Assembly: GCA_021018995.1 (NCBI GenBank) | Contig: CM037596.1 | Coordinates: forward strand, 89,039,184 to 89,103,183 | DNA length: 64,000 nt | Direction: 5' to 3' | Source of the DNA: Chloranthus sessilifolius | Taxonomy: Eukaryota; Streptophyta; Magnoliopsida; Chloranthales; Chloranthaceae | Made by a program: the position numbers and the translations under genes | Shown: positions 1-64,000 of the stretch, piece after piece | How the letters are laid out: every line of letters begins with the position of its first letter | Position numbering within the stretch: the stretch's first letter is position 1 | Notes under the pieces: model-generated | What the model saw: only the letters and a program-made list of their open reading frames with translations | What the model was told of the DNA's origin: nothing | The model's database searches: none

Positions 1-451
1 TAATAGCCCAAATTTCTGCACTCGGAAACTCGTGCATTAAGGTCCTCGCCACCGACGATCCCAAGAACAAACACACATGTGTCTGCTCATGTAGCGAAAA
101 TCAGAGAAGACACTATCCAAAGAGGTAGATAGAGTCATTATATAAGGCACTAAAGAAAAAAGAAAACAAAACAATATATATAGGTATAATAAAAGAATAT
201 ACATCCTCAAAAAGGAGCCAAGAAGAACCACTAGTGATAGACATCCATCACCCAAAACAATGGTTCCTAATAGTGGTTCCTAATAGTGGTTCCTAGAGAA
301 TGTATAAAACCATAAGTATAGTATTTACAGGAAATAATACAGAACTGAGTGGGTCTCCAGACCCAAATAATCCAAAAGTAATAAATATAGATCTCCAAAA
401 TACAAGACAAGTACCCTAACTAGGAAAAGTACTCGTCAGCAAGTACGTCAG
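1..451. other. Left flank, no gene seen
   Basis: This A+T-rich stretch precedes the Tat-like LTR. Short open frames occur, but none resembles a known protein. A 13-base unit (TGGTTCCTAATAG) is repeated about three times at 261-296. The stretch may be part of an older repeat that continues left of the window. Confidence 0.5.
261..296. repeat. 13-bp tandem repeat, about 3 copies
   Basis: TGGTTCCTAATAG is repeated head to tail nearly three times. It is a simple minisatellite with no evident function. Confidence 0.75.
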
Positions 452-530
452 GGTAGACACCCCCATTTTGCCCTCTCAGAATATATAAATCTGTTTGGTC
501 AACCTCCTTTGACCTCTCAATCCTAATGTG

Positions 531-1010
531 GGACCATATACTGAAACAATAGTATATGACTGGATACAAGCTAAAACAATAGCTCTGTGGCTTAGATCCC
601 GACATAGGGAGACTATATACTGAAACAATAGTATATAGTCGAAATATAGACTGAAATAATAGTCTTGCATTTTAGGCCCCATGACCCTAACGTGGGAACC
701 ATGCACTGAAATAATAGTACATGGTTGGACACAGGCTAAAATAATAGCTCTGTGGCTCAGGTTCCAACATAGAGAGACTATATAATGAAACAATAATATA
801 TAGTCGAAATGCAGACTGAAATAATAATTTGATATTTCAAACCCCCTAACCCTAACGTAGGGACCATATACTAAAATAATAGTACATGGCTGAACACAGG
901 CAGAAATAATAGCTCTGTGGCTCATATCCTAACGTAGGGAGACTATATACTGAAATAATAGTATATAGTTGGAATGCAGGCTGAAACAATATTCTAGCAT
1001 TTCAGACCCG
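531..1010 (+). repeat. Hairpin array in the Tat-like 5' LTR
   Basis: About twelve short inverted repeats follow one another. All share the loop GAAACAAT, GAAATAAT or AAAACAAT, and their stems differ. Four stem types cycle in order: CATATACT, ACAGGCT, GACTATATACT and AATGCAGACT, each followed by its complement. Perfect examples are 535-558 (8-bp arms) and 611-640 (11-bp arms). The four-hairpin set repeats about three times with a period near 160 bp, linked by text such as CCCTAACGTGGG. The array lies upstream of the TATA box, so it belongs to U3 and would sit near the 3' end of element RNA. Confidence 0.9.
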
Positions 1011-1029
1011 ACCCGAACTCAGATAGCCC

Positions 1030-1420
1030 CGAATTACGTGCCTAAAACCATTAGTGCAATTCGATCGCATGCCAAACCACACACGTGCAATTAGTCCCCT
1101 TTTCAAACCAGACTTCCTTTCCCAGACCACTTCAAGACTCAATCACACGCCTCACACGAGACGCACGATCGGATTGAGCGCCCCACCACCGATGCGCAAT
1201 TGGCCTATGCTCAGCTTAGTCTTACAGTCCTTGACCTCCAAGCTTCCTCGATCACGCACTTCTAAAGTGATGCTTAATCGAATTGCGCACCCTACACCAA
1301 GCGCATAATTAGTCCTAACATTGTTAGAATTAGGAAACTCGCTGAGCAAGTCAGCCGGTCGCTCACTGAGTCGGTGACCGACTTAAAGTAATTAAGCACC
1401 GGGAGATCGGCGCGCAATCC
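1030..1420. promoter_or_regulatory. Cluster of GCGCAATT-like motifs upstream of the Tat LTR TATA box
   Basis: About seven copies of a motif close to RYGCRYAATT occur in both orientations (for example GTGCAATTAG, TGCGCAATTGG, GCGCATAATTAG, GGCGCGCAATCC). A 15-base palindrome, AGTCGGT-G-ACCGACT, lies at 1369-1383. The same motif type recurs near 41340-41700 and 43560-43910, upstream of the antisense gene of this element. A promoter role is inferred from position only. Confidence 0.5.
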
Positions 1421-1461
1421 AGTTAAACGCCTTAAACAGGGCGTTGAATTAGAGAAAAACC

Positions 1462-1469
1462 TATAAAAG
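1462..1469 (+). promoter_or_regulatory. TATA box of the Tat-like LTR
   Basis: TATAAAAG lies about 1010 bases into the LTR, followed by an A/T-rich stretch and GAGAGAGAAC. It is the best TATA box in this LTR and would mark the U3/R boundary about 30 bases downstream. Confidence 0.65.
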
Positions 1470-2169
1470 ATTTTTTTCTAATTCACCCCAAAGGGGAGCA
1501 CAACAAGAGAGAGAACGAATTTTTTTAGGATTCCAAAACCAAAGAACTAGAACGAACACATAGAGGAACCTAGTCATGATTTCGAGATTTAAGCTTCGAA
1601 TTTTTGAGATTCCTCTCCGCAGCCCTGGTCTTAGGTAAAAATCTTAGTTTTAAATTTAGGATTTCTCTTAGTTTCAATTATTAATATTAAATTTTCAGTC
1701 TTAGACCGTAATTTTAATACCTGGTTCTAGTTCTCCGAATTTAGAACCAGTCCTTAATCTGACGGCCTAATTCTCCGACCATAGACTTTAATTTTGTTCT
1801 AAAATCTTAATCTCCAATTATATCATTAATCTTTGGTTCTAGTTCTTAGTTTCTAGAATTAATCCTTAATCATACGGCCTGATTTTCTGATTTCAGACCC
1901 GAACTCAGTCCTTAAAATTTTAAATTCTAGTTTTAATCCGTTAGTTTAATATTTCTAAAACCCCAAATATTAATTTAGTTTTCTATAATCCTAGTTTCAT
2001 AATTTAATTCATTATTATAATCCCGAAAACGACTAAAAATCCAAAGCAAATACTATTTTATAATCTAAAATTCAACTTACTTTAATCTCAGCCACTCGAT
2101 TTTCCTAAGGGACCTTACGGAGGGTACTCAGGAACGAGGCCAATCCTCCTTAGCATAGAGGGCCAAAAC

Positions 2170-2870
2170 CCCTTTTTTTTAATTAGAATTTTAGTAAAAT
2201 TAATTCATTGCTTCAGTTAGAATTTTAGTATAATATAATTTATTGCTTTAATCAGAATTAGTAAAAAGGTAGTTCCTTTATCTCAATTAAAATCTGGTAT
2301 AGTTAATTCATTACTTTAAATTAGATTTTTTTAGTAAAGCTAATTCCTTGACTTGATTAGAAAATTTGATAAAATTAGTTCCTTTATTTTAATTAGAATT
2401 TTGAGTATAGTTAATTTATTTGCTTTAATTGAATTTTAATAAAATTAGTTTATTTGTTTTAATTAGATTTTAATAAAATTAATTCATTGCTTTAATTAGA
2501 ATCCTAGTAAAATTAGTTCTCTATTTTAATTAGAATTGCAGAAGAATAATTATAATTGCTTTACTTAGAACTCTAGTACAGTCAGCATGCTTGATTTAAT
2601 TAGAGTTTTATCAGAATTGATATATCTGCATTCCTAATATATGTAGGAGATTAATATTAATTAGACTTCTGGTAGCATTAGGAAATTAAATTAATTAGAC
2701 TTTTAACAAGAGTAAAACATTAAAATTAATTAGACTCCTAGTAGGATTAGAAGACTAAATTAATTAGACTTTCAATAGGATTAGAATATTATACTAGATC
2801 ACTATAATAAATTCACAAAATTAGACTCACAATAGAATTAGGAAATCTAAACCAATCAGAATTACATTAA
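2170..2870. repeat. AT-rich degenerate tandem repeat in the Tat leader
   Basis: Units resembling TTAATTAGAATTTTAGTAAA, followed by TTAATTCATTGCTTT, recur about a dozen times with a loose spacing of 45-60 bases. The array is strongly diverged. No coding capacity is seen from about 1500 to 3298. Confidence 0.7.
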
Positions 2871-3298
2871 TAACAGGGAAAGAAAAGGAAAACCAAACTA
2901 CTTAAATTATAAGAAGAGCCATAGCTGCTGACATTCGCAGGTGGACGTTTCAGTAAAGAAGTAACCCACACCCGCTCTAAAGCGTGATTACTGATGTGTT
3001 GCTGCATCGTTAAATATCAACAGCTGGCAATCGCAATAAACTAGGAACCTTCCTAGAAAACTCTCCCCTTATTTTATTTTATTTTTAACATTCTAAACAC
3101 CGCATTGCTAGAGTCAACATGGACAGAATTAGGCCACTGATTCAACGAGGACCGAGAGGAACCCAGAAAAAGCGTGCACCAACAGACTGGCAATCGCGAT
3201 CGGACGCTTTTGCAATCTTTTTCTCTCTTAGATAGTTAGTTCTTATTTTACTTTCCTATTTTTATTTCCATCGCATCATTTAGATTTCCTTTAAATAT

Positions 3299-5010
3299 AT
3301 GAGTCTTCGTCAAGGACTCGAGATGTCTGATATACGAAGAGTGAGTTTAGGAGACCCACCATTGTGGGGATATCACGATAACCTCATGTACGAAGAAGAA
3401 CAGCTTTACAATTCCAGCCTACGACAACCTAAGATTAACATCACTGGCAAACAAGAAAATTCCTTCTCTACCCCACACACCGGTAATAATCATGACTGGA
3501 GATATGGTAACACTGGACAAAACCTCACTACTCAACAAATCGTAAAACTCAGTATTCAAAGAATACGAAGAGGAGATGACGACTCCAAGGAATTACTGCG
3601 AGGATTGGCTGCCACATATGAGACCATTAGGTCACGACAATATTAAGAAGAACGAGAACAATAGGAAAGGCCACCGCCTATCCCGAGCACTGTGTCAGCC
3701 CATGCCACACCATTGAGGCAACCTGCCCACACCTTCTTTAACAAGGACTCTCCACACAAGATTGGCTCATGGATCGCTCCAAAAGATAGCACTATCAAAA
3801 TTGAAGATCTCCCTAAAATGCTCAACGAGTACATAGCCAAGAGGGAATGCCCTAGTCACTCATTTGGATTCAAAAAATTCTATTGGGATGTTGAATTTAA
3901 CTTACCAATAGAATTTAAACCGCTAATATTTACCAAGTATAACGGCAAGAGAAATTCAAACCATCACTTGGCCCTCTTTTGCAATGGTTGTCGACCCATA
4001 CGTGATAATCAAGGACTTCTCATCCACTCATTAGAAGGAGAAGCTCTAGATTAGTTTACGGGACTCCTGCTTTATAAGATAGAAACATTCGATGAATTAG
4101 TCAGTTAATTCCTAGACCAATACAAGCATCTCATCCAAGAGACAGTCAATCTCAGCAATTTGATGGCGATAAAGCAAGGACCCGATGAAGAATTCATTGA
4201 CTTCGTCACCAGATAGAGGAAACTCACTGCCAGGATTGACACTTCAATGAAAGAGAAAGACTTGGTTGATATTATTATCGATAATACTGGGGAACCATTA
4301 AAAAGCGCACTTGTCATAAGTGATTGCCCTGACTTTACTGTACTCCACTCCTGGGCATCCTGACTAGCGTGGCACATTAAAGGGGGTGACCTCGCCCTAT
4401 CCATAGTTACATCGAAAGCAGGCTCTCCCAGTGAATCAAAGTTGAGAAATAATAAGAAAGCCTCAGGAACCGAACAGGTCAACACCGTTGTAAACCAATG
4501 ATAAAACTCCGAGAGCGAGAACTTCCAACCACGAAATTTTGGGCAAAATCAAAATCAACAACGATACACAAACCAAAACCAAGGCACTAATCAACAAAGA
4601 TATGCAAACCAAAACTAAAGCCATAACCAGAATTAGGGCCAATACCAAAATAGAAACTAATACCCTAACACTTATTAGAACCAAAATGAAACACAGAATC
4701 GATCAGCCCACGTGTTGAACTATAATAACGTACCCCCACCACAAAACTTCAACCCAGCTAGAGGCCCCTACCAGCCCAAGCGGGAACACTATCCCCCTCT
4801 ACTTGATATGATCCCCAACATCTTTCATGTCCTTAACACTCAGAATCTCTTCTAATTCCTGCAGGAAAGACTCCGACCATGGCTGACAAATCTAGACCAT
4901 AGTAAATACTATGCATTCCATCGATACGCGGGACACAACCTAGAAGACTGCTAGGTCCTCTAGGATGTGATCTATGACATGAATGATCAGAACTAAATCG
5001 ACTGAGAAGT
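3299..5010 (+). pseudogene. gag of the Tat-like element, broken
   Basis: Gag forms the cytoplasmic particle that packages element RNA. The N-terminal part opens near 3299. The capsid-like region lies around 3690-4340 and includes LPIEFKPLIFTKYNGKRN, followed by a stretch like the Tat gag phrase that ends in FVTR. A QN-rich repeat region (about 4500-4680) follows. A zinc-knuckle-like block at about 4900-4970 (FHRYAGHNLEDC) matches the Tat-type single knuckle. The reading frame is interrupted several times. The assignment rests on order, on the knuckle phrase and on the Tat pol that follows. Confidence 0.65.
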
Positions 5011-5074
5011 GCTTAGGAATCCTAACCTTAACAATAACTAACCCCAACAAAATTTAGGGATAATTAATAATCCT

Positions 5075-6300
5075 ATGCCTAACCACAACCAAGCAACACC
5101 GGCCCAGGTCACTACCGTGGATCTTTCCAATCAATCCCCCTTCCAGCCCTCCACTTTAATCACTCACATCCAACCTTCCGACACTTTTGCTACCCCTATG
5201 AGAGTTCCTTTACCCCCACATCCCCCAGCCTTGATCACTCAAATTGCCCCGTCAAGCCTGCCTCCTTACCTAAAATTCACTCAGATACGAGTCTACTCCT
5301 TTAGGGTCCGGAGACCATTCCTCCATAGTCGCCCACCAGAACCTTTAGCCCCTTCAAATCCTAAGCCAAAACCATTGCCACTCCCTTTGTCTGATTCTAA
5401 GCCCGAGTGTGGAGACCATGTTCTTCAAACTGCAGCCTAAATTGCCGCATGGGTAGAAAGTGTCACTCGAAAAACTCCAAGCTAAGAAAATGAAACAAAG
5501 ATTGAGTGTTCGCTAAACATAGAAGAAAGCGAGCGAGAAGAACATCCTGACCCATGCGAGACACTGGTCACTGCTTTCTTAGAAGAAGAGGATTACACAC
5601 AGTGCCTCCCACCTTGGAGCGGTCCAGCGCAAGTACGCACTCTGACCTCAAATTTCACTCACTTCACAAACACCTCAACGTCGAGCCACACCAGGTTCGG
5701 ATAACAACCGACTTGCCTGATTCTTAAATCAGGAACCAACTATCCATCTCCGCCTTTCCCTCGAAGTAAGAATTTCACGAACGCACAACCATCAGAGGGG
5801 AACGTGCGAGAAAGAGAAGTTAACTTGCCGCCCCTGCCTCACATTATCCCTCCACCAATCCCTGCACCTCAACTACTCTAACTGCCTACACTCAAGGCTC
5901 ATCAGTCAGGCAAAGAAATGACACTCAAGCCAAGGCATGAATACGACCTTCTACAACATCTTTAAAAGATCCTAGCCCAGATATTGATATTGAAACTCAT
6001 CAAGAAATCACTTGAAGAATTGCTCGAATGGCTACAACAGCCGTCTCGCTCCCTCAATCAGAGGAAGCAACTCTCTCGACGGCTCTTGAGGAGACCGACC
6101 CTGTACCATATCTACTATCGAAAATCAAAAAAATAGAAAAAGAAGAAAACCTTAAAAATTCAAAAATATAAAATCTAAAAAAATTAAAAAATCCCATAAA
6201 AGAAAGGGAACCCTTCCTCCCAAACCAATTTTGCGGCCAACAAGGAGACTTCTATCCCATTTCCCGTAAGAGGACGTATAGCGTTCAGGCTAAACAACAA
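5075..6300 (+). pseudogene. gag-pol linker of the Tat-like element, protease not recognised
   Basis: The stretch between gag and reverse transcriptase encodes proline-rich fragments (5075-5440) and acidic, linker-like fragments that usually separate gag and pol in Tat elements. The usual protease triad phrase (D-S/T-G) is not visible. I can call it only from its position. It is decayed. Confidence 0.4.
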
Positions 6301-6304
6301 GCCA

Positions 6305-8030
6305 GTGATTATACCAGACGAGATACTACGCGACTTTGAGAAAAGGATCAATAGCCTTGACCTTCACCTTACCAAAGATCTCTCAGTCATAAATTGTATC
6401 GACGAAGGGTTACCTTTCACAAAATCGAATCCCCAGTGTAGCAACTTTACAGTATATGAGCTTATCGAAGATGAAGAAGAAACACCAATTATTGAGGAGA
6501 CACAGGACTTCCAACGGGTTATCAAGCGTTTCAACGTGCAAACCCAAGTTGCCACAAAACCTTTAAAAGAAATCAACTTTGGCACTGAAGAGAAACCCAA
6601 GAGGTTACTGATTAGCGCAATGCTCAACTCTAAGGAACGTCAACAAATCATACAAGTCCTACAAGAACACCTCAAATCCTTTGCATGGTCCTATGAGGAT
6701 ATGCCTGGTTTAGACCCAAGTTTGGTAGAACATCATCTCGTCTTGGAACCCGATGTAAAATCTGTTAAGCAGAAACTCCGTAGGATGCACGCACCAATTG
6801 CCCTTCAAGTCAAAGAGGAAGTTGACAAGTTACACAAAGCTAAATTCATTTGAGTCATCCTCTACCCCAACTGGGTCGCTAATATAGTACATGTCGCTAA
6901 GAAAGATGACGGAGTACGAGTTTGCATTGACTTCTGAAACCTCAACTAGGCATGCTCAAAAGACGACTTCCCACTTCCGCACATTGACACTCTAGTCGAC
7001 AACTCCGCTGGACATGAGATGTCATCCTTCATGGACGGTTTCTCTGGCTATAACCAGATCAAATTAGAAGAGTCCAACCAAGAAAAGACCTCTTTCACCA
7101 CACCATAGGGAACACACTACTACGTCATCATGTCTTTTGGGCTCAAAAACACAGGAGTCACGTATCAGCACGCCATGATGACTATTTTTCACGACATAAT
7201 GTATAAATGTGTAGAAGTCTACATCAATGACATATTGGCGAAGCCCTAAACGTGGGCAGGACATGTTGAAGCACTCCGATTGGTGCTATAAAGAGCCAAG
7301 AAATATCAGTTAAAAATGAACCCAAAGAAATGTGTCTTTGGAGTCACTTCCGAAAAGTTATTCAATTTTATAGTCAGCAGGCGAGGGATCGAAGTGGACC
7401 TCACAAAAGTTAGAGCTATCCTTGAGATGCCACCTCCCAGTAATATCAAAGAATTACGAAGCCTGATAAGAAGATTGCAATTCATTAGGAGATTCATCTC
7501 CCAACATTCAGACAGATGTGATCCTTTCTATAGACTACTTAAAGGAGGAGCTGAGTATAAATGAGATGAACAGTGTCCACAAGCCTTAGACAATATCAAA
7601 AAGTACCTCCTTAACCCACCAACACTCTCTCCACCAGGTCCTGAAAGACCCGTAATCCTATACCTCTCAGCGAACGATAAAGCAATGGGAGTAATTCTTA
7701 GACAATATGAGGAAGACGGCTAGAGAGAGAAGGCTATCTACTACCTCAGTAGGACGATGGTCGAGTACGAATGGAAATACACTTTAATAGAGAAGACCTG
7801 CCTTACGTTGGTGTGGGCCTCAACCAAATTATGGCACTACTTCAGAGCACATAAGTTACTAGTACTATCCCGAATGGACCCTTTAAAGTACATATTCAAA
7901 AAGCCCGCAATATCAGGAAAGATTGCTCATTGGCATATGCTTTTGTAAGAATTTGATATCACTTACATCACACAGAAGTCGATCAAAGGATAAGTAATCG
8001 CTGATTACCTCGCAGGTCTCCCACTCCCGA
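6305..8030 (+). pseudogene. Reverse transcriptase and RNase H of the Tat-like element, broken
   Basis: This part of pol copies element RNA into DNA. The longest clean stretch (6305-6853) carries the phrase DMPGLDPSLVEHHL, then KQKLRRMHAPIALQVKEEV. This is the Tat/Ogre signature just before the RT fingers. RT palm motifs follow at about 6900-7260 and the connection region near 7316-7564. The Ty3-type RNase H lies at about 7640-8030 (SRMDPLKYIFKKP). Several breaks are present, and none of these pieces would be active. Family assignment is firm from the phrases named. Confidence 0.85.
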
Positions 8031-8094
8031 GTAATGAGCCCGTACATGCAGATTTCCCTGATGAAGACTTACTCACAATTCATAACGAAGAGCC

Positions 8095-8510
8095 TGCTAA
8101 AACGTCATGGACCCTTCATTTTGATGGTGCTCTAAATTATAAAGGAAAAGGCATCGGAATAGTCCTCCTAAGCTCAGAAGGAGTTGTCATACCCAAGGCT
8201 TTTCAATTAGATTTTCCTGTCACTGATAATGTTGCAGAATATGAAGCTTTTATAGCTGGACGTCAAGCAGCACTACAATTAGGCATTAAATAATTAAAAA
8301 CCATTGGTGATTCCAAGCTAGTAATCTCGTAAGTTATAGGAGAAAGGAAAACTAAGGAAAGGAGACTAATGGCATACCTAGGAACCACTCAATATTTGAT
8401 AAAGAAATTTGAAAGAGTCTCTTTCACGCACATCCCTAGATTAGAAAACGAGCTCACAGACTCCCTAGCCACGCTAGCCTCGGACATCCAAATATCCATC
8501 GGGTAAAATA
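8095..8510 (+). pseudogene. Second, archaeal-type RNase H of the Tat-like element, broken
   Basis: Directly after the Ty3-type RNase H comes a second RNase H-like domain: WTLHFDGALNYKGKGIGIVL, then NVAEYEAFIAGRQAALQLGI. The D-G-A..G-I-G-I and E-Y-E-A pattern is that of the plant archaeal-type RNase H, which the Tat clade acquired as an additional domain. It marks the lineage, since Athila and Tekay elements lack it. Breaks are present. Confidence 0.8.
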
Positions 8511-8699
8511 CCAAGACCTTCTTCATCGAAATGCTAATAATACCTGCTCACGAGGTAGCATGGACCGTCAAGAGAGAATTGCCAATCCTCCCCACGAGTA
8601 CAGGACCAAAAGAAGCAATCACTCCGGAAAAGCACGTCAAGTCAGAAATTGAAGTCGCTATGTTCAAATTTGAAAAATCACCAATCGACAATGGACAAC

Positions 8700-9970
8700 C
8701 ATGATATTTCGACATCTAAAACTTCTTGAAGCATCAAGACATCCCTCCATACGCCACAAAGTTTGAACGGAAGACTATAAGGAATCAATGCATCTGATTC
8801 TGCATACTCGACGAAACATTATACAAAGAAGCCTTCACCAAAGGAGCACTACTATGATGCGTCACAACCGCCGAAGGATAATACATCATCCAAGAAGCAC
8901 ACGCCAGCACCTGTGGCACCCATGTGGATAAATAGAGACTCGCCGATCAAATCACATGACAAGGCTACTTCTGGCCGACAATGATAAGAGATTGCCACCA
9001 CTACGTGTTCTACAAGTAATGCCAAGAACACGCCACACTTATCAAAGCTCCATCAGTTGCATTGAACACTATAACCTCACCGTGGCCATTTTCGATGTGG
9101 GCCTTCGATGTCATCGAACCTTTCACAGACACGATTGGGAACACTCACAAGCACGTGCTTATACTTACGGCAACTGAATACTACACCAAATAGGCAGAAG
9201 CTAAATCCTATGTCAGAATCACCACTTCTACGCTCGTAAGGTTTATTGTTCGAAATATCATCACCAAGTTTAGAGTACCCAGGATGTTTGTCACTAATAA
9301 CGTACTGCAGTTCATCACAGAGAAGATAAAGAAGTTATGCAAGAAGTTCGACATCGATCTATGCCACTCATCACCGTTCTACCCTCAAGAAAATGGACAA
9401 GCGGAAGCTATGAACAAAATGCTTATTCAAATTTTGAAACACACAGTAGAAATAAGCAATGGAGCCGACTGGCCTGAATGACTACCAGAAGCACTCTGGG
9501 CCTATAGGACCTCTATTCGTATGGCCACTGGCCAAACTCCCTACCTCCTTACCTATGGAATGGAGGTAGTCCTACCATATGAGATACAAGTACCATCCTT
9601 ATGGATTTAACTCAATAATGGGCCATCCTTAGATGAGAGGATAATTGCCCTACTCGCGTAGCTAGAGAAACTCAATGAAACACGTCTAAGGGCAGCCGAT
9701 CATGCTCAGGTATATCAGAAAAGAGTGGCCAGGGCTTACGATAAGAAAGTCCTTCAACGAACCATTAATATTAAAGAATTAATCTTAAAGAAAATCATGC
9801 CTTCCAAGCACGCCCCCCCGAAAGGAAAACTGAAACTGAACTAGGAAGGCCCTTATGTTATAACAGCCGCATACCCTGGAAATACATACAAACGGGCGAA
9901 CCAAAATGGGAAAGAACTCCCTAGCCCTTAGAACGCCATGTACCTTAGAAAATACTATTCTTAGCCCCGT
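8700..9970 (+). pseudogene. Integrase of the Tat-like element, broken
   Basis: The HHCC zinc region lies at about 8730-8950 and the DDE core at about 9050-9480, with the phrase CHSSPFYPQENGQAEAMNK containing the catalytic glutamate. The usual Tat phrase ALWAYRTS follows near 9495. The C-terminal region reaches about 9970. Integrase inserts the cDNA into the host chromosome; this copy is decayed. The 3' non-coding region begins after it. Confidence 0.8.
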
Positions 9971-11689
9971 GATCATCACATTCCATAGTTAAATACTTAT
10001 ACTTATCACCCCCATAGTCATCACGACCCATTCATTGGTCGTACATCATCAATTCTCAGAATATTCTTAAGACTTCCAATTTATCGCCAACTTTTCTTAT
10101 TCGGGCAATCTGATTGAAGGACTAGTGACCTATCTAACCTCTTTCAAAAGCATAAGTAATACCCGATTCTCATTTTTCCTTCCCCACCATTGGAGGAGAC
10201 GTTAGAGCAAAAAAAAATGAAAATGCTAGGTTCAATCAAAACTCACTATTCTTGCGCTAGTAGGATGCTTTCAAAAATTCATATATATAAAAAAAATCGA
10301 GTGAGAACATTACGACGAGTGAAGAAGTCAATGAGCTTAGGGGAGCATAAGCAGGTTGTGAGGACGTCTCTGGTGACTTTATTAGAAATGTATAAGCAAA
10401 CTATGAGGGCATCCCTGGTGTCCCAATACTACTAGATATTGTCGTAAGGTGGTGGGAGGAGGACAAACTCCTACTAACCATAGAATGTGAGACTTTGGTG
10501 GTACCGAAAGATGACGAAGAGCTCAATCATGACACCCCATATCCCTCTGAGAAAAAGATTGTTACTCACACCTTTTGGAAGCATTAGATACAAACTATTC
10601 CCCATATCACTGAGCCTTACCCCCCCTTCTGCCTTTTTTCGGATGATAAATCAAAAGCCTTACAAGATACTCCTAGAAATGAAATCGAAAACTGATGAAT
10701 GATGACTGATGTAATCACTTACTATGTCTACCATACTTCTCCCTAATAACTATAGGATAGGATGATCATCACCCTCAAATAGACCCCCGACATACAACTA
10801 ACCTAATCAAAGAGACCTCCCACAGTTCGATGACAATACCTATCAACCTTTTTTCGAAACTAACTCACCAAATACCCATGACTGCCTAAAGACCCAAAGT
10901 GCTCATCTAAAGCCCAAAAAAGCTCCATTGTATCTAGACACTGGGACATTTTTATATCAAAAGAGGAATTATCTTAGAAGCGCCGATTCGTCCACAAGGA
11001 AGATGAGGAATCACGAAGTCACCATCCGGAGAATGATACTGAAGATACTATATTGCCAATCCTACCACGCTCCTACACTGGGGCATTTTTATTTTTATTT
11101 TTATTTTATTATTATTTTAGTTTTTTGCTTTCCCTATTGCATTATTCCTATTTCAAAAAAGAAAAAAAAAAAGAGGAAAAAAAGAAATAAAAAAAGTAAC
11201 ATATCCATCTTTTACTACCAGACACCGGTCTGAGACACTCACACCCCTTGACAACTAGCAAGTGAGAAAACAAAAATTACTGATAGCGTTACCTTTACAT
11301 GTACAGATACCAAGCAACCTTCAACCATCACCAGGCCAGCTCAGGAAGCATCCAAGTCCCAATGACGGTCGACTACACTAAAGAAACTAAAAAGTGAAAG
11401 GCAAATGCAAGAGGTAATCAAAAGGAAAGAAGCCAATCAGGTATATCTAAACCAAAAATATCTATATATATATATATATCTATCAAAATTCTCTTTCTTT
11501 TTACACTTGTCACCGGGGGCATTCCCCCTGTATATACAGCGCACACACGCAAAAAAAAAATACACACACACCTCTACTCCCTACATCGTCATTGGGATGG
11601 CCGAGCAATCACGCCCCTCAGATTATCATCAAGGTCAAGAACCGGTCCTCCAAAAATATAATTCCAACACCCGAAGTCATCGAAACCTC
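9971..11689. other. 3' non-coding region of the Tat-like element, left part
   Basis: No convincing gene is seen. The stretch holds short open frames, an A-rich block (11155-11200), a TA-rich run (about 11462-11490) and text with a compositional bias like the rest of the element. Tat-clade elements usually have such a long region between integrase and the 3' LTR. Confidence 0.6.
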
Positions 11690-12427
11690 TAAACGATGCG
11701 GCCCCACTACAGAGTCGCCCTCACACATTTGACTAACAGACTGCCTCGATAAAGAATGAGGGGGATACCCTGCAAGAATCTTATGCATGACAGAATCCTC
11801 ACGAGCATCACCCCTGACAAGATCATGTGACGTATGAAGAGACTGCCCAGCCGAGGATCTCGTATCCCTCGACCATGATCCATTAAGCTAATTAGCCAAC
11901 CTATGCACCCCCTGCTCACTCCTCGTTAAACGATACTGCAGTTGATCTAGGGACACCTAATCTCTACCCGCATCGTCCGACGCACTACCTCCAATGCCTC
12001 AACTTGAGTCTTTTGTGCAACCATCATCTCGATGAACAAGTCATCACGACTCTGCATCTCCCCAAGGATTCATCTTGCCTCGGGAGTGGTGCGCACTCGC
12101 ACCGCCTCTAGACGCGCCTCCTCAAGCTGACAAGCCTACATAACCACACCAAGTCAAAGAAAACCAATATATATATATATATGAACATAAAAAAAAGAGA
12201 AACTTTGAAAAAGAAAGAGTCATACCAGATCCAGCCTCTCCTCTAGAAGTCGCTCAACGGCTGTAGGAGTCACTGGATTAGCAGGAGGCATATAGGGAAC
12301 ATCGAATGTAGGCGACTGCAACAAGAATAAACAAATACATCAGACAACACTATAATGACAAATAAACTATGTACACAATAACTAGAACATACCTGAGAAG
12401 GAATAGGAGCAGACCCCTGAGGGGGAG
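11690..12427 (-). pseudogene. 3' part of the antisense PMD gene in the Tat-like element
   Basis: Read on the minus strand, this holds exon-like blocks with consensus splice borders. One block of 90 bases (12226-12315) is flanked by TTGCAG on its left and GTATGA on its right, and encodes a Pro-rich then Glu/Leu-rich stretch (ERLLEERLDL). A following block (about 11690-12135) is rich in Glu, Gln, Arg and Leu and looks like a coiled coil (ACQLEEARLEAVRVR). These continue the gene whose 5' part lies at 38196-41151, beyond the inserted Athila element. The C-terminal coiled coil after the PMD core is my inference. The gene has decayed. Confidence 0.5.
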
Positions 12428-12726
12428 TATTAAGCAGTGAAAAATACCATTTTTCACCTTTTAACCTGACCTTTGGTGGACCCTTGAGCTGACTAATAAG
12501 GTGTTTTAAATGTGTTTTATAGATAAGTAATAAATTGCAGCTTAGTGCAGATATTCACTTAAAAGAGCCCAAGAAGCACTGTGCTACCCAACAGGAAAAT
12601 GCCTGAGACCAAGTACAGTTGCAAGGAATAAAGATTTAACCTACTAAGGGGTTACAGAATGTTGAACAAAGGAAGAACGGCACACCCAAGATGTGTGCCA
12701 GCTGTGGAAGCACAAAGCAGAGCTGT

Positions 12727-13276
12727 CGAGAGGTTTTGAGTTGAAAAGATGAAGATCTCGAGAGATTCCAACACCTACCGAGAGGTTGGAAGTACAGACG
12801 TGGAACCCTGTCGGGAGGATACTTCAAGGTACAGATGAAGTCAAGAGGTTCCAGATACTTATCGCGAGGTTCAACTGAACCTGTCGAGCAGTGCAAGATA
12901 ACTTTTCAACAACTTACCTGAAGCAACATTCATTCTTGCAAGGATTAAGCCAACCTATCAAGCACTTCACTGAAGATTGTATAACCCATCCACAGGTTGA
13001 GTATAACCTATTGAGAGGATGAGTGTGGAACTGGGTAGAACAAAGAAATAAACCTTCAATCCTATTGACAAGTTCAAATCAACCTCTCGAGATGTTCTCC
13101 AAAGCTGTCAACAGGATCTTCACTAACCTGTCGAGATGTGTCCAAACCTATCGAGAGCTACTTCAATCCTATCGAGAGGTCTGCGAATCTGTCGAAAGCC
13201 AATGCAACCTATCGATGTGAACATAAAGCAGATCCAGAACCTGTCGAGAGGATCCCCTGACCCTCTCGACACTCAT
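12727..13276. repeat. TCGA-centred near-palindrome array, Athila 5' LTR
   Basis: More than a dozen copies of a motif near AACCTNTCGANAGGTT occur here (for example CTGTCGAGAGGTT, CCTATCGAGAG, ACCTCTCGAGATG), spaced roughly 20-50 bases apart. All lie upstream of the LTR TATA box. The same family of motifs fills 30936-31375, 36729-37318 and 60790-61215. Confidence 0.85.
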
Positions 13277-13539
13277 TTTGGTAACTTCTCAGCATGTTTC
13301 TTCAACAACTGCCACTTCTAGAATTATGTGCACGAGTTCCAAAGCACTTCAGCGACCCTTGGAGGTTTTTTTAGCACATAATTGGGCACAAATGGAAACC
13401 CTAACTACTTCACATGTATTTTCCAGTTGAGAGACAATAGGAGAGAGCTTCTAAAAGAGAAATCAGCCACATCAGCATAACAGAATCATTCTCTTGCACT
13501 CTGATTGGCTAAAACGGATCTAAGGATAGAGGAGGAGTG

Positions 13540-13547
13540 TATAAAAG
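13540..13547 (+). promoter_or_regulatory. TATA box of the Athila 5' LTR
   Basis: TATAAAAG lies about 1110 bases into the LTR, after the palindrome array. CT-rich text (CTCTCTCCTTCCTCCTCTC) about 80 bases downstream fits an early 5' leader. Confidence 0.7.
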
Positions 13548-14739
13548 CTTGAAGAAAATATAAAAGAATGATCCAGAGTCTGAGAGAACTAGAGCTTAGT
13601 GCGAGATCAATTTTTCCTCCAAAATTCTCTCTCCTTCCTCCTCTCATTCTCTCTTTAGCCAATCATGAGTGGCTAAACTCTTTTCAGTAGTTAGGGTGAG
13701 GTCTTGAGCTATATTTTGAGAGATTCAAAGGCTTGTAAGAAACTATATATTACACAGATTACAGATCTGGGCACAATAGTATTATAAGTTTGCAATATAA
13801 TTATGGGTTTTAAAGGTAATTCAAATCTATATTTCACTTCTTCATATTTGATTTCCCTATATTGGATACTCTTGCAGATGCCAGCCAGAAATAGAGAGCT
13901 GATAGCCTGGCATCTGCAGCATTTGTAATAGTTTTCTTATTCCAATCAAGATTAATAGATTAAAATAATCTCGGGGATGAACAGTATCCAGTAGAAGGGC
14001 AGATCATAAACTTAGGACTGTATCTAGCAGAAGGGCAGAGCCTAACCTCAGGATTGCCTTGATCCATTGGTGGAGATTGGATTCTTATACCTCACCTCTG
14101 CCGAGAGAACCTGGGTAGATCAATAGATTGGAATAATCTCAAGGATGAACTGTATCTAGTAGAAGGACAGATAAAAAACTTAGGACTGTATCTAGTAGAA
14201 AGGTAGATCCTAACCTTAGGATTGCTTTGATCTATTGGTGGATTCTGGGGAACCTGGGAAGCTTGGAGCCAGAAAAGAGGATTGTTGCAAATCATTTCTC
14301 TGCATTACCTTTGATTTCTTTGATTTTCATTGAGAGACCAATATCCCTAGCTGATGTTCTCACCTTCTTGAATTTTCAACTCTTCTATATCTCCCCTTAT
14401 CTCTGTGTTTGATTAGATCTGGATCAATAGCATTTATCTTTTGTAGTCTGTAGTTAAAGTGACAAAACCATAAAACCTCTCCTCTTTCCTGCTTTAGTTT
14501 AGTTTAAATTAGAATTAGGATAGAGTGCCAGATTTACCATCGATCTGGAGATTTATCATACTTTAGAACACATTTTCCTGTGGGCATACCCTAACTTACC
14601 TATCAAAACTTACTGCAACAACCCTTATTCTTGCAGGACTACCTGCTTGCCTAGATTCAACATTGCTGTAATTTGTGCAGTTAATCTGCTATTTTAATCA
14701 TATAATAATTATGAGGCAGGTAGGACAACAACAACTTTT

Positions 14740-14759
14740 TGGCGCCGATGCCGAGGATC
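14740..14759 (+). other. Primer-binding site of the Athila-like element
   Basis: TGGCGCCGATGCCGAGGATC matches the Athila primer site, which is complementary to the 3' end of Asp tRNA (usual form TGGCGCCGTTGCCGGGGA), with a few changes. It lies just after the 5' LTR and primes minus-strand synthesis. Confidence 0.85.
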
Positions 14760-15047
14760 TGTGTTTTTAAAAGTGGTAGATCTAAGTTTTCTCATTTTTA
14801 GATTTAGATTTTTCATTGACTGTTAAGTATTTGATTAATTGCTACTTTAGTTTTTATTGTAGTTTCACTCTATTTCAGATCTGGATCTGTGGAGCTAAGA
14901 GGAGCTCTGTATCACTTGGAAGAACAAGCATTGTTTAAGTTCGCATCTCTTAACTCTGTTTACATTTCTAGATCTATAGTTGAGTAGATCTACAGTTTTG
15001 TAGTTGTCTATCTTGTGATTATTTTACTGATCTTTGTATTGTAATTT

Positions 15048-15381
15048 TTGGTGTTGTACTTGATTTTTGTGGAGTATATGCTTGAGAGGAGATCTCTTAA
15101 TCCAGAGATTGCTTCTGTGAATCTTGAAGTTAAAAGACTTCTCAGACCTAAGCATCCTGTACACACTTCTATGGTTAATAATCCTGCAATGGGTGAGCAA
15201 CCGAGGACTTTAAAAGAATTCAATGCACCAGGGGTGTACAATTTCTCCTGCTGCATTCAATTCCCCGTTGTTTAAGGAAACTATGAGATCAAATCTTCTA
15301 TCATAAAAATGTTACCCTCATACCATGGCCTGAGCAAAGAAGACCCATATAAGCATATTGATGAAATTTTAGGACTATATA
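15048..15381 (+). pseudogene. Athila gag, N-terminal part, split by the Tekay insertion
   Basis: The plus strand encodes the start of an Athila gag, including PRTLKEFNAP and the phrase GLSKEDPYKHIDEILGLY at about 15320-15376. The Tekay-like element enters directly after this at 15382, and the sequence resumes at 28452. The split is therefore by insertion inside the capsid region. Other breaks are present. Confidence 0.75.
15377..15381. other. Target-site duplication, left copy (ATATA)
   Basis: ATATA directly precedes the LTR and recurs at 28452-28456 directly after the other LTR. This is the 5-base duplication made by Ty3/gypsy integrase. Confidence 0.9.
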
Positions 15382-18056
15382 TGTGACAGCCCGGGTTTCG
15401 GCACCCCGAAACCCGTGCCATCAGCACGATCGTCTTGACCGTGCCCTTTAGCGAAGCACGGAACACTGGTGTATCAAGCATTGTAATAAAATAATAAACG
15501 AAATTGCGGAATTTGAATCTATATTAATTAACTCTCCAAAAGACAGTTCTACCCTCATGCCTCTACATGAATGGAGAACCGATTCGAACCATCGATGATA
15601 GCAATCATCACGGATGGTTCGCCCCAAAAGAATAATCCCATCTATATATATATATATATATACATGGTGTAAATCAGAATCAAGGCTTGACATACCAAGC
15701 CGTACAAAATTCTCTCCAAAAATCCCTCAAAGTGGCACAACGGAGTCCTCTAGAAGAAGTCCTCTGGAGGTGGCTCCAACAAAGAAGGTCCGACTCACGA
15801 TCAGCGTCTCCTGAAGCCGCGGCAGCTGCTAGTAATGGACCTGCGACGTATAGTCTATAGGGTGAGCTACATCCTAGCTCAATAGGGAACAAACACGGTT
15901 GAACATATATATTATAACTCACATGTATTCCATGATATGCCATGCATGATGTATCTATGCAGTTGTTAATGAAACAGATTAAAAGCATTTCGTTTTACTG
16001 TTGATTACTTATATTTTCATTTACTCATGAATGATGCTGAGAAGGCCTAAAGCAAAACTTAAACTTTCAACTTAAGTAATCCCCGAGCAATATAGCATCG
16101 AGCCCCGATGAGATACCCATCATCGTCATCTATATAGACAGTTTTAACCGTATTCCCTGGGAATACAAATAGTACCCAAGCCCCTTTCCCCTGGGGATTG
16201 GTGGCGGGGTTTCACTTGTCTCAATCAACACCCCTGGGGTGTGCTTACTATGTACGGATAAGCCTCCGCACTGGCCTACGGTTTCGCCGCCGTATCGGTC
16301 ACGGATATCCTGCCGTGTCAGTCGTGGATATCCCGCCACGTCGGTGGGGTACCCTATCAAACCTCAAATAACAAAAATATCGGTGCCTTACATATAGTTA
16401 TTCACCGTGTAATTGTGCTATCTTATATCAGTTAGGCCCTATCAAACATGATTCAATCCTTGGATACATCCCTGGGATGTATCCATTTACTTGCATCACA
16501 CCTGATGCTCTTATCTCTTTACTTCTTCATCCCCTGGGGATGGCTCATTATGATTACTCTTATGAATGTCACACACACACACTTTCCACAAATTCTTAAG
16601 AAATAACAATTGAATTGAATTCTATATCACTACATACATGCTCTTGTAAAATAAGGTACATGTTCAAGGTGTTCCCTACCTCAAGTCTTCATTCGATCAT
16701 TGCATCAAGGTCCCACGTGGCTCCTTGTGCACTAGCTCACACGTACCACCTATGGTACCATATAACAAGTAAAACACATCACAAAGGATGCAATAAAGAA
16801 GGTATAAGATCCTCCAAGAATCTTAAAGTCAAACCCAAAAGTCAATATAATTTATCTCAGTCGATTAATCGAACTCCAAAATCGATTAATCGAATCTGAT
16901 TCGATTAATCGATTTCCAAAATCGATTAATCGAAGGTCAATATCGATTAATCGAAGTAATTTCGATTAATCGAAATTCTCCTTTTCGCAAAGTAATTTCA
17001 CTATTCGAACAGTCGAGTTTTCATTCGATTAATCGAATCCAATTTCGATTAATCGAAATTCCTCTTTTCGCAAAGTAATTTCACTGTTCGAACAGTCGAG
17101 TTTTCATTCGATTAATCGAATCCAATTTCGATTAATCAAAATTCTTCTTTTCGCAAAGTAGACTCTCAGTTCGAACAGTCGAGTTTCACAAGTTGATTAA
17201 TCGATCCCAAATTGATTAATCGAAAACTAAAATCGATTAATCGAAATCCCATTTCGATTAGTCGATTTTTCCTCAAGTCATTTCCTCCAACCCCTGGGGT
17301 CCACTGGAGGTTCTCAGTCGATTAATCGATCACCAAATCGATCAATCGAAATCCAAAATCGATTAATCGAAATCAAATTCGATTAATCGAAATCGGGGCC
17401 CTCTGACCTTTCAACTTCCTGGCCAATTTCGATTAATCGAAACCCAATTTCGATTAATCGAAATTGTCAGATTCAGCCCCTTTCGAGCTGTTCTTCCCAA
17501 TCTTTTTCCATTCTTTTCCCTCTATTTTTCTAAGCCATTATCCTATGATTTAACCCACATTTAACCACAACTTAACCCCTATAATCTATGCATCTTATTT
17601 ACAAAAAATTTTTACCTTGGATAGATCTCAAGTTGCTTTCTATCAAACAGTTGGAAGGCTAGGGTTTCCAGCTTTTGTTCTAACGGATCCCTTACGTTGA
17701 ATCAGCCTCTTTAATACTTGAATCCTTCTTCCAATCACCCACAACAACTCCTTGCTTAATCACCCTCTTTACTCCTCTCTCTCTCTTCTTTACTTCTCTC
17801 TCAACTACCAAACATCTATTTTAGGGTTATCAAACCCTTTTATCCCTCTCCTAGTTTGTGTGTTGAGCACATGCACCTCAAATAGGTGTATGCGACTTCA
17901 TATTTACAACACACACCACGCAATAATTCAAACTATCACATCTCGTCCGTTCATTACATCCTATACTAACTCTTGATCTCCTAATTGGTCAAACTTGTGA
18001 CCAATCGGGCACGGATCCCGAGGTCATAGTTTAGCGTGATTTTTCGGGCTATTACA
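15382..18056 (-). repeat. 3' LTR of Tekay-1
   Basis: On the plus strand it begins TGTGACAGCCCGGG and ends GGGCTATTACA, matching 25821-28451. It holds a TA-rich run at 15643-15663, whose minus-strand reading is a TATA box near the LTR's downstream end, and a TCGATTAATCGA array. No gene is encoded in it. Confidence 0.95.
16861..17462. repeat. TCGATTAATCGA palindrome array, Tekay-1 3' LTR
   Basis: About 15 exact copies of the 12-base palindrome TCGATTAATCGA (or the core CGATTAATCG) plus about six one-base variants occur in 600 bases. They usually alternate with AAATCC or CCAAA spacers. In element orientation the array lies upstream of the LTR TATA box, in U3. Confidence 0.95.
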
Positions 18057-18069
18057 TCCTCCCCACCTT
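18057..18069 (-). other. Polypurine tract of Tekay-1
   Basis: On the minus strand AAGGTGGGGAGGA lies directly upstream of the 3' LTR. It is the plus-strand primer of reverse transcription and is typical of the Tekay/Del lineage. Confidence 0.9.
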
Positions 18070-18111
18070 GGGAATTTTCATCCTCGAAAATAAGCCAAGG
18101 TTCGTCGGTAT

Positions 18112-18144
18112 GGTTCTCTCTCTCTCTCCCCCCACACACACACA
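18112..18144. repeat. Microsatellite (CT)n next to (CA)n
   Basis: A run of about 8 CT units, a short C-run and then about 6 CA units, lying between the extra ORF and the polypurine tract of Tekay-1. Confidence 0.85.
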
Positions 18145-18403
18145 GGTGAGGATGTCCAATAGGCTCAGACGTATTTTGGCAGTTACATATACAAAAATGG
18201 AGATAATTTAAACAAAATTAGACGATTGAGACAAAATTTGATTTATATAAAAAGTTAAATTTACAAGGCCACAACAGAGTTGGCGTACAAAAACTCTACA
18301 TATATACAATGAGAACTCAAAATACACAACAGAGTCAGGGAATCCCCTCGTCAGGCTGGTCGGTCATCGAGCAAGCCGCCCATCTGGGTGCATGCGACAG
18401 TGG

Positions 18404-19837
18404 TCAAGGGTCTGCTGGAGCTGGCTGCGGCGTCTCGGTCTGCGGAGCAGATGTGGATGTGGAAGGAGCCGCGTCTGTGGTGGGATGGAAGACGGGTCCT
18501 CGATGGAAGGCGGTGCGTCCGGCCGTCCACTCCTCCTCCTGGGCGAGGTAGCGGCGGTAGTCGGTCGGGTAGATGTGGCGGAGTGTGTGGAATAGGAGGA
18601 AGTCTATCCTCCGGTTCATCCTCTCATTGTTGGCCTCCATGCGAGCCAACACGTCCTCGTGGAGGGCGGCCGGTAGGATGAGGTGGGTGTCGCGGGCGCG
18701 AGTGTGTGTGTGGTGTCGGTGAGGCTGGTGTGGAGGAACCCTCTCCACGGATGGCTCGCAGAATAGGTGTGCCCACCCACGGGTGGGTCCCGCCGAGGTG
18801 GCGGGGTGGTGGCGGTGCTACAGGCGCCGCTGCCGGAGCGGGACCCGAGCTGGTAGGGTCCGCTAGAAGGTTGTAGCTACGGGTCCATGAAGACTTTGTA
18901 AATGTCTTCACGCGATCCGTAGCCCTCACCTCGTGAGGTGAGATGGTGTAGGATGGCTCGTTGGAGTAGCACTCCAACATGCTCGATATGAGACGAGCGT
19001 AGGGCATCTTTTCTTTGGGCCTCATGTTGCCCTTCATCAACTTCCCCTTGATGTATTTCATCCCCTCTAGGATGACCATCGTGGCGTCGAACCACCGCCA
19101 CTGAAGGCGCGTAAAGTGCATGTTGCACTTTGTCCACGCGCTCGGTGTCGTGGCGCATCGGGTAGAGGTTGCACTTGATTATGGAATCAAGCATCCACAT
19201 GTAAGGTGGAAGGTCAACCCTCTTGATGGAGGAGCCCGACCCCTTCTTGCCATTTGTCATGCGGGTCATGACCTCCTCAAATCGAGGGTCCTCCTCGAAG
19301 GGTGGGAATAGGGTGGTCTCTGGGGTGAAATCGAGGTAACACTCGATTACCTCGTGGATGTGGCGACGAGTGATCGTATAGAGACGACCCTCAATCTTGG
19401 TTATAATACAATCGTCGGTAGGGCCATTGGTTAGCCCTTGGTAAAAGAGTCTAACCAATCTAGGGTAGTAAGAACCCCGGATTGGTTTTAGAAGGTTGCC
19501 GAGGCCGGCATTATTTAGGTAGTTTCGAGTCCATTGGGTCTCGCCCGGCACATCGGGATCGGTGAAAAGGGTAGGGTCGATGATGTATTCGACCTCAAAG
19601 GTCTTTGCCGTCCACCATTCATTTGGTTGTTCGACACTGGTGGGTGGTGGTGGCATGGGGGTGGATTCGCGGGAAGACTCACAGAGACGCGCTTCGTTAA
19701 CCGGAGGTGGTCTCCAATTCCGACGGTGAAGGAGTCCTCACCGGCGATGGGGTAGGTGGTGGTGGTGCGGCGTTCTTACGCCTAACCGGTAGCTTGGAAG
19801 TTGCCTTCTTTGAAGACAATCAGGTTTTGGGCGGCAT
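18404..19837 (-). pseudogene. Extra ORF downstream of integrase in Tekay-1, related to the Athila 'env-like' ORF; broken
   Basis: This ORF lies between integrase and the 3' LTR, on the element's own strand, where ordinary Tekay/Del elements have only a short spacer. A likely start is near 19837 (MPPK). Then comes a basic stretch (KKATSKLPVRRKN) that could act as a nuclear localisation signal. The conserved part (about 19656-18877) contains SYYPRLVRLFYQGL and HIHEVIECYLDF. These match YSRLVKLWYHNL and the following block in the Athila extra ORFs at 31750 and 63931, so I place all three in one family, probably the 'putative plant transposon protein' group. The tail is rich in Pro, Ser and His. 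I see no signal peptide or membrane segment, which argues against an envelope. A TATA box and palindrome array lie upstream. It has about three breaks. Its function is unknown. Confidence 0.7.
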
Positions 19838-20053
19838 ATTGGGAAAAATCTAGGGTTTTCTAACTCAAATTGAAAGGAAAACACGAATTTAGGGTTTACC
19901 GTGGGTTTTGGATGCGATGGTAGTTGAATCCGATCCGAAAACCACTGAAAACGCAAACCCTAGAGTGCTCAGTTGGCTGGAGAAGGAGGAGAAGAAGAAA
20001 TGCGCCCAAACGAAAAAACTCAAATGATTTCGAATGAGGAGTGAAATCCCTAA

Positions 20054-20066
20054 TTTTATATATATA
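20054..20066 (-). promoter_or_regulatory. TATA box in front of the Tekay-1 extra ORF
   Basis: The minus strand reads TATATATATAAAA about 217 bases upstream of the likely start at 19837, followed by TTAGGGATTTCACTCC. The spacing fits an independent RNA polymerase II promoter with a leader of about 190 bases. The palindrome array begins only about 10 bases further upstream. Confidence 0.6.
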
Positions 20067-20075
20067 GGCCTCGGC

Positions 20076-20630
20076 TCGATTAATCGAAATCTAGAATCGA
20101 TTGATCGAGATTTCAAACTAAGTTGAGCCGCGAAAAATCGATTAATCGATTTCCCAAATCGATTAATCGAAAGTCAAATTCGACATCAAACCATTTCGAT
20201 TAATCAAATCGTTCTGCTTAAAATTTTAAAATTTTGAGCTCATCCGCTTGAGCGATCGACATCAAATCCATTTCGATTAATCGAAATTCCAAAATCGATT
20301 AATCGAATTTAGTTTCGATTAATCAAATCGCTATAACTTCTAATTTTCCGAATTCTCAAATTATTCGATTAATCAAATCCATTTCATTAATCGAAATTCA
20401 ATTTCTTCTAAGTCCCTAGTAAATCGATTAATCGAAGTATAATTCGATTAAGCGAATTTTCAAAATGGATTAGGCGAGATTCCAATTCGGTCAATCGGAA
20501 TGTGTCTTCATGTATATTCTGACTCTGCTTTCAATTTCTAGTCCTTTGGCACATGCCAGTCGACTAATCGAACAAAATTGATTAATCGAAATTCCAAATC
20601 GATTAATCGATTTGAAATTCGATTAATCGG
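20076..20630. repeat. TCGATTAATCGA palindrome array upstream of the Tekay-1 extra ORF
   Basis: About seven exact copies and about eight one- or two-base variants of TCGATTAATCGA occur between the integrase end and the internal TATA box. It is the same motif as in the LTR, with different spacer text, so it is not simply a copied piece of LTR. Confidence 0.9.
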
Positions 20631-20774
20631 TTTTGCCCAATTTCTACAGAATTTTAATCTCTTTATTTCTTTTACTATTTTTTTGACAATTTATGACAGA
20701 TTGGATCAAGATTTCTATTGAATTACAAGCATAGTGGAGATTTCACAAACATGTTTGTGATTTACATTGAATTC

Positions 20775-22427
20775 TCACGTCGTTGGAAACAAGGCTGGAT
20801 ATTGTTCTCTCACATCGGCCTCTCGTTCCCAAGTAGCCTCTTCTTTTGGATGATTGTTCCACCGAACTAGCACTAAGGGAATCACTTTAGTGTGCAGTAC
20901 TTGTTCCTTTTGATCCAAGATTTCCACTGGTTCCTCTATCATGCTCATGTCCTCACACATCTCTATAGGTTGCTTTCCTAACACATGAGACGGATCATTC
21001 ACGTACTTCCTGAGCATCGATATGTGGAAAACATTATGTACTCTATCAAACAGCGGTGGTAAACCAATGCGGTATGTAACTTCACCTACGCGTCCCAAAA
21101 TTTCGAATGGTCCAACATAACGTGGACTTAACTTCCCTCTCTTGCCAAATCTCATTACACCTTTCATAGGTGACACCTTCACAAACACATGCTCGCCCAC
21201 TTTATAGTCAACACTAGTCCGCTTCATATCGGCATAACTTTTCTGTCTACTCTGTGCTGTCTTCAACCTTTCTCTGATAATTCGAACGACGGTAGCGTTA
21301 TCTTCAAGTAGTTTTGGTCCTAACACAAATTTCTCACCTGTTTCCTCCCAATTTAGAGGTGATTTGCATCGTCGTCCATACAGAGCTTCGTACGGTGCCA
21401 TGCCAATGCTCGTTTGGAAACTGTTGTTGTATGCGAACTCGAGCATCGGTAGATACTCATCCCAGTATCCTTGCATATCAAGCATGCATGCCCTGAGCAT
21501 GTCTTCTATTACTTGGTTCACTCGCTCTGTCTGCCCATCAGTTTGAGGATGGAAAGCTGAACTAAAGTCTAGTCGTGTTCCCATTCCTTCTTGAAATTTC
21601 TTCCAAAACTTGGACGTATATAGTGGATCACGATCTGAAACTATGCTGGTTGGAATACCATGTAATCTTACGATCTCCTTCATGTATAAGTCTGCCAGTC
21701 TTCCTGCCGTATACGTAGTATTGTACGGTAAAAAGTGCGCTGATTTGGTCAATCGGTCTACGACGACCCAAATGGCATTGTGTCCCTTGGCAGTACGGGG
21801 TAATCCAACAATGAAATCCATTGAGATCGATTCCCACTTCCATTCTGGGATTAGTAAAGGTTGCAATAGTCCAGCAGGATGTCTATGATCAGCCTTCACT
21901 TGCTGACAAGTCAAACATTGTGACACATACTCGGCCACGTCTTGTTTCAGTCCTCTCCACCAGTAGTTCTTTTTCAAATCTTGGTACATTTTGGTGCTAC
22001 CAGGGTGGATAGCATAATTTGACTTATGAGCCTCATCAAGAATCGTTCGTCTTAGATCGGCGTTGTCCGGAATGCATAGACGGCCTTTAAACAACAAAGA
22101 ACCATCTTCTTTTACTGAGAAGTCCGACCTGATGCCTTCACTCACGTCTTGATGAATCTTTGTTAATGTCGGATCTTTCATCTGTAGATCGTGGATATGC
22201 TCAAATATCACTGGCTTTACTGATATGTTAGCCAAAAAGGATCCAGTGTCCTTTGACTCAATGTTCGCATCATAGATTGCCAGGTCTTCCAATAATTTCC
22301 ATCGGTGCATACCCAAAATCAAAGAAGCTAACTGAGCTGAACCTTTCTGACTCAATGCATCGGCTACTACATTCGCCTTGCCTGGATGGTATTGTATGGA
22401 GCAATCGTAGTCCTTGAGGAATTCCAT
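20775..22427 (-). pseudogene. Integrase with chromodomain-like tail of Tekay-1 (open here; parent pol is broken)
   Basis: A long open stretch of 550 residues begins in the last part of RNase H (residues 1-30, DYDCSIQYHPGKANVVADAL). An HHCC zinc region follows near residues 130-185 (HKSNYAIHPG and CLTCQQVKADH). The DDE core then carries SMDFIVGLPRT, SDRDPLYTSKFW and QTDGQTERVNQ. The C-terminal GPFEILGRVGEVTYRI module is followed by a chromodomain-like tail (HTKVIPLVLVRWNN, EATWERE) that directs insertion in Tekay/Del elements. This is the best-preserved coding part of the window and fits a young insertion. Confidence 0.92.
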
Positions 22428-22436
22428 CCATCTGCG

Positions 22437-23637
22437 CTATCTCATGTTGAGTTCTTTCTGTGTAAACAGATATCGGAGGCTCTTATGATCGGTGAAAATT
22501 TCGAAGGTCTCACCATACAAGTAATGTCTCCAAATCTTCAGCGCAAAAATGACGGCTGCCAGTTCCAAGTCATGAGTCGGGTAATTTTTCTCGTGTTCTT
22601 TCAACTGTCTTGATCCGTAAGCTATCACCTTCTTGTGCTGGTTGAGCACACAACCAAGGCCATTGTATGACGCGTCATCAGACACCGCAGATCCTCCATC
22701 GCTCAAGGAATCGCTAACATCGGAGTCAAGTGAGTCTCGTTTTGAGTTCTTGAAAACTCTTCTCGCATGCCTCACTCCACTCAAACCTTGAATCTTTTCG
22801 TGTCAGCTTTGTGAGAGGTCCCGATATCTTTGAAAACCCCTCAACGAAACGTCGATAATAGCCTGCTAAGCCCAGAAAACTTCGAACATCGGTCACTGTC
22901 TTTGGTTGCTCCCATTTAACTACTGCTTCTATTTTAGCTGGATCTACCGTGACACCGTGCTTCGAGACGACATGTCCCAAAAAGCTAACTTCTTCCAACC
23001 AAAACTCACACTTGCTGAGTTTGGCGTACAATTGGTGTTCACGTAGCGTCTGTAGAGCAATCCTCAAATGTTCTTCGTGTTCCGTCTTGGATTTGGAGTA
23101 TATCAATATATCATCAACAAACACTACGACGCAGGAGTCCAAGTGTGGTTTAAACACTCGGTTCATCAGATCCATAAACGACGTCGGAGCATTCGTCAAT
23201 CCAAACGGCATCACAAGGAATTCATAGTGTCCATACGGTCCTAAAAGTCGTCTTCCGAATGTCCTCACTTTGACTCAAGAATCGATGATACCGGATCTCA
23301 GGTCGATCTTGGAAAAATACCTTGCTCCTTGCAGTTGGTCGAATAGATCGTCTATTCTAGGCAAAGGGTAGCGGTTCTTCACAGTGAGTTTGTTCAATTG
23401 TCGATAGTCAATGCATAACCGCATTGACCCATCCTTCTTCTTGACAAACAAGACCGGTGCTCCCCATGGAGATACACTTGGTCTAACAAACCCCTTGTCC
23501 ATAAGTTCTTGTAGTTGTTCCTTCAACTCCTTTAACTCAGCGGGAGCCATTCTATAAGGTGCTTTCGAAATAGGCTCCGTTCCTGGTGCTAAGTCAATGG
23601 CGAATTCTACTTCTCTTCCGGAGGTAATCCAGTGCAA
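22437..23637 (-). pseudogene. Reverse transcriptase and RNase H of Tekay-1, broken
   Basis: RT fingers and palm lie at about 23637-22900: [37 protein letters not shown] and [15 protein letters not shown], the last being the YxDD-class catalytic motif in its FVDD form. The thumb and connection follow ([18 protein letters not shown]). RNase H lies at about 22700-22437 ([33 protein letters not shown]). The stretch is well preserved with only a few breaks. The lineage is clear from RT phrase order. Confidence 0.9.
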
Positions 23638-23917
23638 TTCTTCCGAAACACGCCAAATAAGTCTCGCATAACCGCTATCTCGTAAATGACGTTCTTTTCT
23701 TCCTTGTCCTCGCTTAAGAAAGCTAAGTATCCATCAACCCTTTCGATCATTTTCTGCCCTCATCACGAGATCAAGTACGATGACGACCTCACCCTTGAAA
23801 CCGAAATGATCTTCTTGTGTTGGGTCCGAAAATAACTACCTTGTTCTTGCAATCGACGGTTGCATAATGTCATACGCCAACCACCCATGCCAAGGATCAC
23901 ATCAAACCCTTGCATGT

Positions 23918-24214
23918 CTAATAAAGACGTTTTGCTTCTAGTTCATGCACCTCCAAGTCTCGAACAGCTACAATGATGGATTTGCAAGCTAACTCCGTGT
24001 CTACTAACTCTCCAGTCGGAATAGACACGGATAGGACGAAATTCAACGTCTCTGGAACAATCTTCATCTTCTTAGCGAAACGTGGAGTGACGAATGAGTG
24101 GGTAGACCCGGGGTCTATCAACACTCGAGCGTCATATCCACCGAAGCATCCTTTTTCATATATATTTAAAGTACCTATAGCATACATACATACATACAAT
24201 AATTTACACATCAA
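23918..24214 (-). pseudogene. Aspartic protease region of Tekay-1, broken
   Basis: VLIDPGSTHSFVTPRFAKKM contains the D-P-G-S-T-H-S form of the retroelement protease active site. It would cut the Gag-Pol polyprotein into mature parts. It lies between gag and RT as expected. Confidence 0.8.
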
Positions 24215-24299
24215 ATTTCACTCTTAATTTACATACAGCTTTTGGTATTGAGAAAAGAATCTATATAATTTCTAATGCATGCTCCTTCTCTATCTAAGG

Positions 24300-25716
24300 T
24301 TTTAATGAAATGAAAATTTTCTTTTAATTTTAAAAAAAATCTCACCTTGGATGACGTCATGCACGTTCCTCGCTTCTGACGGATCGCATAGTTTCTCTCG
24401 GACGATCGGTTTCCTTGCTTGAATTGGTCGTGGTGCTGCAACTGAAACCGTCTTTCTCTTATCTGTCTCGGGGCAATCCTTGATCAAGTGGCCCACCTTG
24501 CCACATCGGAAACAACCCCTCGTTCCCGATCTACAGTCCACCGTCCTATGAGGCTTGCCACACTTTGTGCAAGTCTCCCGAGGTGCGGAAGAAACAGTAC
24601 GAGAACCCTGAGTGATGGTGGCGCCAGTAGACATGGCAGGGCTCTCATAGCGAATAGGTCTCCCCGACGCAAGTAATGGAAACCTCTGTTGGTGTTGTTG
24701 TTGTCATGCCGGCCTTCCAAACCCCTTGAAATTGTGGTCTCTGATTCTGGCCCATGAACCTCGGCTTTTTGTTCACCGGTTCATAGTGCCCCGTTCTTCC
24801 TTGTTCATTTCCTCCTCTCTGCTGCTCTCTCTGTCTATATCTATTATTATTCTCCTCTTCAACCACCAGTGCTTTACTCATGACCTCTTCATAGGTCCTT
24901 AGTTGAAATGGAGCTACGCCTCCCCTAACCTCAGGCTTCAAACCTTGCTGAAACCTCTTGGACTTCATCACCTCAGTAGCGACGTAGTCCAGAGTAAAAC
25001 GGGCAAGTCGTAGAAACTCTACCCCGTATTCTCTCACCGTCATTCTCCCTTGTACTAACTGCAAAAATTGTATCTCAAGCTGGTTCCTCACCACTTCTGG
25101 AAAATATTGTTTGTTGAACTCCTCAACAAACTCCTCCCAAGTCCAAGGCAACTCTGGGGTCTCTCGAGTCGAGTCCAGATCACGGACTTCCACCAAGGCC
25201 CAGCCTCCCCATCCAACATGTAAGCTGCCCATCTCACACTCTCATCTTCCGTGCATGTCAGCACGCTAAAGACTTTTTCCATCTCCATTAGCCAATTCTC
25301 AGCGGCCATGGTGTCTGCCTGCCCAGAAAATGAAGGAGGTCTCATCCTCCTAAACTCTGTAAAGGATGAGGGCACAAGCAACGCAGGTCCTACGGGTGGT
25401 GTAGGTGGCTACTGTTCTCTTGATGCATGAGCTGCAAAGGATGCGGCTTGTTGTGCCATGGCAGCTGCCATAGTCTCCATAGTGTGCATCATCCTTTGTC
25501 GCTCTTCTCTGTCCTCTTGTCTTTCTCTCAATCTTTCTTGTTCTCTTAGATCTTGATCTTGCTGATCTCGATCTTCTTCATCCCGTTGTCTACTACTATC
25601 GCCTCGGGCCTCAAGATTCCTAAAGGCACTCTATTGGTAGGAGAGATGTAACCATCTCCACTACGTACACTCCTCTGCTGGCCTCCCCTTGGTCGGCCTC
25701 TTCCTCTAGACGACAT
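24300..25716 (-). pseudogene. gag of Tekay-1, broken
   Basis: The likely start is an ATG at 25716 followed by a basic Ser/Arg/Gly stretch (SSRGRGRPRGG). A charged Gln/Arg-rich region follows. The retrotransposon gag domain spans about 25380-24900, with WTWEEFVEEFNKQYFPEVV, LQLVQGRMTVREYGVEF and the later phrase LKPEVRGGV. Near 24590-24470 there are two cysteine motifs, CTKCGKPHRTVDC and the perfect CCHC knuckle CFRCGKVGHLIKDC, which bind nucleic acid in the particle. It has only a few breaks. Confidence 0.88.
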
Positions 25717-25806
25717 TTTGCGGCTGCATTTGAAACTAAAGTTTCGTTAGCAGAAGCCCCTATGTTCTGACGAAAGAACCCTTGTCAGAATTGCTAAAAG
25801 AAAATA

Positions 25807-25818
25807 GCTCTGATACCA
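25807..25818 (-). other. Primer-binding site of Tekay-1
   Basis: The minus strand reads TGGTATCAGAGC, complementary to the 3' end of initiator Met tRNA, two bases inside the 5' LTR. This is the common primer site of Tekay/Del elements. Confidence 0.95.
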
Positions 25819-25820
25819 AC

Positions 25821-28451
25821 TGTGATAGCTCGGGTTTCGGCACCCCGAAACCCGTGCCATCAGCACGATCGTCTTGACCGTGCCCCTTAGCTAAGCACGG
25901 AACACTGGTGTATCAAGCATTGTAATAAAATAATAAACGAAATTGCGGAATTTGAATCTATATTAATTAACTCTCCAAAAGACAGTTCTACCCTCATGCC
26001 TCTACATGAATGGAGAACCGATTCGAACCATCGATGATAGCAATCATCACGGATGGTTCGCCCCAAAAGAATAATCCCATCTATATATATATATACATGG
26101 TGTAAATCAGAATCAAGGCTTGACATACCAAGCCGTACAAAACTCTCTCCAAAAATCCCTCAAAGTGGCACAACGGAGTCCTCTAGAAGAAGTCCTCTGA
26201 GGCCGCAAGGTCCGACTGGGTTTCCAAGCCTCAAATTGCTAGTAATAGTGGACCTCATGACGATAGTCTATAGGGTGAGCTACATCCTAGCTCAATAGGG
26301 AACAAACACGGTTGATCATATATATTATAACTCACATGTATTCCATGATATGCCATGCATGATATATCTATGCAGTTGTTAATGAAACAGATTAAAAGCA
26401 TTTCGTTTTACTGTTGATTACTTATATTTTCATTTACTCATGAATGATGCTGAGAAGGCCTAAAGCAAAACTTAAACTTTCAACTTAAGTAATCCCCGAG
26501 CAATATAGCATCGAGCCCCGATGAGATACCCATCATCGTCATCTATATAGACAGTTTTAACCGTATTCCCTGGGAATACAAATAGTACCCAAGCCCCTTT
26601 CCCCTGGGGATTGGTGGCGGGGTTTCACTTGTCTCAATCAACACCCCTGGGGTGTGCTTACTATGTACGGATAAGCCTCCGCACTGGCCTACGGTTTCGC
26701 CGCCGTATCGGTCACGGATATCCTGCCGTGTCAGTCGTGGATATCCCGCCACGTCGGTGGGGTACCCTATCAAACCTCAAATAACAAAAATATCGGTGCC
26801 TTACATATAGTTATTCACCGTGTAATTGTGCTATCTTATATCAGTTAGGCCCTATCAAACATGATTCAATCCTTGGATACATCCCTGGGATGTATCCATT
26901 TACTTGCATCACACCTGATGCTCTTATCTCTTTACTTCTTCATCCCCTGGGGATGGCTCATTATGATTACTCTTATGAATGTCACACACACACACTTTTC
27001 ACAAATTCTTAAGAAATAACAATTGAATTGAATTCTATATCACTACATACATGCTCTTGTAAAATAAAGTACATGTTCAAGGTGTTCCCTACCTCAAGTC
27101 TTCATTCGATCATTGCATCAAGGTCCCACGTGGCTCCTTGTGCACTAGCTCACACGTACCACCTATGGTACCATATAACAGGTAAAACACATCACAAAGG
27201 ATGCAATAAAGAAGGTATAAGATCCTCCAAGAATCTTAAAGTCAAACCCAAAAGTCAACATAATTTATCTCAGTCGATTAATCGAACTCCAAAATCGATT
27301 AATCGAATCTGATTCGATTAATCGATTTCCAAAATCGATTAATCGAAGGTCAATATCGATTAATCGAAGTAATTTCGATTAATCAAAATTCTCCTTTTCG
27401 CAAAGTAATTTCACTATTCGAACAGTCGAGTTTTCATTCGATTAATCGAATCTAATTTCGATTAATCGAAATTCCTCTTGTTAGAAACAATTGAGTTTTC
27501 ATTCGATTAATCGAATCCAATTTCGATTAATCGAAATTCTTCTTTTCGCAAAGTAGACTCTCAGTTCGAACAGTCAAGTTTCACAAGTTGATTAATCGAT
27601 CCCAAATCGATTAATCGAAAACTAAAATCGATTAATCGAAATCCCATTTCGATTAGTCAATTTTTCCTCAAGTCATTTCCTCCAAACCCTGGGGTCCACT
27701 GGAGGTTCTCAGTCGATTAATCGATCACCAAATCGATCAATCGAAATCCAAAATCGATTAATCAAAATCAAATTCGATTAATCGAAATCGGGGCCCTCTG
27801 ACCTTTCAACTTCCTGGCCAATTTTGATTAATCGAAACCCAATTTTGATTAATCGAAATTGTCAGATTCAGCCCCTTTCGAGCTGTTCTTCCCAATCTTT
27901 TTCCATTCTTTTCCCTCTATTTTTCTAAGCCATTATCCTATGATTTAACCCACATTTAACCACAACTTAACCCCTATAATCAATGCATCTTATTTACAAA
28001 AAATTTTTACCTTGGATTGATCTCAAGTTGCTTTCTATCAAACAGTTGGAAGGCTAGGGTTTCCAGCTTTTGTTCTAACGGATCCCTTGCGTTGAATCAG
28101 CCTGTTTAATACTTGAATCCTTCTTCCAATCACCCACAACAACTCCTTGCTTAATCACCCTCTTTACTCCTCTCTCTCTCTTCTTTACTTCTCTCTCAAC
28201 TACCAAACATCTATTTTAGGGTTATCAAACCCTTTTATCCCTCTCCTAGTTTGTGTGTTGAGCACATGCACCTCAAATAGGTGTATGCGACTTCATATTT
28301 ACAACACACACCACGCAATAATTCAAACTATCACATCTCGTCCGTTCATTACATCCTATACTAACTCTTAATCTCCTAATTGGTCAAACTTGTGACCAAT
28401 CGGGCACGGATCCCGATGTCATAGTTTAGCGTGATTTTTCGGGCTATTACA
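25821..28451 (-). repeat. 5' LTR of Tekay-1
   Basis: It matches 15382-18056 over nearly its whole length. It holds a TA run at 26082-26095 (a TATA box on the minus strand) and the TCGATTAATCGA array at 27274-27858. A patch near 26200-26260 differs from the partner LTR much more than the rest. The right target duplication ATATA follows at 28452. Confidence 0.95.
27274..27858. repeat. TCGATTAATCGA palindrome array, Tekay-1 5' LTR
   Basis: The counterpart of 16861-17462, with nearly the same series of exact and near copies and one unit pair fewer. Several copies show single C-to-T or G-to-A changes of the kind expected at methylated sites. Confidence 0.95.
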
Positions 28452-29790
28452 ATATACTACCTTCAATATTGTAGGTTTGGGGAAGGAAGCTACCAGGTTG
28501 AGACTCTTTCCTTTTTCACTAAAGGATAGAGCCAGAACTTGGTTGTTAATGCTCCCACCAAACAGTATTCAGTCCTAGAATGATCTTCAATGTTAGTTTT
28601 TAGCCAAGTTTTTCCCCATGCCCAAAACAAGTTAGTTGAGAAAGAGCATTATTTCATTTGCTCAAGCCCCAACTGAAGTTTTTCTCTAAGCCTGAGAGAG
28701 ATTTAAAGAACTCCTGAAGCAATGTCCCCATCATCAAATTTCTGAATGGCAACTTGTCCAAACTTTCTATCAAGGAATTGATCCTAAAAGTAGGGATATG
28801 ATTGATGCTTCTTATGGTGGTACATACTTCCACAAGACTGCTAATGAGGCTTGGGAGTTATTTGATATCATCAGTGAAAACTTCATGCAAAGGGAGACCT
28901 GGGCAAGAGATGTTGAGACCCCTAGATTAGAGAGAGAAAATACTACCAGAGAAAAAATGTATGAGGTGAGTGGACATAATGATTTGGAGAGAAAAGTGGA
29001 TAGCCTAACCCAAAAGTTTGATAAGCTCATGGGAGCAATGCAGTCTCTAATGGCTGCTATAGTGGAGGAAGCATGTGTCATATGCTAGTCCCCCCCTCAC
29101 TCCCTTGAGCAATGTCCCTCAACTGCCCAATTTCTAGATTTTTTGATGGAACATATGAATGTTGCTCAGTCCTATAGACAACAGCCTACTGCTGGCTATC
29201 ATTGGAGTAACTACCCCAACTTGAGGTGGAGATAAGACAATTTTCAAAACCAGTAGCAGCTGCAGCTACAGTAATCCATGCCTTATAAGAATGCCTAGCC
29301 ATACTAGTAGAATTTTTTTCTAAGGCCCCAATACAAACAACCTATGACCCAGCCAATGGTTCAGCCTGTGCATCAAAGTGCACCAGCCCCAGCACCCTCT
29401 AGGTCCCTCACATTTGAAGAGCAAGTTTTGGCTTCACTGCAAAATTTAGGCATTTTATCTCAAACTATTAACTCCCACAGCCAAAGCATCAAGAAGATAG
29501 AGGACCACCTTGGTCAGCTATCTAATTCTTTGGGTAGGAGAGAAAAGGGGAGACTGCCCAGTTAGCTCATGAACAATCTAAAGGGACAATACATGGTTGG
29601 TGAGACTTCTTCTCATGAAGAAGTCAAATCTGTCACCACCTTGAGGAGTGGGAAGCTGGTGGATAACCAAGTTGGTATTGAGCCTGATGAGTCAAGTGAA
29701 GAAAATGAAGAAACAACCCATGAAAATATACAGCAGGAGCAGCATATAAAAAATAAGGGGGGTGATGTGCCCCAACAGAAAATTTAAAAT
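28452..29790 (+). pseudogene. Athila gag, remainder after the Tekay insertion, broken
   Basis: The gag sequence resumes directly after the target duplication with the capsid region (phrase FPFSLKDRARTW at about 28510-28545). It passes through 28798-29088 (AYGGTYFHKT-like text and a heptad-like stretch LERKVDSLTQKFDKLMGAMQ) to a Pro/Gln-rich part at 29344-29565 and an acidic region at 29569-29787. This order is that of Athila gag. Breaks are present. Confidence 0.75.
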
Positions 29791-30687
29791 AAAAATAAAG
29801 AAAAATCTGATGAACTCGCTAAGGCTGCAAATGGAAGGACAGTTCCCCATTTGCCATTTCCTAATGCATTGAAAGCAGCTTATCCTTTTGACAAGGAGAA
29901 TGTTAAGGTTGAGGAGATGATAGAAACTTTCAAATAAGTAAATATCAATTTGCCTTTACTTAATGCCATCAAGTAAGTTCCAGCCTACACAAAATTTCTG
30001 AAAGAATTATGTACCCACGAAAGACAGTCTAGGATACACTTATCCAAGAAGGTCTTTTGTGCTGAGAAAGTGAACCAAGTGTTGTCTATTGCAACTCCAA
30101 TCATGCTTCAAGACCCTGGAGTTCCCACAATCCCCTGCATCATTGGGGATCATACTATTGAGAAGGCCTTATTAGATCTGGGAGCTAGTGTAAACCTACT
30201 TCCATATTCTATTTATGAGAAGTTAGGCTTGGGAGAATTGAAGCCCACACATGTGGATCTACAACTAGCAGACAGATCTAAAAGGAGTTCTATGAGAATG
30301 ATAGAGGATGTGTTAGTTGGAGTTGATAAATTTTTCTATCCAACAGATTTTCTGGTTCTTGACATGGAGCCAAGCAAGTGCACCACTTCTATTCCTGTGA
30401 ATTTGGCCAGACCTTTCTTGGCCACTGCCAATGCTTGTATTCAATATAGATCAGGAGTAATGCAGGTGTCATTTGGCAACATGAAGGTAAAATTAAATGT
30501 TTACAATGCAGCCAATCAGTCTCACTTGGATAGTGAGGATTGCTTTTTAATTGATGTTTCTGATAAGCTTGTGAAAGAGGTTTTGCCTAAGCTGCTGCAT
30601 TGTAATGATCTTTGTGACGATGTTGGTGATGTTTTTGAAAATGTGGTGGAGCCGGTACTGACCATCTGCCATCATGAACCTCCATGA
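29791..30687 (+). pseudogene. Athila protease region (longest stretch 30070-30687)
   Basis: ALLDLGASVNLLPYSIYEKL carries the Athila form of the aspartic protease active site (D-L-G-A-S-V-N-L-L-P). IEDVLVGVDKFFYPTDFLVL and RPFLATANACI follow. The protease matures Gag-Pol. No RT, RNase H or integrase is recognisable after it; the sequence passes into non-coding DNA within about 30 bases of the end. Confidence 0.88.
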
Positions 30688-31749
30688 CATGATTGAGTTT
30701 CAACAAATGTACACAATGTATAATAAATTTTGTGTTTGATTATTTATTTTATTTTTTTCTTATTTTTTCTATCTTTATTTTAGTTATGTGTGGCTTTTTA
30801 CATAAATTTTCTATGTCTGTCTGTACCTCAGGTAGGATAATGAGTCAAATTGGTGAAGTGACCTGAGTTAGAGTGTTAGATCTGTTGAGAAATGAATTGG
30901 GAATTGATTCCAAGCCTGTTTAAACTGAAGTATAACTTGTCGATAGGTTCTATGAACATGTCGATAGGTTCTGAGAGTTCCCAGTCTGCTTTTCGACAAG
31001 ATCTAGAAGCTGTCGAGAAGTGTGAACTAATTCTTGACAAGTTTGAAGGTGTAAAATGGTTGTTGATAGGATCCAGGAGCACTTCGATAGGTTCTGAAGA
31101 CTTTTGGTTGAATTCTCAACACATTCAGGGTACCTATCGAGAGGTTCTATGAACTCATCGACGTGATTTGTTTGGAGCCTAGAACCTGTCGAGAGGATTG
31201 AATATTGAGTTCAAAGAACCTATCGAGAGGTTCTATGAACCTCTCGGAATGATTATTTCTGTCTTTTGAACTCTTCGACAAGATTGCATGCACCTCTCGC
31301 GAGGATTAGTGATTTTCTACTCTTCGACAGGTTGCATCAACCTGTCGACACCTTGCCCCGATCCTGTCGAAAGTTGTTTCCCACTACTTTAAACCTAACA
31401 ACAACTCCATTTTTGTCATTCGACAACATCTCTTTGCGCTTTAAATTTGCTCTGACGATTTTTTCATTTTACTTTCTCTCTCTATCTCACTGACTGTTAC
31501 AGTAACTTCCTGGCTATTTTCCCCATTGCTTCAATTAATCAAAAGCTACACTTTGCACCTGGTCTGACTGGTTTGATGCTACGCATTTTAAGATCTGTGA
31601 AACCCTAGGTTTCTGCTGGTAAGCTTCTCTTTGTAATTTCCAAGCTTGGTATTTCAATCTTTAGTTTGTTTGGGTCATTTGAGCATTCAAGAAGTCTTTG
31701 TGGTAATTTCTATTGAATTAGTAGTGATTGATATCTTGTTGATTGAGTA
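30688..31749. promoter_or_regulatory. Non-coding region between Athila protease and the extra ORF, with palindrome array
   Basis: A T-rich stretch (30720-30830) is followed by a TCGA-centred near-palindrome array (30936-31375) of the same type as in the Athila LTRs; 31215-31234 is a 20-base example with 7-base arms. A pyrimidine patch (TTTCTCTCTCTATCTCAC, about 31472-31490) follows, then AAACCCTAGGTTTC and GGTAAGC. This resembles a TATA-less plant promoter with a leader, placed about 260 bases before the ORF. Promoter activity is inferred. Confidence 0.5.
30936..31375. repeat. TCGA-centred near-palindrome array upstream of the Athila extra ORF
   Basis: At least twelve copies of variants such as CTATCGAGAGGTT, CTGTCGAGAGG, CTTCGACAGG and CCTGTCGACACC occur. 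They match the LTR motif family but not the LTR text between motifs, so the array is not simply a piece of LTR moved inside. Confidence 0.85.
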
Positions 31750-34437
31750 ATGGCTGGTCAAGAGGACACCTTGGCTAATATTTTCAAAGTGCCTTCCAAA
31801 TCTGCCACCAAAGCCACTAGGCTAAGAAATTGGTCATGGACCAGGCTGAGAATACTGTGAAATCTAAGAAATCCAAGAAATCAAAGAGGTCCCAAACCAG
31901 TGAAGACATTGTTGAGGAGGCCCTGAGACAGAACCTAGCCTTGTGCCTAAAATTCCTGAGGCTGAGCCTAACCCTGAATTAGAGCCCGCAGTCTATTTGC
32001 TCATATCCACACCCAATGAATTTGTGGATGCATTTGGTCTGATCCCAAAGACTATGGTTGGCACCCCCTATTTCTCTAAGGTAGAGGAGTGTCAGGATAC
32101 TTTGAATTATTTGGTGAAGGCAGGCCTGACACCAATGTTGAGCCCACTGAATGAAAAATCTTACTCAAGGTTGGTTAAGTTGTGGTATCATAATCTCAGG
32201 AAACAAACCAAGCCAGATTCAATTGAGCCCTGCCTTATCATTTTGATTGATCATACGAAGTTGGTGGTGGATTACAGAGATATAGGGATAGCATTGGGGG
32301 GTCCCTTCTATTTTTGATCTAGCCTATGGCCTGGCTGCACCTAAGAATGTCTCCTTCAAAGCAATGGCCAGGCACCTCACTCAAGGTATTGTGGGGACTG
32401 CGGAGTCAATTATGAGAAGAGATTTACACCCCAACATGCATTTCTTTGATTCAATTTTGAGGAAAAACGTCTATGTGAGTGAGCACCAACAAGAGAGGAG
32501 AGTGCCAATATTGGATGCCCTATATTTCTTCTCTAAGGGCCAATTCATAAATGCTGCTCATTTGGTATTTGAGGCCATGGTGGATGTGAATGACAAGTGT
32601 AGGAAGGCTCAAGCCCTACCTGGGCTCCCTTATAGCAGGCTCATCACGGCCTTGTTAAAGAGAAAGGAGTTTGTGTTCAAAGTAGATGAGCCAGTAGTAA
32701 AGGTGACCCCCACAATTTTTGGGAAGAGGGTCTGGTCTGCCAATAGGACCCTCATGGGCAAGAGTAAAAATAAGCTCAGTGAAGATACTGTGGTAGAAGC
32801 TCCACATGCAGACCCATTTACTTCTGTGAGCTCAGAGCCTCACTCTATAGCTGTCACTACCTCCATACCTCCACCTGAAACCTTTGTAACAATCCCCTCT
32901 GAACCTTTGCTCACATCTGCTACTCCTCCATTTGTGCCCCCATTTGTCCCAGTTGTATCCTTTGTTAGCTCTGAGAGGGCCAACCTCACCATCATCCCTT
33001 CTATCACACCATCTATATCAGTTTCCCTACCTTCCATACCAATCTCCATACCTTTCAGCATTTCAGCATTCATCTCCAGCATCACCACATCAATACCCCT
33101 ATCCATTCCTTTTACCATTGACCCAATCCCTACCTTACCTTCACCCACCATTCCAGCCAACCCATCCATAGTAGCTACTCCACCTTTGAACCTTGCACCA
33201 ACTTCATCAACTGGCCCAGCCACTTCTTCCCCTCCATCCGTTCCCTTTGACTTTGATTCCACTTTTCCCATCTCACCTCCACACACCCAGGACCAGTTGA
33301 CCACTGAGGGATTTTATCCCTGATAAAATCCATTGTGGAGAATATTGGGCATGATTACACACCCTTACCTGACTCTCCACAACCTACCCACTCATCCACC
33401 CCACCCTTTTACCATACCCACACTTCCTCTTTCCAACCAATTCCACCAATCCAACCCACAACCCCTGTCATATCCGATCCTTTACCCCAATCCTTCAACT
33501 TTTACTTTCCCTTCAAGCCCAAGTGATGGCCCACACCCATACTCAATCATCAATGGAGGCCACACTCCAAGTCATGAACTCCACACTCCACAGCAAATCC
33601 TCCCTACCATCTAGCCACCAAGCTATCCACTCTACCTTACAACTTTTAACCAAACCTTCCCACCAACCAGCCATCCCCTCTCCAACCTATAAGGATGCCT
33701 CTACTAAAACTACACCTGAACCAGAACCCCAGCCTGCCCCTACCCTACCTCCCATTATTCCCCCACCTGTTGAAGCTGCCTCAGATGCTGCCACAGATGT
33801 GGAGGACCTTCTCCCAACCCACACTAACCCAGATCCGGCACTTACATCCCCTCAGTCCATACTCCCTGCCTCTTCTTTTCCCTTGCCTCTTCTATACTCT
33901 ACCCTCCTCCATATCATGAAACAAAACCCTTACCTCAAGAAGGATGTGGTGCGAGGAATGGCTATCCTCCGCAGATCAATTGAGATACCCTATGAAGCAA
34001 AGATAGAGAAAATGATTGTGGATTACAATTGGAAAATGTCGAAGCTATCCAAAGGCTAGCAAAGCATTTTAATCCACTATGAAGCTAAAAAGCTCATTTC
34101 AGCCTCTGAGAAATTAAGAGCTGATGGATTACAGGAGAGGTCGGCAGCTTCCAAAGCTCACAACAAGGCAGCCCAGGAATTGTATGACACTTAAGTTCAG
34201 TTGTCTGATAAGAAAATTGAAAACTTTAAAAGGAAAATTGGTCAATTGATTGGCCAGCTTGCCCAAGCAGCTGAGCCTGCTCTACAGGTTGAAAAGGAGA
34301 CAGCTACCCAGTCTAAGGAGGTAGCCACTACCAAAGAGCAGACCAAGGATGAGAAGAGAGTCGAGTTAAGAGTTATGCTGCTCAACAAGGATTCACTGAT
34401 ATCTTCACCTCTGACTCTGACTCTGACTCTGAGTAGT
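31750..34437 (+). pseudogene. Athila extra ('env-like') ORF, broken
   Basis: The ATG at 31750 opens a Lys/Ser-rich N-terminus (KSKKSKKSKRSQ), possibly a nuclear localisation signal. The conserved domain at about 31980-32760 contains STPNEFVDAFGLIP, YSRLVKLWYHNL, VVDYRDIGIALGGP, SIMRRDLHPNMHFFDSILRK and ALYFFSKGQFINAAHLVFEA. It matches the inverted copy at 63931-62051 almost phrase by phrase, and the Tekay-1 extra ORF more distantly. A Pro/Ser/Thr-rich region of about 400 residues follows, then a short conserved block (33880-34060), a coiled-coil-like Lys/Glu stretch and an acidic Ser-Asp tail ending near 34437. I see no convincing signal peptide or membrane anchor. There are a handful of breaks. 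The function is unknown; 'envelope' is only the traditional label for this position. Confidence 0.75.
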
Positions 34438-36400
34438 TTTAGTTTATTTTTAGGATGTTTACCTGGTTTTATAGGCTTAGGTTTCTTTTATTTTTTTTTC
34501 TCCATCTTTTTGTACTATAATAGAAATTCTCTTCAGTCTATTCACTGTGATGTTCTTGCTGTCTCTCTATTTTATTGTCTATTTTCTTGTCCTCATTTGT
34601 GTGTTTTGTTTACTATTGGTTCTTATTTTGCTTCTGTATTGATGTTCTTTGTTTAGTTGCAGTTTATTTGTTTTGCTTTCCTTGCTTCTCTGTCTATGTT
34701 TTTCTCAAGCAGCACATTCCTTTGTCTTTCAAGTAGTGAGGACACTGCTCCTCATAGGTTTGGGGGTGTGGCAAGGTATGCCAATGGATAGTTAATGGTA
34801 GTGCAGCAAGGTTTTAACAGAAATTAAGGAAATTGAATAATTTCACACTTGAGATTTTATATATAGAGGAAATTTAAAACTTTTTTTAAAACTGGAACAT
34901 GTTATAATTCTAACATCTTCATGAAGCAAATGTCAAGAATTTTCAAAAAATTAGTGCTTAGTGAGCTTGAGAAGAGAGAAAATTGTGAGGATACACCCCA
35001 GAAGTCTAATGAAAGACCATATCCAGTGAGATTTGGGCCTGAAATTTTTTTTCTTGAAGAGTGTTTGCCAATTTCTTCTGCTCTAAGGATTGATTGGATC
35101 TACCTCTCCTCACTAGAAGTTAGGCAAATCCAAGTTGAAACAGCTTGACAACATTCATGACATTTAGGACATGAAGTAAGGCCATCCTTTGGACAGTTTG
35201 AGCTTAAAATTTCCCACCTTTGAACTGCCCTTGATACACACCATTTGAGCCTTAAAAATCCAAACTTTCTTTGATAAAAACCAGAGTACTTGAACCCAAA
35301 CCTCAGTGACCTGATTCAGCCTGACCCTCACTCTGAGATTCAGAAGGTAAAGGAGAAGAAGTTGAAGAAGGTGGAGCTGGTTCAACATTTGGTAGAAAAG
35401 AGAAGAAAACACATCAAAAGGCAGTTGTGTATCAGAAGTACAGTTGTGGCATTCCAGCCCATAAAAAGAAAAATGTTGAAAAATACAAAAAGCCTATAAA
35501 AAAAAATAATAAAAAAACAGAATGGTAAAACAAAAGAGTGACAATGAGAAGTCATTTCTTTGAAAATTTGAAGAGAAGATCAGAAATTGGCCACTTCAAA
35601 TATGAAAATTCAAGAAATAGATGGAACTATTCTGAAATGAAGGTTGTGAAGTGGCAAATCACCTCCTTACCTTGTTGATTTCTCAATTTTGAATCCTATT
35701 CCACCCTTTTATTCTTTGAAAACTTCACCCATAAGCCACATTACAACCCAATAAAAAGTCCTTACTGATCTAAAATTGATTGAGCTGTCATGTGGAGATG
35801 AGAATTTATTTAATCTATGATGAAAAGAGTTAGAGAATTCAGAAATTGGAGCAATGCCTCTGCTCATGCTTGCAGTCCTATTTGAGGGCTGTAACTGCTC
35901 TTGAGCTGTGTGAGTTGATACACCCTTCTACTTTTATTGAGAGAGACAGCCCTGGTGAGCTTTGAGTCTGAAATTAGGATTGATGGGGGAATTATCAGAA
36001 CATGATTCTTAATTTGATGGTAAGCCCTGCATTAATTTTCATACAAAATACTTTGACATGAGCTGATTGATTGTGAACGAATTACAGCAAGATTTTAGTT
36101 TTAAATTGTCATGTTTTTACTGAGAATCCTCTCAAAATGAATGGACAAGGTGTGGAATGAATTTTATATTGCTTAAATTTTGTTTTAACATGTTGCACTA
36201 ATATTAACTAAATCATTGGAGAAGTTTATGGGTAACTTCACTAAAAACCCTCAGGAGACTTCACTCCTCCACTAGGGATCACCTAGGGGTTTAAAAGGCT
36301 TGATGCATATGCTAAATGCATCTGTGCTCCCTACAAAAGTAACATATTTTATTTTCAATACTTGTTTTTATTTTCTCCTTTGCTCAGGGACTAGCAAAGC
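34438..36400. other. Athila 3' non-coding region
   Basis: T-rich text follows the extra ORF. Short open frames show no protein family. The stretch from about 34768 to the polypurine tract matches 59029-60574 of the other Athila copy well, which supports its being a conserved non-coding 3' region. Confidence 0.75.
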
Positions 36401-36415
36401 TTAGGTTTGGAGGTG
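36401..36415 (+). other. Polypurine tract of the Athila-like element
   Basis: TTAGGTTTGGAGGTG directly precedes the 3' LTR. It is the same as TTAGGTTTGGGGGTG at 60560-60574 except for one base. Confidence 0.85.
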
Positions 36416-38195
36416 TGTTAAGTAGTAAAAAATACTATTTTTCACCTCCTAACCTGACCTTTGGTGGACCCTTGAGCTAACTAATAAGATGTTTTATGTG
36501 TGTTTTGTAGATAAGCAATAAATTGTAGCTCAGTGCAGATATTCACTTAAAAGAGCCCAAGAAGCACTGTTCTACCCAACAGGAAAATGCCTGAGACCAA
36601 GTCTAGCTACAAGGAATAAAGATTGAACCTACTAAGGGGTTGTTGAGTGTTGAACAAAGGAAGAACAACACACCCAAGATGTGTGCCAACTGTGGAAGCA
36701 CAAAGCAGAGCTATCAAGATGTTCTGAGAGCAAGGAATGAAGCAGTTGAGAGGTTGTACATGTGCATAAGAAGTTGTCAAGAGGTACTGAGTTGAAAAGA
36801 TGAAGATTTCGAGAGATTCCAGCACCTACTGAGAGGTTGGAAGTACAGACGTGGATCCTGTCGGGAGGATACTTCAAGGTACAGATGAAGTCGAGAGGTT
36901 CCAGATACTTATCGCGAGGTTCAACTAAACCTGTCGAGCAGTGCAAGATAACCTATCGACAACTTACCTGAAGAAACGTTCATTCTCACGAGGATTGAGC
37001 CAACTTGTCGAGCACTTCACATTGTATAACCCATCGACAGGTTGAGTATAACCTGTCGAGAGGATGAGTTTGGAACTGGGTAGAACAAAGAAATAAGCCT
37101 TCAATCCTATCGACAAGTTCATATCAACCTCTCGAGATGTTCTCCCAAGCTGTCGACAGGATCTTCATTAACCTGTTGAGATATGTCCAAACCTATCGAG
37201 AGCTACTTCAATCATGTCGAGAAGTCTGCAAAGCTGTCGAAAGCTAATGCAACCTGTCGATGTGAATGTAAAGCAGATCCATAACCTATCGAGAGGATCC
37301 CTTGAACCTCTCGACACTCATTTTGGAAACTTCTCAGCGTGTTTCTTCAGCAACTGTCACTTCCAAAATTCTATGCATGAGTTCCAACTGGCATCTGTAG
37401 CATCTGTAATGGTTTTCTTATTCCAATCAAGATCAATAGATTGGAGTAATCGCGGGAATGAACTGTATCAAGTAGAAGGGCAGATCATAAACTTAGGACT
37501 GTATCCACCAGAAGGGCAGAGCTTAACCTCAAGATTGCCTTGATCTATTGGTGGAGATTGGATTCTTATACCTCACCTATGTCGGGAGAACCTGGGTAGA
37601 TCAATAGATTAGAGTAATCACGAGGATTAACTGTATTCAGTAGAAGGGCAGATCATAAGCTTAGGACTGTATCCAGTAAAAGGGCAGATCCTAATCTCAA
37701 GATTGTTTTGATCCATTGGTGGATTCGAGGGAACCTGGGAAGCTTGGAGCCAGAAAAGAGGATTATTGCAAATCAGTTCTCTGCATTGCCTTTGATTCCT
37801 TTGATTTTCAGTGAGAAACCAATATCCCTAGCTGTTGTTCTCACCCTTTTGAATTTTCATCTCTTCTATATCTCCCCTTATCTCTGTGTTTAATTAGATC
37901 AGGATCAATAGCATTTATCTTTCATAGTCTGTAGTTAAAGTGACCACACCATAAAGCCTCTCCTGTTTCCTGCTTTAGTTTAGTTTAAATTAGGATAGAG
38001 TGTCAGATCTATTATAGATCTGGAGATTTATCATCCTTTAGAACACATTTCCCTGTGGACATACCCTTACTTACCTATCAAAACTTGCTGGAACAGCCCT
38101 GATTCTTACAGGACTACCTGCTTGCCTGGATTAAACATTGCTGTAATTTGTGCAGTTAATCTACTATTTTAATTATATAATAATTGTGAGGTAGG
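36416..38195 (+). repeat. 3' LTR of the Athila-like element
   Basis: It begins TGTTAAGTAGT and pairs with 12428-14733. It ends in GAGGTAGG, where similarity to the other LTR stops. It holds the palindrome array (36729-37318) and is shorter than the 5' LTR. Differences from the 5' LTR are mostly transitions, as expected of an old methylated element. Confidence 0.82.
36729..37318. repeat. TCGA-centred near-palindrome array, Athila 3' LTR
   Basis: It is the counterpart of 12727-13276. Motifs include CCTGTCGAGAGGAT, CCTCTCGAGATG, CTGTCGACAGG and ACCTCTCGACAC, about 15 to 18 in all. Confidence 0.85.
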
Positions 38196-41151
38196 CGCAG
38201 AGTCCAGAACAGCCTACACAACACCAAACAAGCCAACACAAAATATGTCAGAACGAATAAGATGAAATAACCTTAGCTGAATAACACCAAACCAGAAACT
38301 ATACTTGACTCTCGGGACGTAGAGAGGCAGCAGTCTCCTCCCTCGTTTGAAGATCCTCGGCCACCTGATGCTGAAATATCACATAATGTTAGTAAATTGT
38401 CAAGAAAATGAAATAATAACACCCGACAAACTAATACAATTATACAAACGAGTCAAAAGATTGAATGAAACTTACCCAGGGCGCCAGCTCGGCCCGAAGC
38501 TGAGCCATCGCTGGATCCTCTCGACTAGAGGAAGCAACTGAAGATGGATCAAACGTTGGAACGGGACCCCCAACAGTAAGCTCAGCTCTCTACGTATAAC
38601 AATAAACACATCAGCTGGCAGGCTCACAACACTAACAATTAACAAAACCAAGTTCATATAGACACGCACCAATCGATCAATCTCAGATCGTAGGCTGGCC
38701 TCCACCTCTCGGTCGCCCTGCTACTGACTGCCTAGCAACCCAATCATCGCCACATGATTGGCGACCTCAGCCTCCCTCTCGGACTACCTAAAATAAAACA
38801 AGACACCACAACTATGTCAGAATCACTGGAAGACCAAGTCCACATAATACATAAACAGTTAGACCAATAAGTTAACTCACCAAGAGCCGTTGAGTCTCCG
38901 CTAGCCGAACCCCCAACTCATCCTTCGCTCCCCTAGCCTGAGCAACCGAGAGGGCTAAGGAGTGCAACATCTCCTCATCCGGACGAGGAGCACCCCCATC
39001 TATTCCATCACCCTATGGAGGGCATCTAACGCCCCCTGCACACTAGCTGTGAGATGGCCCTGCTCCAATGTGGCCAATCTCTCCCTCAATGCAGACGCCA
39101 ACTCCAGCCCGCCATTCACGAAAGAACCACTCCCATGGAAGGGACGTGTAAGAGGCGCCCACCACCCAATGCACTAAACCATCTCCTATACTCTCGGACA
39201 TCCGCCTCCTCACTCACCCCTGTCACCTTGGTCCCCCCAGCTTTGAAATCGGCCATCTGAAGTGCCATCTTCTCTGCAAAGTTTCAGCCAGGGGGGGCGG
39301 TAATCCTTTTCGCCACCCTGTGGCAAATCTCCGGAGGGACTCCCTGAGTGAGCCCGAGCTGCCACACCGCCCGAGATAGGTGGATCCTCTCCACCTTCTC
39401 AAAACAATGGAACCATATGTCCACGTTGAAGAAGGGCTGGCCAGACTGGATCACCGGCACACTTGCATCTTCCTCGGCCGCGTATGGCCTCCAAATCACC
39501 TGCAACCCAACAAGCAAGCCAACCCATCATTGAATCCTTAGAGCTTGAAAACTTAAAATGAAATAAAACAAAACTAACGCATAGTAGTATATACCTGCCC
39601 CGCATGCATGTCCTCAAAAAGACCCCGTGCAGTCTGAAGATCAGAAGACTAGCGATGACCCCTCAATGCTGCCCTCCACACATGCATCTACGAAAACGTG
39701 AACCTCACCTCCAATGGAACCCCTGGACGAAAAAAAGCAAAATGATCATACTCCCAAAACTAAAAAAAAACAACAAAAGAAATGTTGAATAGCTACTACG
39801 ATAAAAAAATAGAGACACCATGACACCAATTAACTAAAACTCACCTGGAGGAAGGGACGGAAACCTCTGATCGTCGCGATGCCCCATCCCCGACAATAAA
39901 ACTAGTCATAGATATGAGCCAATGTGGCCGCACCCCACGCATCCCTTAGTCGAAGAAGAAAATAGTATTGCACTGACAAAGTGCATCAAGAATGCTCGAA
40001 GCACTCTATCCACAGACAACCCCGACTCAACTACGGGCTCACGACCTGCTACCACCACGCACTGCGCCTCATAAGACGCCCTCACCTCTAAATGACGCCT
40101 CGGAGGGACGAAGCTACTAGCAAACATATCAAATAACCAAGTGACTCGAACTACACTTGGCCCTGATCCACTCGACCTATACGATACACCCAAAATCTCC
40201 TTGCACACAGCCAAGTACTCTCCTGCCATCCAGCCCGTGATCAACTCATCCTTAAAACGAAGATCAGTAATGCAGACCCAGTCCTCTGGAGTCGGCAATA
40301 CCATACCAACTAGAAAGACAAGCGTCTGATACTCCTCCCTCCACCTCTCCAAGATCGCCGCAATTAGACCACGATCGACCTGAAAGGGCTTTAACTCTTG
40401 GATCAGCCTAAAACTGAAAGACACCAACCGCGTTTGTTGAAACTCCAATAAGGTACGATACCAAGTGTGAGACTCAGTCCATGTCGAGCAGATAGCCAGC
40501 TGCGGAGGCTCCTATCGAATGAAAGGCAAGCAAAATAAAATAAGACTAACGCACACCTATGACGAAAGACAAGCAGACCTAAAGCTAAAAGCAAATAAGG
40601 CATATTAAAACACATAATAATAATTCATAACAAACACGCAAAACATTATAAGAACAGCAAAATAGAAACGTGACCTATCTCTAGAAGCAGTCATGATGCA
40701 TGAGTGAGCACACAGTCAATGATCACTGTAGGTTCGACGTAAATTAAAAAGGGTCAAGATCCAAATAAGTCTATGTCATAAACTGAATGCCTAGAAAATG
40801 AAGGAACTCTTGCTCACGGGTATTCACCCAGCCTCGAGGGAAGAAATCCTCCAGTGGGAAGTGTCTGCGATCTCGACGCTCCTCACCCTGGTGCTCCTCA
40901 GCCTCATCCTCAACTCTCTCACCCTCAACCCTCTCACCCTCCTCCTCAGTTACACCCTGCTCAATCTTGAGTACCTCCTCCCTGACCCCCACCTGGTCAC
41001 CCTTTGGTAGTTCCTCTCTAATTATCTCCCCAACGTCCTCCTCCATGACAACAACATCGGTCTGAGCCTCACAGGTCTCACCTATCTTCCCCATCATCCT
41101 CTCCAACTCAGAGACAGTAAGATCGTGCCTACCAATACCCTCACCCTCCAT
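38196..41151 (-). pseudogene. Antisense plant-mobile-domain (PMD, MAIN-like) gene carried by the Tat-like element, 5' and PMD part
   Basis: The gene reads against the element. An ATG at 41151 opens a Glu-rich N-terminal block (to about 40771). An exon-like block at 39845-40511 has consensus borders (acceptor side TAG, donor GTGAGT). It carries the PMD core: PFQVDRGLIAAILERWREEY, GMVLPTPEDWV, then a Trp/Cys-containing ending near CKEILGVSY. A 129-base block (39595-39723, borders CAG and GTATAT) and a block at about 39284-39499 (VIWRPYAAEED, RAVWQLGLTQGVP) match the usual PMD continuation with W-x-P-Y and Q-x-G-L-x-Q-x-x-P. PMD proteins such as MAIN and MAIL1 act in the nucleus on gene expression and silencing, and PMD genes are known inside Mutator-like and Ty3/gypsy elements. 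The retained introns show that the gene was captured as DNA or kept by its antisense direction. It is interrupted by the Athila element and continues at 11690-12427. It shows decay. A host gene trapped by insertions is less likely but possible. Confidence 0.72.
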
Positions 41152-41339
41152 TCCAGAAGAAAGAGTTTAAAAAATTGAAGAGAATGAAAGAAACAATGCC
41201 TAAAATGGATGGCCAGATCGCGAGATATCACGAAAATATGAAAACTAAAGCGCAAAGAAACAAACAAATAAAGAATCAAAGACCAAAATGGATAGCATGG
41301 AAGAAATGAAAAGTTTTTGAACTAGTTATAGGACACGGC

Positions 41340-41700
41340 TAAATCACGCGCGTAAACTCACATGCTCACCACTGTCCCCGCACTTAATTTAGATCAAACA
41401 ACCAGTCATGAGCACGCAAACGAATCATCTCCCACTCGAACTAACTCGATCGCCTGGTTTCCGCAACCTACTAAGCGCGTAATCACTTTAAGCGACCAAA
41501 CCGGCGCGCGCGAATGCCAATAGTCACCCCCTCAGTGACCGGCCACCGCCCTAATCCTGTGCCCCATGCCGTGCATTTAACTCGGTTAAACGATTGGACA
41601 TTGGTGCATAATGACCTTTCGATCCTCTGAAATGCACGCTCCCATTCCGGCACGCAATTTGTTTATGCGCCCAGAGTGAAGCGCGTAATTCCCCAAAAAC
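41340..41700. promoter_or_regulatory. GCGCAATT-like motif cluster near the antisense PMD gene start
   Basis: Six or so motifs occur (AAGCGCGTAATCAC, GGTGCATAATGACC, GGCACGCAATTTG, AAGCGCGTAATTCC, CGCACTTAATTTA, CGCGCGTAAACT) within 550 bases of the PMD gene ATG at 41151. They are the same type as in the Tat LTR at 1030-1420, but the intervening text is different. Confidence 0.5.
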
Positions 41701-43559
41701 ACAAAAAATATGTGCCCAGAACAACAAGTTCACAGGCCAAAATTCAGAGACTTTCGACACTAATTACCGACCTAAACTCCGCCTTGGTTAAGACCAATCC
41801 AAAAGCACTCCTGACCTAAAAAAAAATATATATACACTCCAGACTAAACTAAAAAAAAAATGCCCCCCAACATCAGTTATACACTTCAACTAAGACCGAA
41901 CTAAACTAAAAAGAATGATGAAAAAAAAATACCCCCCATCACTTACACACTTGATCTTAGACTAAACTAAACTAAACTGAAAATGCTCCAAACATACCCC
42001 AGATTCCAAATAAGATAAACCCAATCGAACCAAACTCGAAGAAAGATTAAATAAGAAAAACATCACACCCAAAACAAGTTAAATAAGTTGCAAGATAAAT
42101 CAAACCAAAAATTTACTACATAACCACAAGAGGAATTTAGAAATGCAACTGCTTCATAAATGGATAAAATAATTACAAAACACACCGAGGGCATAACCTC
42201 TGAATACACAACTTAAAACAAGATATTTAAATCCGCACGCTCAGGCAATGCCCGAATTTGGATTTATTCAGTAAACCACTTCGAGTTGGGTTGATAGCAC
42301 TAACCCTGGTATCACCTCGCATTCCAATCCTGTCCATTCCCAATAATCCTTAATAATCTCAACTCTTCAGGTTCAATACCCGGGATACAAAACAAAAAGA
42401 AGAAAAGACATCAACAAAGAATGCCCAAAAATCACAAAAAAAATGCCCCAAAACTTCTAAAATCTTAAGCTTGAAAGAAATTCAAAACCAAAAAAATAAA
42501 GCCTTTGGCTCACACTTATAAGCTATACCTCCTAAACCACCATGTGAAAAGTGTCACACCTTTAAACCCTTCCAATCTAATTAAATTCAAGCCAAACATA
42601 TACCCCCCTTTGAAAAAACCAGAATCCATGACAAGCTTAGATAAATCAATAGGAGTAAAACACCCAACAACCATCTAGAACTCTTTGAAAATTCACACAC
42701 TCCTAACAAATGTCATCTCAAATTAAATAAAAGGACTAAAAAAAAAACCCTAAACCTTAAACAAAAAAACAAATAATAACTCTCTAAGGTAAGACCCTGA
42801 CTTGTGTGAACCACGGGACTAAAAAAAATGGCCCTAACAAACCCATCAGAACCAAGTGAACTCTCTAAACAAAACTCAATAAAGCGAACTAATCTCAGGA
42901 CAAACCCTGAATAAATTCATAATGAATCCCGAAACTCTAAGCTAAGTCAAATCCTAAATGAGTCAAACAAATCAGATAGATTAATCCATTAAACAAGTTA
43001 AAACAAATAAATAAACACAATCAGCAAAAACATCCCTTTATTTATAACCAAAATTCTTTACATGTATTATCGGAGGCATACCTCCTGAACTTACAACCCA
43101 AAATGAAAACCTATAACCTAACTTACAGCCCAAAATGAAAACTAAAAACCCAAAATCAACACAAAGCGAGGAGCAGAGTGTCCAATCGGAGGCTTCAGGA
43201 AGGATTGGTTGGGTAATACATCCCTCCACTTGTAACACCTTCTCTTCCGCCATCTTCATCTCCTCCGCTACCGCCTCCTCAACACTGCCTTCACTGCTCC
43301 CTAAACGGGATCGATGTGAAGACTAGTGCCCTCATTCCCAATACCACTGATTCCCAGAATAATGTCGCCCCCGAGCATAACCTTAGGGCGAAGATCACGT
43401 GAAATCACGTACACAGGAAGAAACGACATCCCAATCGGACGGTTAGATCATCCGATATTGCTAAAATACAAATTTTAAAATACAAAATGTTCAAAAAAAG
43501 TAAAACTCGAGACTAAACCAGAAAATGAGAAACAAATGAAGGCTCCCACACTTATATAG

Positions 43560-43910
43560 AGTACAGACTCAATCAAGCGCCCATACACGTGCGCTTAACT
43601 CAGTCACGTGCCATGCACATTGCGCACAATCCAAAACACGCGCTCCAACCCGAACGTGCAATGAAACCATCGCCCGCGACACTCCGATCATGAGCAATAA
43701 ATGAACTGTGTAACCCCATCAAACGAAGGCCTCACACCGTGCAATATGAAAAATCACCCGCGCAGTGACCTGGTGATGCCCCAATCATGCGTAAATGTTT
43801 GAACACACAACTCAATCACCCGCACACTCACACATGCACAAATAACCCTTCAAACCTACTATCGCACACTCAAAAGCAGGCGTGCAATCATATTGAGTGG
43901 CCAAAAATAG
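43560..43910. promoter_or_regulatory. Second GCGCAATT-like motif cluster
   Basis: Copies include GTGCGCTTAACTC, TGCGCACAATCC, CGTGCAATGAAAC, CGTGCAATATG, ATGCGTAAATG and GCGTGCAATCAT. The surrounding DNA has no gene. The cluster is the third of its kind in this element. Confidence 0.4.
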
Positions 43911-44059
43911 GTGAGCAATATCTGACTTTGAACAGAATCTACACCTTCACCTCTTTTCCACCACCCCATCTTGTTCAAAATTCCCCTGTCCCATCTCGTG
44001 GCCTCACACGCTGTTTAGAAAGAATGACACAACCGCTTACCCATCTCCCACCATGATCA

Positions 44060-44930
44060 CGCACATCCCATCGTAAAAAATCAATCATGCCACCACCCAT
44101 CCTCTCGTGAGAAGCCAAAGACAAAGGCAATCATAACGCAACCATAACATGATCGTACACAACCTAAGATCTGCCAAAGAAAGAAACAAGACACGCCTAT
44201 CGCACAAATATCCTACCGACATCCCATCACAAACAACGAAACATCCAGACACCACTGCCACACATTCATCAATATGTTCCCTCGTGATGCAACTATGACT
44301 CGATCTTTCCACAAATAGGCCCCATCGCGACACAACAATCTCATTTGGTCCTGCAACCCCAACACCGGGGCTCATTCCCAGTACACCCCCATAAAAGAAA
44401 AACCTAACCAGAGTCCCATCGCTAACTATGCTAAGCCAATATCCCATCGCAAACATCACTACTCGAAAATCTCAAACAACACCTGCCACACCATATGATG
44501 AAAAGGGAGAAAGCTCGATCATGTCTCATCGCTAAAAGCAAAGAGCCCTCTTCCTGAATTTCTCACTACTTAATGGTCGCCAGACACCATTACAACAGAA
44601 ATGCATGAAGATTCAGGGCTCCTCTCATATCCCATCGCATCCGACCAATGCCAAGTTCCAACACGAACATCCTGTCAGTGTCCCCACGTCCAACTAGAAC
44701 TCGTCCAGCACGCAGCTAGAGAAAGAAAAATTCCCCAAGTCCCATAGCGACATCACTTTCCCCAAGACATCACATCACATTGGCGACCGCCAAGCTCCTC
44801 CACAACGAACATAAGAAGAAAAGAGAAGAAATCTCCAAAGTCTCATAGCGACATCACGGCGACGGCCAGTTGGTCCCGCCACCAACTATACAGAAATCCC
44901 GACAACCCATCAGCCCCATCGCAGGCTACA
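44060..44930. repeat. Dispersed CCCATCGC motif cluster
   Basis: The octamer CCCATCGC or a one-base variant (CCCATCGT, CTCATCGC, CCCATAGC, CCCATCAC) occurs about ten times at irregular spacing of 40-120 bases, often followed by AAAC or GACA. It is too regular to ignore and too scattered for a simple tandem repeat. Confidence 0.55.
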
Positions 44931-45639
44931 CAGGTAAGTATCACCCTCAGGTAAATATCACCCTCTCTTTTACTCGATATTTCTTAAAAAATATAATTAG
45001 CTATGATTAACTGTAAAATGTTTTCAAAATCGGTCTCTCTCGACTCGTGAATCACTGTAGTCCTCCCATAGGAGACAATTATCAGTATTCGCCGAAAAGG
45101 TTAGATGGAGTATCTGGCATGCCAAGTGTTGTCTTGACAACCACACAAACGGTTAGGTCCACAAATCCCGTACCGGTGGATCTGCTCAGCGACATCTCGA
45201 AAACCATATTTTCTGAAGATTTACAACAGAATTGATCTTAAGTTAAAAATCCCAAAATTTCAAAGCCCCCTTACTTACTTCTAAAAAAAAAAAATCACTT
45301 TTACCTCCAAAATAAAATAAAAATAAAAATAAAAAAAGGAAACCAAATAATAATAACAAAAAGACCTTTTACTTACCAAAATTTACCTACTAAAATTTAT
45401 TTCAATTACCAGCCTAAATCGGCCATTCCCCTGGGAAACTGAGCAACAAGTATATTTAATCTAAGAACTTACAAATGCCTATTGGAAAAGGAACGCCTAA
45501 TACGCATTGGTGTGAGCAATGACGTGCCTGGTCTGACATAACTTGCAAAGCCTTCGACATTATATTACATTGTATTATCGGTCCCTGGAGCTTATGGACA
45601 TTTATATGACGCCCCCCGGTACCTCAACTGCTTCATACC

Positions 45640-45890
45640 CCTTTGTTTGACTGCCCCTTGCAGCAGGTCGCGACATGCGGCGGGATGTCCCTTACACCCA
45701 CAGATTAGGATATGGTGATTCTCCTTTCCATTTGACTATCACTCGCAGCAGGTCATGCCATGTGACGGGATGCCCCTTGCACCCACAAAATAGGATATGC
45801 TGACTTCCCCGGTCGACTGTCTATGACAGCGGGTCATGATACGCGACGGGATCGCCCTTGGGCATCCATGGCATAGAACATGCCTTTCGA
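45640..45890. repeat. Tandem repeat, about 3 units of 80-90 bp, before the Tat 3' LTR
   Basis: The unit has the form GCAGCAGGTCRYGMCATGYGRCGGGATG, followed by CCCTTGCACCCACA and ATAGGATATG. It occurs three times with moderate divergence, the last copy being the least similar. No gene lies between 45240 and 46080. Confidence 0.75.
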
Positions 45891-46067
45891 CAACTACTAC
45901 TGGGCCCCCGAATGCTTTATTTTAGCTTATACTGATAGATAAGAAAGCCAAGCATGTCATGTTAGCATCCCTAATTTACAATTGTGATTTTCCAAGAGAA
46001 ACGAGAAGACACCTCGAATGGGGGGTGTTTACTTCTTCAATGCATTCTAACTTTGCAAGAGTGCCCC

Positions 46068-46080
46068 GAAGAGGGGCATT
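46068..46080 (+). other. Polypurine tract of the Tat-like element
   Basis: GAAGAGGGGCATT directly precedes TGTAGACACC. This is a typical Tat-type polypurine tract and supports 46081 as the start of a 3' LTR rather than a solo LTR. Confidence 0.8.
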
Positions 46081-46600
46081 TGTAGACACCCTCATTTTGC
46101 CCTCTCGAAATATACAAATCTGTTTGGTCAACCTCCTTTGACCTCCCAACCCCAATGTGGGACTATATACTGAAACAATAGTATATGACTGGACACAGGC
46201 TGAAATAATAGCTCTGTGACTCAAATCCCAACGTAGGGAGACTATATATTGAAATAATAGTATATAGTCAGAATGCAGAGTGAAACAATAGTCTTGTATT
46301 TTAGGCCCTATGACCTTAAGTGGGAACCATGCACTGAACTAATAATACATGGCTAGACACAGGCTGAAATAATAGCTTTGTGGCTTAGGTCCCAACGTAG
46401 AGAAACTATATACTGAAAAAATAGTATATAGTTGAAATGCAGACTGAAACAATAGTCTGACATTTCAAATCCCCTAACCTTAACATAGGGACCATATACT
46501 GAAATAATAGTAAATGGCTGAACACAAGCTGAAATAATAGCTCTGTGGCTCAAATCCCAACGTAGGGAGACTATATACTAATTCAATAGTATATAGTCGG
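46081..46600 (+). repeat. 3' LTR of the Tat-like element, first 520 bases only
   Basis: It matches 452-970 (TGTAGACACCCTCATTTTGC, then the hairpin array). It stops abruptly at AGTATATAGTCGG where a Tekay-2 LTR begins. The missing remainder is not found after the Tekay-2 array. Confidence 0.9.
46160..46600 (+). repeat. Hairpin array in the Tat-like 3' LTR
   Basis: It has the same four-stem cycle and constant loop as 531-1010. Examples are 46240-46269 (11-base arms, loop GAAATAAT) and 46404-46433 (11-base arms, loop GAAAAAAT). In the latter the end pair has changed from G:C to A:T on both sides. Confidence 0.9.
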
Positions 46601-46923
46601 TGTTATGATATGAATTTTATGACTTTAATACACCTAAAATATGTGTATGTGCTTAATATAGTATTTCCCGCATGTCGTGACTTTTTAAAAGGTTTTAACT
46701 AAAAATACATGTTTTGGTTTTCCAAGCTTTTTTATTTATTTTTGTTATTTATGGACACAAGTTATGGGATAGCCTACTGGTTAAATGCTTTAAGTTCTAG
46801 ATAAGAGATCAAGGGATCAAACCTTGTTATGTGTGTTCTAAACCTCTATTTTTGACCTTGAGGTAAAAGCCCATACACTCTTTCTTACTGTGTTAGCTTA
46901 ACACCGGATAATCTCCAAAATGT

Positions 46924-46931
46924 TATAAATA
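46924..46931 (+). promoter_or_regulatory. TATA box of Tekay-2 LTR A
   Basis: TATAAATA lies about 325 bases into the LTR. It recurs at 52069-52076 in LTR B and 58017-58024 in LTR C. If it is the true TATA box, the palindrome and hairpin arrays further on lie in R/U5, at the 5' end of element RNA. Confidence 0.6.
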
Positions 46932-47380
46932 AGTGTCTTACGGAGAACCCTAAATTTTAATCTCATTTAGAGCTCTTAAGAATAGAGTCGTCAGAAACCC
47001 TAGAGACCTTAGAGAAGAAATTCTAGATCTACCTTTCTAGAATCTTTCTTTTGAAAGATCGGCGAGACATTGGCGTATATTCTTAAGTGACTTTCACCTC
47101 CTGCTAGAATCATTATCCTTGTTGGGATCTTAATCTAATCGTGGTGGTATGATCGATCTAGGTATGGAGAAATCATGCTTTCTATTGAACTTAAAATATT
47201 AACTTTTAAATAGATTTTTATGTAAATTAGTGAGTTTATTTCATGAATAATGGATGGATGATTAAATAAAAGCATGTTATGATTGGTGATCCTTAATGTT
47301 GATAAATTTAATTAAAAAGAAGACGGTTGAAATCCCACCATATAATTTGATGCATTTTGATGTGTGCTCAAAGAATTATG

Positions 47381-47663
47381 TCAATCGATTGAGAAATCAA
47401 TAGATTGAGTCGGACTCAATTGATTGAGACTGGGCACAGAATTATATCAATTGATTGACAATTGGATGTCAATCGAATGAGGGTGAATATTAAATGGTAA
47501 CAGACAAAATCCCAATGGATTGAGTAAAACCCAATAAATTGAGCATGAGCATGGATTTATGTCAATGGATTGAGAAATCAATCCATTGAGCATGAATAGT
47601 ATTCAATGGATTGAGCTAAAATCAATAGATTGAGCCTAAACATGAACTCAATAGATTGAGTGA
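47381..47663. repeat. TCAATNGATTGA palindrome array, LTR A
   Basis: About twelve copies of TCAATCGATTGA, TCAATGGATTGA, TCAATAGATTGA or near variants occur in 280 bases. The flanking arms TCAAT and ATTGA are fixed and the middle base varies. Confidence 0.9.
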
Positions 47664-47928
47664 GAATAGTTAAGTTCTATATTCAGTTCTTCTCATAACA
47701 ATGTCATTAAATGTCAATCTTTATGCACTATGATCGTATGATATGCACTGTAATATTTATGCACCATGATTGTTTACACTTTAATATTTATGTACCATGA
47801 TTAAATTCACTTAAATGCTTATGTATTATGATATCACTCTCAAGCACTTTATATATTCTATAATGATCTATATAATACACAATCAAGACACGTAAAACAG
47901 GATGAAATGTCAAGCCATGATCAACGAG

Positions 47929-48272
47929 CATTAAACCCAACATCTTATACATGATGGAGTCTAAGAAGGTATTAGACCCAAAATCTTGTGCTTGATGGAA
48001 TCTTACTAAACAAGATTAAGGAGCATTAAACCCAACATCTTGTACATGATGGAGTCTAAGAAGGTATTAGACCCAACATCTTGTGTAAGATGGAGTCTAA
48101 CTAAACAAGAGTATGATGAGCATGACTAAGCCCAGCGTCTTGAGCGGGACGGAGTTTAACATGCAATAAATGATATGATTCATTAGACCCAACGTCTTGA
48201 GCATGATGGAGTCTAACTAAACAAGTGATAAGCATGATTACGACCCAACGTCTTGAGCAGGACAAATTCTAA
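47929..48272. repeat. Hairpin tandem repeat with covarying stem, LTR A
   Basis: Seven units of about 45-58 bases each contain a TTAGAC..GTCTAA outer stem and a 4-base inner stem. The inner stem is CATC:GATG in some units and CGTC:GACG in others (compare 47940-47954 with 48135-48152), with CGTC:GATG intermediates. The spacer is TTAAACAAG-like text. Confidence 0.8.
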
Positions 48273-48854
48273 CGTGCATTAAATGATAAGAAAGATGAAA
48301 TTAAAAGAAATGATGCATTCATGTAATATTGATATATAAATATATATTTATGTTTAGTTTATTTCAGCTTATTGAGATTATACATGCCACATGCACACAC
48401 ACTTGAAATATATCAAAATGTTCATATGTCCATGATTAATATTTTATGCTTCGATGAAATATATGTCTGGTTCATACAACTATAAACTTACACCCCTTGT
48501 TGATGTGGGTGACCAGATGAGACAGGTGTCACCGATGACAACATATGGGTCTATGGTGATGAGACTGCATGTAGTGCTCAAGAAATTAGACTTAATGGCG
48601 ATGACGGATTCGTGGCCAAATTATCTGTTTTCCTTTCTAGTTATTATTAGTGGTTTTAAATAAATGAGACATTGATTAGTTAATATTTTATCAAAACTAT
48701 TTAAGCATTAATCATGTTGGACTTGTTATTGGAATAAGAACATTATCATAAGTTTTATTTTGATTAATTAATATTTTAAAGAAATTTTATCTTCCACTAT
48801 TTAAGATATTTTTATCGCCTTAATGTTTCTATGATTCACGATACGAAGGAACGG

Positions 48855-51745
48855 TAGGGTGCACGGAAGGGTGCCATTCTTAAACTCTTTGCCCCTTTGG
48901 ATGAACCGACATTTAAATTTAAGGGTGCACGGAAGGGTGCCATTCTTAAACTCTTTGCTTTGTTGGAAGCCAAGAAAAAGTGGGGAGATATATCATCGAT
49001 TCTTCTTATAAATGAATTTACAGGAGTTTTTTCGGATGAGGTGACGGGTTTGCCACCGAGTAGGGAAGTTGAATTTCAGATTGAGCTCGTACCTGGCACT
49101 GGACCGATAGCCAAGACTCCTTACAAGATGACGCCTGTATAACTATCAAAATTGAAAAAATAGTTATAGGAACTACAAGATAAGGGTTTTATTAGAAGGA
49201 GTCAGTCACCATGGGGTGCTCCTATTTAATTTGTGAAGAAGGATGGTTCTTAGAGGCTGGGCATTGATTACCGACAGTTGAACCAAGCGACGATTAAGAA
49301 CAAGTATCCATTATCATGGATCGATATTCTATTTGATCAATTGCAAGGTGCACAATATTTCTCTAAGATCGACCTAAGATCTGGAAATCACCAGTTGATG
49401 GACAGTTTGAATTTTGAGTAATGCCTTTCGGATTGACTAATGCCCCTGCAATCTTTATGGACCTGATGAACCATATTTTCAAGCCCTTTTTGGATCAGTT
49501 TGTGGTGGTTTTCGTCGATGACATCCTGATCTACTCCAAGTCCAAAGAAGAATACGCCAAGCACTTAAAAATCATCTTACAAGCCCTCTTGAGCCACCAG
49601 CTGTATGCTAAGATGAGTAAATGCGAATTCTGAATGCATGAAGTGGCATTTCTGGGCCACAAAATTTCTGAGGCAGGGATTACTATTGATCCTGCTAAGG
49701 TTGATGCCATTGTGAATTGGGTGAGTCCCAAAAGTGTTACTGAAGTACGAAGTTTTCTTGGCTTAATAGGTTACTATAGAAGGTTCGTGGAAGGTTTCTC
49801 AAAGATCTCAGGACCTCTTACCAATCTGACCAAGAAGAATGTGAAATTCATTTGGACCGATGAGTGCGAGAAGAGCTTTCTCGAGTTGAGAAAAATGTTG
49901 ACTACTGCTCCCATTCTAGTGATACCTTCTGCCAGTGACGGTTTCACTGTTAATACTGATGCGTCGTATAAAGGACTAGGTGGTGTCCTGATATAGAATG
50001 AGAGAGTTATAGCTTATAGATCCAGGCAGTTAAAGGAACATAAAAAGAATTACCCTAGGCACGATCTAGAATTGGCTGCTTTCATATTCGTGCTAAAGAT
50101 CTAAAGATATTACCTGTATAGAAAGAAATTCATCATCTCCACGGATCATCAAAGTCTTAAATATCTTTTTACTTAGAAAGACTTGAATATGAGATAGAGA
50201 AGATGGTTGGAATTTTTGATCGATTATGATTGCGAGATCAAGTATCATCTGGGAAAGGCTAATGTTATTGTTGATGCCCTCAGCAGATTTGTTTCAGAAC
50301 AGGTGATTCGACCAAGGGCATTGCTTTCACACATTGTCATCACCCCTTCATTACTTGATCAAGTCAGGAAACTATAACTTGAAGATCCTACCCTTTTAAA
50401 ACTGAAGGACAGTGGGAAGTCAGAAATTACTGTCAGGGATGATGGGATGATATTATTCCAGGGACACTACTGTATACCTGATAATTTAAAATTAAAATAG
50501 GAGATCTTGGACGAAGCCCATAAATCTAAATTCTCTATTCACCTTGGGAATAATAAGATGTATAAAGGATTAAAGAAAAATTATTGGTGGAATGATATGA
50601 AGAGAGAGATCGCTGACTACGTGGCAAGGTTTCTCACATGCCAACAAGCCAAAGCTAAACACTAGAAACTACATGGGTTACTTCGGCCACTACCGATTCC
50701 AAGTTGGAAATGGGAGAGTATTGGTATGGATTTCATCACCAGGTTGCCGAGACCCTGAAGAGGAACGATGCTATTTGGGTTGTGGTCGATCGATTGACTA
50801 AATCCGCACATTTTATTCTATATCGCATGACTTATTCAGCTTCTCAGTTGGCAGAAATTTACATTCGAGAGATTGTCATATTGCATGTTGTACCTGCTGA
50901 TATTGTATCTGATAGAGACCCTCATTTTACGTCGAGATTTTGGCAAAAATTTCAAAATGGGATGGGATCTAAGTTAAAATTTAGCTCCGCTTTTCATCCC
51001 CAGATTAATGGGCAGATCGAAAGACTGAATCAATTGTTAGAGGACATACTTCATGCTTGTGTACTAGACTTTGGAGATAATTGGGACGAACATCTATCCC
51101 TCGTGGAGTTCACTTATAACAACAGTTATCAGTCTACTATACAGATGGCCCCATATGAAGCCTTGTATGGGAGAAGTCGTAGAACTCTATTATGTTGGGA
51201 TGAGGTCAGTGTGAGAAGTTTACTCTGACCTCAAATTGTTGAAGACATGTCCAAACAAGTTTAGTTAATCTGAGAACGAAGGCGAACCGCACAGAGCAAG
51301 TAGAAGAGCTACGCTGATTTGAAGCGTAGGAATTAGGATCTGATTGAAGAGGATAAAGTCTTTGTGAAAATTTCTCCTATGAAAGGAGTAATGAGATTCG
51401 GGCATATTGAGTCAAGCTACCACCAAAGTTTGCTGATGTGCACAATATTTTTCGCATATCCATATTAAAGAAATACGTGGCAAACCCTACTCACGTTAAC
51501 GACTGGGAACCCTTAGAGGTTTATAAGGATATGTCCGTTGTGGAGGTGCCTATTTAGATTGTTGACCGGAAAGAAAAAATCTTGAGGAATAAAGTTATAC
51601 CACTAATCCTTATAATTTGGCAGCATCACTCTCGCGAGCAAGCCACTTGGAAGCGCGAGGATGTTAACAAGAGGGACTACCCCCATCTCTTCTAGTGAGG
51701 TATGACTCAATTTCGAGTACGAAATTTTTTATAAGTAGAGAAGAA
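48855..51745 (+). pseudogene. Tekay-2 internal region 1: RT, RNase H, integrase remains
   Basis: RT begins near 48960 (REVEFQIELVPGTGPIAKTPYK) with [10 protein letters not shown] and [12 protein letters not shown] at 49421-49550. RNase H lies at about 49930-50290. The integrase zinc region and core lie at about 50450-51230 (IWVVVDRLTKSAHF, SDRDPHFTSRFWQKF). A chromodomain-like tail reaches 51700. The order and phrases are Tekay/Del-type. A short segment at the left edge, next to LTR A, is directly repeated. Many breaks are present. Confidence 0.85.
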
Positions 51746-52528
51746 TGTTATGATCTAAATTTTATGACTTTGACACACCTAAAATATCTGTATGTACTTA
51801 ATATCATATTCCCCTCATGCCGTGACTTTTCAAAAGGTTTTAACTAAAAATATATGTTTTGGTTTTCCAAGCTTTTATATTTATGTCCGTCATTTATGGA
51901 CACAAGTTATGGGATAGCCTACTAGTTAAATGCTTTAAGTTCCAGATAAGAGATCTAGGGGTCAAACCCTGTTATGTGTGTTCTAAACCTCTATTTTTGA
52001 CCTTGAGGTAAAAACCTATACACTCTTTCTTGGTGTGTTAGCCTAACACCAGATAATTTCTAAAATATTATAAATAAGTGTCTTATGGAGAACCCTAAAT
52101 TCTAATCTCATTCAAAGTTCTTCTTAAGAATAGAGCCATCAGAAATCCTAGAGACCTTAGAGAAGAAATTCTAGATCTACCTTTCTAGAATCTTTGTTTT
52201 GAAAGATCGACGAGACGTTGGCGTATATTCTCAAGTGGCCTTCACCTCCTGCTAGAATCATTATCATTGTTGGGATCTTAATCTAATCATGGTGGTACGA
52301 TCGATCTAAGTATGGAGAAATCATGCTTTCCATTCAACTTAAAATATTGACTTTTCAATAGATTTTTATGTAAATTAGTGAATTTATTTCATGAATAATG
52401 GATGGATGATTAAATGAATACATGCTATGATTGGTGAACCTTAATGTTGATAATTTAAATTAAGAAGAAGACGGTTGAAATCCCACCAGGTGATTTGATG
52501 TATTTTGATGTGTGCTCACAGAATTATG

Positions 52529-52963
52529 TCAATCGATTGAGATTGAGAATTCAATCGATTGAGAAATCAATAGATTGAGCCGGACTCAATAGATTAAGAC
52601 TGGACACAAAATTATATTAATCAATTGATGATTGGATGTCAATCGATTGAGGATTAAATGATAGTATTTCAGAAAAAATACATAGAATTATGTCAATTGA
52701 TTGACTCTTGGATGTTAATCGATTGAGGGTGAACATTAAATAGTAACAGATAAAATCTCAATGGATTGAGTAAAACTCAATAGATTGAGCATGGGCATGG
52801 ATTTATATCAATGGATTGAGAAATCAATCCATTAAGCATGAATAGTATTCAATGGATTGAGAAATCAATCCATTGAGCATGAATAGTATTCAATGGATTA
52901 AGAGCTCAATAGATTGAGCTAAAATCAATAGATTGAGCCTAAATATGAACTCAATAGATTGAG
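52529..52963. repeat. TCAATNGATTGA palindrome array, LTR B
   Basis: About 16 exact or near copies occur, longer than the LTR A array by roughly 150 bases. The difference is in unit number, as expected of a tandem array that gains and loses copies. Confidence 0.88.
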
Positions 52964-53231
52964 TGTGAATAGTTAAGTTCTATATTCAGTTCTTCTCATA
53001 ACAGTATCATTAAATATCAATGTTTATATACTATGATCGTATGATATGCACTGTAATATTTATACACCATGATTGTGTACACTTTAATATTTATGTACCA
53101 TGATTAAATTCACTTAAATGCTTATGTATTATGATATCACTCTCATGCACTTTACATGTTCCATGATAATCTATATAATGCACAATCAAGACACGTAAAA
53201 TAGGATGAAATGTCAAGCCATAATCAACGAG

Positions 53232-53574
53232 CATTAGGCCCAACATCTTATATATGATAGAGTCTAAGAAGGTATTAGACCCAATATCTTGTGCTTGATG
53301 GAGTCTAACTAAACACGATTAAGGAGTATTAGACCCAACATCTTGTACATGATGGAGTCTAAGAAGGTACTAGACCCAACATCTTGTGTAAGATGGAGTC
53401 TAACTAAACAAGAGTATAATGAGCATAATTAAGTCCAACGTCTTGAGCGGGACGGAGTTTGATAATAAATTATATAATTCATTATACCCAACGTCTTGAG
53501 CATGACGGAGTCTAACTAAACAAGTGATAAGCATGATTACGACTCAATGTCTTGAGCGGGACGAAGTCTAACGT
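53232..53574. repeat. Hairpin tandem repeat, LTR B
   Basis: The counterpart of 47929-48272, with about seven units and both CATC:GATG and CGTC:GACG inner stems. Confidence 0.78.
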
Positions 53575-54200
53575 GCATTAAATGACAAGAAATATGAAAT
53601 TAAAAGAAATGATGCATTCATGTAATGTTGATATATATATATATTTATTTAGTTCATTTCAACTTATTGAGATTATACATGTGACATGCACACACACTTG
53701 AAATATACTGAAATATTTATATGGCCCTGATTAATATTTTATGCTTCGATAGATTACATGTCTGGTTCATAAAAGTGTAAACTTACACCCCTTGTTGATG
53801 TGGGTGACCAGATGAGACAGGTGTCATCAATGACAACGTATGGGTCTATGACGATAAGACTGCACGTGGTGCTCAAGAAATTAGACTGAATGGCAATGAT
53901 GGCTTCGTGGCCTAATTATTTATTTTCCTTTCTAGTTATTATTAGTGTTTTTAAATAAATGAGACATTGATTTGTTAATATTTTATCAAAACTGTTTAAG
54001 CTTTAGTCATGTTGAACTTGTTATTGGAATATGAACATTATCATGAGTGCTATTTTGATTAATTAATGTTTTAAAAAAAATTTATCTTCCGCTGTTTAAG
54101 GTGCTTTTATCACCTTAATATGTTTTCTATGGTTCACGATATAAAAGTACGGCCTAAGATTCTACAATCAAGAGATTGTGAGATCTCGGGTCGCTAAAGT

Positions 54201-54213
54201 TGGTATCATAGCC
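54201..54213 (+). other. Primer-binding site after Tekay-2 LTR B
   Basis: TGGTATCATAGCC resembles the initiator-Met-tRNA primer site TGGTATCAGAGC with one base changed. It lies about 30 bases after the LTR end. Confidence 0.8.
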
Positions 54214-57200
54214 TAAGGTTGATTCTTACGTCGAGAACATGTGAAACTAAAGTCTAATGTGGGTTTGATCAATTTTTTTCGAAAATATTTTCAAATAAAA
54301 AAATAAAATGAATGAACATATTTTCAGAAATTAACATGAACTTTTACATTGAAAGATAATCTTTATGCTAGATAATTTAAATCGTGGTGTGTCTTAGATG
54401 CCCGGGTTCGATATTGATCGATGGTCTATTCGCTCATGTACTTTTGGATTCGGGTGCTTCCCATTCATTCGTATCCTTGAATTTCTCTAAGCATATTGAT
54501 AAAGACTCATCTCCTATGAGCATTCATTTGATTATAGTAACTCCTCTGAGGAAAAGTGTGCTTGCTGACAGAGTGTATCCTCGATGTTCTGTCAAGATTG
54601 GAACCCATGCATTAGTTGTCGATCTAATTGAATTAGACTTCGAAGATTTCGATGTTATCCTAGGGATGGATTGGCTCGCTGAATCTCATACGACCCTTGA
54701 TTGTTTCACCAAGACCGTGATTTTTACCCCTTTGGATGGACGGACGTTTAAATTCAAGGGTGCATAGAAGGGTGCCATTCCGAAACTCTTTGCTTTGTTG
54801 GAAGCCGACGAAAAGCGGGGAGATATATCATCGATTTCTGTTGTTAATGAATTTACAGGAGTTTTTTCGGATCAGGTGATGGGTTTGCCATCAAGTAGGG
54901 AAGTCGAATTTTAGATTGAGCTCGTACCTGGCACTGCACCGATAGCCAAGACTCCTTACAAGATGGCGCCGGCAGAACTATCAGCATTTAAGAAATAGTT
55001 ACAGGAACTATAAGATAAGGGCATTATTAGAAGGAGCTAGTCACCATGGGGAGCTCCTATTTTATTTGTGAAGAACGACGATTCTCAATGGCTGTGCATT
55101 GATTACCGACAGTTGAACCAAGTGACGATTAAGAATAAGTATCCATTGCAACAGATCGATGTTCTATTTGATCAACTGCAAGGAGCATGATATTTCTCTA
55201 AGATTGACCTGAGATCTGGATATCACCAGTTGAGAGTGAGGGATTCTGATGTAGATAAAATGGCATTCAATACGAGGTATGGGCAGTTTGAATTTTTAGT
55301 AATGCCTTTCGGATTGACTAATGCCCCTGTAATCTTTATGGACCTGATGAACCGTATTTTCTAGCCCTATTTAGATCAGTTTGTCGTGATTTTCGTCGAT
55401 GACATCCTGATCTACTCCAAGTCCGAAGAAGAACACGCCAAGCACTTGAAAATCATCTTACAAACCCTCTTGGACAATCAGTTGTATGTTAAGACGAGTA
55501 AATGCGAATTCTGAATGCGTGAAGTGGAATTTCTGGGCCACAAAATTTTTGAAGCAGGGATTACTATTGATCCTGCTAAGATTGATGCCATTGTGAATTG
55601 GGCGAGTCCCAAAAGTGTTACTGAAGTATGAAGTTTTCTTGGTTTAGCAGGTTACTCTAGAAGGTTCGTGAAAGGTTTCTCAAAGATCTCAGGACCACAT
55701 ACCGAGCTGACCAAGAAGAATGTGAAATTCATTTGGACCAATGAGTGCGAGAAGAGCTTTCTCGAGTTGAAGAAAAGGTTGACTACTGCTCCAATTCTAG
55801 TGATACCTTCTGGCAGTGATGGTTTTACCATCAATACCGATGCATCGTATAAAGGACTAAGTGGTGTCCTGATGCAGAATAAGAGAGTTGTAGCTTACGG
55901 ATCCAGGCAGTTAAAGGAACATGAAAAAAATTACCCTACGCACGATCTAGAATTGGTTGTTATCATATTCATGCTAAAGATATGGAGACATTACCTGTAT
56001 GGAGAGAAATTCATCATCTCCACGGATCATTAATGTCTTAAATATCTTTTTACTCAAAAAGACTTGAATATGAGATAAAGAAGATGGTTGGAATTCCTGA
56101 TCGATTATGATTGCAAGATCAAGTACCATCAGGAAAAGGCTAATATTGTTGTTGATGCCCTCAGCAGATTCGTTCCAAAACAGGTGATTCGACTAACGGC
56201 ATTGCTTTCACACATTGTCATCACCTCTTCATTATTTGATCGAATCAAGAAACTATAACTTGAAGATCCTACCCTTTTGAAACTGAAGGACAATGGGAAG
56301 TCAGAAATTACTGTTAGGGATGATGGGATGATACTGTTCCAGGGACGCTACTGTGTACCTGATAATATAGAATTGAAATGGGAGATCTTGGATGAAGCCC
56401 ATAATTCTAAATGCTTTATTCACCCTGGGAACAATAAGATGTATAAAGGATTGAAAAAAAATTACTGGTCGAATGATATGAAGAGAGAGATCGCTAACTA
56501 CGTGGCAAGGTGTGTCAGATGCCAATAAGTCAAAGCTGAACACCAGAAACCACCTGGGTTACTTCAGCCACTGCCGATTTCGAGTTGGAATGGGAGAGTA
56601 TTGGTATGGATTTCATCACCGAATTGTCGAGAACCCTGAAGAGGAATGACGCTATTTGGGTTGTGATCGATAGATTGACTAAATCGGCTCATTTTATTCC
56701 ATACTGCATGACCTATTTAGCTTCTCAGTTGGTGGATATCTACATTCGAGAGATTGTCAGATTGCATGGGGTACCTGCTGATATTGTATCTGATAGAAAC
56801 CCTCATTTCACGTCGAGATTTTGGATAAAATTTCAAGATGGGATGGGGTCTAAGTTAAAATTTAGCTCTGCTTTTCATTCCCAGACTAATGGGAAGACCG
56901 AAAGACTGAATCAAGTGTTAGAGGAAATGCTTTACGCTTGTGTACTTGACTTTTGAGGCAATTGGGACGAACATCTATCTCTCGCGGAGTTTGCTTATAA
57001 TAACAGTTACTAGTCCACTATAGAGATGGCCCCGTATGAAGCCTTGTATGGGAGAAGTTGTAGAACTCTATTGTTTTGGGATGAGGTCGGTATGAGAAGT
57101 TTACTAGGACCTCAAATTGTTGAAGACACGTCCAAACAAGTTCAATTAATCCAAGAATGAATGCGGACCGCGCAGAGCAGGCAAAAGAGCTACGCTGATT

Positions 57201-57693
57201 TGAAGCGTAGGAATTGGGATCTGATTAAAGGGGATAAAGTCTTCATGAAAATCTCTCCTTTGAAAGGAGTAATGAGATTCAGGCTTAAAGGAAAACTTAG
57301 TCCTAGATTCGTGGGACCATTCGAAGTCTTGAAGAGAATCGGAGAAACCGCATATCGAGTCAATCTACCACCAAAGTTTGCCAATGGGCACAATGTTTTT
57401 CACATATCCATGTTAAAGAAATACGTGGCAAACCCTACTCACGTTATCGACTGGGAACCCTTGGAGGTTTATAAGAATATGTCCATTGTGGAGGTGCCTA
57501 TTCAAATTATTGGCCGAAAAGAATAAATCTTGAGGGATAAAGTTATACCACTGGTCCTTGTGATTTGGCAGCACTACTCTCGCTAGGAAGCCACTTAGGA
57601 GCGCGAGGATATTATCAGGAGGGACTACCACCATCTCTTCTAATGAAGTATGACTCAATTTCGATGACGAAATTTTTTATAAGTAGGAAAGAA
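54214..57693 (+). pseudogene. Tekay-2 internal region 2: protease, RT, RNase H, integrase remains
   Basis: The protease lies at 54384-54767: HVLLDSGASHSFVSLNFSKH with the D-S-G-A active site, then DVILGMDWLAESH. RT, RNase H (about 55800-56170) and the integrase zinc region (about 56380-56530) follow, then the DDE core (56585-56956: IWVVIDRLTKSAHF, FTSRFW) and the C-terminal module and chromodomain-like tail (57161-57650: FEVLKRIGETAYRV, FHISMLKKYVANP). It is more complete than internal region 1. Many breaks are present and gag is not recognisable. Confidence 0.87.
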
Positions 57694-59028
57694 TGCTATA
57701 ATCTGAATTTTATGACTTTGATACACCTAAAATATGTGTATGTGCTTAATATCGTATTCTCCGCATGTCGTGACTTTTCAAAAGGTTTTAACTAAAAATA
57801 TATGTTTTGGTTTTCCAAGCTTTTATATTTATTTTCGTCATTTATGGACACAAGTTATGTGATAGCCTACTGGTTAAATGCTTTAAGTTCTAGATAAGAG
57901 ATTTAGGGATCAAACCTTGTTATGTGTGTTCTAAACCTCTATTTTTAACCTTGAGGTAAAAACCTTTACACTCTTCATTGGTGTTTTAGCTTAACACCAG
58001 ATAATCTCTAAAATATTATAAATAAGTGTCTTACAGAGAACCCTAAATTCTAATCTCATTCAGAGTTCTTCTTAAGAATAGAGCCGTTAGAAACCCTAGA
58101 GTCCTTAGAGAAGAAATTCTAGATCTACTTATCTAGAATTTTTCTTTTAAAGATCGGCGAGACATTGGCGTATATTCTCAAGTGGCCTTCACCTCCTGCT
58201 AGAATTATTATCTTATTGGGATCTTAATCTAATCATGGTGGCACGATCGATCTAGGTATGGCGAAATCATGTTTTCCATTGAACTTAAAATATTGACTTT
58301 TAAATAGATTTTTATGTAAATTAGTGAGTTTATTTCATGAATAATGGATGGATGATTAAATAAATTTATGCTATGATTGGTGATCCTTAATGTTGATAAT
58401 TTTAATTAAGAAGAAGATGGTTTAAATCCCACCATGTGATTTGATATATTTTGATGTGTGCTCACAGAATTATGTCAATCGATTGAGATTGAGAATTCAA
58501 TCGATTGAGAAATTAATAGATTGAGCCGGACTGAATAGATTGAGATTGGGCACAGAATTATGTCAATCAATTGATGATTGGATGCCAATCGATTGAGGAT
58601 TAAATGATTATTTTAAAGAAAATATACAGAATTATGTCAGTCGATTGACTCTTAGATGTTAATCGATTGAGGGTGAATATTAAATGGTAACAGACAAAAT
58701 CTTAATGAATTGAGTAAAACTCAATAAATTAAGCATGAGCATGGATTTATGTCAATGAATTGAGAAATCAATCCATTGAGCATGAATAGTATTTAATGGA
58801 TTGAGAGCTCAATGGATTGAGCTAAAATCAATAGATTGAGCCTAAACATAAACTCAATAGATTGAGTGTGAATAGTTAAGTTCTATATTCAGTTCTTCTC
58901 ATAACAGATTCATTAAATATCAATGTTTATGTACTATGATCGTATGGTATGCATTGTAATGTTTATGCATCATGATTGTGTGCACTTAAATATTTATGTA
59001 TCATGATTAAATTTACTTAAATGCTTAT
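57694..59028 (+). repeat. Tekay-2 LTR C, incomplete
   Basis: It starts TGCTATAATC after a purine tract and matches LTRs A and B for about 1.33 kb, including TATAAATA at 58017 and a TCAATNGATTGA array (58475-58866). Similarity stops at 59028, where Athila sequence begins. Confidence 0.88.
58475..58866. repeat. TCAATNGATTGA palindrome array, LTR C
   Basis: About 14 exact or near copies of the family motif occur, in the same order as in LTR B with small differences. Confidence 0.85.
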
Positions 59029-60559
59029 TGGCACGTTTGCCAATAAACTAGTTAATTGTAGTGCAGCCAAGTTAAAAAGGAATAATCGGAAAATGAATTC
59101 ATCTCATATTTGTTCTTAAGGAAACCTACAAAACCATGTGCATCTAAAACAAGCTGAAGTTTTAACATTCTTCATGAAAAATATGTCAAGAATTTTTGCA
59201 GGAAGCCTTTAATGTGTGATAAATTAGCAACGAGAAGAAACTGTGAAGATACTCTCCAGAAATTGGATGGAAGGCCATACCCTATGAGAATTGGGCCTGA
59301 AAAATTTTCTTTGAGGAGTGTCTTGGCAATTTTTTCTGCTCTAAGGACTAATGGAATCTAATTTTAATCACTAGAAGTCAGGCAAATCCAAATTTAAACA
59401 AGCTCGACAGCATTCATGACATTGAGGACATGAAGTAAGGCCATCCCTTAGACAAGTTGAGCCTAAAATTTCCCCACCTGTAAACTGCCCTTGATACACA
59501 CCATTTGAGCCCTGAAAATCCCAATTTTCTTTGATGAAAAGCAGGAAACTCAAACCCAGAACCCCTTGACCTGTTTCAGTTCACCCTCAATTTGAGAAAT
59601 CAAAAGGAGAAGTGAGGTTAGAGGAGTAAGGTTCGATGTTTGGTTGAAAAGGAAGAAATACAGTCGATGGTGTTGTGGCATTTCAGCCCAAAAAAAAAAA
59701 AAAAAGGAAGGAGAAAGAGAAGTCATTTCATTGAAAGATTGAAAGAAAGAGAAGAAGCTAGCTACTTTAGCTCTGAAAATTCAAGAAGTATATGAAATTG
59801 TGCTGACATGAAAAAGGTTGAGTTGCAAATCACCTCTTTACTTTTACTGATTTCTCAAAGTTTGAATCCCATTCCACCCTTCTTATTCTTTATAAACCTC
59901 ACTCACAAGCCACATTACAACCCAATAAAAAGTCCTTACTGATCTGAAATGGATTGAGCTATCATGTGGAGATGAGGATTTGTTTGATCTATGGTGCAAA
60001 GAATTAGAAAACATCATAAGTTAGAGCAATGCCTATGCTCTTGCTTGCAATCCTATTTGAGGGCTATAACTGCTCTTGAGCTGAGTGATATGGTTTACCC
60101 CCCTTCTCTGTACTAATGAGTGAATAGCCCTAGTGAGATTTGAGTCTGAAACCCAGTTGATGGGGGAAGTATCTGCACAGGATCCTCAAATTGATGGTGA
60201 GTTATGCATGAAATTCCAGAAGAAGTTCCTGCATACAAACTGAGTAATAATGGAGAGATTTCAGTAGACTTTCACATGCCCAAATGGAAATATGAAAGTC
60301 CCCTAATGAATGGACATGATTTGAATTTATTTGATTTGCTTCAATTCTGCTTTAACACGCTGCACTACTATTAACTAAGTTATATTGGAGAAGTTTGTGG
60401 GTACCTTTACTGAAAACCCTCAAGAGACTTCACTCCTCCACTAGGGATCACCTAGGGGTTTAAAAGGGTTGGTGCATGTGCTAAATGCATCTGTGTTCCC
60501 TACGAAAGTGGCATTTTATTTTTCTTTTGAATTCTCCTTTGCTTAGGGACTAGCAAAGC

Positions 60560-60574
60560 TTAGGTTTGGGGGTG
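60560..60574 (+). other. Polypurine tract of the second Athila-like element
   Basis: TTAGGTTTGGGGGTG directly precedes the LTR start TGTTAAGTGG. Confidence 0.85.
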
Positions 60575-60789
60575 TGTTAAGTGGTGAAAAATGCCACTTT
60601 GCACCCTTTAACTTGACCTTTCATGGACCAGCAAGCACACTAATAAGCCTCTGTTGAGTGCATTTTGTAGCTAGCAGGAAAATCTGGTAATAATACAGCA
60701 AACCACTTAAAAATGCCCACAAAGAAGTCAGTTCTCAGCATCATGCAGACCCAGCAACAGAATAAGGTGAAGGAAGCGAGAATAGGTTG

Positions 60790-61215
60790 ATAACGTTCTA
60801 TCGATTAGTCACCCGAAGAGTTCGACAGGATCAGAAAGCAGCAAAAGGAAGAATTCATGCAGAAGTGAAGAGTTCGATAGGATCCAAGACCCTATCAAGC
60901 AGTTGAAAGAGAAAGAGAATTCAACCTATCGAAAGCTAGCTGAGGGAAGGAGGAGACCTATCGAACGGTTCACTGAACCTATCGAAATAGAAATGCTGAG
61001 ACAGCACCTATCGCAGAATGATTTGAACCTTTCGATAGGAACAAAGGTCATCCGATCAAAGCGACTCACTCTTCCAACCTATCGAAAGCCTCAGAGCAAG
61101 CGCAGTGAAGCTAAATCCGACCTATCGGAACCTATCGAAGAGACCACTGAACCTATCGAAAAGAATTACAAGCTTAGTTTCAACCTGTCGGAAGCCTCTT
61201 CAACCTGTCAAAATC
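60790..61215. repeat. Near-palindrome array, second Athila LTR
   Basis: About 15 copies of a motif related to CCTATCGAAAG, TTCGATAGGA and GAACCTATCGAA occur. The core CTATCGA is the same as in the first Athila, but the dominant arm has changed from GAGAGG to AAAG/ATAGG, so the motif has drifted between subfamilies. Confidence 0.85.
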
Positions 61216-61423
61216 ATGTGCTGAACTTCTCAGAAACCATACTGTACACACGCTGAGACTTGGTGACCCATTGCATGCAAACCGAGGCACTTTGGTGACT
61301 GGCGCGACGTTCTAGAAGATGCCCTAGGAAACCCTAACCAACCCACGTGCTTTAATAAAACTCTAACAAACTCTGACAACCTTCTAGAAGGGATTGTTGG
61401 CGGTAAAAATAGAGAAGGAAAGG

Positions 61424-61431
61424 TATATATT
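61424..61431 (+). promoter_or_regulatory. TATA box of the second Athila LTR
   Basis: TATATATT lies about 850 bases into the LTR, just downstream of the palindrome array, as in the first Athila LTR. Confidence 0.55.
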
Positions 61432-62050
61432 GGAACCCCCAATTACCATTGGGGGCATCAAATTTCTGAGCAATTTTCCAGAGATCAGAGCTTGCAGCGA
61501 GATTCCTTTTTTCCTCCTTTAACCCAATCATGTTTGGCTAAACCCCTTGGAGCAGTGAGGAGTGAGTTAGATCTCTAATTGGGTAAGGTTAAGAGTGTTG
61601 CTGGGGTTAATTGTTGCATAGACTACAGATCTGAGAGCATTCCATTGTAAGAGTGACCTAGTTTGGAATGTAAATGTTGTTTTTAATGTTTTAATTAGAT
61701 CTAAAGCTCTTTTGACTCCTCGTGGTGCTCGATCGGATTTGTGTAGAGGAGTTGATCAGCTCACCCACTTAACTGGTAGACCTCTTGGATATCATTTGAA
61801 TTCCCTGGATCTGATATCCCTATAATTTCCTGTGTCTGTGACCTAGAAATTGCAGCATCTGTAGTGGTTTTAATTGTTCTAATTGAGGCCCTGGCTCTGT
61901 AGGAGATCTCTAGGATGGTCTGTGACCATTAAAGTGGACAGATCATAACCTTAAGGTAAATCTGAGCTCAAGCCTCAATTGGATTTATCTACTGCAATCC
62001 GTAGATTCGATAAAGCCTATAGGATGGTCTGTGACCATTAAAGTGGACAG

Positions 62051-63931
62051 GGATGAAGAGGAGGGGGTGGAAAGGTTCAGATCCTCCCATAGATCAGTTT
62101 GGGTAGAGGCATCCTGAAAAATAGGGGGGAAAGACACAGGGAAATGGGTGGAGGGTACCTCAACAATTGCCAAAACAGGGGCAGGTGAGGATGAAGGTAT
62201 TCCAGGTGCTAGGGGGGAGGTGGGGGTAAAAATGGGGTGGCTAACTCCACAAAAAGAATATCAGTAGGGATGGGGGAGGGCATAGGTGATAAGGGAGGAA
62301 AGAAAATTAAAAGGGAGGGATCAGGGGAGGTAGGAGAAATGGGAAACGGATGGGAGACTAAAGTGGGGGGAGTGAGGGTGGATTGAATTGATTGGAGGCA
62401 TGAGCTCATGAGGGCCTGGTGGTGAGTGTTAATGGCCACTTGGGCCTGAATGGAGTGAAGGAGGGAGAGGATTTGGGTGAAGGTATCAGGCAAGGTGGAA
62501 GTAGAGGGGATGGGTGAATGAATGGGATGGAAAGGGGAGGACGGACAGAGCATGGGTAAAGTGAGGAGGAGTAGTGTGAGGAGAGTCAGGAAGTGGGGTG
62601 TACTCATGAGCAACATTCTCCACAATTGAAGAAATGAGGGCAGAGAAACCAGTAGAAGTGAACTGGTCCACACCCTGTGTATGAGTAGGAAGTGGTGGAG
62701 GGGGAAAATTAGGAAGGGGTTGGAGGGAGGGTGGGAAAGACAAGGTGGGGATAGGCTCAGAGAAGGTGGGGAGTTCCAAGATCCCAGGTGTAGGTGATGG
62801 TGTAGGTAAAGTGGATGAAAAGGTGGGTGATGTAGGAGGAATGATGGGTGAGGGTATGTCAGCAGCAAGATCTACTGTTGAGGTATTGGCCACTTCCTTC
62901 TCTGCTGCAACCAGCTTGGTTTTTTGAATCAGGGTTAAACTTGTAGACCATTCTCTCTTTCCAAAAACCTTGTGAGCCATTTTCTCCACTGGCTCAGCCA
63001 CCTTGATCCTATATTTTCCAGCTCTGAGCAGACAGGTGATAAGTCTGCTGAAAGGTAATCCTCCTCCCTTTGCAAAAGTCTGTCGTTTGAGCACCTTGTC
63101 ATTTATGTCCACCATAGTTTCAAAGATCAGCTTAGGTGCATTGACGAACTGTCCCTTGGAATAATAAAATATGGCATCCTCTAATGGGGACCTTCTTTCC
63201 TGCAAATGTCCTGTAACATAGACATTTTTTCTTAAGATGGTATCCATGAATCTGAGGCTAGGATGGAGGTCTCTTCTCATCAGGGATTCTCCAGAACCCA
63301 CAATCCCATTGGTTAGCTGCTTGGCCATATCTTTAAATGTAGCTCCAATAGGTGCTCCCTCAAAGCGGTTGGAATCAAATTGGTATGGGACCCCCAGAGC
63401 CATTCCTATGTCTCTATGATCGATAGTCAGTTGCCAATCATCAATCGAAATTTCTAATACATCATCCGTCCCCTGTGCCACCTTCTTCTTCAGATTTTGG
63501 TACCATAACTTCACCAACCTGGGATACACTGATTCCTTCAATGGCGATAGTAGGGGCAACAAGCCTTCTTTCTTCAAATCGCTTAGTGTTTCCTAGCACT
63601 CTCCAATGTTGGCAAAATGTGTCAGGTCAAATCCGGTCTCAGGGACAAGGTTTAACTTGTCAACAAATTCATTGGGGGTTGTTAGTGTAGCTGAAAGCTC
63701 TACAGCCATGGGCCTTTCAGGGGTAGCTCTCTCTAAGGGTGTTTCTATCACAAGTTCCTGGATTTCTACAGCTTTGGATTTCTTAGCTTTAGGACCCTTT
63801 TTGGATGTCCCCTCAGCAAGCTTCCTCTTTACTGGTGGCTTGGTAGTAGGGGGTACCTTCTTGGAGGATTTAGGGGAAGATGCAATTGATTTTCGGCGTA
63901 TGCTGGCTAGTGTTTCCTCAGGCTCATTCAT
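62051..63931 (-). pseudogene. Athila extra ('env-like') ORF, inverted, C-terminal end missing, broken
   Basis: The ATG at 63931 opens MNEPEETLASIRRKS. A strong two-part basic stretch follows (PVKRKLAEGTSKKGPKAKK), a good candidate nuclear localisation signal. The conserved domain contains TTPNEFVDKLNLVP, YPRLVKLWYQNL, TIDHRDIGMALGVP, ESLMRRDLHPSLRFMDTI, AIFYYSKGQFVNAPKLI and LPFSRLITCLLRAGKY. These match the first Athila ORF (31980-32760) point by point. A long Pro/Ser/Thr-rich region follows. The sequence stops being Athila ORF at the junction near 62050. There are one or a few breaks. The promoter side would lie beyond 63931, to the right of the window. Confidence 0.8.
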
Positions 63932-64000
63932 TGTAATCTCAGGGAATAATTTCTCACCACCTTGGAATGGGAGGGCTTAGAAAGACAACAGAGTGATAGT
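63932..64000. other. Upstream edge of the inverted Athila extra ORF
   Basis: Only 69 bases of leader remain before the window ends. No motif array is seen in it. Confidence 0.5.

Follow-up and report, generated by a model that had tools for sequence, protein, structure and literature searches.

Sireviruses, which are Ty1/copia elements, carry element-specific palindromic RM boxes in many copies in their LTRs, upstream of the TATA box (Bousios et al. 2010, PMC2829016). A second RM cluster lies upstream of ENV in 9 of 9 RM-bearing elements with this gene and in 0 of 4 without it (PMC2829016, Table 3), and passages of the same paper describe ENV-containing Sireviruses that have no RM boxes. Outside its reference list the paper has none of the terms "helical", "spacing" and "phas", and "spaced" and "periodic" are absent altogether. 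VANDALs offer a second comparison: an element-encoded factor binds family-private, dense arrays of short motifs in their non-coding regions (Hosaka et al. 2017, PMC5735166). Copies of the VANC21 motif YAGTATTAY share one orientation within the arrays, and that paper does not mention palindromes. Extra ORFs in LTR retrotransposons have been described in sunflower, where that of Athila has a Transposase_32 domain (PF20167), a 3′ position and a predicted nuclear location, and that of Tekay lies at the 5′ side without a known domain (excerpts of PMC11728184, whose main text does not mention palindromes). The VANC analogy has been discussed for such ORFs (PMC12844716, in part). Retand elements carry antisense TRP28 ORFs between pol and the 3′ LTR, suggested to encode a DNA-binding regulator (Vicient 2025, PMC11963269); the passages on them report no private palindrome array, and "palindrom-" appears in that paper in the reference list only.

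Here we analysed a window of 64,000 nt from Chloranthus sessilifolius (GCA_021018995.1, CM037596.1, 89,039,184–89,103,183, forward strand). All coordinates are positions in this window (Table 1), and the clade names Athila, Tekay and Tat were taken over from an earlier sequence-only reading. The closest precedent is the Sirevirus RM plan, with multi-copy LTR palindromes and a second cluster before the extra or ENV ORF, here found in Ty3/gypsy elements (Athila and a chromovirus-like element) instead of Ty1/copia and with helical phasing at 10.5 bp in addition. Moreover, the motifs lack the CGG-CCG core, as does Tnd-1 (PMC2829016), and the extra ORF, basic at its N-terminus, is of a PF20167-like kind. 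Dense family-private arrays in non-coding regions are shared with the VANDALs, which, unlike the LTR elements described here, are DNA transposons. The Athila ORF has its 3′ position and, being PF20167-like, probably its protein family in common with that of sunflower; unlike sunflower Tekay, Tekay-1 has a PF20167-like ORF after pol and its own palindrome array. The position between pol and the 3′ LTR recalls Retand TRP28, but domain and orientation differ.

Table 1. Arrays, promoter motifs, LTRs and ORFs in the window (mm, mismatches).
Element	Feature	Position	Strand	Details
Tat	Hairpin array at start of 5′ LTR	452–1020	+	12 units, GAAAYAAT-like loop
Tat	TATAAAA downstream of 5′ LTR array	~1462	+	
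Athila-1	5′ LTR	12428–14720	+	~90% identical to ~36416–38195
Athila-1	5′ LTR array	12722–13273	+	18 sites (≤3 mm), consensus AACCTNTCGANAGGTT, 10.5-bp phased
Athila-1	TATAAAA after 5′ LTR array	~13540	+	
Tekay-1	3′ LTR	15382–18056	-	96.5% identical to 5′ LTR
Tekay-1	3′ LTR array	16861–17461	-	20 sites TCGATTAATCGA (≤2 mm)
Tekay-1	Extra ORF region, PF20167-like, sense	18624–19837	-	Stops and frame changes; candidate ATG 19837 (by eye)
Tekay-1	TATA box TATATATATAAAA	20054–20066	-	Starts 10 nt past last internal palindrome
Tekay-1	Internal array	20076–20630	-	16 sites, between pol end (20775) and extra ORF
Tekay-1	gag-pol pieces	20775–25408	-	Integrase and chromodomain-like end
Tekay-1	5′ LTR	25821–28451	-	
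Tekay-1	5′ LTR array	27274–27856	-	20 sites
Athila-1	Internal array	30936–31374	+	15 sites (≤3 mm), 13 (≤2 mm), 10.5-bp phased
Athila-1	Extra ORF region, PF20167-like	31750–33323	+	Broken, with frame differing between pieces; N-terminal one rich in lysine
Athila-1	3′ LTR array	36740–37320	+	16 sites (≤2 mm), 23 (≤3 mm)
Tat (assigned)	Antisense PMD ORF (PF10536)	39906–40511	-	41.2 bits, cut-off 34.9
Tat	Hairpin array at start of 3′ LTR	46081–46600	+	10 units counted
Tekay-2	LTR a array	47381–47660	+	11 sites TCAATNGATTGA
Tekay-2	Second hairpin unit	47936–48272	+	7 copies; 7 more at 53239–53571
Tekay-2	LTR b array	52529–52962	+	18 sites, not phased
Tekay-2	LTR c array	58475–58870	+	14 sites, not phased
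Second Athila-type	LTR array	60797–61215	+	14 sites (≤3 mm), 8 (≤2 mm), phased
Another Athila-type	Extra ORF, PF20167-like	62486–63976	-	In-frame stop; upstream region beyond window

Each LTR family carries a private motif array

Perfect palindromes with a length of 10 bp or more number 152 across the whole window, against 68.6 expected from 20 dinucleotide-preserving shuffles per 1-kb block. A TA microsatellite is part of this excess; TCGATTAATCGA alone accounts for 20 copies, besides longer palindromes that contain it. We then counted family motifs in 12 array stretches, with the expectation for each taken from 100 first-order Markov resamplings of its own sequence; the stretches were drawn around clusters seen beforehand, and the counts are thus descriptive and not a discovery. 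With up to two mismatches, the Athila motif CCTNTCGANAGG had 17, 13, 16 and 8 sites in the four Athila arrays (expected 0.24–0.36) and a single site in the eight arrays that belong to the remaining families. Tekay-1 TCGATTAATCGA was found 20, 16 and 20 times in its three arrays (≤2 mismatches; expected 0.46–0.59) and Tekay-2 TCAATNGATTGA 11, 18 and 14 times (≤1 mismatch; expected 0.04–0.09), each with no site in the nine remaining arrays. The Tat motif ACTGAAAYAATAGT gave 9 and 10 sites in two arrays (≤2 mismatches; expected 0.03–0.04) and none in the other ten. Matches scattered beyond all 12 stretches numbered 20 for Athila, 4 for Tekay-1, 6 for Tekay-2 and 2 for Tat. The earlier observation of four LTR families with private arrays holds: every motif type is dense in the arrays of one family and almost missing from those of the rest. 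Each of the 10 LTR arrays holds 8–20 sites at these settings. The left Tat array (~539–1000) falls outside the range given in the earlier description.

The two Tat arrays consist of hairpin units and not of gapless dyads. In these units the hairpin is interrupted by a GAAAYAAT loop that is conserved but not symmetric, and the paired arms vary in sequence. The left LTR had 12 such hairpins and the right one initially 11, of which that at 46402 was dropped because it showed no pairing, leaving 12 and 10. The right LTR start ends where a Tekay-2 LTR begins (46601). A suggested pairing of the Tat array with the PMD gene gained no support: in a scan of the window the array was found in the LTRs only, and none besides that of the 3′ LTR was found beside the PMD ORF. 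For Tekay-2, both the palindrome and the second hairpin unit (CCCAACATCTTG...) are present, the latter with 7 + 7 copies in two LTRs (≤9/29 mismatches).

Internal arrays lie directly upstream of the extra ORFs

In Athila-1 and Tekay-1, the family motif is found in the LTR and again, with 15 and 16 sites respectively, directly upstream of a broken extra ORF. These are 2 of 2 families whose extra ORF is in sense orientation and has its upstream sequence inside the window. The Athila-1 internal array ends ~376 nt upstream of an ATG at 31750. Neither internal array (30936–31374 and 20076–20630) was part of the earlier description, to which the second Athila-type LTR array (60797–61215) is also an addition. 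Once the palindromes were masked, 4 of 4 array pairs gave no match, a comparison of low power as about half of each array was N, and a masked LTR pair used as control retained 5 matches. Masked in this way, LTR arrays had no similarity left to internal ones, and the second Athila-type LTR array had no alignment with Athila-1. Before masking, there were 9, 3 and 7 matches in the Athila pairs, the best three of each being 16–45 nt long, and the Tekay-1 LTR and internal arrays matched at 66% over 528 columns.

Tekay-1 is flanked on both sides by TATAT, a 5-bp target-site repeat read by eye. Its gag and integrase domains are Ty3-type (Pfam) and are followed by a Chromo match below the cut-off (22.2 bits against 25.1, E 1.3e-4); its integrase as query found no relatives in viral contigs. 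The Athila-1 5′ LTR contains 564 nt (13343–13906) that are missing from the 3′ LTR. With Tekay-1 and Tat pieces as the only queries, no RT or integrase match was obtained in Athila-1, which nonetheless retains array and extra ORF. In Tekay-2, no extra ORF of at least 75 aa was seen and no PF20167-like piece matched.

Among the extra ORFs, Pfam gave useful E-values for PF20167-like or PMD matches only. The three PF20167 matches, to pieces of broken ORFs, scored 29.3, 28.2 and 31.6 bits (E 1.8e-7 to 2.1e-6) against a cut-off of 45, and lysine/arginine clusters were seen by eye in the N-terminal pieces of all three. The Athila and Tekay-1 proteins belong to one family (25–42% identity in pieces) and their motifs differ, a combination that would be compatible with co-evolution. 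Two extra-ORF pieces had no protein homologue at E ≤1e-3 among 3035 and 238 candidates, a PDB sequence search with the Athila-type ORF gave only two hits, both at chance level (E 0.92 and 1.5), and none with PMD, and AlphaFold2 on five window sequences gave no usable fold (pLDDT 41.9).

A TATAWAW match followed the array in 4 of 8 downstream stretches (chance 0.04–0.10): the Tekay-1 internal array, for which the chance of any match in 239 nt is 0.04, and, among six LTR stretches scanned, those of the Athila-1 5′ LTR, the second Athila LTR and the Tat 5′ LTR. None was found after the Athila internal, Athila-1 3′ LTR and Tekay-1 5′ LTR arrays, and Tekay-2 matches, including those of LTR b, were at chance level. 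By eye, TATA-like boxes were also noted upstream of the array in Tekay LTRs, where the TATAWAW scan found none in Tekay-1 and a chance level in Tekay-2; if real, they would place those arrays in the transcript.

CpG change between LTR copies gave no consistent indication that the arrays are lastingly protected from methylation (array versus elsewhere: Tekay-1 10/48 and 4/61, Athila-1 13/26 and 7/9, Tekay-2 0/3 and 13/28). In Tekay-1, array CpGs changed more than those elsewhere, so that these copies show no sign of such protection.

Athila palindromes are helically phased

Spacings between sites were analysed at two settings (≤2 and ≤3 mismatches), excluding those >110 bp; none of Athila's was lost at the looser setting. 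The Athila palindromes are helically phased at 10.5 bp: the mean cosine at this period was 0.81 in the 5′ LTR, 0.68 in the internal array and 0.75 in the second Athila LTR with ≤3 mismatches (0.81, 0.64 and 0.72 with ≤2), and 10.5 was the best pooled period at both settings. None of 100,000 jittered sets scored equally high for the 44 pooled spacings. Without the 18–23 class this was still 0 of 100,000 (21 spacings), or 3 of 100,000 with the stricter sites (18 spacings). Phasing was also upheld against random placement, and the bare TCGA anchor gave 0.68–0.71 in four Athila arrays. Multiples of 10.5 bp in three Athila arrays point to a protein that contacts double-stranded DNA from one face, in keeping with the earlier idea that symmetric motifs suit a dimeric DNA-binding protein. 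Phase coherence over longer range was rejected, since local spacings account for it.

Spacers of the Athila 5′ LTR are no more alike than shuffled ones (0.261 versus 0.258); those of the internal array are (0.302 versus 0.245, sd 0.015), and those of the second Athila LTR slightly so (0.297 versus 0.270, sd 0.016). Athila distances of 30–34, 50–54, 63 and 105 bp have no common unit length. For Tekay-1, removing the 18–23 class took away most of the support (p 0.05 and 0.03), with a best period of 12.8 or 7.1 and not 10.5; its spacing was partly made by duplication, because the spacers are homologous (0.372 versus 0.295). Phasing was rejected for Tekay-2 (mean cosine 0.03), whose spacers are more alike than shuffled.

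Arrays as candidate cis-regulatory modules

We consider it probable, at roughly 60%, that the arrays are element-specific cis-regulatory modules of putative dimer-binding sites, through which the LTR promoter would be controlled; in Athila-1 and Tekay-1 this control would extend to an internal promoter that serves the extra gene. The observed privacy, the double placement, the 10.5-bp phasing of Athila and the TATA box behind the Tekay-1 internal array count for this reading. A dimeric DNA-binding protein would occupy the palindrome clusters, its dimers aligned on one helical face, and would switch the LTR promoter together with the internal one, which would sit between gag/pol and the 3′ LTR. 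The extra protein may itself bind the arrays: the most likely route would have the element's own PF20167-like nuclear protein as the factor, in a positive feedback loop that would counter silencing. Of the pairing between family-specific factors and arrays proposed earlier, one part is upheld in two families, where the motif stands in the LTR and before the element's own extra ORF, as self-regulatory pairing predicts.

Self-binding is weakened by Tekay-2, and this bears on the strongest alternative, that a host transcription factor binds each array and the elements independently gathered host sites as enhancers. The CAAT-ATTG half-sites may resemble homeodomain-zip sites. Tekay-2 has arrays without any extra ORF seen, and its core CAATCGATTG equals the palindrome of the tobacco Sirevirus Tnd-1, ACAATCGATTGT (PMC2829016, Table 3), both of which count against self-binding. 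However, the motifs are private between families within one genome and differ between elements that share a protein family. Self-control would account for the double placement, though a host factor might equally act at both places. We regard a host factor as rather unlikely.

Less probable still is that the palindromes act as RNA or single-strand hairpins, in packaging or as small-RNA or silencing templates. As RNA, each of the seven arrays tested forms a more stable fold than its shuffles do (z −2.3 to −8.6), Tat units keep their pairing though their arm sequences vary, and such a role has been argued for maize Sirevirus LTR palindromes (summarised in PMC10760457); Tekay arrays may lie in transcribed LTR (compare Retrosat2, U3 1–244, PMC3485330). 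Yet the Athila phasing is a feature of double-stranded DNA, and fixed gapless dyads such as TCGATTAATCGA alone give only 4-bp stems. Hairpins explain the Tat units and the second Tekay-2 unit just as well as regulatory sites do. Neutral spread of a functionless motif by slippage and duplication is the least probable and, for Athila, disfavoured: true tandem duplications occur in Tekay-1 (83-nt and 20–21-nt periods) and Tat (a 165-nt unit) and the Tekay-1, Tekay-2 and Athila internal spacers are alike, but the Athila 5′ LTR is phased despite unlike spacers, Athila distances have no single unit length, the motif recurs where masked remainders give no match (at low power), and arrays are placed upstream of extra ORFs.

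Returning to the cis-regulatory modules, a tentative extension, to which we give a minority chance, is that the PF20167-like extra or env-like genes of plant Ty3/gypsy elements could encode sequence-specific nuclear activators that act on phased private palindromes in the LTR as well as before their own gene. This would be a self-targeted anti-silencing loop of independent origin from VANDAL/VANC, and its protein family would have moved between Athila and a chromovirus as the binding motif diverged. The role of extra genes in plant LTR retrotransposons is described as unsettled (parts of PMC11963269, PMC7264820 and PMC11728184). A matching private array before the extra gene and in the LTR, phased, offers a concrete, testable answer, namely an element-encoded regulator with known sites. 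Sirevirus ENV boxes, Athila ORFs and VANC-type anti-silencing would then follow a single common logic.

Private palindrome arrays in nested LTR retrotransposons

The window is made up of nested LTR retrotransposons, which are plant-type by their domains: a plant mobile domain (PMD) and a domain resembling PF20167, described as a 'putative plant transposon protein'. Element borders were drawn from a self-comparison of the window and a reading of the ends. The chromodomain match of Tekay-1 scores below the cut-off.

Elements and other features of the window
Feature	Coordinates	Strand	Remarks
Tat element	LTR starts 452 and 46081		Self-comparison, ends read
Tandem repeats, Tat leader region	2178-2791		Units of 34 nt, unexplained
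Athila-1 element	LTRs ~12428-14720 and ~36416-38195		Self-comparison, ends read
Segment of Athila-1 5′ LTR	13343-13906		564 nt, absent from 3′ LTR
Tekay-1, chromovirus-like, inside Athila-1	LTRs 15382-18056 and 25821-28451	Minus	LTRs 96.5% identical; TATAT flanking both sides
Tekay-1 motif, LTR	16861-17461		TCGAT-TA-ATCGA
Tekay-1 extra ORF region	18624-19837		PF20167-like, after pol
Tekay-1 motif, internal array	20076-20630		TCGAT-TA-ATCGA
Athila-1 body	28452-36408		Gag-like and protease-like ORFs, internal array, extra ORF
Athila-1 internal array	30936-31374
Tandem directly before Tat 3′ LTR	45646-45803		85 nt, two copies (CAGCAGGTCACGACATGCGACGGG...)
Tekay-2 pair, LTR-body-LTR-body-LTR	46601 to ~59028		Self-comparison, ends read; middle LTR common to both bodies, as from unequal recombination
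Tekay-2 motif	52529-52962		TCAAT-NG-ATTGA
Second Athila, 3′ part and LTR start	59035 onward		Self-comparison, ends read
Further PF20167-like ORF	62486-63976	Minus

The earlier note had proposed that each LTR family carries its own private palindrome array, and these arrays are real. Within stretches delimited around clusters already seen beforehand, the Athila motif has 17, 13, 16 and 8 sites in its four arrays and a single one in the arrays of other families, where the Tekay-1 motif (20, 16 and 20 sites in its own three arrays), the Tekay-2 motif (11, 18 and 14 in three) and the Tat unit (9 and 10 in two) have none. Symmetrised motifs, for which both strands were counted and symmetry is thus imposed, reach 15.7 bits for Athila (47 sites), 27.7 (LTR) and 25.0 bits (internal) for Tekay-1 and 22.8 bits for Tekay-2. 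The Tat units are of another kind, with paired arms of variable sequence flanking GAAAYAAT, and form 12 and 10 hairpin units in the two LTRs. The Tekay-1 and Tekay-2 motifs have the same frame; a G to A change, made symmetrically, distinguishes them and removes the CpG.

Athila palindromes follow the helical repeat

Neighbouring Athila palindromes mostly lie 20-23, 30-34, 50-54, 63 or 105 bp apart, the exceptions being 27, 15, 43 and 10 bp. Scanning these spacings for periods from 7 to 16 bp under both site settings (≤3 and ≤2 mismatches) gave best periods of 10.5-10.6 bp for the Athila-1 5′ LTR array, 10.5 bp for its internal array, 10.3-10.4 bp for the second Athila LTR array and 10.6-10.8 bp for the Athila-1 3′ LTR array, the ranges reflecting the site setting. 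At 10.5 bp, the phasing score (mean cosine) with the looser sites was 0.81, 0.68, 0.75 and 0.77, respectively. None of 100,000 jittered sets scored as high as the 44 pooled spacings of the first three arrays, nor as the 21 remaining without the 18-23 class; with stricter sites (18 spacings without that class), three of 100,000 did. Anchoring on the bare TCGA gave 0.68-0.71 in the four arrays (p ≤ 0.0011).

A model in which the palindromes are placed at random, subject to a minimal distance, was likewise rejected for the Athila spacing. Slippage does not account for the spacing in the Athila-1 5′ LTR, since its spacers are not alike (0.261 vs 0.258 shuffled); spacer likeness was in clear excess in the internal array (0.302 vs 0.245 shuffled, sd 0.015) and in slight excess in the second Athila LTR (0.297 vs 0.270). 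Tekay-1 scored 0.77 in the LTR and 0.44-0.49 internally, with weak support once the 18-23 class was removed (p 0.05 and 0.03, best period other than 10.5) and with homologous spacers (0.372 vs 0.295 shuffled). Tekay-2 showed no phasing (mean cosine 0.03), and coherence over full arrays brought no gain over neighbour phasing.

Arrays in the LTR and in front of an extra ORF

Athila-1 and Tekay-1 each carry their motif in a second, internal array. That of Athila-1 lies 3′ of an ORF that weakly matches aspartyl protease, and an ATG at 31750, ~376 nt past the array, opens a broken PF20167-like ORF region. That of Tekay-1 has the pol stop (20775) on one side and the extra ORF, sense and likewise broken, on the other; a TATATATATAAAA box starts 10 nt past the last palindrome, the chance of any TATAWAW in the 239 nt past the array being 0.04. 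Tekay-2 has arrays in its LTRs only, and an ORF scan and comparison with PF20167-like pieces revealed no extra ORF; Tat also has arrays in its LTRs only, plus an antisense PMD ORF. With palindromes masked, a test of limited power, none of four pairs gave a match at E 0.01, these being LTR against internal array within an element and array against array between the two Athila elements; the control pair of Athila-1 LTRs still gave five. Without masking, the alignment of the Tekay-1 LTR and internal arrays covers 528 columns at 66%; given this and the limited power of the masked test, an old duplication is a possible source of the Tekay-1 internal array.

A search of Athila-1 with pieces of Tekay-1 and Tat as the only queries revealed neither RT nor integrase, so the element looks non-autonomous, yet it keeps its array and extra ORF. 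The canonical TATAAAA of its 5′ LTR falls within the segment missing from the 3′ LTR, which could mean either loss of the core promoter from the 3′ LTR or gain of an insert by the 5′ LTR. The extra ORFs of Tekay-1 and Athila are 25-42% identical in pieces. Their sequences hint at an exchange of the PF20167-like ORF between Athila and chromovirus-like lineages. The 85-nt tandem copies, which lie upstream of the PMD ORF in its antisense orientation, are a possible candidate for a PMD promoter element.

A putative role for dimeric proteins

Three features speak for dimeric proteins: the phasing along double-stranded DNA, the dyad symmetry of the motifs and their position ahead of promoters. Such proteins would occupy one face of the helix and govern the LTR together with the internal extra gene. 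In the Tekay LTRs, the palindromes could possibly act in RNA: the arrays may lie downstream of the transcription start, judging from Retrosat2, whose U3 spans 1-244 (excerpts of PMC3485330), and from TATA-like boxes seen by eye near 28237 and 52071, but a TATAWAW scan did not support these boxes beyond chance.

For the dimeric proteins on DNA, we infer that the array-binding protein is the element's own. This is favored by the double placement of the motif, by lysine/arginine clusters seen by eye in N-terminal pieces of the extra ORFs and by the nuclear prediction for a sunflower relative (excerpts of PMC11728184). Against it, Tekay-2 has arrays and no visible extra ORF, and its core equals the box of the tobacco Sirevirus Tnd-1 (excerpts of PMC2829016). 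A CpG test did not support protection of the arrays.

Relation to the Sirevirus plan

The available excerpts of Bousios et al. 2010 (PMC2829016) describe 13 Sirevirus elements with palindromic boxes, which precede ENV in all nine box-bearing elements with ENV and in none of the four lacking it, and which are absent from their classic Ty1/copia set. Support of an internal promoter was proposed there; a common binding factor was not found. Among the matches listed in the open-access literature, we found no Ty3/gypsy element with an extra ORF and such arrays and, in the excerpts available, no earlier description of the 10.5-bp phasing signal. Athila-1 and Tekay-1 resemble the Sireviruses, as excerpted, in having palindromes in the LTR and before an extra gene, and differ from them in lineage (Ty3/gypsy) and ORF family (PF20167-like). 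The plan is therefore known, whereas the lineages and the ORF family that carry it here are new.
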